Shown here one piece after another: positions 1 to 34,025 of a DNA stretch of 34,025 bases. Within the stretch, counting starts at the first letter, position 1. Each line of letters begins with the position of its first letter. This DNA is from an uncultured Bacilli bacterium (lineage in GTDB: Bacteria > Bacillota_I > Bacilli_A > RF39 > UBA660). A model generated the notes under the pieces. That model was not told the origin of the DNA. It searched no databases and was given only the letters and a program-made list of their open reading frames with translations. Location: the NCBI GenBank assembly GCA_944332435.1, contig CALVJW010000012.1, forward strand, positions 1 through 34,025. Reading direction: 5' to 3'. A program made the position numbers and the translations under genes.

Positions 1-68
<68 letters not shown>

Positions 69-78
69 AAAAAAATAA

Positions 79-155
79 TGGTGGGCGATATAGGACTCGA
101 ACCTATGACCCCCTGCTTGTAAGGCAGGTGCTCTAACCAACTGAGCTAATCGCCC
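79..155 (-). tRNA. tRNA-Val (anticodon TAC), CCA encoded
   Basis: A full cloverleaf is visible: acceptor GGGCGAT pairs with ATCGCCC, the D-arm has the GGTTAGAGC-type pattern, the anticodon stem CCTGC/GCAGG encloses CTTACAA (anticodon TAC, valine), and the T-loop is TTCGAGT. The 3' CCA is encoded in the DNA (79-81). Confidence 0.95.
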
Positions 156-176
156 AAAAACCTTTGGACGTATTTA

Positions 177-205
177 ATATTACCAGTTTTCATATTGTTT
201 GTCAA
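177..205 (-). promoter_or_regulatory. sigma-A-type promoter of the tRNA pair
   Basis: On the minus strand TTGACA (200-205) is followed after exactly 17 bases by TAATAT (177-182), about 20 bases upstream of the tRNA-Val 5' end. The consensus -35 and the spacing suit a stable-RNA promoter. Confidence 0.75.
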
Positions 206-216
206 TAGACTTTTTT

Positions 217-579
217 TTATTTTTTTTGTTTTTTTAAATTTTCCTCTATCCAATATGGTAGTTTATATTCCAAAGTTTTAAATCCTTGCTTTGTTTCAAT
301 GATTTTTCGTTGTTTTCCTGAATACTTTCTACTATTTTTGTATGCTATATTTTTTATACTAAGTTTTAATTGATAATCTTCATCATCAACTTCCAATATT
401 TCCGTGTAAATAACGTCACCAATATTTACAAAGTCATGAATATCTTTTACAAAACCATGTGATATTTCTGATATATGAATTAACCCACTATAAAATTCAT
501 CAAATGACACAAAGGCACCATAAGATTCGATACCTGTGATTGTTCCTTTTACCACATTTCCTTTCTTATAATTTGCCAT
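217..579 (-). CDS. S1-domain RNA-binding protein, YugI/CvfD-like
   Basis: This 120-residue protein is essentially one S1 domain (about residues 5-75) with the pattern KGNVVKGTITGIESYGAFV, then GLIHISEIS and a closing LKLSIK strand, followed by a lysine-rich tail ending LKKQKK. Single-S1 proteins of this length in Bacilli (YugI/CvfD, general stress protein 13 family) bind ribosomes or RNA and act post-transcriptionally. The start is supported by an AGGTG Shine-Dalgarno site. The basic tail would favour RNA contact. It is divergent from the downstream-numbered Fe-S gene. The family is secure; the exact cellular role is not known from sequence. Confidence 0.85.
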   Translation of the reverse strand: MANYKKGNVVKGTITGIESYGAFVSFDEFYSGLIHISEISHGFVKDIHDFVNIGDVIYTEILEVDDEDYQLKLSIKNIAYKNSRKYSGKQRKIIETKQGFKTLEYKLPYWIEENLKKQKK

Positions 580-596
580 ACATACACCTCGGTTAA

Positions 597-602
597 ATTA
601 TA
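597..602 (-). promoter_or_regulatory. -10 box for the S1-domain gene
   Basis: TATAAT on the minus strand lies about 18 bases upstream of the S1-protein start, ahead of an AGGTG ribosome site. No convincing -35 hexamer is seen at 17 bases. Confidence 0.5.
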
Positions 603-630
603 ACATACTTTTTTTAAAATAAAAAGTTTA

Positions 631-659
631 TTTACGTTTTAACTTTTTCCATGTATAAT
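631..659 (+). promoter_or_regulatory. promoter of the NifU-type gene; decides its start
   Basis: TTTACG (631-636, 4 of 6 matches to TTGACA) and TATAAT (654-659) are 17 bases apart. The -10 box overlaps an in-frame ATG at 651, so that ATG cannot be on the transcript and the start at 675 is preferred. Confidence 0.6.
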
Positions 660-674
660 AAGATTGGTGATATT

Positions 675-920
675 ATGACAGACACAGAAAAAATAATAAA
701 TGTAATTGATAAGTTGCGTCCTTTTTTAATTAACGATGGTGGAAATATTGAATTTGTAAAATATGAAAATAATATTGTGTATATTAAAATGATGGGTGCA
801 TGTGCGGACTGCATGATGTTAGATTACACATTAAAAGAAGGAATTGAAATGGCAATCAAAGATGAAGTTCCTACTGTAATAGAAGTTGTAAACATCAATA
901 ATTCACAGCCAACTTATTAA
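675..920 (+). CDS. NifU C-terminal-domain Fe-S cluster scaffold/carrier
   Basis: The 81-residue product is a stand-alone Nfu domain. It has the LRPFLINDGGNIEFV opening and the GACADCMMLDYTLKEGIE region, whose CxxC pair binds a bridging Fe-S cluster in this family (YutI/NfuA C-terminal type). It acts in the cytosol, delivering Fe-S clusters to apoproteins. ATG 675 is preferred over 651 because the -10 box covers 651 and GGTGAT sits just upstream of 675. Its last 26 bases overlap the 3' end of the convergent YutH-like gene. Confidence 0.9.
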   Translation: MTDTEKIINVIDKLRPFLINDGGNIEFVKYENNIVYIKMMGACADCMMLDYTLKEGIEMAIKDEVPTVIEVVNINNSQPTY

Positions 921-1818
921 GCCACTCTATTTCTGGTAAATAGATGATTGATTTTAAATATTGATATGTAAGTACTATCATATTTTCATAATCTTTCGTA
1001 TGAGTTACAACTTTCAGTAACTCTTTTTCATTTTTCTCATCTAATATTACTTCTTCATAAATATCAAAATAAAAAGTTGGAAATAATAAGCGAATAAAAA
1101 ACATTTGACATTCATATTCTGATAAATTGCTATAAGTTAGATAATAAATGATTTCATTAATAATATCAGGTTGATTAAAAAAAGAAGATTTGAAATATTC
1201 ACTAGCATCTCTACTGGGAATATCTAAAACAAAATTTAAGGGATTATAAAGGTCGAATAAAGTGTCGCCAGATTGAATTCGTTTATGAGAAACTGATAAA
1301 ATATGGGTATCTTTTTTTCCCAACATATGAAATAAACTAATGCTCGTTTCTGCCAAGCCTACAAAATAACTAAAACTCTCTCTAATTCTTGGATGCTTTT
1401 TCGATAATTGACTGACTTGATATTCGAAATAATCTATTTTATTCGTCCATAATTGATACCAATCATCCCTTTTTAATATAGGATAATCTCCTATATTTTT
1501 GGTTTTATTTTGAAATAAAATTAAATCACTTAAAATTACCACATCATCTTCTTTCACAGATAATTTTAATAAAATATATGATACTTGATTAATATAAGTT
1601 AATATCTGCCCAGAAGTATTTAATACAATTTCATGACAATATAAGCCCCTCTCACGCAAAATTTGCGTTAATTGATATATTTGTTTCAACTCTTCCAAAT
1701 CTCTTTCTGCAGGCATTAAAACATATCTAAATTTATCAATTTGAAATGAATACCGCTTATTCATTTGGTGAATAGTTTGAGTCGTTAATCCATAGTAATA
1801 ATGAAGGGCATTTTTCAT
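895..1818 (-). CDS. YutH/CotS-like protein, degenerate kinase fold
   Basis: This is a 307-residue soluble protein with no signal peptide. The N-terminal half (YRYVLMPAERDLEELKQI, then a region on retrieving LNTSGQILTYI) and the C-terminal half (SFSYFVGLAETSISL, LYNPLNFVLDIPSRDASEYFK) resemble the layout of YutH/CotS proteins. Those are spore-associated members of the aminoglycoside-phosphotransferase-like fold in Bacillus. The HxDxxxxN catalytic loop of active kinases is not evident, so it is probably a non-catalytic relative. An AGGTGA site precedes the ATG. Assignment is by remembered family pattern and is tentative; an unrelated hypothetical protein remains possible. Confidence 0.4.
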   Translation of the reverse strand: MKNALHYYYGLTTQTIHQMNKRYSFQIDKFRYVLMPAERDLEELKQIYQLTQILRERGLYCHEIVLNTSGQILTYINQVSYILLKLSVKEDDVVILSDLILFQNKTKNIGDYPILKRDDWYQLWTNKIDYFEYQVSQLSKKHPRIRESFSYFVGLAETSISLFHMLGKKDTHILSVSHKRIQSGDTLFDLYNPLNFVLDIPSRDASEYFKSSFFNQPDIINEIIYYLTYSNLSEYECQMFFIRLLFPTFYFDIYEEVILDEKNEKELLKVVTHTKDYENMIVLTYQYLKSIIYLPEIEWLNKLAVNY

Positions 1819-1867
1819 AGATTCACCTCATTTCATTGTATGACTTTCTTTTTTATTTCATGCGAAA

Positions 1868-1893
1868 AGATATAGCACTATCGTACTATATCT
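1868..1893 (-). terminator. hairpin at the 3' end of the acidic coiled-coil gene
   Basis: AGATATAG and CTATATCT form an 8-bp inverted repeat around a 10-base loop, followed on the minus strand by TTTTC. The hairpin overlaps the last codons of the gene. The T-run is short, so efficiency is uncertain. Confidence 0.45.
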
Positions 1894-3068
1894 CTTATTT
1901 GTGTTAATTTTTCATGATATGCTTGAATTAATTCTTCCAACTTTTTATTTTTTTCTTCTAACATTTCATTGTTTTTCTTTTCTTCTTCATATAATTTTTT
2001 ATATTCTGAATCATCATTTACTTCCAAAATTTCCATTGGTTCTTCTTTAGCTGTAGTATCAACATCCTTCGTTATCTCTTCCGTAACAACATTTGTCGGT
2101 GCTTCATTCACATTGAAGAATTCAAAACCTGAACTCATATCTTTTGGTAATTCAATAGCATCATTCGCAGGTTCTGAAACACTATACTCAATTGTTGGTT
2201 CCGGAATAATAGAAGTTTGTTCTTCCTTTTCTACTACTGGGATATCATCTACTACAATCGGATCTAAAGCAACTGGAGTTGGCAATTCAGTTTCATGAAC
2301 AATTTCATTTGTAGTTTCATTTTGTTGTTCCGTTGCGATTGATTGTTCTACATCGCTTGGAATTTCAGCAGGTGCGTCCATTGTAACTGGTTGTTCTAAA
2401 GCTACTTCTGTTTTTTCTTCCTCTTTTACTTCTTCCGTATCTTCATGACTTTTTTTACCAAATATATTTTTTAAACTAAATTTTCCTTTTTTCTTTTTAT
2501 GTTCTTCTTTTTCATCTTTTAACGGTTTAGAAGGCATAATAATCTCCATTGTTGCTTCCAATTTTTCATCTGTATTATCTTCAACTTTCGAAAATTCTTG
2601 GCTAACTTCATCCATTAAATTTGTTAGATCAGCATTTATTTCTTTTAATGACTCTGTTTTCTCTTCAAGGGATTGTTCGTTTTCTGATAATTCAATATTA
2701 TTAAAATCAGGTGTATTGGCACTTAGATATGGCATTACTGCCACTGGTAAACGTAGTGCCCGTGCATCAGTGATTTTCAAATTCTCTAATAAATGATAAT
2801 TTAAATCTTCTACTCCTAATTTATTACATTCTTTATTATCATTTACAATTCCAACAATTGCATTTTTAACTCTATCCCATTCTTCTTGAGTATCAATTGG
2901 AAGAACTTGTTCATTATCAACTACTTTTGCTACAAAAATTTTAACATTACCATCTGCATCAGCAATTCCATCACTGTAAATTACATATGCTTGATCAGCC
3001 AATTTAAAATAACGTTCAATCGTTACGCTTTGCACGATACCGTTAATGATTAACTCCACTTTTTTCAT
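1878..3068 (-). CDS. acidic protein with C-terminal coiled coil, function unknown
   Basis: The 396 residues have three parts. Residues 1-125 look folded (KKVELIINGIVQSVTIERYF, with several short hydrophobic strands). Residues 125-340 are low-complexity and Glu/Thr/Pro-rich, with one strongly basic island (KKKKGKFSLKNIFGKKSHE) near 195. Residues 350-396 are a predicted coiled coil rich in E, K and L. No signal peptide or membrane segment is seen, so it is likely cytoplasmic. The layout of a globular head, disordered acidic arm and coiled coil is typical of scaffolding or cell-division-type adaptors, but no family is recognised. The start has a GGAGGA Shine-Dalgarno site. Confidence 0.75.
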   Translation of the reverse strand: MKKVELIINGIVQSVTIERYFKLADQAYVIYSDGIADADGNVKIFVAKVVDNEQVLPIDTQEEWDRVKNAIVGIVNDNKECNKLGVEDLNYHLLENLKITDARALRLPVAVMPYLSANTPDFNNIELSENEQSLEEKTESLKEINADLTNLMDEVSQEFSKVEDNTDEKLEATMEIIMPSKPLKDEKEEHKKKKGKFSLKNIFGKKSHEDTEEVKEEEKTEVALEQPVTMDAPAEIPSDVEQSIATEQQNETTNEIVHETELPTPVALDPIVVDDIPVVEKEEQTSIIPEPTIEYSVSEPANDAIELPKDMSSGFEFFNVNEAPTNVVTEEITKDVDTTAKEEPMEILEVNDDSEYKKLYEEEKKNNEMLEEKNKKLEELIQAYHEKLTQIRDIVR

Positions 3069-3100
3069 ATTTCCTCCTTTATTCTTTTACCCTTATAACA

Positions 3101-3128
3101 ATTATATCAAAAAAACATTTATATTCAA
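3101..3128 (-). promoter_or_regulatory. promoter of the acidic coiled-coil gene
   Basis: TTGAAT (3123-3128) and TATAAT (3101-3106) on the minus strand are 16 bases apart, upstream of a GGAGGA ribosome site and the ATG at 3068. Confidence 0.6.
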
Positions 3129-3171
3129 TATATTTTTCAAGAATTCTCTATTTTTCTTCTATTTTCTATTG

Positions 3172-3177
3172 TATAAT
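3172..3177 (+). promoter_or_regulatory. -10 box that sets the start of the DUF308-like gene
   Basis: TATAAT lies immediately before an in-frame ATG at 3179, which would then precede the transcript start. A GGAGGG site at 3188-3193 is correctly spaced for GTG 3200. Confidence 0.5.
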
Positions 3178-3199
3178 AATGTGTACTGGAGGGATATAT

Positions 3200-4507
3200 G
3201 TGTTAAGAAAAAAAGTAGATATTTCAGCTCTATTGCTTTTTTCTATTACTTGTATTGTTTTAGGAATCTTTACCATGATAAACGGCAAATTAATCTTACG
3301 CTATAATATTTATTTAATTGGTTCTATTTTAGCGTTCATTGCTATTTTTGATTTTTATCATTTATTTTTTGGAAAGAAGGAACAAAAAAAATTAATCGAG
3401 GCAATCATTAAATTAGTCTTAGACTGTGCTTTCACTTTAGTGATGTTTTATAAAACAAACTTTATTTTAGCAAGTATCACTATATTCTTTGGCCTTTATA
3501 TTTTTTTACATAGTCTATTACACTTATTTAATTTCTTTCTATATTACACCAATCATATCAAAGGAAGTTTAAAATTGTTCTTCTATTTTATTATAACCTT
3601 AATACTATCTTTGTTACTTATCTTGCACCCAACCCAAAATATTGTCTATGCACAGGTTATTATTGGTCTTTACCTCATTTTCCTAGGAATCACAAAATTA
3701 AATGACTTTTTAGTGGAAACAATTCCTACCAGAATTAGTAATAAAATGAAAGCTCGAATTCAAATACAACTACCCATTTTATTGGCAATGTTTATTCCAA
3801 AAAGATTACTATCTTTAATTAATGAAATGGTAGAAATTAAAAAAGAAGATACAAACTTCAGAGTTGTTAAAAATCACCATTTACCAGATATTGAAGTGAT
3901 TATTCACTTAGCAAAGGGTGGAACTGCGGCTTTTGGCCATGTAGAGGTTTGCTATCAAAATAAAATTTATTCATTTGGAAATTATGATATGCATTCACGA
4001 AGCTTTTTTAATGCAATTGGTGATGGTGTTATCTGTATAGCTGATCGAGATCGTTATATAGACTATGTATTGGAACAGAAACATCGATATTTAGTAGTAT
4101 TTGGTATTCAGTTAACAAACCAAGAAAAAAAGATTATAGAAAAAAGAATTCACGACCTCACAGAACATAATACGATTGATTATTATCCTGATTTGGCTCT
4201 TGCTGATAAAGGATTACTACCACCAGGTGATTACCATGATATGAGCAGTGAAATTTACAAACTAGCAAATGGAAAATTCAAGAAAATTATCTCTGGCAAA
4301 AATAAAAAATTTTTCGTACTAAAAACAAATTGTGTTATGGTAGCAAATTCAATTTTCAATGGCATTGGAAAAAACATCATTGCTTTAAATGGAATTATTT
4401 CGCCAGGGTCATATTATGAATATTTAAATAACGCTTTTTTAAATAAAAATAGTAATGTGATTACAAGAATTGTTTATACGAAGGAGACGAAAGATAAATC
4501 ATTGTAG
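3200..4507 (+). CDS. membrane protein: DUF308-like TM region plus permuted NlpC/P60-like domain
   Basis: GTG 3200 is chosen because it follows GGAGGG and the earlier ATG overlaps a -10 box; this gives 435 residues. The first ~185 residues hold about six hydrophobic helices in HdeD/DUF308 style. The C-terminal ~220 residues are soluble. They contain HLAKGGTAAFGHVEV, with His in a GHVEV setting followed by YSFGNYD, and then late in the chain TNCVMVANSIF, with Cys. A His-first, Cys-last order is that of permuted papain-fold proteins (LRAT/YiiX type), which include peptidases, amidases and acyltransferases. I infer a membrane-tethered cysteine hydrolase or acyltransferase; the substrate is unknown. 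It ends 9 bases inside the convergent helicase gene. Confidence 0.65.
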   Translation: MLRKKVDISALLLFSITCIVLGIFTMINGKLILRYNIYLIGSILAFIAIFDFYHLFFGKKEQKKLIEAIIKLVLDCAFTLVMFYKTNFILASITIFFGLYIFLHSLLHLFNFFLYYTNHIKGSLKLFFYFIITLILSLLLILHPTQNIVYAQVIIGLYLIFLGITKLNDFLVETIPTRISNKMKARIQIQLPILLAMFIPKRLLSLINEMVEIKKEDTNFRVVKNHHLPDIEVIIHLAKGGTAAFGHVEVCYQNKIYSFGNYDMHSRSFFNAIGDGVICIADRDRYIDYVLEQKHRYLVVFGIQLTNQEKKIIEKRIHDLTEHNTIDYYPDLALADKGLLPPGDYHDMSSEIYKLANGKFKKIISGKNKKFFVLKTNCVMVANSIFNGIGKNIIALNGIISPGSYYEYLNNAFLNKNSNVITRIVYTKETKDKSL

Positions 4508-6025
4508 ACGTTTTAATTCATGAGCAAATTTTGACTTATGCAAATAGGGTATAAATAAATATACTCTATTTTTTGTTCTTGTCAATGCCACATAAAAAAG
4601 TCTACGCTCTTCCATATAATTTTCTAGCTTGTTTGATTTCAGCAATGTAAGTATTGAATTATCTTTAATTTTTGATGGAAAACCATAAGTACCATCTTCT
4701 AAGTTAATTAATATGACTTGATCAAATCCTAACCCTTTAGATGCATGGATAGTAAGATAAGAAATAGATAGTTTTGTATAATTTTTATAACGAAAATGAT
4801 TTTTACATACTCGTTTTAAATAAGGATTATCATATAATCGTTTCATATCATGTTGATATCTTCCCAAAATCAATATAGATTGTTTGCAGTTGTCTTTTGC
4901 TATGTTTTCCAATATTTGATTTATTTTTTTAGTAAACGATCCTTTTCGATAATAGCAATAAATAATCGGTTGTTCGACTTGTTTTTTTGATTGTAATACC
5001 TTTTTAATCTGATACTTATTTTTCATAATAAATTGGACAGCAACTTGAACTAATTCATTACTATTGCGATATGTCATCGTCAAAAATTTTACTTCACTAT
5101 TAGGGAAAAACATCGAAAATTTAATAAATAAATTACTATCACTACCAGAAAAACGATAAATAGATTGCCAATCATCACCAACTACAATCAACTTGGCTTG
5201 TGTTTTTTCCACTAATGTCTTCAGCAATAAAAAACGATGATAAGAAATATCTTGATATTCATCTACAAAAATATAGCGATAAGACAAAGGAGTTGTCCCA
5301 TTTAATAATTTAGTAGCTTCTTTAATCATATCTGAAAAATCAAATATACTATGCTTCTTTTTATACAGACGATAAATTTGTTCAATATTTTGAAACAAAT
5401 AAAAAAAATCACGTTGTATTTTCCTTTTTTTTCGATTGACAACACCGGCTTTTTCTTTGGCATTCAAAGTATCCCACTTATTCCAAAAAGATAATAATAT
5501 ATCAACAAATTTGATATAATTCACATTATTTTTTGTTTTCTCCCATGAATCTTCTTTTTTAACTTTTTGACTATGGCTTCTATTTACTTTTGTATTTATA
5601 AATTGATAAATTTTTTCTTGAAATTCAATATTGTATTTACATAAACTCCCAATAATAATATGAATAAAATCTTTTTTATTACTCAAAATGGTAAGATTTG
5701 AATACTCCTTTTTAATAATTTCTAACCCTAATTTATGAAACGTCATAATTTGTACGGAATAATTCATTATATCTTGCAGCTGTCTTTTTAAATCACGAAC
5801 TGTTTCATTTGTAAAAGAAATCATTAAAATGGTTTTAGGATCTATCTTTTTTATCTGAATCAAATATAGTACTTTCGCTACAATTGTCGTTGTTTTACCA
5901 CTTCCTGCTCCTGCAATAATCATTAAATACTGCGATTTATTGATAATAATTTCTTTTTGCTCTTTATCTAATTTGATATTTGGATCAATTTTAGATAACA
6001 GCATTTCTATTTTTCTTTCTTCCAT
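4499..6025 (-). CDS. UvrD/Rep-type superfamily 1 DNA helicase (short)
   Basis: All core SF1A motifs are present: Q-motif LDKEQKEII (19-27), Walker A GAGSGKTTT (39-47), Walker B DEYQDIS (about 255), motif III GDDWQSIYRFSG (about 285), motif IV TMTYRN, motif V YLTIHASKGLGFDQV and motif VI EERRLFYVALTRTK (about 480). It should translocate 3'-to-5' on ssDNA using ATP. At 508 residues it is shorter than UvrD or PcrA (about 720-750), with reduced 1B/2B insertions. That resembles small accessory UvrD-like helicases. TATAAT at 6030-6035 is only five bases before this ATG, so translation may be leaderless or may begin at ATG 6004, which follows GGAAG. Confidence 0.9.
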   Translation of the reverse strand: MEERKIEMLLSKIDPNIKLDKEQKEIIINKSQYLMIIAGAGSGKTTTIVAKVLYLIQIKKIDPKTILMISFTNETVRDLKRQLQDIMNYSVQIMTFHKLGLEIIKKEYSNLTILSNKKDFIHIIIGSLCKYNIEFQEKIYQFINTKVNRSHSQKVKKEDSWEKTKNNVNYIKFVDILLSFWNKWDTLNAKEKAGVVNRKKRKIQRDFFYLFQNIEQIYRLYKKKHSIFDFSDMIKEATKLLNGTTPLSYRYIFVDEYQDISYHRFLLLKTLVEKTQAKLIVVGDDWQSIYRFSGSDSNLFIKFSMFFPNSEVKFLTMTYRNSNELVQVAVQFIMKNKYQIKKVLQSKKQVEQPIIYCYYRKGSFTKKINQILENIAKDNCKQSILILGRYQHDMKRLYDNPYLKRVCKNHFRYKNYTKLSISYLTIHASKGLGFDQVILINLEDGTYGFPSKIKDNSILTLLKSNKLENYMEERRLFYVALTRTKNRVYLFIPYLHKSKFAHELKRLQ

Positions 6026-6029
6026 ATTA

Positions 6030-6035
6030 ATTATA
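6030..6035 (-). promoter_or_regulatory. -10 box nearly abutting the helicase start
   Basis: TATAAT on the minus strand is followed by TAAT and then the ATG. The predicted transcript would start at or inside the first codons, implying a leaderless mRNA or the second ATG at 6004. Confidence 0.4.
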
Positions 6036-6060
6036 TACAGCAGGCATAGAAAAAAATCCT

Positions 6061-6086
6061 TTAAAAAAACACGAAAATTTCGTGTT
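6061..6086 (-). terminator. rho-independent terminator after the rmuC gene run
   Basis: AACACGAA and TTCGTGTT (6068-6086) form a perfect 8-bp stem with a 3-base loop. On the minus strand it runs into seven T residues. It overlaps the stop codon of the 107-residue gene and closes the 6085-8069 transcription unit. Confidence 0.8.
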
Positions 6087-6408
6087 ATTGATATAAAATA
6101 AAAGCAAGGACTAAGAAAGCTACTTCAAAGAAGAGGGATAATAATCCAATCATAAAAGCATTAGAAAAGCCATTTTCACGATCAGCCATTTTTCTACCAA
6201 CTGCTGTTGCATATGTTTTAGTAACACCCCTTGTATTTGCATTATTTTTCCCGGATGTATTAGTGTCTTGAGCAGTTACCGAATTATCACTTTCAGCCAT
6301 ATTTGTTCCCAAATCATTTTGAGAAATTAATTTTAAATACTCTTCTTTTAAAGCTTGTAGTTTCTCAATTCTTTTTTCTCTTTCCGATTTTATTGCTTCG
6401 TTTTCCAT
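6085..6408 (-). CDS. small tail-anchored protein, function unknown
   Basis: With ATG 6408, preceded at good spacing by AGGTG, the product has 107 residues; a GTG nine bases earlier is the alternative. It has a charged N-terminal helix (EREKRIEKLQALKEEYLKLI), a polar Ser/Asn/Thr linker, and one C-terminal membrane helix (AFMIGLLSLFFEVAFLVLAF). This suggests tail-anchored topology with the N-terminus inside. It is last in a run with a YjdF-like membrane protein and RmuC. The start lies two bases inside the upstream gene's end region, so the two are translationally coupled. No family is recognised. Confidence 0.7.
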   Translation of the reverse strand: MENEAIKSEREKRIEKLQALKEEYLKLISQNDLGTNMAESDNSVTAQDTNTSGKNNANTRGVTKTYATAVGRKMADRENGFSNAFMIGLLSLFFEVAFLVLAFILYQ

Positions 6409-6409
6409 T

Positions 6410-7018
6410 CTATGCACCTGCTTCTTTAATAAATTTTATTACAATTGATTCTTTCTTTCTTTTCACTTCATGCCAATATTGACTACTAATTACAATCGCT
6501 CCTAAAAATGCCATTAACATATCCCACATTGTATCAGATACTCCTGTTGTTATAACATTTTGAGCATCTTTACTAAAAATGTAATCAGATATAAATTCAT
6601 AAAATTCCCATAATGTGGCAATTGAAAGAGTCACTGCAATCATAAATATAATGGTAAATACAACGTTTATCTTTTTATACTGCTTTAATTTTATTAATAA
6701 TAATAATCCAATAAAAGCACTTAGCATTCCAGAAATAAAATGCATAATTTTATCATATCCAGGAATTAAATCATAAAAATTAACAATAGATCCTAGAAAA
6801 TGAGCAAAAAAGACAAAAATCAAATACATTGTCTCTACTTGATTACTAATCTTTAAATAAAAGAACTTTTTAAGAAGGAATGGTATTAGCATGACTGGAA
6901 TAATAGAAATACAGATTAAAAAACCATAGACATCATTATTTAATATTCTCATAATACCATAAATAATACCTCCAATTATAGCAATTGCCATTAAACATAT
7001 ATTCACTTTTTTATTCAT
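6410..7018 (-). CDS. YjdF/DUF2238-like integral membrane protein
   Basis: The 202-residue protein has about six transmembrane helices. Conserved polar residues sit in and near them: FFAHFLGSIVNFYD, GYDKIMHFISGML, TLWEFYEFISD and GVSDTMWDMLMAFLGA. These His, Glu and Asp positions match what I recall of the DUF2238 (B. subtilis YjdF) membrane family, whose biochemical function is not established. The 3' end of rmuC overlaps its start by eight bases, so it is cotranscribed with RmuC and the small tail-anchored protein. Confidence 0.6.
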   Translation of the reverse strand: MNKKVNICLMAIAIIGGIIYGIMRILNNDVYGFLICISIIPVMLIPFLLKKFFYLKISNQVETMYLIFVFFAHFLGSIVNFYDLIPGYDKIMHFISGMLSAFIGLLLLIKLKQYKKINVVFTIIFMIAVTLSIATLWEFYEFISDYIFSKDAQNVITTGVSDTMWDMLMAFLGAIVISSQYWHEVKRKKESIVIKFIKEAGA

Positions 7019-8069
7019 TTATTTTCTCCATTTCTACTTGATTAATCGATTGAAATCTTTTACTAATTTTTTCAGTTGTTGTATGAATTTCTTTTACATC
7101 TTTATTAACTGTATCAATACTTCTTGATAATTTATCCCAACGTTCTTTATATCGTCTAAATTCTTGATCTAAGAGTTTTAATTCTTGATGAATGATTGAT
7201 GCATATTTATCTCGCTCCATATTTTTTATAATCATTTCTATCGTCGTAAGTGTACTAATTAAAGTTGTTGGTGATGTAATCCATACTCTTTTTTTATAAG
7301 CATATTCTATTAAATCAGAATGATACGCATTTACTTCAGCAAAAATTGCTTCAGCTGGTAAAAACAAAATTGCCTGATCAGTTGTAACTCCAGGAATAAT
7401 ATATTTACTTGCGATTGCATCAATATGCTTTTTCATATCTGCCTTAAATAATTTTTCTGCTGATTCTCTTACCGCTTGTCCAACTTTTTTATCTACCATT
7501 TTTCGGTAATTTTCTAGTGGAAATTTAGAATCAATGGCAATCGTTCCAAGTGGTTCTGGTGCAAATAATACACAGTCAGCAATCGTACCATTAGAGAAAG
7601 GATATTGTAAGCGATAGATAGAATCATTTTCTCCAAAAATACTAGACATAATATGATGAAGATTTACTTCCCCAAAAATACCTCTCGTTTTTTTATCCGT
7701 TAAAACACTTTGAAGAGATACAATATCATTTGATAAACCATCGATTTTTGCCTGAGCAGCATCAATTTTGGCTAATCTCTCTAATACATTTGTAAATGTT
7801 TTATTACTTTTTTCAAAGTTTTCATCTAAACGTTCATTTACCCGATCATTTATTTGCATTAAGCGATGCTCTAATTTTTCATTTAGTGTATTAAAATCCT
7901 CATTCATCGTTCGACCTAAATCACTCTTAAATGAACCTAGTTCTTTAATTACATTAGTCTCTAACTTACCCAAACGTTCTGTTATATTTGATTCATCTAT
8001 ATTTTTCATTAATGATATAACTGCAATAACAAGAATAATGATTAATAGAACTAATATAATATATTCCAT
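7011..8069 (-). CDS. rmuC: RmuC family protein
   Basis: The 352-residue protein has an N-terminal membrane anchor (EYIILVLLIIILVIAVISL), a coiled-coil region (about 30-120) and the RmuC nuclease-like domain. The last shows GIFGEVNLHHIMSSIFG, DCVLFAPEP and the conserved IAIDSKFPLENYRKM, where Asp and Lys match the PD-(D/E)xK-like core. RmuC limits recombination at inverted repeats in E. coli. The length and domain order fit the family. It is first in its transcription unit and has its own promoter. Confidence 0.93.
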   Translation of the reverse strand: MEYIILVLLIIILVIAVISLMKNIDESNITERLGKLETNVIKELGSFKSDLGRTMNEDFNTLNEKLEHRLMQINDRVNERLDENFEKSNKTFTNVLERLAKIDAAQAKIDGLSNDIVSLQSVLTDKKTRGIFGEVNLHHIMSSIFGENDSIYRLQYPFSNGTIADCVLFAPEPLGTIAIDSKFPLENYRKMVDKKVGQAVRESAEKLFKADMKKHIDAIASKYIIPGVTTDQAILFLPAEAIFAEVNAYHSDLIEYAYKKRVWITSPTTLISTLTTIEMIIKNMERDKYASIIHQELKLLDQEFRRYKERWDKLSRSIDTVNKDVKEIHTTTEKISKRFQSINQVEMEKINE

Positions 8070-8092
8070 ATTACCACTCCTATTCTATAACC

Positions 8093-8121
8093 ATTTTATC
8101 ACTTTCTTCTCATGTTTCCAA
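8093..8121 (-). promoter_or_regulatory. promoter of rmuC
   Basis: TTGGAA (8116-8121) and TAAAAT (8093-8098) are exactly 17 bases apart on the minus strand. An AGGAGTGG ribosome site follows before ATG 8069. Confidence 0.6.
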
Positions 8122-8124
8122 TCA

Positions 8125-8149
8125 AAAAGAATAGATTTTCTATTCTTTT
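8125..8149 (-). terminator. terminator of the rhodanese gene
   Basis: An 11-bp perfect inverted repeat, AAAAGAATAGA and TCTATTCTTTT, with a 3-base loop overlaps the rhodanese stop codon. On the minus strand it ends in TTTTTGATT. Confidence 0.7.
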
Positions 8150-8441
8150 AGTCCTGTTCTAAAATCCAGCTTTCATATCCCCCATTTAAATTAATTAATT
8201 TGTAACCTAATCGATTTAATATTTGCGAAATTTTTAAACTTTTTAAGCCTTTTTGACAATAAATATAATATGTTTCATTCTTATTTAAATATTTTTGATA
8301 AAAAGCTAATAATTTTTCTGCAGGAATATTGATTGCTCCAGGAATGTGATTATCATTATATTTTTCGACACTTCTAATATCAATCACATTTACCCTGGAT
8401 AGAATTCTCGACAATTCAGAAACAGAAATACTTGATATCAT
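8148..8441 (-). CDS. single-domain rhodanese (GlpE/YqhL-like)
   Basis: The 97-residue product (ATG 8441, preceded by AGGGTGG) is one rhodanese domain: IDIRSVEKYNDNHIPGAINIP, then the active-site loop YYIYCQKGLKS with the sulfur-carrying Cys, then the typical LNRLGYKLINLNGGYESW end. Members move sulfane sulfur to thiophilic acceptors in the cytosol. It sits between the rmuC unit and the end of the secretion operon, with its own -10 box (TATAAT, 8459-8464) and terminator, so it is probably independent of both. Confidence 0.9.
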   Translation of the reverse strand: MISSISVSELSRILSRVNVIDIRSVEKYNDNHIPGAINIPAEKLLAFYQKYLNKNETYYIYCQKGLKSLKISQILNRLGYKLINLNGGYESWILEQD

Positions 8442-8511
8442 ATAAACCACCCTATTGTATTATATGAATAGAGACGATAGATATAAATTATATATGCTTA
8501 ATTTAATATAA

Positions 8512-8540
8512 AAGAAGAATAGAAAGTATCTATTCTTCTT
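8512..8540 (-). terminator. terminator of the type IV secretion operon
   Basis: A 12-bp inverted repeat, AAGAAGAATAGA and TCTATTCTTCTT, with a 5-base loop overlaps the last codons of the coupling-protein gene. It is followed on the minus strand by TTTATATT. Its core resembles the hairpin at 8125-8149. Confidence 0.65.
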
Positions 8541-10833
8541 CATCACTAAAGAAATCATCAAAAAATTGGTCATCTGTAACATAGTCATCATCCTCAACGG
8601 CACCAACTGACTGTATTGGAGTAGTCGCTGTTACATGTTCTTCTTTTGGTTCAGCTTTTCTCTCCACTGTTTCAGCTTTGACAGTCTTTAAATCCGAAGC
8701 AGGAGGTGTTACTTGTGGTTTTTCTATAATTGGAGTTGCTATTTCCACAGGCTTTGATTCTATAGCTGGTTTTGCTGGAGGTGGAGTCTCTTTTTGTTTT
8801 TCTTCTTCTTCTAACTCTGCAATCTTCGAATCAATACGAGCAAGCAAACGATCAATATCAAAAGAATTATCCTTTTTTTCTTCCATTTTTTGCTCTTCTT
8901 TTTCTATTCTCTTTGTTTCTTTCTCACGGCGCTCTTCTTCCTCTAATTCTGCAATTTTTTGATCAATCTTCTTAACTAAATCATCTACATTTTGCGTTTG
9001 AGGTCTTGATGGAGATGGTCCCATCATTCCACCAAACATCGAATCACCTGGCATTGGTCTTCTTCTCGGTGGCATCATTCCACCACCCATTTCACCAAGC
9101 ATTTTTTCCCGGCGTTCTTTTACCTTTTTATCAACAAAACCTTTCAAGTCAAATATTTGAATTGGTTCTTTTTTTCTTTCAGGATAAGTAGCCTTTTCAT
9201 ATGACTTTCCCCACATATTATTTTTTACCATTTCCCAGTTTGGACAAAGTCTTGTTTTAAATGGCATTTTTCGAATACGTAAAATAACTGTTTCCCACTT
9301 TTTCATACGTTGTAAGTCACTAACTGTAACAAGAGGAGTACTAGCAGTCTTATCATCTTTCTTAGATTTTTTTTCACCACACATTTTAGAAATTTCTTCT
9401 AGTGCATTTAATTCACTACTAATTAAATAGATAATATTACCACAGTTTCCCTTAATTGTTTCACCATCATTTTTTCCATAAACTTCTGTTAATTGTGCAA
9501 AGTTTTGAATAATGAAATTAAAACGAATATTTCTAGAACGTGACGCTGTAATCATAGTCGTTACGTCTTTTAATGGTGGCATGTTCGCAAATTCGTCCAA
9601 AATAAAGTTCGTACGGAATGGTAATTTTCCACCATTTTCTTGTGCTACGTCAATTAGCGTCTCATAGCATTGTTTTAAGAAAATCGTAACGAGTGGATGA
9701 TATGTTTTCTTTTCATCTTGAATAACCAAGAATACAGCAGTTTTTTGTCTACCAATTTCTTTCATATCAAAGTCACTATAGCTTAACATTTCTGATATAT
9801 TTTCACGAGATGCGAATAATTTAATTTTTTGTTTAAATACTGATAGGATACTGCCTTTTGTATCTTGTGGTGCGATTAATGTACTAGATGCATTCGTATA
9901 AGCTGCTCCAGCTGGATCTTTATCACTAAAGTATTCTTTTACATAGGTAGAAGCTCCAATTTTTTGTTCTCCTATTGTTGTCATAATGTTAATACTATTT
10001 AAGTTAATTTCTTTTTCTTCAGCATCTTCAAATAAAGCCAATGATAACCCCGCAAAATAATCAGCAGAAGTTTTTTCCCAGAATGGGTCTTGATTTTTAG
10101 ATGAATCATCATAAAGAATGTTTAATGCTAAGTCATCTAATAGCTCAATTGCTTTATCTGAATTATGTGCTTTGTATAAAGAATACGGCAAGGTAAGTGG
10201 ATTCCAGGCATTTCCATTTTGTGGATTACGGAAATTTAACAATACAATGTTATAGCCTTTTTCTCTTAGTTCTACTGCGTTTTTTTCGTAAATTTCGCCT
10301 TTAGGGTCAGTGATAATCATTGATTCTCCGTGTTTTGCCAAAACTTTAACAAGTGGTTGTACAATCATCTCCGTTTTACCTGAACCAGTAGCTCCAATAA
10401 TTAAACTATGATACTCACTATCGTCAACCCACATTTCTTTTTTATTGTTAATAAGTGGAATACCACCAGCTGCAATTGAATCCGCTTTTGGATCTACTTT
10501 TTTTAATTCATCCTTAATTTCAGATTCTTTTGCCCATCTAGCATATCCACTTTCTTCTTTCTTTCCTTTTACAATTCCAATTCCTTTTTCACGATCAAAA
10601 AAGTATGATTTTACATTTAAAAGAATCGCTACTAAAGCTGCAATATAAAAGATAATTGCTTTACCAATCATATCTGGACTAAAAATTGGTAGTGGATTAA
10701 ATCCATGCAATGTCGATGTTTCTACAAATGAAGTAATATTTAACAATGCAATTGAAACAAGGTAAAATAACAAAATGGAAAATACAATAAAGATTTTAAT
10801 ATCCTTTGCTTCCGCTCTAAATTTTAATTTCAT
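8530..10833 (-). CDS. VirD4/TraG-family coupling ATPase
   Basis: The 767-residue protein has two N-terminal membrane helices (about 15-32, 55-72), Walker A GATGSGKT (147-154), Walker B FILDEFANMPP (about 410), and the VirD4 signature around TASRSRNIRFNFIIQNFAQL. It is the hexameric inner-membrane motor that recruits substrates to a type IV secretion channel. A tail of about 190 residues beyond the ATPase is unusual. It has a Met/Gly/Pro stretch, two copies of a DxKIAELEEEE coiled-coil unit (about 620 and 661), then a Pro/Glu-rich arm ending in an acidic DDFFSDEEE. Such C-terminal extensions often bind substrates or adaptors. It is last in the VirB6 operon. Confidence 0.92.
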   Translation of the reverse strand: MKLKFRAEAKDIKIFIVFSILLFYLVSIALLNITSFVETSTLHGFNPLPIFSPDMIGKAIIFYIAALVAILLNVKSYFFDREKGIGIVKGKKEESGYARWAKESEIKDELKKVDPKADSIAAGGIPLINNKKEMWVDDSEYHSLIIGATGSGKTEMIVQPLVKVLAKHGESMIITDPKGEIYEKNAVELREKGYNIVLLNFRNPQNGNAWNPLTLPYSLYKAHNSDKAIELLDDLALNILYDDSSKNQDPFWEKTSADYFAGLSLALFEDAEEKEINLNSINIMTTIGEQKIGASTYVKEYFSDKDPAGAAYTNASSTLIAPQDTKGSILSVFKQKIKLFASRENISEMLSYSDFDMKEIGRQKTAVFLVIQDEKKTYHPLVTIFLKQCYETLIDVAQENGGKLPFRTNFILDEFANMPPLKDVTTMITASRSRNIRFNFIIQNFAQLTEVYGKNDGETIKGNCGNIIYLISSELNALEEISKMCGEKKSKKDDKTASTPLVTVSDLQRMKKWETVILRIRKMPFKTRLCPNWEMVKNNMWGKSYEKATYPERKKEPIQIFDLKGFVDKKVKERREKMLGEMGGGMMPPRRRPMPGDSMFGGMMGPSPSRPQTQNVDDLVKKIDQKIAELEEEERREKETKRIEKEEQKMEEKKDNSFDIDRLLARIDSKIAELEEEEKQKETPPPAKPAIESKPVEIATPIIEKPQVTPPASDLKTVKAETVERKAEPKEEHVTATTPIQSVGAVEDDDYVTDDQFFDDFFSDEEE

Positions 10834-10843
10834 AAGTCACCTC

Positions 10844-11545
10844 TTATATTTTATTATTCTTTCTTATGATTATCATAATTTTTACTATACCAATTAATAG
10901 TACCAAAACAATACATGGGATATACCAAAATTTTTCCATTATATTTAACACTTGCTCTTTTTCGCTAACTCTAGTATCTAAAACAAATTCAACATTTTTA
11001 GGCTGTGTATTCTTATCAAAATTCCATGTATATACACCAGTATCAGCATTCATACTATCAGCATTACTTTGTATTACCTTAAATGGTGTCTTTAAGGTAA
11101 AAGTTACTCTTTGATAATAAGGATCTAATGGAATTACTGATTTTTCAAAAAAGTGTTCAGCATAGTCTAGTGTAGTGAATTTTAATTGATTATTTTCATG
11201 TGTCACTTGAATAGAACTAAATAAACTACCATATAAAATAGAATTATTGGCAAACGTATCTAAACTCATATCTTTTCTTATTCCCGTCACACCAGTCGTA
11301 GTTTGTGTTTTATTAATTTTATAATCAAATAAACTATATGGCTCATTGTTTTGATAAATCTTTTTTTGCATTTTTATATATTCATCTATATTTTGACCAT
11401 TAATTGTAAAATAAGAACTATCTTCATTTACTCTAATTTCCTCTGTAAAATTCAAATTTTGATCAATAGTCAATGTATAGTCAGCATTACAGCCGGTTAC
11501 TAGAAAGAGGAGTCCCATGATACAAAGTAATTTTATTTTTTTCAT
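10844..11545 (-). CDS. membrane-anchored lipoprotein of the secretion operon
   Basis: ATG 11545 (MKKIKLL) is chosen because GGGTGAG precedes it and it starts a clean lipoprotein signal: a hydrophobic core then LVTGC, with Cys as the lipidated residue. The 233-residue product has an extracytoplasmic beta-rich region (YTLTIDQNLNFTEEIRVNE onward) and then a C-terminal membrane helix (WYIPCIVLVLLIGIVKIMIII) with a basic cytoplasmic tail. Outward lipid anchor plus C-terminal TM resembles LppM-type proteins, though that is only an impression. It lies between the SpoIID-M23 hydrolase and the coupling ATPase, so it may fill the place of a VirB7/VirB8-like envelope part; no homology was shown. Confidence 0.7.
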   Translation of the reverse strand: MKKIKLLCIMGLLFLVTGCNADYTLTIDQNLNFTEEIRVNEDSSYFTINGQNIDEYIKMQKKIYQNNEPYSLFDYKINKTQTTTGVTGIRKDMSLDTFANNSILYGSLFSSIQVTHENNQLKFTTLDYAEHFFEKSVIPLDPYYQRVTFTLKTPFKVIQSNADSMNADTGVYTWNFDKNTQPKNVEFVLDTRVSEKEQVLNIMEKFWYIPCIVLVLLIGIVKIMIIIRKNNKI

Positions 11546-11550
11546 GATTC

Positions 11551-13404
11551 TCACCCTTTCGTATAATTTTGTTGACAATATTTTTGAACCTCTTTGTCCA
11601 TAATAACATCCGATCCAGATGGACTTTTTAATCCCCAGTGTAAATGCTTACCACTAGAACATCCGGTATTTCCCATTGTTCCTAAATAATCACCAGCTTT
11701 AACTTTATCTCCTACTTTAAGCTTTGGATTCAATGTATCTAAATGCCAATAAGATAATGTATAGCCATTATATTTAGATTTTGTATCTTCAATACGAATA
11801 TAATATCCTTGTCCACCCATAACGCCTCCTTGGAAGCAAGACGGATAAGTATTAGCTTTACCGGTACCAATTCCTACAATTGTACCATCTGTTGAAGATA
11901 CAATTTTTACTGGAGCAGATAGTGCTAGACGACTTCCAAATAAAGAAGTATGAGCAAAGTCTATTGATCCATGGTATACTCCACCTGGATAATATTCTCC
12001 AGCCGAATAACAATTAGCATTATAGAATTTTTCCGCAATTGGGAACTTGATTCCTGGCAATACTTCACCAGTACTAGCACAAGTAGTAGCAAGAGAAGCA
12101 GCTCCATCTTTTTTGTAATGCTCTAATAAAATTTGATCATATTTTTTTCCTAATTCTGCTTTAGCACTCCATGCATTTTGGTCATTACTAGCAAAGTTCG
12201 TATACACAACATTTCCTGATTTATCAACCACAACTTGTCCTGATACAGAATCAATCAACTGATCAAAACGCTTTTTCGCTTGTCCTGTAAACGGGGCAAT
12301 ATATCTTCCGTTTCCAGTGTTACCTTGTTTCCATATATGAACTGTTCCATAATCTAAATTATTAGTTTGTTCAATTGTACAACCCTGATCTGGATCACAA
12401 TACACCTGATCATTTTCACAACCACGCAATCGAATAACATTTCTTTCGGCATTGTAACCATAATTACAATTATCAGGGTTTCCTGGGCACATCGCATTTT
12501 GCCTTGTTAAAGCAAAACTTCTTGCTACAACTGCTTGTGCTTTAATTGCTTCATCGGGAGCTCCTCTATTTTCTGCAAAAACAACACCTTTTATATATTT
12601 TTCAAAGTCAACAGTAAATTCTACTTCTTTACCATCACAGCTTAATACTTCTACTTTTACATCTTTTACAGTCTTTCCATTTACTTGATAACTACAACTG
12701 GTTAGGCTATCGGTAGCGTTATCATCTTCACAAACCATCGCTGCGTATAAGTCACGAATTGCAAATATGTCATCTACTTTTTGCTCAATTACGGCTGACT
12801 TATTTTCTGGACTATCAGGCAAATCTTGTCCTAATTCCGTTAGTCGTTCTTCAACGTAAGTTTCTTGTAACCACTCTCTAATCTCATCTTCACTTTTATC
12901 TTTTACTCCGTTTACAATTTCTTTCGCTTCCTGATATAATTCTTTAGTATCGGGACTTGCTGTCTCTGCAGTTTCTGTACACTCTTCTTTTATTACTTCG
13001 CCAGTTTCTGGATCAACTTCTCCGACGTTGCATTTATAATCTTCGTCTACCGAAACGTTCGTTTGAAAAGTAAGAATCGCTGACACTAAATTAATATCAA
13101 CCCCAGGATTATCATCGATCATATCATTTATCTTATTATAGAAAGACGTTCCTTCTTCCTCACTGTTAAAAAATTGTACCCACTTATCTTCGATTGCTCG
13201 TTCACAACCGTTATCACCGGCATTGGCAATACCTTCCATTCCTTGTGTTTGACCTAATATCATTACTAGAATTATTAAAATGATTCCAAAAAATAGAATA
13301 ACTGGCAAGACTGGTAGTAACATAGTGAGCACAATTTGTATTTTAGCAAAAGCACCTGTTACTTGTTCAAATGCTGATTCATTATCCTTGTTACCACCAA
13401 ACAT
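11551..13404 (-). CDS. SpoIID-like plus M23 peptidase cell-wall hydrolase of the T4SS
   Basis: The 617-residue protein has one N-terminal membrane helix (about 27-50) and an extracellular part with several Cys. A SpoIID/LytB-type domain starts near 275 (DFEKYIKGVVFAE, then EAIKAQAVVARSFAL). A LytM/M23 metallopeptidase domain follows, with HGSID (about 480) and GKHLHWGL (about 587) giving the H..D..HxH zinc ligands. SpoIID proteins are lytic transglycosylases and M23 enzymes are endopeptidases, so both glycan strand and cross-link could be cut. It lies in the T4SS operon where VirB1 or CwlT-type hydrolases usually sit. The start has GGTGGTGAG. Confidence 0.88.
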   Translation of the reverse strand: MFGGNKDNESAFEQVTGAFAKIQIVLTMLLPVLPVILFFGIILIILVMILGQTQGMEGIANAGDNGCERAIEDKWVQFFNSEEEGTSFYNKINDMIDDNPGVDINLVSAILTFQTNVSVDEDYKCNVGEVDPETGEVIKEECTETAETASPDTKELYQEAKEIVNGVKDKSEDEIREWLQETYVEERLTELGQDLPDSPENKSAVIEQKVDDIFAIRDLYAAMVCEDDNATDSLTSCSYQVNGKTVKDVKVEVLSCDGKEVEFTVDFEKYIKGVVFAENRGAPDEAIKAQAVVARSFALTRQNAMCPGNPDNCNYGYNAERNVIRLRGCENDQVYCDPDQGCTIEQTNNLDYGTVHIWKQGNTGNGRYIAPFTGQAKKRFDQLIDSVSGQVVVDKSGNVVYTNFASNDQNAWSAKAELGKKYDQILLEHYKKDGAASLATTCASTGEVLPGIKFPIAEKFYNANCYSAGEYYPGGVYHGSIDFAHTSLFGSRLALSAPVKIVSSTDGTIVGIGTGKANTYPSCFQGGVMGGQGYYIRIEDTKSKYNGYTLSYWHLDTLNPKLKVGDKVKAGDYLGTMGNTGCSSGKHLHWGLKSPSGSDVIMDKEVQKYCQQNYTKG

Positions 13405-13433
13405 ATTCTCACCACCATACTAAATTAGTCGAG

Positions 13434-15218
13434 TTATAACCCGCCACCACTTCCGAAAGAATCTAATTCTTGTTCCGTTAAAATAATATTAATACGCATT
13501 CGTCTACTTCCACAAACAAACAATGCTTCTCCTTGATTATATCGCTTAATACTTTCTTTTTCACTATCATTTAAATCAATTAACTTTGCTAAATCCTCTG
13601 TTGCTTGTTTTTTCAAACCCATAACTAGATAATAAGATGCATTATCAAAAATAGCTTTTCCTTGGGTAATAACAGAAGGATCACTAAAGTCACTCGGTTG
13701 TTGGGTAATAATAATGGTACCCGTATTGTATTTTCTTGCTCGTCTTTGCACTTGTGCTAAAAAATCAGCACCTAGTGTATTATTACCAGATAGTAGCACG
13801 TGAGCTTCGTCAACAGAAAGAACCGTGTTAACACGTTTATCTAATGTCATCCCCCATGCGTATTTCAATATATTGAAAAATAATGCATTTCTAATATTCG
13901 CATCTGCATTCATTAATTCACGAATATTAAATACTATAAATTCACTCTTTGGAGAAATTGTTGTATGACCATCAAAATAATATCTTAATTCTTTTACAAT
14001 TGGGCGAATTTTTAATTCCAATCGTTCCATGATATCACGTTCGTGTGTTTTTTCAGGCATAGCAAGCAATCTACCACGAATCGTTGCATAAACGTCCTTA
14101 AATGTTGGATAATCTTTTGGCGTAAACTTTGAAAAGTCACTGTCAAAATCCATTCCAAATCGTCGATAAGTGTCTTGCACTACTTCGCTAAATAAAGTAA
14201 CAACATCTTCTGAGATACTTGGATCATAATATTTTAAAAAGGCTTTTAATGTCTGAAGTGTTCTTGTCAATACTGTATATCCAAGTCCTTGTTTAATTTC
14301 ATCCTCGTCAGCATCCATAATTACTTCTAACGGATTAATCATTCCAAATTCTCCACCTTTACCAAGGTCAATGAAATCTCCGTTGTATTGACGTGCCATT
14401 TCTTCCATTTCTCCTTCAGGATCTATCATAACTACTTGATAATTATTTCTAAAATGACTACGTAACATCAATTTAGCCGCCGTAGACTTACCACTACCAG
14501 AAGTACCTAAAATAATTAAATTAGCATTATTTCTATTATGTTCCTTTTTCGTTTGATATAAAAATTGATTGAAAAGAATTACTCCTCCTGAAAAATCTAC
14601 ACCAAGTAACGTCGATAACCCAGGATCCTTAATACTATCAAAAATAAACGGATACATAGCAGCAATTGTAGGAGAAGGAATTGGAGTTCCAATTCGATCT
14701 TCAATATCATTTTTTTTATAAATTGGTAAAATAGAACGGAACACTTTTTCTTGTTCAAATCGAAGTGGTATCGCGTTCAATTCTAATGCTTGCAAATAGT
14801 TTTTTACTTGCATTTTTTTTGTAATTAAAGCTTCTTCCGAATCTGCTGTAATCATAATGTGCATTTGAAAATCATATATTTTTGATTGACTAGATGCTAA
14901 CATAGAAATAAAAGATTCTAATGATTCATAATCTTGGCGAATTCGTTCTTGAATTGTCTTGTCATTTTCTTCTTGGTATCTTTGCTTCAAATCTGCAATT
15001 TCTTTATTTAACATTTTACTTATTACATTAAATGGCATAGGAATATGCTTAATGACTACTTTAATCCCTGACATACTAGTTAAATTAGATAAAAATCCAG
15101 GGTCAATATAACGAGGGTATGAAATAACAGTTAAAATTGTCGCATATTTATCACTAATAATAAATGAATTTGCCTTAAATTCCAACCCTTTTGGTGCTAA
15201 CTGACTTTTAATATTCAT
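13434..15218 (-). CDS. VirB4 ATPase, C-terminal part of a split VirB4
   Basis: The 594-residue protein carries Walker A GTSGSGKS (238-245), Walker B VLSVDEAHVLL (about 466) and the downstream IIITQQPSDF motif of VirB4/TraC ATPases. VirB4 powers assembly and transfer at the base of type IV secretion systems. The residues before Walker A (about 237) are fewer than the roughly 400 of usual VirB4 proteins. The missing N-terminal piece appears to be the 186-residue protein just upstream, whose end overlaps this start by 11 bases. Confidence 0.92.
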   Translation of the reverse strand: MNIKSQLAPKGLEFKANSFIISDKYATILTVISYPRYIDPGFLSNLTSMSGIKVVIKHIPMPFNVISKMLNKEIADLKQRYQEENDKTIQERIRQDYESLESFISMLASSQSKIYDFQMHIMITADSEEALITKKMQVKNYLQALELNAIPLRFEQEKVFRSILPIYKKNDIEDRIGTPIPSPTIAAMYPFIFDSIKDPGLSTLLGVDFSGGVILFNQFLYQTKKEHNRNNANLIILGTSGSGKSTAAKLMLRSHFRNNYQVVMIDPEGEMEEMARQYNGDFIDLGKGGEFGMINPLEVIMDADEDEIKQGLGYTVLTRTLQTLKAFLKYYDPSISEDVVTLFSEVVQDTYRRFGMDFDSDFSKFTPKDYPTFKDVYATIRGRLLAMPEKTHERDIMERLELKIRPIVKELRYYFDGHTTISPKSEFIVFNIRELMNADANIRNALFFNILKYAWGMTLDKRVNTVLSVDEAHVLLSGNNTLGADFLAQVQRRARKYNTGTIIITQQPSDFSDPSVITQGKAIFDNASYYLVMGLKKQATEDLAKLIDLNDSEKESIKRYNQGEALFVCGSRRMRINIILTEQELDSFGSGGGL

Positions 15219-15768
15219 ATGGTATCACCGTCCCAAAGTTAGTAGTAGTTCCTCCATTTAAGAAGTTATCTAAAATAATACGTAAATCTTCATTAGTTGT
15301 CTGATGACAATTCAGTCCAACATTCGCAAATAATGTTATTAGTGTACGAATTCTTTTTTGAATAACATCCTGATTCTTTTCTTTAAATAGTAAGTAATAT
15401 TCAGTATCAACGATATTATTATTGGTGAACATATTTCCTTTATTAATATCTTCCATAATAATTTTTCTTTTAATTGGACTTTGAGTCTCTTTAAACAGCA
15501 ATTGAAGTTGTGATAAATATACGTTAATATCAACCGGTCTGTCAGCAGCAATAATCCAAAATTCATAATCGATAGTATTGTATACATTTTTCAAATTTTC
15601 GATAGCTGCCATTTGTGCACCATAATCCATAATGAATATATTTTTTGGCATAATTTTAATACCAGTTACTTTTTCATTACTATCCAAAATAATTTCTCCA
15701 TTTGAAATATTTTTAACTGGCACAAAATTATCATCTGTATATTTACTTTTTGCTTTCATCTGACTCAT
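15208..15768 (-). CDS. N-terminal VirB4-like domain encoded as a separate gene
   Basis: The 186-residue soluble protein resembles the N-terminal region of TraC/VirB4-type ATPases: DGxx-type opening (NGEIILDSNEKVTGIKI), an AAIENLKNVYNTID helix, DINVYLSQLQLLF and a long central segment. It has no P-loop. Its stop overlaps the start of the ATPase gene by 11 bases in another frame, and its own start overlaps the PrgI-like gene by 26 bases. Length added to the next protein (186 plus 594) equals a normal VirB4. Split gene or ancestral two-subunit arrangement are both possible; both frames look intact. Confidence 0.65.
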   Translation of the reverse strand: MSQMKAKSKYTDDNFVPVKNISNGEIILDSNEKVTGIKIMPKNIFIMDYGAQMAAIENLKNVYNTIDYEFWIIAADRPVDINVYLSQLQLLFKETQSPIKRKIIMEDINKGNMFTNNNIVDTEYYLLFKEKNQDVIQKRIRTLITLFANVGLNCHQTTNEDLRIILDNFLNGGTTTNFGTVIPYEY

Positions 15769-16066
15769 TTAAGAAACACCAACCTTTCCATACATATTTT
15801 TGCCTTGATGTAAAAAACTCATATGCCGACTTTAAAATTGTAAGTACATTATGATAATTTGGGACAGGCATAACAAGGAAACCAGCAATTAATGTTGGCA
15901 TTAACGTAAGTATCGCTACTACAGTGTTATTAATTGGTAATGATACTAAGCCAAGTAATGTAAGCCCCAAACAAATAGCAAACATAATAATTTCTTCTTT
16001 TTTAAATAGCCCAAAGATTAATAGACTCTTCTTTGAATTGGCAGGTATTAAATAATTTCCATTCAT
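15743..16066 (-). CDS. PrgI-family / VirB3-like inner-membrane protein
   Basis: The 107-residue protein (ATG 16066; a GTG three codons earlier is possible) opens with LIPANSKKSLLIFGLFKKEE. It has two adjacent membrane helices (about 27-65) and ends with YVWKGWCFL. This matches the PrgI family of Gram-positive conjugation systems, regarded as the VirB3 counterpart that partners VirB4. Gene order VirB6, PrgI, VirB4 agrees with that. Confidence 0.8.
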   Translation of the reverse strand: MNGNYLIPANSKKSLLIFGLFKKEEIIMFAICLGLTLLGLVSLPINNTVVAILTLMPTLIAGFLVMPVPNYHNVLTILKSAYEFFTSRQKYVWKGWCFLNESDESKK

Positions 16067-16092
16067 CTGTATCACACTCGTTTCTTATTCTT

Positions 16093-18111
16093 TTATTTTC
16101 CCACTTTGACAACATCAATTTGATTTTGTACATCTTTAATTTGTTTTTCAATTTCTTGTTCTTTTTTATCGTACATTTTAACATATTCATATTTTCTCTG
16201 AAGTTGATCAAGGCTCTTTTCAACCTCTCTAATAGTTTCATTACGTTTTTTTGAATTTTTAGGAAATTTTGGATCTGCATACGCCTTAGCAATCGCCTCT
16301 TTTGCCGCTAGAATATCAGCTTCACTACCAGTCGAAAGCGCTTGTCTGAAACTCTCCGCCATTTCAGGGGCAACACCGTATTTTTCAATTATAGAACTCC
16401 ATTGATCTGAATATTGTTCCCTAAATCGTGACTCAAAACCTTTAAATTCTCTTTGTTTATTTTGTAGTTCTTTTAATTTTTCTTTTGTTTTTAAAAAACT
16501 ACCATATTTATTTGGAACACCTGCATATTGATTAGCTGTTTCTTTTAATTCATCCAAGAAGCTTACTCCATCTTCACGTGTCTTCTGAACTTTATTTGCC
16601 CTTAAAAGACCTGATTTCAAATTGGCCATATTCATTTTTTGAGATTTCCATCCATCAACAGCTCCTACAGTTGCACCGTGGAACATTGCTTTAGCACTAC
16701 TTTTAAATCCATTTCTCATCCTATTTTCATTTTTTAATGCAAGATATTCTTCGGTAAGATTACCATCTTTATCATACATTTTACCTTCTTCACGCAACTC
16801 ATCCATTTTGTCGCGATTAGAACGTATCTGTAGTGTTCTTTTATATCTGTTTCCCAAATATTTGGCAGCTCCTACTCCTACTGCTAATCCCGTAGCAGCC
16901 ATTCCCATTTTTGCAAGCTTACTACCGAATGTACTTTCTGATTGAATACCAAACATATCACTAAATAATTTAGGTGCATCCTTAGCGAATAATAATAATC
17001 CAATATAAACCATCATAACAGCAAAATTACTTAACAAATTAGAATTTTGAATTTTACCAATCGTCAAAGTTCCATCTGCAGCCAATGAATATTCTTGTAC
17101 ACCATTTCTTTGTAGTAAATAACAAATGTATAATACAAAATAAATCAAAATTAGTCGAGTAAATAAACTAATATAGGTAGATAATGTCGTGCTAATCCAA
17201 TTCTGAAATATTTTTTCACCTTTTGAAGGATCAATATATGAAAATATAGGTATTGGGGCAATTAACTGTAATGCACTTAATTTAACTGCACGAATTGCAG
17301 TATCAAAGCAGAACCCTAAGAAAATCCAAGCAACAACTACTCCAGCTACAGTAGAAATAACAAACATATAATGCATTATATAATAAGTATCATTTTCACT
17401 TCTATAGTTTACATTAACAAATTTTCCATAATCACTGATGGAATAACTTTGATTACGGGTATAATTTAAATATTCTCCATTTTCTAATTCCTCAGAAACA
17501 TTCACAGTTCCATCATCATTGTACGTATACCCCTTTACAGTACTAGACCAGTTCTTATCATCAACATATTGAATATTTCCATTTTCATCTTTTTCAACAA
17601 CAAAATCCTCTGGGTAATAAAAAGCACTAAAAACATTAAACGCGACCATTTTTCCTGCATCTCTTTGTACTTTATTAAGTTCTTCAGTACTAGCACTTCC
17701 TTCATCCGTTCCGATCAAATTTCCTAAAAAGAAATTTCCAATAATATTATCATGAATAACAATTGTTTGAAATTGAAACGCAATTGAAAAAATTGCCGGA
17801 ATAAAAGTGATTAATACCAAGGATATGATGAGACGTTTTACAATCCCCACCACTCCTTTATTTCCGTCCATCAAATTATCAGGATTAGCGAACAGACTAA
17901 TAAGAGAGAACGCAATTTTAAATAACATGACAACTCCCAAGATTAAATATACTCTTCCAGTAAAATCTTGGAAAGTTTCATTATTAAAAATAGTCAAATT
18001 ACTAATATATGCAAATAAATTATAAAACATTTCAATCAATGAATATACCATTTGGTCTAATGTAAATAGCAATGACCTAACAAAATCCAGTAACCACCAA
18101 TTTGCTTGCAT
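16093..18111 (-). CDS. VirB6/TrbL-like polytopic membrane protein
   Basis: The 672-residue protein has an N-terminal membrane region of about seven hydrophobic helices up to residue ~400. It includes an extracytoplasmic loop of roughly 100 polar residues (about 135-235) and a large charged cytoplasmic tail (430-672) rich in K, R, E and Q with coiled-coil character. That size, layout and operon place (first gene, before PrgI and VirB4) fit VirB6/TrbL-type channel proteins of Gram-positive T4SS. Sequence identity in this family is low, so the call relies on topology and context. A strong AGGAGGGG ribosome site precedes ATG 18111. Confidence 0.8.
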   Translation of the reverse strand: MQANWWLLDFVRSLLFTLDQMVYSLIEMFYNLFAYISNLTIFNNETFQDFTGRVYLILGVVMLFKIAFSLISLFANPDNLMDGNKGVVGIVKRLIISLVLITFIPAIFSIAFQFQTIVIHDNIIGNFFLGNLIGTDEGSASTEELNKVQRDAGKMVAFNVFSAFYYPEDFVVEKDENGNIQYVDDKNWSSTVKGYTYNDDGTVNVSEELENGEYLNYTRNQSYSISDYGKFVNVNYRSENDTYYIMHYMFVISTVAGVVVAWIFLGFCFDTAIRAVKLSALQLIAPIPIFSYIDPSKGEKIFQNWISTTLSTYISLFTRLILIYFVLYICYLLQRNGVQEYSLAADGTLTIGKIQNSNLLSNFAVMMVYIGLLLFAKDAPKLFSDMFGIQSESTFGSKLAKMGMAATGLAVGVGAAKYLGNRYKRTLQIRSNRDKMDELREEGKMYDKDGNLTEEYLALKNENRMRNGFKSSAKAMFHGATVGAVDGWKSQKMNMANLKSGLLRANKVQKTREDGVSFLDELKETANQYAGVPNKYGSFLKTKEKLKELQNKQREFKGFESRFREQYSDQWSSIIEKYGVAPEMAESFRQALSTGSEADILAAKEAIAKAYADPKFPKNSKKRNETIREVEKSLDQLQRKYEYVKMYDKKEQEIEKQIKDVQNQIDVVKVGK

Positions 18112-18161
18112 TATACCCCTCCTATTGCACTCCCTTTTTCATGAGATTTATACACATAACC

Positions 18162-18192
18162 ATTATATCATAAAAAATGCAAATATTATCAA
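18162..18192 (-). promoter_or_regulatory. promoter of the VirB6-to-VirD4 operon
   Basis: On the minus strand TTGATA (18187-18192) and TATAAT (18162-18167) are 19 bases apart, slightly long. They lie inside and just past the terminator of the pilin gene and about 50 bases before the VirB6 start. Confidence 0.5.
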
Positions 18193-18205
18193 ACATTTGC
18201 ATTTT
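18171..18205 (-). terminator. terminator behind the second VirB2-like pilin
   Basis: AAAATGCAAAT (18174-18184) and ATTTGCATTTT (18195-18205) make an 11-bp perfect stem with a 10-base loop. On the minus strand it runs into a T-rich end (TTTTTTA). Confidence 0.65.
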
Positions 18206-18207
18206 AT

Positions 18208-18342
18208 CTAAATATTAATTTTATCTAGACATTTTTTCATATTAGGGTCACCAAATAATGTCAAAATAAATGACAAAATAATTGGTAAAATGGCAATTAT
18301 CCAGCGATTGTAAATCTTAAGGTTGTCTTTTTCATTTGTTTT
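18208..18342 (-). pseudogene. pilin-like C-terminal remnant, in frame after the pilin stop
   Basis: Directly after the TAA of the 132-residue pilin, the same frame stays open for 44 codons to a TAG. It encodes a hydrophobic helix (WIIAILPIILSFILTLFGD) followed by MKKCLDKINI. That matches the last third of both neighbouring VirB2-like pilins, where a basic NR/KR precedes the final helix and a single C-terminal Cys sits in a CI(D/K)(A/T)I motif. No ATG, GTG or TTG with a ribosome site is available to start it. I read it as the remains of a third pilin copy; readthrough of TAA would be the alternative. Confidence 0.5.
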
Positions 18343-18741
18343 TTAAAAATTTCCATTTAAAATAGCATCAATACATACTGTTGCATCAGTAAATCCGGCA
18401 TTTGTTAATAATGTAAATATGAACTCTACAATTGATAATACTAAAAATACTAATACAGCACTAATCACACGCTTAATAAATCTATTTTGTTTCTTCTTGA
18501 TATCATCTTCACTAGAACTAAATACAGCTCTACCAAAATCGGCAATTCCCATAACAACTAATATTAAAGGTGCACCAATCTTAAGTAAGATATAGGCAGT
18601 ATGCATAAACTTAGCAGTTTCAACTGGAATTGGAATGATATCTGCTCCACAATCAATTGTTTCACCAGCTGCATATACATTTATTGTAAAAAAACAACTT
18701 AATAAAATGCAAACGCTTAAACATCTAAGACTTCTTTTCAT
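18343..18741 (-). CDS. VirB2/TrbC-like pilin, second copy
   Basis: The 132-residue precursor has a Sec signal peptide (LSVCILLSCFFTINVYAAG, cleavage near residue 25) and two membrane helices separated by a short basic cytoplasmic loop (KKKQNRFIKR). This is the VirB2/TrbC pilin plan. It is a paralogue of the 112-residue pilin upstream: both share a Cys just before the first helix (CGADIIPIPVE versus CSAIPVEI), a GxxDFG(R/K)AVF motif between the helices, and a Cys in CI(D/K)xIL at the end. The two Cys may form a disulfide outside the membrane. It has its own weak promoter. Confidence 0.8.
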   Translation of the reverse strand: MKRSLRCLSVCILLSCFFTINVYAAGETIDCGADIIPIPVETAKFMHTAYILLKIGAPLILVVMGIADFGRAVFSSSEDDIKKKQNRFIKRVISAVLVFLVLSIVEFIFTLLTNAGFTDATVCIDAILNGNF

Positions 18742-18765
18742 ATTTTCACTTTCCTATCCAATAAT

Positions 18766-18793
18766 ATTTTATCATAAAATAATTTGTTTACAA
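18766..18793 (-). promoter_or_regulatory. putative promoter of the second VirB2-like pilin
   Basis: TTGTAA (18788-18793) and TAAAAT (18766-18771) on the minus strand are 16 bases apart, between the upstream terminator and the pilin start. Confidence 0.5.
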
Positions 18794-18802
18794 AGAAATA
18801 TT

Positions 18803-18832
18803 AAAAAAATAAGCAATAATTACTATTGCTTA
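18803..18832 (-). terminator. terminator between the two VirB2-like pilins
   Basis: TAAGCAATA and TATTGCTTA (18810-18832) form a 9-bp stem with a 5-base loop, starting at the stop codon of the first pilin and followed on the minus strand by seven T. It would limit transcription into the second pilin. Confidence 0.8.
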
Positions 18833-19168
18833 CTGTGCACCTAAAATTGTTTTTATACAACTCATAATATCTTCATCTTCTGTTGTTACTAATCCTAGCA
18901 CTAATTGAACAATTGCTAAAACTAAAAACACAATAACAGCTGAAACCAAACGTTTAATAAATAATTTTTGATTTGATTTAATTTCGTCTTCTTTTCCTGC
19001 GAATACAGCTTTACCAAAATCCCACATACCATAAAAAATTAATAATAATGGTACACCAATTTTGATGATTGTATAAAGCATTGAACTAATATTCGTAATT
19101 TCCACAGGAATAGCACTACAGATAGTATCTGCTGTTTGCGTATCCAAAATCATGAACATATTTGTCAT
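18830..19168 (-). CDS. VirB2/TrbC-like pilin, first copy, strongly expressed
   Basis: The 112-residue protein has no long classical signal peptide but begins with a short polar stretch, then a Cys, then two membrane helices (MLYTIIKIGVPLLLIFYG and LVSAVIVFLVLAIVQLVLGL). A DFGKAVFAGKEDEIKSNQK loop links them, and a Cys near the C-terminus (MSCIKTIL) closes it. This is the VirB2/TrbC pilin plan and it is clearly paralogous to the next gene. A near-perfect promoter, AGGGAGG ribosome site and immediate terminator make it a monocistronic, probably abundant product, as expected of a major pilus subunit. Confidence 0.8.
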   Translation of the reverse strand: MTNMFMILDTQTADTICSAIPVEITNISSMLYTIIKIGVPLLLIFYGMWDFGKAVFAGKEDEIKSNQKLFIKRLVSAVIVFLVLAIVQLVLGLVTTEDEDIMSCIKTILGAQ

Positions 19169-19193
19169 ATCATAACCTCCCTTGTTACGTCTT

Positions 19194-19235
19194 ATTATAC
19201 GTTATAATATTTTTTATGTCAATTTTTTATGTCAA
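19194..19235 (-). promoter_or_regulatory. near-consensus promoter of the major VirB2-like pilin, with duplicated -35
   Basis: On the minus strand TTGACA (19217-19222), 17 bases, TATAAT (19194-19199) is a perfect sigma-A consensus. A second TTGACA with the same TAAAAAA tail lies 13 bases upstream (19230-19235), giving a tandem repeat of TTGACATAAAAAA. Confidence 0.85.
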
Positions 19236-19247
19236 CTCTATGTTTTT

Positions 19248-20264
19248 TCATCTGCCAAAAATACCTAATATTTTATTTTTCTTTTCTATTTCTCCTGTAG
19301 CTTGTCGTTCAAATCCCAATTTTGTTAAAAATACATTAAGAATTTGAATCTGTTTTTCTCTCTCATCCAATGGAGGCATGTTAAAAAATATTTTTAACTT
19401 TGACTCATATTCAAAGTCTAGCACATCTTTTGAAGTAAGTAAACTTTGATTTAATATTACTTTTTTTCCTTTTAATTTTGTTAAAGCATCTCGATTACTT
19501 AACATCAATCTGTTTAATTTTATTACAGATGGTTCTATCAAATAAATAACATCGCTACATAAACTTTCAGCTCCAGAAGAATGATTCAAATCCACAAGAA
19601 TCACTTCTTTATCACTGTGTTGAGTAATAAAATTACCAAGGTTTGATGCTTGAATACTCTCCATGTTTTTTGATCTAAAATATCCGAATTCATGCTTATC
19701 TAATTCTACGGCAACTACTGAATAGTTTTGTTCTAATTGTTGTTTCATCATATAAACTAATGTTGTTGCTCCAGAATCATTTGTTACATTTTTGATACCA
19801 ACGATTCGAGTCATATTCATCGGTAGTGATCCGGATTGAGCTGCCATTACACTATTTACTCCAACTGTACTATAAGTTGGAGTATCTAATTGATGATATT
19901 GTGCCACATCACGATAAGAATTGGGATTATTATATAAATACATAATTCCATCTAAATTTTTAGTGAAATTATATATTCCCATAGAAATCAATTTTGATAA
20001 ATAGTCTGGAGATGAACTTTCTGGTGAATCATCTAAAAGTAAAATTATCTTGTCCATATCAAGTGAAATCGAAAGTTTCTGTAAGTTTTTAATATCTTTA
20101 TAATTTTTAATTGCGGTAATATCTAAAATCATTCTTTGAAAAAAGAAGTTCTTAAAAGTATTAATAATTTCTTCTACCTCAAATTCACCGTTAATACTTT
20201 TAATAATTTCAATATCAAGTGATTCTAGCATCGATTGATACTTGTTTGATACGATAACATTCAT
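19248..20264 (-). CDS. TadZ/CpaE-like protein with degenerate ATPase domain
   Basis: The 338-residue cytoplasmic protein has a receiver-like N-terminal domain (to about 120) and a MinD/ParA-like C-terminal domain, the architecture of CpaE/TadZ. TadZ localises the Tad pilus machine at the membrane. The expected P-loop is altered: GIKNVTNDSGATTLVYMM stands where KGGxGKTT would be, so the conserved lysines are missing, while the VVAVELD and VILVDLNHSSG strands remain. It is therefore probably a non-hydrolysing localisation factor. It is last in the operon with the Flp-like and TadE-like genes; GAAGGTGA precedes its ATG. Confidence 0.75.
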   Translation of the reverse strand: MNVIVSNKYQSMLESLDIEIIKSINGEFEVEEIINTFKNFFFQRMILDITAIKNYKDIKNLQKLSISLDMDKIILLLDDSPESSSPDYLSKLISMGIYNFTKNLDGIMYLYNNPNSYRDVAQYHQLDTPTYSTVGVNSVMAAQSGSLPMNMTRIVGIKNVTNDSGATTLVYMMKQQLEQNYSVVAVELDKHEFGYFRSKNMESIQASNLGNFITQHSDKEVILVDLNHSSGAESLCSDVIYLIEPSVIKLNRLMLSNRDALTKLKGKKVILNQSLLTSKDVLDFEYESKLKIFFNMPPLDEREKQIQILNVFLTKLGFERQATGEIEKKNKILGIFGR

Positions 20265-20285
20265 TGATTCACCTTCTTTCTTACA

Positions 20286-20726
20286 TTAGTTAAAAGCTCC
20301 TGCACCATAAAAAGTTTTTGTCTCTCCATGTACAGGAAATTCTAATTTATCTCCAATGACTGGAATATCAAAGTACATGTAGCTAGTTGCTCGATAATAA
20401 TTACCTTTTGAAGTCTCACACTCATATATACAATAATGATAACTTGCCGAATTATTTATCGCACTACAACCTCTTGGAAGATCTGAAGTATCACAATTCT
20501 GGATTCCATTCTTATTAATACGATATCCCATTTTAGCAAGATTTGCATCAATCTGACTTTCCGCCTTATTATTAAAACCATTGTTTTCTTCAATTGTACT
20601 AATAATCATATTTTTCACTTTAAATGCTTTTGAATAACTAAGTGAACTAATAACCATTAGAATAATCACAATAACAATTGTGATAACAATATTCATAATA
20701 AACGCATTTCCTAACGCTTGACGCAT
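20286..20726 (-). CDS. TadE-like pseudopilin 2
   Basis: The 146-residue protein starts MRQALG and continues into one long membrane helix, then an extracellular domain with five Cys (DTSDLPRGCSAI, YHYCIYECE) and a beta-rich end. It is paralogous to the next upstream gene, sharing SLSYSKAF after the helix, NGFN, a GYR motif and the final IP(V/I) strand. Short leader plus helix is the TadE/TadF minor-pilin plan. A Gly at position 6 is a candidate prepilin-peptidase site. The operon position between Flp-like pilin and TadZ supports a pilus role. Confidence 0.72.
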   Translation of the reverse strand: MRQALGNAFIMNIVITIVIVIILMVISSLSYSKAFKVKNMIISTIEENNGFNNKAESQIDANLAKMGYRINKNGIQNCDTSDLPRGCSAINNSASYHYCIYECETSKGNYYRATSYMYFDIPVIGDKLEFPVHGETKTFYGAGAFN

Positions 20727-20749
20727 AAAATCTCACCCGCTTTACTCTT

Positions 20750-21175
20750 TTATTTCACACCAAAACGATAAATTTTATTCGTTTTAGAATAAATAGGAAT
20801 TTCCAAGGATTGGTTAATAATTGGTATATTCATATCCATATAAGTTAAAACACCATAAGAATAATGATATTTATCTAATTTAAACTGATAAACACAATAT
20901 TTATGACTCTCACTTCCGTTTGTCATTAATGTTCCACCCTTTGAAGGACAATCTTTTTTTCCACCTTTGCGATACCCTATTGTATTTAAATTCTTCTCTA
21001 TTTCTTTTTTTGCCAAAGAATTAAAGCCTTCATATTTTTCAATCGCATTTGTAATTCGGCTATTCATTCGAAAAGCTTTGCTGTAACTTAAAGTTGCAGC
21101 TAAAAATGCAAATACTAAGATAATAAATACAATAATAATGTTAAACATAAAGACGCTTCCCAATCCTTGTTTCAT
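20750..21175 (-). CDS. TadE-like pseudopilin 1
   Basis: This 141-residue protein begins MKQGLG and then has a hydrophobic helix (VFMFNIIIVFIILVFAFLAA), the SYSKAFRMNSR segment seen in its paralogue, and an extracellular region with two Cys (KKDCPSKG, HKYCVYQ). It fits a minor pilin of the Tad type that would sit in the membrane and either initiate or cap the pilus. Both TadE-like genes have strong ribosome sites (here AGAGGGAG) and lie about 25 bases apart, so they are probably made in similar amounts. Confidence 0.72.
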   Translation of the reverse strand: MKQGLGSVFMFNIIIVFIILVFAFLAATLSYSKAFRMNSRITNAIEKYEGFNSLAKKEIEKNLNTIGYRKGGKKDCPSKGGTLMTNGSESHKYCVYQFKLDKYHYSYGVLTYMDMNIPIINQSLEIPIYSKTNKIYRFGVK

Positions 21176-21202
21176 ATCTTAACTCCCTCTTCTTATTTTA
21201 AA

Positions 21203-21391
21203 TTATTTTGTTCCCATAGCACTAGTATCACATTTTCCGTTAACCCAAGCACCACCGTTATTCATACATTCTGTTTTTGCAGATGTTGATTTTAACATAC
21301 TATTAATAATTGGTGTTCCTACAGCAGCAATTACTCCAATAATAATAATTGTTACAACAGTCATGTTTGCTTCTCCAGCAGCTTCTTTCAT
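21203..21391 (-). CDS. Flp-like major pilin of the Tad system
   Basis: At 62 residues this is the size of a Flp prepilin. It starts MKEAAGEANM, has one hydrophobic helix (TVVTIIIIGVIAAVGTPI) and a short C-terminal part with two Cys (CMNNGGAWVNGKC). The leader is short with a Gly at 6, as in the two TadE-like neighbours. The usual Glu at +5 after the cleavage site is not at the standard place, so processing is a prediction. It is first in an operon with a good promoter, consistent with being the most expressed subunit. Confidence 0.7.
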   Translation of the reverse strand: MKEAAGEANMTVVTIIIIGVIAAVGTPIINSMLKSTSAKTECMNNGGAWVNGKCDTSAMGTK

Positions 21392-21421
21392 CTTATCACC
21401 TACCTATCTTATTACATAATA

Positions 21422-21450
21422 ATTGTAGCACATTCTTTTTTATTTATCAA
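21422..21450 (-). promoter_or_regulatory. promoter of the Flp/TadE/TadZ operon
   Basis: TTGATA (21445-21450) and TACAAT (21422-21427) on the minus strand are exactly 17 bases apart. An AGGTAGGTGA ribosome site follows. Confidence 0.7.
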
Positions 21451-21463
21451 TTAATTTTACACT

Positions 21464-23902
21464 TCATTTTCGTTTTACATATAAAATTGTGCCAATTAAA
21501 GAAAAAATACTAATTAAAAATCCAAAATGTAGACCAAAAGGAACATAATACATTGCAATATGATGTTTTCCCTCTTTTAATTCCAATTCAATAAAAGTGT
21601 TAAAAAAATTTTTATAAGAGACTGGCTTATTATCAACAAAAATGTGCCACCCTTTTTCATATGGAATTGTTAATAGTAAAGTAGATTGTTCATCTTTAAC
21701 AGAAATATCAAAACGTAAAATATTTTTCTTTGCTTTCACATTAAAAATCTCTTTCTTCTTTATTGTTTTTAAAATAGACACTAATTCTGCTTCATTCAAT
21801 GAATAAACAACGACATCTTCAATCGTTCCTCTTCCATCTATCTTTAATTGGTATGTATCAATACTAGCATCCACCGGTACTTTTAGTATACCCGAAAATG
21901 TAAAATATTTTTCTTTTATTTGCTGATTATTTAAAATAATTTTTTTAGGGTAATCTGTATTCCCTTTTTCTGTGATGTAAAAATACAATACTTTTTCACC
22001 ATTTGTTTCAATTTTATATTCATTATTTTTTAACTTTATTACCTTTTCCTTCTTAAATATGGAATCATAGCCAATTGACTTTAAAAAAGAATTTTGATAT
22101 GTAAAAGGATTTGACATATTTACTGATGCCTCTTTTTTATCCACCAAATATCCAAAGGTAGGAACGCTTTTATTTTCATAAATTGGTATTTTCTTATCCA
22201 ATTTTAATAAATCTTTCTCCTTATAATTGCTTGTGGGTTGTTCTTGATACCAATATCGTATTCCCAACAATGAATTCATTGCCTCTTGGTCTTTATGATC
22301 GCAAAAATCGCTAGAAGCGGCTGAATAACCTGATTGCTTTAAAAAAAGAGTAATACGACCATTCACGCTTGATAAAAAATGCTCTACGCGACTATAATTT
22401 GTATTCAAAAGTTCATTTTTTTGGTAAATACTTTTTCCTCCAATACGATAGCCATCATCCACAACACGATTTAACTCTTTGTTCAAATTGGTAATTTTTT
22501 CATAAGCTAATAGGCCGTTTTTTTGATTAAAAGTAGTTGCCAGTATAAAATTAAACTTCATTGTAATCATGATTTCTAATAGAAAGAAGATTAACAGTGC
22601 TAATTTATAGATTAATGAACGATACGTTAAAATAATATTAAGTAGCCATAAGTTTGCAATGCAGAAAAAACCATTAATAAAAATTAAATACAAATCAATT
22701 TTTTCATTCACTACAAGATAAGAAATCGCCAATACTGATAAATATGCCAATGTGATTAAGACTATTTTTCTAAGTGGCAAATTCTTTAAATACTGATATT
22801 TTTCTGAAGCTATCACAATAAGAAAAAAAGAAAGAACAAATGTCCAACGATTCGTAAATAAGATTGGATAAGTAAAACCATGCCATACTAAAATAAGTGG
22901 TTTGAAGATCATGGATAGAAAGAAAATAATAAGCATAATACAAAAAGATTTTTTTCCAATTTCTTTATTACTAGTAAACAAATAGTTTATAATAATAGCA
23001 AAAACAAAAAAGCCACAGAAAAAATATGGTACAGAATACGATGCTTGTATCGTTTGTCTTTGTATCCCCATTTGAGTTATCGCGCTCGCAGCACGATTCC
23101 AAAGTGTATCACCTCCATAAAATAATAACTCTCGAACGGTTCCCTTTAACTCATAAATAATTGGAAACAACATAAAAGAAGCAAGTAAGCCTGCGAAAAA
23201 TGAACTAACAATAAATTTTTTTAATATTTCTACCATTACTTTTTTATCATTTTTTATGGAATATACTGTAAATATACGATAACAAAAATATAATACTAAA
23301 AAAATACATACCATATAAGCAATATAATAATTAGATAAAATTATGATAAATAACCAAATAATATAAGAAATTGACTTTTTATTATCCAAAATCCGATCCA
23401 AACCTTTTATCACTAAAGGTAATAAGTAGATTGCGTCCAGCCACATTACGTTGAAATAATAAATAACATGATAACTCATACATGCATAAGAAAGAGATAA
23501 TATGAGATTAACAAAGTCAAAGCGATTCTTATCTTTCAAATAATAAAACATCGAGCAACCAGATAAGCTAATTTTAAAAATCATGAGAAATCCCAAAAAA
23601 TCAAGTACATATTGTTTTGGAGCGAAAAATAATAATAAATTCAAAGGACTAAAAAGATAATAAAAAAACGTTCCATACATACTCCCTCCAAGTCCTTTTG
23701 AAAAACTATAAAACAGCGATTTTTCACCATCTAGTATTTCTTTTAAGTACTGAAATAGCCCAGCATATTGTTCACCTGCATCAGAGATCAATAAATCTTG
23801 AAAGTTTGCGTGATTACAAAAGATAAACAACAAAAATATCATAAATGGAATCAAAAAACTTGCGAATTGATATGCCACCCTTTTCTGTTTTCTATTTTTC
23901 AT
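21464..23902 (-). CDS. YfhO-family GT-C-like membrane protein
   Basis: ATG 23902 is chosen: GGAGATGG precedes it, and the longer frame would read into the Tad operon. The 812-residue product has about twelve membrane helices (to ~490), with SDAGEQYAGLFQYLKEIL and KGLGGSMYGTFFYYLFSPLNLL in the YfhO family's N-terminal region. A large extracellular domain follows, then a last helix. YfhO proteins are GT-C-type glycosyltransferases; in B. subtilis YfhO is needed for lipoteichoic acid glycosylation. Placed between the Tad core and the pilin operon, it could glycosylate a surface polymer or the pili; that link is only inferred. Confidence 0.85.
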   Translation of the reverse strand: MKNRKQKRVAYQFASFLIPFMIFLLFIFCNHANFQDLLISDAGEQYAGLFQYLKEILDGEKSLFYSFSKGLGGSMYGTFFYYLFSPLNLLLFFAPKQYVLDFLGFLMIFKISLSGCSMFYYLKDKNRFDFVNLILSLSYACMSYHVIYYFNVMWLDAIYLLPLVIKGLDRILDNKKSISYIIWLFIIILSNYYIAYMVCIFLVLYFCYRIFTVYSIKNDKKVMVEILKKFIVSSFFAGLLASFMLFPIIYELKGTVRELLFYGGDTLWNRAASAITQMGIQRQTIQASYSVPYFFCGFFVFAIIINYLFTSNKEIGKKSFCIMLIIFFLSMIFKPLILVWHGFTYPILFTNRWTFVLSFFLIVIASEKYQYLKNLPLRKIVLITLAYLSVLAISYLVVNEKIDLYLIFINGFFCIANLWLLNIILTYRSLIYKLALLIFFLLEIMITMKFNFILATTFNQKNGLLAYEKITNLNKELNRVVDDGYRIGGKSIYQKNELLNTNYSRVEHFLSSVNGRITLFLKQSGYSAASSDFCDHKDQEAMNSLLGIRYWYQEQPTSNYKEKDLLKLDKKIPIYENKSVPTFGYLVDKKEASVNMSNPFTYQNSFLKSIGYDSIFKKEKVIKLKNNEYKIETNGEKVLYFYITEKGNTDYPKKIILNNQQIKEKYFTFSGILKVPVDASIDTYQLKIDGRGTIEDVVVYSLNEAELVSILKTIKKKEIFNVKAKKNILRFDISVKDEQSTLLLTIPYEKGWHIFVDNKPVSYKNFFNTFIELELKEGKHHIAMYYVPFGLHFGFLISIFSLIGTILYVKRK

Positions 23903-23923
23903 AATACCATCTCCATCTTTAAC

Positions 23924-23929
23924 ATTATA
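23924..23929 (-). promoter_or_regulatory. -10 box of the yfhO-like gene
   Basis: TATAAT on the minus strand lies between the tad terminator and the GGAGATGG ribosome site. The -35 is weak. Confidence 0.5.
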
Positions 23930-23940
23930 ACGAAACAAAT

Positions 23941-23967
23941 AAAAAAAATCTATACATTCTGTATAGA
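23941..23967 (-). terminator. terminator of the Tad operon
   Basis: TCTATAC and GTATAGA (23949-23967) form a 7-bp stem with a 5-base loop. On the minus strand it is followed by eight T. It lies just past the TadC stop codon. Confidence 0.8.
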
Positions 23968-23970
23968 CTT

Positions 23971-24759
23971 TTAAATTCCCATCATAGTTGTCATAGAGTA
24001 CATTAAAAGTAATAGAATACCTCCCCCAGTTGTACAAAGCATCATCATGGTTTTATTTTCCATTTTATCCAGACGTTCTTGATATCTTTGCGCACGTGAT
24101 TTATTTTGTAATGTCGATACGGTTTTTGAGAACATCATTAATTGTTCTTGCTTATTTTCTTGCGAACCTACTCCTAAACGATATAACAAACGCATCATAC
24201 GCATAGAGTCTCTTACTGGATACTCTTTTGCAAAATCCATATAAGGGTCAACAGAAGAATCTCCAGCCTCAATCTTTGCTACTAATCTTCTAAGCCCTGG
24301 TTGAAATATTTCTGGTGCTGTTTCAATCGAACGATTTAACGCAACTGGAACAGTATAGTGCTGTACTAAAATCTCCAAACTTTTTAAATAGTAAGGTAAC
24401 ATTTGATTAATATGATGTAAATTTCTTTTATAATAACTTTTTAACTTTTGATATGGCCATTTAAATACCACAAAACCAACAACACATGCAAATAACATAT
24501 TTACGAAATTAAGTGATGATAAAAAGGCAAAAACCATAAAAAATATTGTAAGCATACCATTTCTTATTCTGGAACCAAATAATTTTTGCACATCAACATC
24601 ATTTCCAAATTTTATATGTAGTAAAAACTCATAATCATCTTCCATTAAAATTCTAAAATAAGGTTCACTATCTACAACAAATCGTTGTAAATCTACTTTG
24701 TTATTATACTGTAATACAAAAACTAATATCACAGCAATTAAAATAAATTCTATAGCCAT
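23971..24759 (-). CDS. TadC-like inner-membrane platform protein
   Basis: The 262-residue protein has an N-terminal helix, a helix pair near 80-115 and a C-terminal helix (MMMLCTTGGGILLLLMYSM). Between them is a cytoplasmic type II secretion F-like domain with LPYYLKSLEILVQHYTVPVALNRSIE. That is the T2SSF/TadC plan; TadB and TadC form the membrane platform below the TadA motor. Its start overlaps the TadB stop by one base, so they are translationally coupled. It ends just before a strong terminator. Confidence 0.8.
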   Translation of the reverse strand: MAIEFILIAVILVFVLQYNNKVDLQRFVVDSEPYFRILMEDDYEFLLHIKFGNDVDVQKLFGSRIRNGMLTIFFMVFAFLSSLNFVNMLFACVVGFVVFKWPYQKLKSYYKRNLHHINQMLPYYLKSLEILVQHYTVPVALNRSIETAPEIFQPGLRRLVAKIEAGDSSVDPYMDFAKEYPVRDSMRMMRLLYRLGVGSQENKQEQLMMFSKTVSTLQNKSRAQRYQERLDKMENKTMMMLCTTGGGILLLLMYSMTTMMGI

Positions 24760-25661
24760 TATTCTGCACCTACATTCTCATTATAATATTTTTCCCCACT
24801 AAGTAAGAAAAATGTATTTACAATAATAGTCGCATGTAATAGTACTTGTACAATGATATTATCCAACATTTCTATATAGGTATCTACTCCTAATAAGAAT
24901 TGTACAAGCATAACCATTAAATATAAAACGATACCAAATTGTAAGAACTTTTTATGGAATTGTGCACGGTCCATTCTGTCACTATATACATTTTCAACGA
25001 GCATGTCAATATCTAGCGACATGTTCTCTAATGCAGGACCTGAGTTTTTCGCACCTTCATTTGTAATTTGTAAAAACAATTGATGCATATTCTTAACAAT
25101 ATAATATTCATATTTACTATCCATATATTGAATTGACTCTTCAATTGTTCCATTAGAATATGCCATGTCAATCATCATTTTAACATCTGATTTTACAGGA
25201 TCTTCTAACACTCCAGACTCGTAAACACCCTCTAAAGCTTTTACAAATGACTGTGTTGTTGCAAACTCCATAATTGTATTTGTTGTGTATACTTGAATTT
25301 GTTCAAATATAAATTCACTATAAAGACGTTTACAACGTAAATATGTCAAATATGGAATAACTAAAATTGATAAGGAACTATATAAAATTGATACAAATAA
25401 ATTGTAAAAGTAAAGGTATGAAATAACAAACGCTGATATTGAGAAAACAGCAATTTGAATCATATACTGTTTCTTTGAATATTCTTGTCCTAAATCTTTT
25501 ACCTTCTCCCTAATCTCTTTAAAAGAATAAGGAGCGTATTTATCATATATATACCCAGTTTGTCTTGAGATATACTTATATACATTTTCCCCTGTATTTG
25601 CCCGATAGGCAATAACAAAAATGATAATAATTGCTACAGCAGCAAAAATAATTAATTGCAT
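24759..25661 (-). CDS. TadB-like inner-membrane platform protein
   Basis: The 300-residue protein has an N-terminal helix (LIIFAAVAIIIIFVIAY), a helix pair near 70-110, a T2SSF-like cytoplasmic domain (EQIQVYTTNTIMEFATTQS, then SNGTIEESIQYMDSKYE), and two C-terminal helices. It pairs with the next gene as the TadB/TadC platform. It follows the TadA ATPase gene by 12 bases with an AGGAGG site, typical of Tad loci. Confidence 0.8.
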   Translation of the reverse strand: MQLIIFAAVAIIIIFVIAYRANTGENVYKYISRQTGYIYDKYAPYSFKEIREKVKDLGQEYSKKQYMIQIAVFSISAFVISYLYFYNLFVSILYSSLSILVIPYLTYLRCKRLYSEFIFEQIQVYTTNTIMEFATTQSFVKALEGVYESGVLEDPVKSDVKMMIDMAYSNGTIEESIQYMDSKYEYYIVKNMHQLFLQITNEGAKNSGPALENMSLDIDMLVENVYSDRMDRAQFHKKFLQFGIVLYLMVMLVQFLLGVDTYIEMLDNIIVQVLLHATIIVNTFFLLSGEKYYNENVGAE

Positions 25662-25673
25662 ACATACCTCCTT

Positions 25674-26843
25674 TTATCCTTCAATATTTGGAGTAACCAT
25701 TTGATTAATTCCAGGCGTTCCAACTGGAACATTATTTACCATCTGATTATTATTTTGTGCTAATTCCTGCATAACGCGTTCTTCATTCTTTTTAATCATA
25801 TCAGGCGGTAATGCCACTCCCTGTGCATCCAAATAATCGATCAAATAAGAACTTGGATTATTTGTAATTACCCTTCCACTAGTAAATTTCTTATAAAGAA
25901 TATTATGTTTAGCTTCATTATTGTTATCCACATAAAACTCAGTTACTTCTGCTATTTCACGTTTAAAGCTTTTTGTTACTTTATCTTGATATCCACGAAC
26001 ATAAATACCTAACTGCACATATCTATGAATAGATTTTAAAAATTGTTCAATATCCTGATTTGTTTCAAGTAAACTGTATAAACGGCTTGGAATTGCCTCT
26101 GCTTTATCTGCATGAATTGTAGATAAAATGTAGTGACCAGATGAAATAGAGTTACGAACTGCTAGTACAGCTTCAGCACTACGAACCTCGGATAATAAAA
26201 TCCATTTAGGGTTCTGACGCATACAAGCAACAAGAACATCTGAATAAGAAGCAATATTATTCGTCTTCATTGCAACAATATCACGCTGTGGATAAATACG
26301 ATCTAAGTGTAACTCTAAAGTATCTTCCACAGTAATTATTTTTTCGTTCTCTTTAATATGAGATGCTAAATATTTTACAAACTCCGTCTTTCCTGAACCA
26401 GTTTCTCCACAAACAATGATGTTACAATGTCCTTCTACACACTTCATTAAGAAATCGTGAATATCTCTCGTAATATACTGATCTGCTATAATTTTTTCTT
26501 TCTCTAAACGAATTTTTGCCGGTGTTTTACGAATAACACAAGCAATTCCGTTTCTTGCAATTGAATCGTGAAGAAAGTTTAAACGTAGTTCTGCACTTTC
26601 AGCGTCCAAAAACGGATGAGCCATATTAAAGGTTTTTCCCATTACGTTTGAACATTGAAAAGCTAATCGTTCCATGAATTGATCATTAATTACGTTATTT
26701 TCAACTCTAAAAATACCTTTTGATAAAGTTTTTAACCATAATTGTCCACCGTTACTATATGAAATATCGGTAATATCATCATTATCTAATAATGCTTGTA
26801 AAGGACCAAAGTCAATCTGTTCAAACATGTTATCATGATGCAT
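25674..26843 (-). CDS. TadA/CpaF-type secretion ATPase
   Basis: The 389-residue protein shows an N-terminal region (LLDNDDITDISYSNGGQLW), Walker A GETGSGKT (146-153), an Asp-box-like region with PQRDIVAMKTNN, the Walker B-like ILLSEVRSAEAV (about 215) and a His box LSTIHADKAEAIPSRL (about 238). These are the marks of GSPII_E/VirB11-type hexameric ATPases, CpaF/TadA branch. It should power assembly, and probably retraction, of the Tad pilus. It could in principle also stand in for VirB11, which the neighbouring T4SS set lacks. Confidence 0.9.
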   Translation of the reverse strand: MHHDNMFEQIDFGPLQALLDNDDITDISYSNGGQLWLKTLSKGIFRVENNVINDQFMERLAFQCSNVMGKTFNMAHPFLDAESAELRLNFLHDSIARNGIACVIRKTPAKIRLEKEKIIADQYITRDIHDFLMKCVEGHCNIIVCGETGSGKTEFVKYLASHIKENEKIITVEDTLELHLDRIYPQRDIVAMKTNNIASYSDVLVACMRQNPKWILLSEVRSAEAVLAVRNSISSGHYILSTIHADKAEAIPSRLYSLLETNQDIEQFLKSIHRYVQLGIYVRGYQDKVTKSFKREIAEVTEFYVDNNNEAKHNILYKKFTSGRVITNNPSSYLIDYLDAQGVALPPDMIKKNEERVMQELAQNNNQMVNNVPVGTPGINQMVTPNIEG

Positions 26844-26845
26844 GA

Positions 26846-27688
26846 TTAACTTTGTCCTTCATTTTTGTTATTGTTTTTATCACTATCATTTTGATTTTTT
26901 GATTGATCATTTGATTCGTCAATTACAACTGTATTTGCATTAATAAAGTCTTTCAAATATTGTGTACTAACTTGAGTTTCTCCTTCTTCTGCTGCTGTTC
27001 CACCATGTGGTACTGGGAATAATTCTACTTCTAAATCATTCATATAACTTGCTTTACGTAGTAAAATATTAATTTCTGGACTAACACCAAAAATAATTGT
27101 TGCAGGTATTCTTTCTTCTTCTGAATTTTCAAACACATGTTTTCCAGAAGCATCTTTTACTGCTAAAACTTTTACATTTTCTACTAATTTTCCTACCATG
27201 ATTTGTCCAGCATCATTCTTTGCTTTCATATAAATATCAATTTGATTCCCAGGAAAAATTGAGTTTCCATAAGTTGAATCCATATCAACTGGGAAGTTAT
27301 ATACAACTTCGCCATCTTCCACTTGTGTAAATGCTGAATCAGGTAATTCCTCTTCATTTACTAAAGTATTATTATAAAACATACTTCCCTGTGGAATTAC
27401 TGTATTATAGTTACTATATTTTCCAATTACTTGATTTGCATTACGAATTACATTTTCTGATAATACAACTGGCGCAACATCAACATAACTAATCATTTCA
27501 TTCGTAATTTTTGTTCTTGGTTGAATGGTATTTGTTGCAACTGGAATATTTTTTACTGGAGTTACAGCTTTACTAATTTGCGAGTTATATCCCCAATATA
27601 AAATTCCAATAGCTAAAACAACACCAATAATTGTTACAGTATTCTTATTCTTTAATACTCTTTGAAATTTTACAATCATTTCGTTCAT
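26846..27688 (-). CDS. CpaB/RcpC-like SAF-domain pilus assembly protein
   Basis: The 280-residue protein has one N-terminal membrane helix (TVTIIGVVLAIGILYWGY). The SAF domain follows (PVATNTIQPRTKITNEMISYVDV, then NQVIGKYSNYNTVIPQGSMF), then an RcpC-like beta domain with VVYNFPVDMDSTYGN and a C-terminal Asn/Asp/Lys-rich tail. CpaB/RcpC proteins are periplasmic or envelope parts of Tad pili; SAF domains often bind glycans. It ends three bases before the TadA gene. In a monoderm the domain would face the cell wall. Confidence 0.85.
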   Translation of the reverse strand: MNEMIVKFQRVLKNKNTVTIIGVVLAIGILYWGYNSQISKAVTPVKNIPVATNTIQPRTKITNEMISYVDVAPVVLSENVIRNANQVIGKYSNYNTVIPQGSMFYNNTLVNEEELPDSAFTQVEDGEVVYNFPVDMDSTYGNSIFPGNQIDIYMKAKNDAGQIMVGKLVENVKVLAVKDASGKHVFENSEEERIPATIIFGVSPEINILLRKASYMNDLEVELFPVPHGGTAAEEGETQVSTQYLKDFINANTVVIDESNDQSKNQNDSDKNNNKNEGQS

Positions 27689-27716
27689 ACTTTCTTCTCT
27701 CCTTTTTATTCTATTT

Positions 27717-28127
27717 TTAATATGGTGTTTCTAAAATCGCATCCAATTGATTTGATATTTCAAAATCAATAACCCCACCTTCGTTTCCAGTGATGCTTGC
27801 TGACTCACTAGACGAAACCTTTAAACTTACTTTTGGTGGTGTTTCGTTTACATCATATATATCAATTTGATACGTTCTAGCTAAATTCGCACTTGCGGCA
27901 AATCTTCTAAGAAAATTTTCCACAAATTTTTCTCTGTCTATTCTAATTACACCATCAGCGCGGTATGATGCAAAATCAAATGCATCATACATTGCAGCCT
28001 CTGTTGTTTCTTTTAATAAATTATAATTGTGGTCATCTGTGTTGGTTATATTTTGGAAAAAGTTAACAAATAAAATTGCAATTACCCCTACCATAATGAT
28101 AAAAATTGCCCAAAACGATTCTTTCAT
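27717..28127 (-). CDS. minor pilin-like protein of the Tad operon
   Basis: The 136-residue protein starts MKESFWAIF and runs straight into a single membrane helix (IIMVGVIAILFVNFF). The extracellular domain (TTEAAMYDAFDFASYR, REKFVENFLRRFAASAN) resembles TadE/F-type minor pilins. It lacks the Gly at position 6 seen in the other three pilin-like proteins. Its ATG overlaps the stop of the Cys-rich gene (TAATG), so translation is coupled. A pilus role is inferred from helix position and operon. Confidence 0.6.
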   Translation of the reverse strand: MKESFWAIFIIMVGVIAILFVNFFQNITNTDDHNYNLLKETTEAAMYDAFDFASYRADGVIRIDREKFVENFLRRFAASANLARTYQIDIYDVNETPPKVSLKVSSSESASITGNEGGVIDFEISNQLDAILETPY

Positions 28128-30433
28128 TATTTGTCACCATCCTTACATACTGTATTATTAGGATCTGTTGCACAATTTACACATACATATTTTTTATCCT
28201 TATTAAGTGCACATTTGATTTTATCTTGATTTGGTTTTCCAGCACATCCATAAAAATCGGTTGAATTTAAACATGTATTTGCGTTTACTTGTACACCATA
28301 ATTTTTAATATTTTTTAAAAATTTACTCTTACATTGTTTTCCATTCTTTTTACTACTACATGTTAAGTTAAAATCTGAATAGCCTTCTTTAACAGTCTTA
28401 TTATAATTTCTAATTGATTTAATCGCTTTTGCATCTAATGTAAATGAATATAATGGTGTTTTCTTATATACATTAGTTGTATCTGTTCCACGATTATTTT
28501 TTATGTATTTATTAATATCATCATTTGTCCAATTTTGACCAGATGTTCTTCCTTTTCCACTTTCACCTGGGAAAGGATTTGTTAATGATATAGATCGATA
28601 AACAACATTAATTCCCAATGGTGTTTTGTCTCCACCACCGCCAGGATTTCCACCTCCACCTGGATTTTCAGGAGACTCTGGATCTGGATCTGGACATTCT
28701 CCTTCAGGACAAGTTTTAATTCGATTGATTACTTTGTATGTACAATCATATCTTCCTATTTTATTTGGTAATTTATTAGTAAAATAACCATTTGTTCCTA
28801 AATTTTTATATGTCAAATAAATAGGATATTCTCCAGTTGCAGTTGTATAATGGACTGGATAGTTTGGATAACCAACATCAATATAACGATAATTATCTTT
28901 AATAGTTCCCGTAACTTTTGAAGAATTTGAATCAACTGATTCTCCAGTCTCCTTTAATATATACCTAAACACATTAGTTGGCATCGTATATGTGTATTGA
29001 TTTTTTACAGTTGAAGTTACCTTACTATTAAATAAGTCAGCATATTGAAATTTTGTTACAGTACAACGATCATAAATACTTTTCATATTGGCAACCTCAG
29101 AAGGTGATGATGGCAATCTACAGCTGACTGTTTTCATACTATTTGTTGAAACTGGTGCAGATTGTTTTCGCCCTGTTTTATTTTCTAAGACTTTCTTCTT
29201 ACCAGTATATCTTACTTTTCTACCCGACTTTGAAGTATAATTTCCGGTTGGATCAGTATAAGTTACTTCTACTACTGGTGTAGAAATATTATTCATGGCA
29301 CTTGTATTATTACATGCCCGTAACTTACTAATTAATTTATTCATGTTATTTTGTTGTGTCTGAGCCTGTTTTTTCCAGTGGTCAGTAGCTGCATTAAATA
29401 TAACTGTATTTTTATATTTATCTATTTGATAGTTTGTTTTTCCACCACTACCATCCCAATAAGGAGTCCCATCTACATCACAATAGTTTTTGCCCCTAGT
29501 TGTTGAGCCACCTTCCCAGTGATAAACTGTCATTTCTGTATATCTCCAACGCCCTTTTTCACCAACCTTTTTCGTTATTTTCCAGCGCCCACATCTAACA
29601 CTTCTATTTCCTTCTGAATCAGCTCCACCTGTATATGATATTCCATACCCTGGCTTACATGTTGGATAATTTAATCCTTCACTTGGTCCAGGATTAGCAG
29701 GGTCTTTGCTAGGCTTAGCAGTTCCCGCATTATATTCTTCCAAAATACATTTTTCAACATTGCCTCCTCGACATTCACTTGGTAAATCTGCTGAACCACA
29801 ATTTATACCATACGAACTATTACAATTCGGATTACTATGATAAGCTGCATTAAATTGTACATATACATTTTGTGTTGTTGTATTTTTACCCCAACAGTCT
29901 CCACCGCCTGCCTTAGTGGCTCCACTTAGGTCATTTGTCCATCTAAATTTACTATTACCATATGGCACATCCAAAGCCACTTGATGCCATTCTGCAAAAA
30001 GTCTTTCAACTGCCGTTTTATAATTTGATACAGCTTTTTCATAATTTTTTTTCCATTTTGTATAATCAATAACAGTTTCGCATTCTTTCTTTACAATAAT
30101 ACTCGCATTATCCCATTGAAAATGATTTCCACCAAGAATTGCTTGATATCTATCTACCGCCATCGGATTAATTAATTTAGGAAATTTTGTTTCTGCTTCC
30201 TCTCTACAATACTGTGTACAATATTCATTAACTTTTTTTGTAAAAGATTTGCAATTGTTCTTTTTTATAGTCGATATACTCGGATCAGTAAATTTCCCAT
30301 AGACACTTTGATCTTGTGTACAATCTGTTAACGGTTTAATAATTGTACTACATGCTCCCGCAAAAACACTAGAAACACCACAGCTAAATGTTAAAACACT
30401 TAGCATAATTAAATTGCTTGCTTTTATTTTCAT
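28127..30433 (-). CDS. large Cys-rich secreted protein, candidate pilus-tip adhesin
   Basis: ATG 30433 is preferred: GGTGGTGATAGG precedes it and it starts a clean Sec signal peptide (about residues 1-25, ending VFAGA). The 768-residue product has roughly 28 Cys in the mature chain, no membrane anchor, and a Pro/Gly linker (PDPESPENPGGGGNPGGGG) at about 605 separating a C-terminal Cys-rich region. It is coupled to the minor pilin and to the Ig-like anchored protein, first genes of the Tad operon, where large tip or adhesin proteins are often encoded. No family is recognised; disulfides are probable for an exported protein with so many Cys. Confidence 0.7.
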   Translation of the reverse strand: MKIKASNLIMLSVLTFSCGVSSVFAGACSTIIKPLTDCTQDQSVYGKFTDPSISTIKKNNCKSFTKKVNEYCTQYCREEAETKFPKLINPMAVDRYQAILGGNHFQWDNASIIVKKECETVIDYTKWKKNYEKAVSNYKTAVERLFAEWHQVALDVPYGNSKFRWTNDLSGATKAGGGDCWGKNTTTQNVYVQFNAAYHSNPNCNSSYGINCGSADLPSECRGGNVEKCILEEYNAGTAKPSKDPANPGPSEGLNYPTCKPGYGISYTGGADSEGNRSVRCGRWKITKKVGEKGRWRYTEMTVYHWEGGSTTRGKNYCDVDGTPYWDGSGGKTNYQIDKYKNTVIFNAATDHWKKQAQTQQNNMNKLISKLRACNNTSAMNNISTPVVEVTYTDPTGNYTSKSGRKVRYTGKKKVLENKTGRKQSAPVSTNSMKTVSCRLPSSPSEVANMKSIYDRCTVTKFQYADLFNSKVTSTVKNQYTYTMPTNVFRYILKETGESVDSNSSKVTGTIKDNYRYIDVGYPNYPVHYTTATGEYPIYLTYKNLGTNGYFTNKLPNKIGRYDCTYKVINRIKTCPEGECPDPDPESPENPGGGGNPGGGGDKTPLGINVVYRSISLTNPFPGESGKGRTSGQNWTNDDINKYIKNNRGTDTTNVYKKTPLYSFTLDAKAIKSIRNYNKTVKEGYSDFNLTCSSKKNGKQCKSKFLKNIKNYGVQVNANTCLNSTDFYGCAGKPNQDKIKCALNKDKKYVCVNCATDPNNTVCKDGDK

Positions 30434-30437
30434 CCTA

Positions 30438-31190
30438 TCACCACCCATTAAAACTGCTTTCTTTGTTTTTTTTATAAATCCATATACTAATGACACCAAG
30501 CAAAAGTATTGCACATATCATTAAGGCCAAATTTTGCCGAACAAAGTCAAAAATTATTTCTATTAATATCCTTTTTTCTTTTTTTTCTTTCTTTATGTCA
30601 TCATTACTTTTTTCACTTTTTAATTTCTGTATTTCTTCTTGAAAATCACTATATGACATAGTATTTTTATTCCATTTAGAACAAATATCATATTGTTCCA
30701 TACCTTTGCATAACGGATCTTTATGATACCTATTATAATATGGCAAATTTACATATTTTGTACTTATATCTATGTTCTGGCATTCTGCATGATTATCACC
30801 AGAATCATAAATAACCGTTGTATCTTTACCATCTACAATAATAGTTACTTCTTGCTTATTAGAAGAGGTCGCATTATCACTCGACTTAATTATAAATTTA
30901 TATTGTTTACCGGAAGATAAATTCCCAATTTTTACTTCTCCGTTGGCATCCCCATAATATTCTTTTTTATTAATGTCATCATAAATATATAATTTAGGAT
31001 GTACATTAGTAAATCTTACTTGAAATATGGCAGTATTATTAATCTCTGTATAGCTATAATCATAATTAATATTGGAAGCAAGCTTTTTTAGTTCGGAAAG
31101 AGAGTCATCCGGGCAAAAAGCAAAAACTTTTTTTATAGGTAATAATATAAAGATTAGAGTCACAACGATAATTAACCTTTTCTTATTCAT
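30438..31190 (-). CDS. secreted, C-terminally anchored protein with Ig-like region
   Basis: The 250-residue protein has a signal peptide (RLIIVVTLIFILLPIKKVFA, cleavage near 25), a beta-rich domain (AIFQVRFTNVHPKLYIYD through LSSGKQYKFIIKS) of Ig/fibronectin III type, a Cys-containing segment (KDPLCKGMEQYDICSKW), a charged helix, and a C-terminal membrane helix (ALMICAILLLGVISIWIY) with a short basic tail. It is the first gene of the Tad operon, with TTGTAA-N17-TATAAT and AGGAAGG upstream. I infer a surface component that works with the Cys-rich protein. Confidence 0.7.
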   Translation of the reverse strand: MNKKRLIIVVTLIFILLPIKKVFAFCPDDSLSELKKLASNINYDYSYTEINNTAIFQVRFTNVHPKLYIYDDINKKEYYGDANGEVKIGNLSSGKQYKFIIKSSDNATSSNKQEVTIIVDGKDTTVIYDSGDNHAECQNIDISTKYVNLPYYNRYHKDPLCKGMEQYDICSKWNKNTMSYSDFQEEIQKLKSEKSNDDIKKEKKEKRILIEIIFDFVRQNLALMICAILLLGVISIWIYKKNKESSFNGW

Positions 31191-31214
31191 AATAACCTTC
31201 CTATTCTCTTTACC

Positions 31215-31243
31215 ATTATAACATTGAATAGAAACTTTTACAA
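31215..31243 (-). promoter_or_regulatory. promoter of the Tad operon
   Basis: TTGTAA (31238-31243) and TATAAT (31215-31220) on the minus strand are exactly 17 bases apart, followed by an AGGAAGG ribosome site. Confidence 0.75.
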
Positions 31244-31271
31244 CTAATGTTTTTGAAAAAATATGTTAAAT

Positions 31272-31300
31272 AAAAAAGTGCATTCTCTTAAGATGCACTT
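31272..31300 (-). terminator. terminator of the surface-protein pair
   Basis: AAGTGCAT (31276-31283) and ATGCACTT (31293-31300) form an 8-bp stem with a 9-base loop. On the minus strand it is followed by six T. It overlaps the last codons of the DUF6273-like gene. Confidence 0.75.
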
Positions 31301-32454
31301 ACAACTCTATATGGATTAAATTCCGTACCATTTCCAACCAATTTAATGTTTCCATCTAAATAAATTGCTAACCTTACACCACTAAAGTAATATTCATGTG
31401 ATAACAGGACTGGAATCTCTTGCAAATTACCATTTTGTGTTACAATCCATACTCTTTTAAATTCATCTTTTACACTATTAATCGTCCACCAATGATACTT
31501 TTCTTTTGATAAATAATTCTCTTCCCCACAGTTATTTCGTATATCATTTTTATTAGAGCAACTAACTTTTAAATAATCTGAACTATTTAATAACCCTATT
31601 TTTAACTTACTTGTTATTTTACGCTCCTCTTTTAATACAGAAGATAAAGTAGTTGTATTTTTACTTACTTCTCCAACATACCAATCTGCATCTAAAATCA
31701 ACTCACTATTTAACTTCAATTGAAATGTTTGATTATCAATAACACCATCTTTTTGCCAATAATACATTATTTCTTGTAACGAAGATTTCTCATTCCAAGT
31801 TCCATCTTCATCTCTACGGTAATCCCATGTATATAGACCAATACTGCCTGAAATGTTAGTAGTCACTCCTTTGCAATTATTATCTCCATTTATCTCTCCT
31901 TCGTAAATTAATTTTAAACTATTATTTTTTGCGATGTTAACAATTCTCCAACATTTATTAGAAAAAACAATATAATTATTAGGATTTTTTCCGGTAAAAT
32001 AATATTTACTGGAATATTCATATGTATTATCATTATCCACAATATCTTTAATGAATTCTTCATCCATACTATTTTGCTGGATTTTTTTTAAAGCCTCTAG
32101 TGGTTTATCAATTTCTTTACATTTTTTATCACTTATTATAATTTTTGAACCAATAGCCCCCTTTTGAATGCATTTGTTTTTATACACTATATAACCATAT
32201 ACACCTTGCCCCGTGTTGACAAACTCCCCTTCTGATATATCGGTTACATCTACATTAACATTTTTGACCCCTTCTAATTTAGAATTTTTAATTATATAAT
32301 GACCAGCTGTTGCTTGAATACCATGTTCCACATTTTGATATTTTTTTAATAGTTGAAAGTTTTGATTCGTTTCTATTACTTTATAGGGAAATAAAGTAAT
32401 TGCAAAATATATAATAATAGAAACAATAATAACACCTATTTTCTTTTTTGACAT
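31288..32454 (-). CDS. membrane-anchored DUF6273-like surface protein
   Basis: ATG 32454 (MSKKKIGV) is chosen: GGGAGGATGG lies upstream and the N-terminal membrane helix starts at once, giving 388 residues. The C-terminal half has the pattern NNYIVFSNKCWRIVNI, IGLYTWDYRRDEDGTW, LKIGLLNSSDYLKVSC and YYFSGVRLAIYLDGNI, ending near FNPYRVV. This recalls DUF6273-type modules frequent in surface proteins of gut Firmicutes (W-R-I, SDY, GVRPVIYL motifs). The start is one base past the stop of the glycine-rich gene, so they are coupled. Its function is unknown; one membrane helix and an extracellular body are clear. Confidence 0.65.
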   Translation of the reverse strand: MSKKKIGVIIVSIIIYFAITLFPYKVIETNQNFQLLKKYQNVEHGIQATAGHYIIKNSKLEGVKNVNVDVTDISEGEFVNTGQGVYGYIVYKNKCIQKGAIGSKIIISDKKCKEIDKPLEALKKIQQNSMDEEFIKDIVDNDNTYEYSSKYYFTGKNPNNYIVFSNKCWRIVNIAKNNSLKLIYEGEINGDNNCKGVTTNISGSIGLYTWDYRRDEDGTWNEKSSLQEIMYYWQKDGVIDNQTFQLKLNSELILDADWYVGEVSKNTTTLSSVLKEERKITSKLKIGLLNSSDYLKVSCSNKNDIRNNCGEENYLSKEKYHWWTINSVKDEFKRVWIVTQNGNLQEIPVLLSHEYYFSGVRLAIYLDGNIKLVGNGTEFNPYRVVSAS

Positions 32455-32455
32455 A

Positions 32456-33796
32456 TTACCATCCTCCCATGTATGTAATACGCGCAAATCCATCGCCATC
32501 ATTGCCAATCATTGTCTTTTCAGTATATGGATTTGGCATTTTATCATCTCCAGATATCATTTTAATGTTAACAAAATATTTTCCTGAATAATGTTTTTCG
32601 TTTCCTGTGTGGATAATATTAGTTTCTGTCGATCTTTTTGCAATAGAGTTGCATCCTTTGCATCCCGATACATATGAAGAACCTCCTCCAGCACCATTAG
32701 AAGGTACCCAATCAAATGTGTTACAATATCCACTCCTTGAACCATAGTATCCTCCGGCTCCACCGCCTAAACCATTTATTGTACTCATGCATAATATTCC
32801 ATTCTCACCAATACCAAATTTATATCCTCCAATTTGTGTAGAACCATAGCCATAAAAGTTTTCATTTTCTAACAATGTTTTACCATTTTTTCCTTTTAAA
32901 GTGCCTCCACTTCCACTACTTCCATTTTTAAAATAATATCCTCCATTATTAAGATAAAACCTGCTCATACCACCTGCTCCTGCAGCAACCATAATTCTTG
33001 ACTTTAAAGACTCAAAGTCATTCCAAGAGCCTCCTATTAATCGCACATCTGTGGCTCCACCGCCACCTCCACCAGCCGTATTTTCTGGATCATCATATCC
33101 CGTTCCACCGCCATTGTATCCTCCTTTTCCACCAACTGACGGATACCCAAATCCAGTTAGTCGATCATCATCTTTTATTAATTTCGCATCTTCTCCTCGT
33201 CCACCGACCTGAACATAAATATTTTCTCCGGCATTTAGAAAGATGTCTCCACTAACATAAGCACCTTTTCCATAAGATTGATTTCGTAAATTTTCTATGT
33301 ATTCTTCAGTATCTTCATAAGTTGAGCTTTTTCCTCCACGTGCTCCCCATAACTCAATCCTATATTTTCCTGTTTTAGGAACAACAAAAATTTGATCAGA
33401 ATTAATATTCTTAAAAACAACCGTTTTGTCCATACAGCTACCTAAAGAATAATTAATCTTACTGCTTTTATATTCTTTTCTAGCACATATCCCATTTACG
33501 AAAATTTTGAAAGTATAATCTCCGGCATGATTAATATGTACATATCCATTACTATAACCAACGAAGGGAATTTTTTCTATTACACGATCTTTTGAGGAAG
33601 TTGAATCAATTAAAAAGCCGTTTCTAATTTTAAATAATATATAACTATTTCCAATTTCTCGCATATTTAAGGCATCATTTATTACTTTGTTTATAAAGTA
33701 ACATGATGATAAAAAAATTGATGTTAACAAAACAATTATTGCAATAATTAACATTATTACCTTTTTATTAATGACATAATGTCTATTTTTTTTCAT
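32456..33796 (-). CDS. anchored glycine-rich protein with ALK-type Gly-rich domain
   Basis: The 446-residue protein has an N-terminal membrane helix (about 13-33), a small beta domain with two Cys, and, from about 148, a glycine-rich domain: KYRIELWGARGG, then AYVSGDIFLNAGENIYVQVG, GGYNGGGTGYDD, AGGGGGGATDVRLIGG and IMVAAGAGG. This succession matches the bacterial version of the ALK/LTK glycine-rich domain (Pfam Gly_rich), in which poly-Gly helices form a compact receptor-like fold. It is the first gene of the pair at the start of the pilus region and is likely exposed on the cell surface for binding. Confidence 0.8.
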   Translation of the reverse strand: MKKNRHYVINKKVIMLIIAIIVLLTSIFLSSCYFINKVINDALNMREIGNSYILFKIRNGFLIDSTSSKDRVIEKIPFVGYSNGYVHINHAGDYTFKIFVNGICARKEYKSSKINYSLGSCMDKTVVFKNINSDQIFVVPKTGKYRIELWGARGGKSSTYEDTEEYIENLRNQSYGKGAYVSGDIFLNAGENIYVQVGGRGEDAKLIKDDDRLTGFGYPSVGGKGGYNGGGTGYDDPENTAGGGGGGATDVRLIGGSWNDFESLKSRIMVAAGAGGMSRFYLNNGGYYFKNGSSGSGGTLKGKNGKTLLENENFYGYGSTQIGGYKFGIGENGILCMSTINGLGGGAGGYYGSRSGYCNTFDWVPSNGAGGGSSYVSGCKGCNSIAKRSTETNIIHTGNEKHYSGKYFVNIKMISGDDKMPNPYTEKTMIGNDGDGFARITYMGGW

Positions 33797-33816
33797 TTTA
33801 CACCTACCTTAACTTA

Positions 33817-33845
33817 AGTATAAAGAAAATTATTTTATTTTGCAA
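33817..33845 (-). promoter_or_regulatory. promoter of the glycine-rich gene pair, touching the intron end
   Basis: TTGCAA (33840-33845) and TATACT (33817-33822) on the minus strand are exactly 17 bases apart, followed by an AAGGTAGGTG ribosome site. The first base of the -35 coincides with the predicted last base of the group II intron. Confidence 0.65.
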
Positions 33846-33856
33846 TCGAATAGAGA

Positions 33857-33883
33857 AAAATAATTAAAAGTTTTAATTATTTT
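33857..33883 (-). other. domain VI hairpin of the group II intron
   Basis: AAAATAATTAAAA and TTTTAATTATTTT form a 13-bp AT-only inverted repeat around one base, between domain V and the predicted intron end. The place is right for domain VI, but its composition is AT-rich compared with the usual GC stem. Confidence 0.5.
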
Positions 33884-33894
33884 GTCCCTCTCAC

Positions 33895-33928
33895 ACCACC
33901 GTACGTACGGTTCGCGTATACGGCGGTT
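33895..33928 (-). ncRNA. group II intron domain V
   Basis: Read on the minus strand, CCGCCGTA (33919-33926) pairs with TACGGTGG (33896-33903) as the lower stem. TACG pairs with CGTA as the upper stem over a CGAAC loop, with a two-base CG bulge on the 3' side. GTGTGAGAGG follows. This is the catalytic domain V layout. Confidence 0.88.
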
Positions 33929-34023
33929 CAATTTATATTACAGTATGTACTTTTTTGTCTTAATCTTTCGTTAGATATTGCTGTATGTAATACTACTGTA
34001 CTTGCTACCCAGTAATATCCTCT
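33928..34023 (-). CDS. group II intron reverse transcriptase/maturase, C-terminal 31 residues
   Basis: The partial frame ends RGYYWVASTVVLHTAISNE and then LRQKSTYCNIN before TGA. It matches the usual C-terminus of group II intron reverse transcriptases (RGYWRxAxSPVLHRALTN). The frame stays open to the window edge. No HNH endonuclease follows, as is normal in class C introns. The stop codon overlaps the 5' edge of domain V. Confidence 0.8.
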   Translation of the reverse strand, partial: RGYYWVASTVVLHTAISNERLRQKSTYCNIN

Positions 34024-34025
34024 TC

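Follow-up and report, generated by a model that had tools for sequence, protein, structure and literature searches.

A Tad-type pilus locus joined to a relaxase-free type IV secretion system in a family of uncultured, small-genome bacteria

The 34,025-nucleotide stretch of DNA analysed here (the window) carries on its minus strand a co-oriented run of ~25 kb, from 33796 to 8530, in which the genes of a Tad-type pilus come first and those of a monoderm type IV secretion system (T4SS) follow (Table 1). The original prediction that both machines lie in one locus, with this gene content, order and strand, is borne out, and the order is kept family-wide; the run is indeed co-oriented, but it comprises 23 ORFs rather than twenty. 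Its widest intergenic gap, 231 bp, separates a pilin gene from the VirB6-like gene, and all others are below 100 bp. The profile scan covered 34 of the window's 51 ORFs, and the window's own genome, G000, is 66% complete.

Table 1. Genes of the co-oriented run and the basis of each label.
Feature	Coordinates	Strand	Basis
Glycine-rich ALK/LTK-GRD domain protein, first gene of the run	32456..33796	-	PF12810 E 5.7e-44
Protein without a family over cut-off	31288..32508	-	homologue in G001
Variable protein, hydrophobic segments at N- and C-termini	30438..31190	-	recurs beside Tad genes
Large variable protein	28127..30514	-	ORF of 703-1385 aa directly upstream of DUF5411 in 13/13 relatives reaching there
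DUF5411, small membrane protein heading the Tad genes	27717..28127	-	PF17424 E 4.5e-53
CpaB/RcpC	26846..27688	-	PF16976 31.9 bits, cut-off 28.8
TadA/CpaF-type ATPase, Tad motor	25674..26843	-	T2SSE PF00437 E 3.4e-28; PDB matches FlaI, CpaF, VirB11
TadB-like membrane platform	24759..25661	-	position
TadC-like membrane platform	23971..24759	-	position
YfhO-family membrane protein between TadC and Flp	21464..24037	-	PF09586 E 4.1e-140
Flp-like pilin, short leader	21203..21391	-	G6-E7 invariant in 14 rows
TadE-like minor pilin 1	20750..21175	-	position and leader
TadE-like minor pilin 2	20286..20726	-	position and leader
TadZ/CpaE-like protein, degenerate P-loop	19248..20264	-	AlphaFold model fold
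VirB2-like T4SS pilin	18830..19168	-	PF18895 17.6 bits, below cut-off 26.6
VirB2-like T4SS pilin	18343..18741	-	PF18895 22.8 bits, below cut-off 26.6; weak NF045849 match E 0.018
VirB6-like polytopic protein	16093..18111	-	position; no Pfam family
PrgI/TcpE (VirB3-like)	15743..16075	-	family members' PrgI/TcpE matches
VirB4 N-terminal domain as separate protein	15208..15768	-	NF045975 E 4.3e-16, positions 97-276
VirB4 ATPase	13434..15218	-	NF045975 E 8.6e-105, below its cut-off, positions 294-891; PDB 4ag5 E 1.4e-62
Cell-wall hydrolase, SpoIID + M23, VirB1-like role	11551..13404	-	PF01551, PF08486 over cut-off
Putative lipoprotein, no family match	10844..11578	-	homologue or ORF of similar size there in most mapped relatives
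VirD4 coupling ATPase, C-terminal DDxFFDDFF tail	8530..10833	-	NF045973 298.9 bits, cut-off 250

The first two genes of the run are present in the same-genus genome G001 and absent from the other mapped relatives, and their membership of the machine is uncertain. Both variable proteins that follow are probably exported; median identity is 31% for the smaller (nine relatives where it was detected) and 29% for the larger (eight relatives recognised by profile). Plasmids carry an adhesin-type gene near the place equivalent to that of the larger protein, which is a candidate adhesin or pilus-tip protein. DUF5411 is over its cut-off in 20 of 392 genomes of the phylum, 19 of them from this family, and is annotated on a Priestia plasmid too.

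The prediction of full Tad and T4SS cores holds as to content, but several labels rest on weak profile matches and position. Walker A motifs are kept in TadA, VirB4 and VirD4; that of TadA (GETGSGKT) is invariant in 14 rows, and in the TadA tree the family's protein clusters with other TadA sequences and separately from the outgroup, the family's own PilB-type rows. TadB and TadC are weakly identified, as two helical proteins in the expected place: one of 28 family members touches T2SSF (E 0.09), a TadB-like homologue on a Priestia plasmid (profile E 4e-14) reaches T2SSF at E 3.4e-05, just under cut-off, and a TadC-like homologue in genome G494 of another family, f19 (profile E 3e-19), does so at E 0.0033, also under cut-off. 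A structural model of the pair (pLDDT 73, pTM 0.53), built from an alignment that mixed TadB and TadC rows, returned nothing at E 0.001 and no T2SSF row in Foldseek, and only other helical proteins (Z < 6) in VIA-align. The Flp-like pilin shows the leader pattern in 14/14 members, with G6-E7 conserved and no E at +5. The TadE-like proteins show it in 10/11 and 12/13 members, and their identification is likewise weak, with no relevant Pfam family in 18 members. For TadZ no relevant Pfam family was found in 14 members, and neither TadZ nor CpaB matched the PDB by sequence; the AlphaFold model of TadZ (pLDDT 77, pTM 0.53) resembles P-loop folds of the ParA and MinD kind and their relatives (the mutase-fused GTPase 4xc7 in the top row; ParA 3ea0 at E 2.6e-5), and its fold is ParA/MinD-like by this model. 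A prepilin peptidase (PF01478) is encoded outside the locus, one copy each, in 36 of 40 genomes surveyed; it was not found in the incomplete G000. Among the loci mapped, G001 and G193 also have the YfhO-family gene between TadC and Flp, and L063, L079, L083 and L099 have it upstream of Flp; its product is not part of the conserved machine.

On the T4SS side, VirB2-like ORFs number 1-6 per locus in 52 named loci. Identification of these pilins is weak, as is that of VirB6, whose profile finds, at E 3e-6, a protein annotated as TrbL on an Exiguobacterium plasmid. The VirB3-like protein matches PrgI in 5 and TcpE in 9 of 17 family members. VirB4 is split into two ORFs, an N-terminal protein and an ATPase protein, the latter 69-99% identical to those of 15 relatives (median 78%, against 74% in nine relatives for RmuC, a comparison gene from the flank). 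VirD4 scores above the curated threshold of NF045973, which is the CD1115 conjugation family, and ends in a DDxFFDDFF tail that is present in 18/18 locus VirD4s and, among named loci, in 68 of 69 VirD4 ORFs that are uncut (L107 being the exception), is kept in genomes without TadA, and is absent from the ICE, f13/f19 and plasmid VirD4s examined. This tail suggests a new substrate or partner.

The family comprises small-genome, uncultured bacteria, many from animal guts, and the relatives compared are uncultured MAGs. Among 193 family genomes, TadA and the orthologous VirB4 occur together in 151, VirB4 only in 13, TadA only in 11 and neither in 18 (Fisher p 3e-10; 5e-11 before G117 and G106, whose VirB4 matches are ICE-type proteins of 785-786 aa, were moved to "TadA only"), a count that overstates the association, since neighbours disappear together when a single contig is missing and the genomes share ancestry. 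The orthologous T4SS is present in ~85% of the sampled genomes (164/193). Several of the 13 VirB4-only genomes are broken assemblies, and this class includes 2/2 genomes of genus g59; the locus VirD4 is still present in G012, G033 and G036 (TadA only) and in G015 (neither), so the absences are partly a matter of assembly. G117, in three contigs, has the Tad genes and no orthologous VirB4.

Where TadA and VirB4 share a contig, they lie within 15 kb and are colinear in 69 of 76 genomes, as the original prediction expected of relatives, but they are 33-59 kb apart in six others and 19 kb apart in a seventh. These counts took in 149/162 TadA and 150/166 VirB4 genomes, and the 58 of 134 pairs on different contigs say little about distance; some further relatives carry the two sets on separate contigs with long stretches of flanking sequence. 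Linkage is therefore usual, not obligatory, a result that goes partway towards the refutation foreseen originally, namely the two sets far apart in close relatives. Eighty named loci were kept from at least 574 relatives: of the 53 in which 9 kb or more of sequence precedes VirB4, 35 contain TadA, TadB or TadC and 50 have a Tad gene of some kind, and VirD4 follows in all 61 loci with enough sequence. Because the same gene order recurs across the family, the locus is more than chance; it is family equipment, not a quirk of one contig. The matches listed from the open-licence literature hold no description of it in this family.

These distributions bear on whether two independent machines share an operon, the Tad pilus serving adhesion to host or substrate and the T4SS having its own task. 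Such independence would fit the occurrence of each half alone in some genomes, the wide separation in six relatives, the Tad type of f19 without an adjoining T4SS, and the persistence of the VirD4 tail where TadA is missing. We nevertheless consider it unlikely, if a serious possibility, given the prevailing colinear linkage, the repeated union on plasmids, and the break in G130, G170 and G198, which falls between TadC and Flp and leaves Flp, TadE and TadZ with the T4SS.

A second alternative, proposed originally, is that TadA substitutes for an absent VirB11 and serves filament and T4SS alike. The VirB11 model is indeed the one that TadA scores highest against (117.8 bits, short of the cut-off of 250), and excerpts of work on pLS20 list a virB11 among its T4SS genes (PMC11730352). 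However, TadA comes with TadB/TadC-like partners and pilins of its own, and VirB4 occurs without TadA in 13/193 genomes, both members of g59 among them. A 2025 review, in its available text, describes Gram-positive T4SSs as universally without VirB11 (PMC12857230), and therefore nothing is missing here. Since the two halves can come apart (by 19-59 kb in seven relatives, and with each also found alone), this dual role for TadA is not supported, and we give it little credence.

As predicted, no relaxase or integrase is visible: none, and no transposase, was found among the 34 window ORFs scanned, and no PF03432 or MobP3 relaxase lies within 65 kb of the locus in relatives. The near flank holds rhodanese, an unassigned gene, DUF2238, RmuC and UvrD-type genes. 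The Rhod-RmuC flank recurs in many relatives, and in G014, G031 and G093 the contigs that contain the locus measure 298, 297 and 402 kb; with the family-wide order, this upholds the description of the locus as fixed chromosomal equipment. Order and flanks also disfavour a mobile element just outside the window's contig, which comes from a genome only 66% complete. The earlier suggestion to look for a relaxase elsewhere in the genome gave a divided answer in 40 surveyed genomes: by a search confined to PF03432 and MobP3 relaxases, 15 have a match and 25 have none anywhere, 22 of the latter carrying the T4SS.

The locus might still be a conjugation machine, a chromosomal helper for plasmid or ICE relaxases acting in trans; the matches in those 15 genomes and the CD1115 membership of VirD4 are consistent with this. 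We judge it improbable, however, in view of the 22 T4SS-bearing genomes without a match and the absence of the VirD4 tail from the mobile VirD4s examined. In addition, the matches found are either on a contig other than that of the locus or separated from it by 65 kb or more, and several adjoin a VirD4 or VirB4 of their own. Import of DNA or exchange of chromosomal DNA, like that of H. pylori ComB or archaeal Ups plus Ced, appears very improbable. A pilus plus a VirB4/VirB6-type channel is the Ups/Ced plan as excerpted from PMC11868833, and excerpts of PMC4322843 link the biogenesis of Flp pili to natural transformation; but ComEC is present in 36/40 genomes, including G060 and G105 without TadA and VirB4, and a distant ATPase of putative PilB type occurs in 26/37 family genomes, so uptake has another candidate. 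Moreover, VirD4 is kept at the locus, whereas ComB is without VirD4 in the available text of PMC12857230.

The two halves group with different relatives. The family's VirB4 groups with f13/f19 rows, relaxase-bearing elements without Tad (4/4 tested, of five, carry MobP3-like relaxases), and its TadA groups with Tads without T4SS; f19 has the same Tad type with no T4SS beside it. The sequences of plasmid unions do not group with the family's (AU p 3.8e-7 and 6.6e-9, for groups defined by gene content and tested after the trees had been viewed), which disfavours a single origin of all Tad-T4SS unions; placing family TadA and pLS20-like rows in one clade gives p 0.0012, for a grouping picked after viewing the tree. 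Both trees hold long branches flagged by the tool, the VirB4 tree is midpoint-rooted and contains no Patescibacteria sequences, and the "plasmid" TadA group includes B. velezensis CP019039, Priestia and Peribacillus, with no VirB4 in their opened region. Since VirB4 and TadA group with different unlinked relatives, the family's union probably arose separately from the plasmid unions, although the two may instead have been joined in an ancestor and parts then lost in f13/f19.

The view that these machines are normally separate proved partly wrong: 6 of 10 plasmids opened carry TadA and VirB4 within ~16 kb, five of them with a relaxase. Like our locus, the pLS20-like plasmids pBamB1895, pHTbeta and a Virgibacillus plasmid carry in one direction an adhesin-type gene, TadA, two TadB/C-size genes, small pilin-size genes, a CD1115-type VirD4, a pLS20_p028-type membrane protein, a ~200-aa protein and VirB4, with VirB2 annotated in 2/3; unlike it, they have a relaxase, annotated or PLSDB-typed, VirD4 precedes the membrane protein, and TadA and VirB4 belong to other clades. 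Exiguobacterium plasmid pEYLC1.2 shares DUF5411, CpaB, a TadZ-like AAA protein, TadA, TadC, VirD4, VirB6, PrgI and a split VirB4, but has a MobP3 relaxase, T4SS genes preceding the Tad genes, and no DDxFFDDFF tail. In Cutibacterium acnes linear plasmids a tad locus lies near a VirB4-type conjugation gene, and appendages were seen by electron microscopy; these plasmids are actinobacterial, with an FtsK-type translocase and no mention of VirD4 in excerpts of PMC5696575. Archaeal Ups pili and Ced likewise pair a type IV pilus for contact with a DNA-exchange channel, but are described, as excerpted, as two systems working in the import direction (PMC11868833). The closest system by likely way of working is that of Saccharibacteria: in available text, Patescibacteria, Saccharibacteria included, have relaxase-poor chromosomal T4SSs, VirB2-like pilin arrays and type IV pili (PMC12102498; PMC12857230). 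Alike are the monoderm T4SS, tandem PF18895-type pilins, usual lack of a relaxase, small genomes and pilus machinery in the same genome; that phylum is another one, its pili are not described in those excerpts as one operon with the T4SS, and the pilus here is of Tad type and adjoining.

We propose, with moderate confidence, that a T4SS of conjugation type, having shed its relaxase and become fixed, came to work with a Tad pilus in contact-dependent delivery; joint action, pilus assembly, direction and substrate are what we infer from the genes. Most likely, two co-inherited machines would act in sequence. The Tad pilus (TadA motor, TadB/TadC-like platform, CpaB, TadZ, Flp- and TadE-like pilins), its pilins processed by the single prepilin peptidase encoded elsewhere in relatives' genomes, would extend and pull, and the large variable proteins heading the run would act as adhesins, bringing about contact with another cell. 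The monoderm T4SS (VirB2-like pilins, VirB6, PrgI, split VirB4, M23/SpoIID hydrolase and VirD4) would then deliver a substrate chosen by VirD4. This T4SS would descend from relaxase-bearing conjugative elements, its relaxase lost and the system fixed early in the family, and its usual substrate is therefore probably no longer its own element; it may be a protein, or DNA without a relaxase. That Tad and T4SS have been joined repeatedly, including on plasmids whose sequences fall outside the family's groups, argues for joint use.

The relaxase-free T4SS found in 164 of 193 genomes, usually joined to a pilus, would make a large new candidate set for other functions, and the repeated joining is a testable claim on how Gram-positive donors hold a partner cell, a step called "poorly understood" in excerpts of the pLS20 literature. 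For the family itself, the locus suggests equipment with which cells make contact with their neighbours and act on them. A bolder and doubtful extension is that a second phylum has independently evolved a fixed, relaxase-free conjugation channel with a type IV-class pilus for the contact-dependent exploitation of microbial neighbours or exchange with them, in which case the family would be partly epibiont and the DDxFFDDFF tail would dock a non-plasmid substrate.

The Tad and T4SS genes of the window lie, as originally predicted, in one co-oriented run on the minus strand (33796-8530), which comprises 23 ORFs with a largest intergenic gap of 231 bp and all others below 100 bp. The labels of TadA, CpaB, DUF5411, VirB4 (here split over two ORFs), M23/SpoIID and VirD4 are supported by Pfam and NCBIfam, and those of the pilins, PrgI, TadB, TadC, TadE, TadZ and VirB6 have weaker matches, fold or position as their basis. 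The window is one whole contig (C12) of a 943-kb, 66% complete assembly (G000), and a group II intron domain is possibly the reason that the assembly stops where it does. The Tad genes are interrupted by a gene of the YfhO family, which has a role in cell-surface glycosylation, and the insertion recurs at the identical place in a second genome of the genus, G001. YfhO occupies this boundary in the genus and a few relatives, and other genomes split the locus at the same boundary. The domain of the protein that heads the run takes its name from animal receptor kinases.

Features mapped at and within the gene run of the window
Feature	Position	Strand	Score	Remark
YfhO-family membrane protein	21464-24037	-		Between TadC and Flp, interrupting Tad genes
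Glycine-rich ALK/LTK GRD domain protein (PF12810)	32456-33796	-		Head of run in this genus
Group II intron domain (RF00029)	33845-33928		41.6 bits (cut-off 40)	Close to contig end

Both halves are widespread in the host family. Among 193 family genomes, limits of E up to 1e-60 for TadA and 1e-90 for VirB4 gave matches in 162 and 166 genomes, respectively; two of the VirB4 matches are ICE-type proteins, and these genomes were recounted as lacking an orthologous VirB4. After this correction 151 genomes carry both genes, 13 VirB4 only, 11 TadA only and 18 neither (Fisher p 3e-10, kinship ignored). The absences are partly due to assembly, since G024 and G030 lack both genes while their same-genus relatives G185 and G188 have both, and since four genomes counted as lacking VirB4 (G012, G015, G033 and G036) still show the VirD4 of the locus, a gene that 33 of 37 family genomes carry at an identity above 50%. 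In G060, a 98% complete genome with no TadA or VirB4 match at these limits, DUF5411 and the two variable proteins lie beside a 5026-aa ORF (L182, contig C6), a possible remnant or re-use. Scanning GTDB 220 with a VirB4 alignment yielded at least 574 relatives, of which 80 loci were kept, all from MAGs mostly labelled Bacilli, Tenericutes, Bacillales, Mollicutes or Erysipelotrichaceae, with one Candidatus Coprosoma. In these 80, VirD4 follows VirB4 in all 61 loci with sufficient downstream sequence; where at least 9 kb of upstream sequence is available, TadA, TadB or TadC is present in 35 of 53 loci and some Tad gene in 50 of 53 (the exceptions being L064, L104 and L123).

The predicted proximity of the two gene sets holds in most relatives, but not in all. 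Of 134 genomes with positions for both TadA and VirB4, 76 have them on one contig; in 69 of these TadA lies upstream of VirB4 on the same strand within 15 kb (median 10.2 kb), while in the other seven the distance is 18.8-58.9 kb. Breaks recur at two points. Three genomes (G170, G130 and G198) are broken between TadC and Flp, with Flp, TadE and TadZ remaining with the T4SS, and seven (G008, G021, G023, G146, G183, G193 and G202) between VirB6 and TadZ, the latter with or without a pilin. In G016, VirD4 has stayed beside the Tad genes, and VirB4 lies at another place. Each half also occurs without the other: G117 (three contigs, 91% complete) has the Tad genes and no orthologous VirB4, and several genomes, including both of genus g59, have the T4SS without TadA. 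The modules are thus partners at most rather than one indivisible device, and an obligatory role of TadA as motor of the T4SS is excluded.

Our relaxase search of 40 family genomes covered two models, PF03432 and MobP3. PF03432 matched in 13 genomes (above cut-off in seven) and MobP3 in seven, with all four added control genomes recovered. No match lies near the locus, those on a contig with TadA, VirB4 or VirD4 being at least 65 kb away, and several adjoin a second, ICE-type VirD4 or VirB4. The locus itself is relaxase-free in this search, as predicted; genome-wide, 15 genomes have a match to one or other model and 25 have none, 22 of the latter with the T4SS. G000 has neither a PF03432 nor a MobP3 match. 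Elsewhere in this genome lies a second VirD4-like gene of 451 aa (L058, G000:C15:10001-30000), which likely belongs to a mobile element.

The VirD4 of the locus ends in DDxFFDDFF or a near variant in 18 of 18 cases, and in 68 of 69 uncut ORFs of named loci (L107 is the exception). This tail is absent from the ICE-type VirD4s of seven family genomes (G000, G004, G009, G037, G048, G117 and G183), from five VirD4s (one cut at the stretch end) of f13 and f19, two other families of the class, and from the plasmid VirD4s examined. Coupling proteins select substrates, and a novel conserved tail would accordingly be consistent with a novel partner. That partner is probably not the pilus, because the tail persists in six genomes where no TadA was found (G062, G195, G090, G115, G128 and G167).

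Joined systems also occur outside the family. Among 341 such genomes in a class sample of 395, this VirB4 type was found, at the limits set, in nine, this TadA type in 23, and both only in G041. The G041 cluster (TadA, two genes of TadB/C size, VirB6, PrgI and a split VirB4) is probably mobile, because it lies among genes that we read from their sequences as ArdC-like, ParA-like and restriction-type. A second joined case, G574, with TadA below the limit, agrees in length and gene positions with a 97.9-kb Mycoplasmatota plasmid on which VirB4 lies about 5 kb from a CpaF-Tad set. Ten plasmid regions were opened, chosen from the best hits, and in six of them TadA lies within about 16 kb of VirB4 (pHTbeta, zrk4, Exiguobacterium, Oscillospiraceae, pBamB1895 and Virgibacillus); a relaxase is annotated or PLSDB-typed in each except zrk4. 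In the stretches opened, the Lysinibacillus region has VirB4 and no TadA; the reverse is true of those of B. velezensis, Priestia and Peribacillus. A single clade of all joined systems was rejected by AU tests (VirB4, p 3.8e-7; TadA, p 6.6e-9).

In the VirB4 tree the family forms one clade, which falls together with f13/f19 elements at 100/100. Four of four tested (of five) of these elements carry a MobP3-like relaxase, below the model's cut-off, and this TadA type is absent from all five genomes at the limits used. The family's TadA sequences cluster in their own tree with Tads of f19/f13 (99/98), near which no T4SS genes lie in the stretch taken; one of these Tads is on a 1.7-Mb contig. An early union, followed by losses in the sister families, is possible. 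We read the trees instead as suggesting several separate unions, in which a relaxase-bearing element would have supplied the family with its T4SS, and a class-wide Tad with its pilus genes.

Excerpts of published work describe comparable parts. Those of a 2025 review state that Gram-positive T4SSs universally lack VirB11, that nearly all perform one-way DNA transfer, and that the T4SS and pili of Saccharibacteria are essential for epibiotic growth (PMC12857230); others report mostly relaxase-free Patescibacteria T4SSs with VirB2-like pilin arrays (PMC12102498), plasmids on which a tad locus accompanies conjugation genes (PMC5696575), and virB11, virD4 and a putative adhesin gene named on pLS20 (PMC11730352). 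The virB11 of pLS20 is its TadA-type gene. According to the title of a further study, efficient conjugation in Bacillus subtilis requires an adhesin; its excerpts mention neither VirB11 nor Tad (PMC8092201). No published description of this locus was found among the matches listed. Neither half is new; what is new is to find them joined in a fixed, relaxase-free form across a family.

A short leader, defined by a loose pattern, is present in 14 of 14 Flp, 22 of 24 TadE-like and 8 of 14 DUF5411 proteins, and in none of seven other protein sets checked. Relatives have a single prepilin peptidase gene, near a PilB-type gene in G001 and G003, whose product could process the leader-bearing proteins. 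ComEC and PilB-type genes occur apart from the locus, so DNA uptake has another candidate. Many family genomes encode, besides a PilB-type ATPase, a further distant TadA-like ATPase at a separate locus (L183, G008:C1; L184, G016:C11), so that genomes of about 1 Mb have as many as three motors of the type IV filament class. On several plasmids an adhesin-type gene occupies roughly the position that the large variable protein has at the head of this run, and VirB4 has a median identity of 78% (15 relatives), compared with 74% for RmuC (nine relatives). A strongly conserved VirB4 accompanied by variable pilins and surface proteins would be in keeping with an engine that stays constant while the contact surfaces change.
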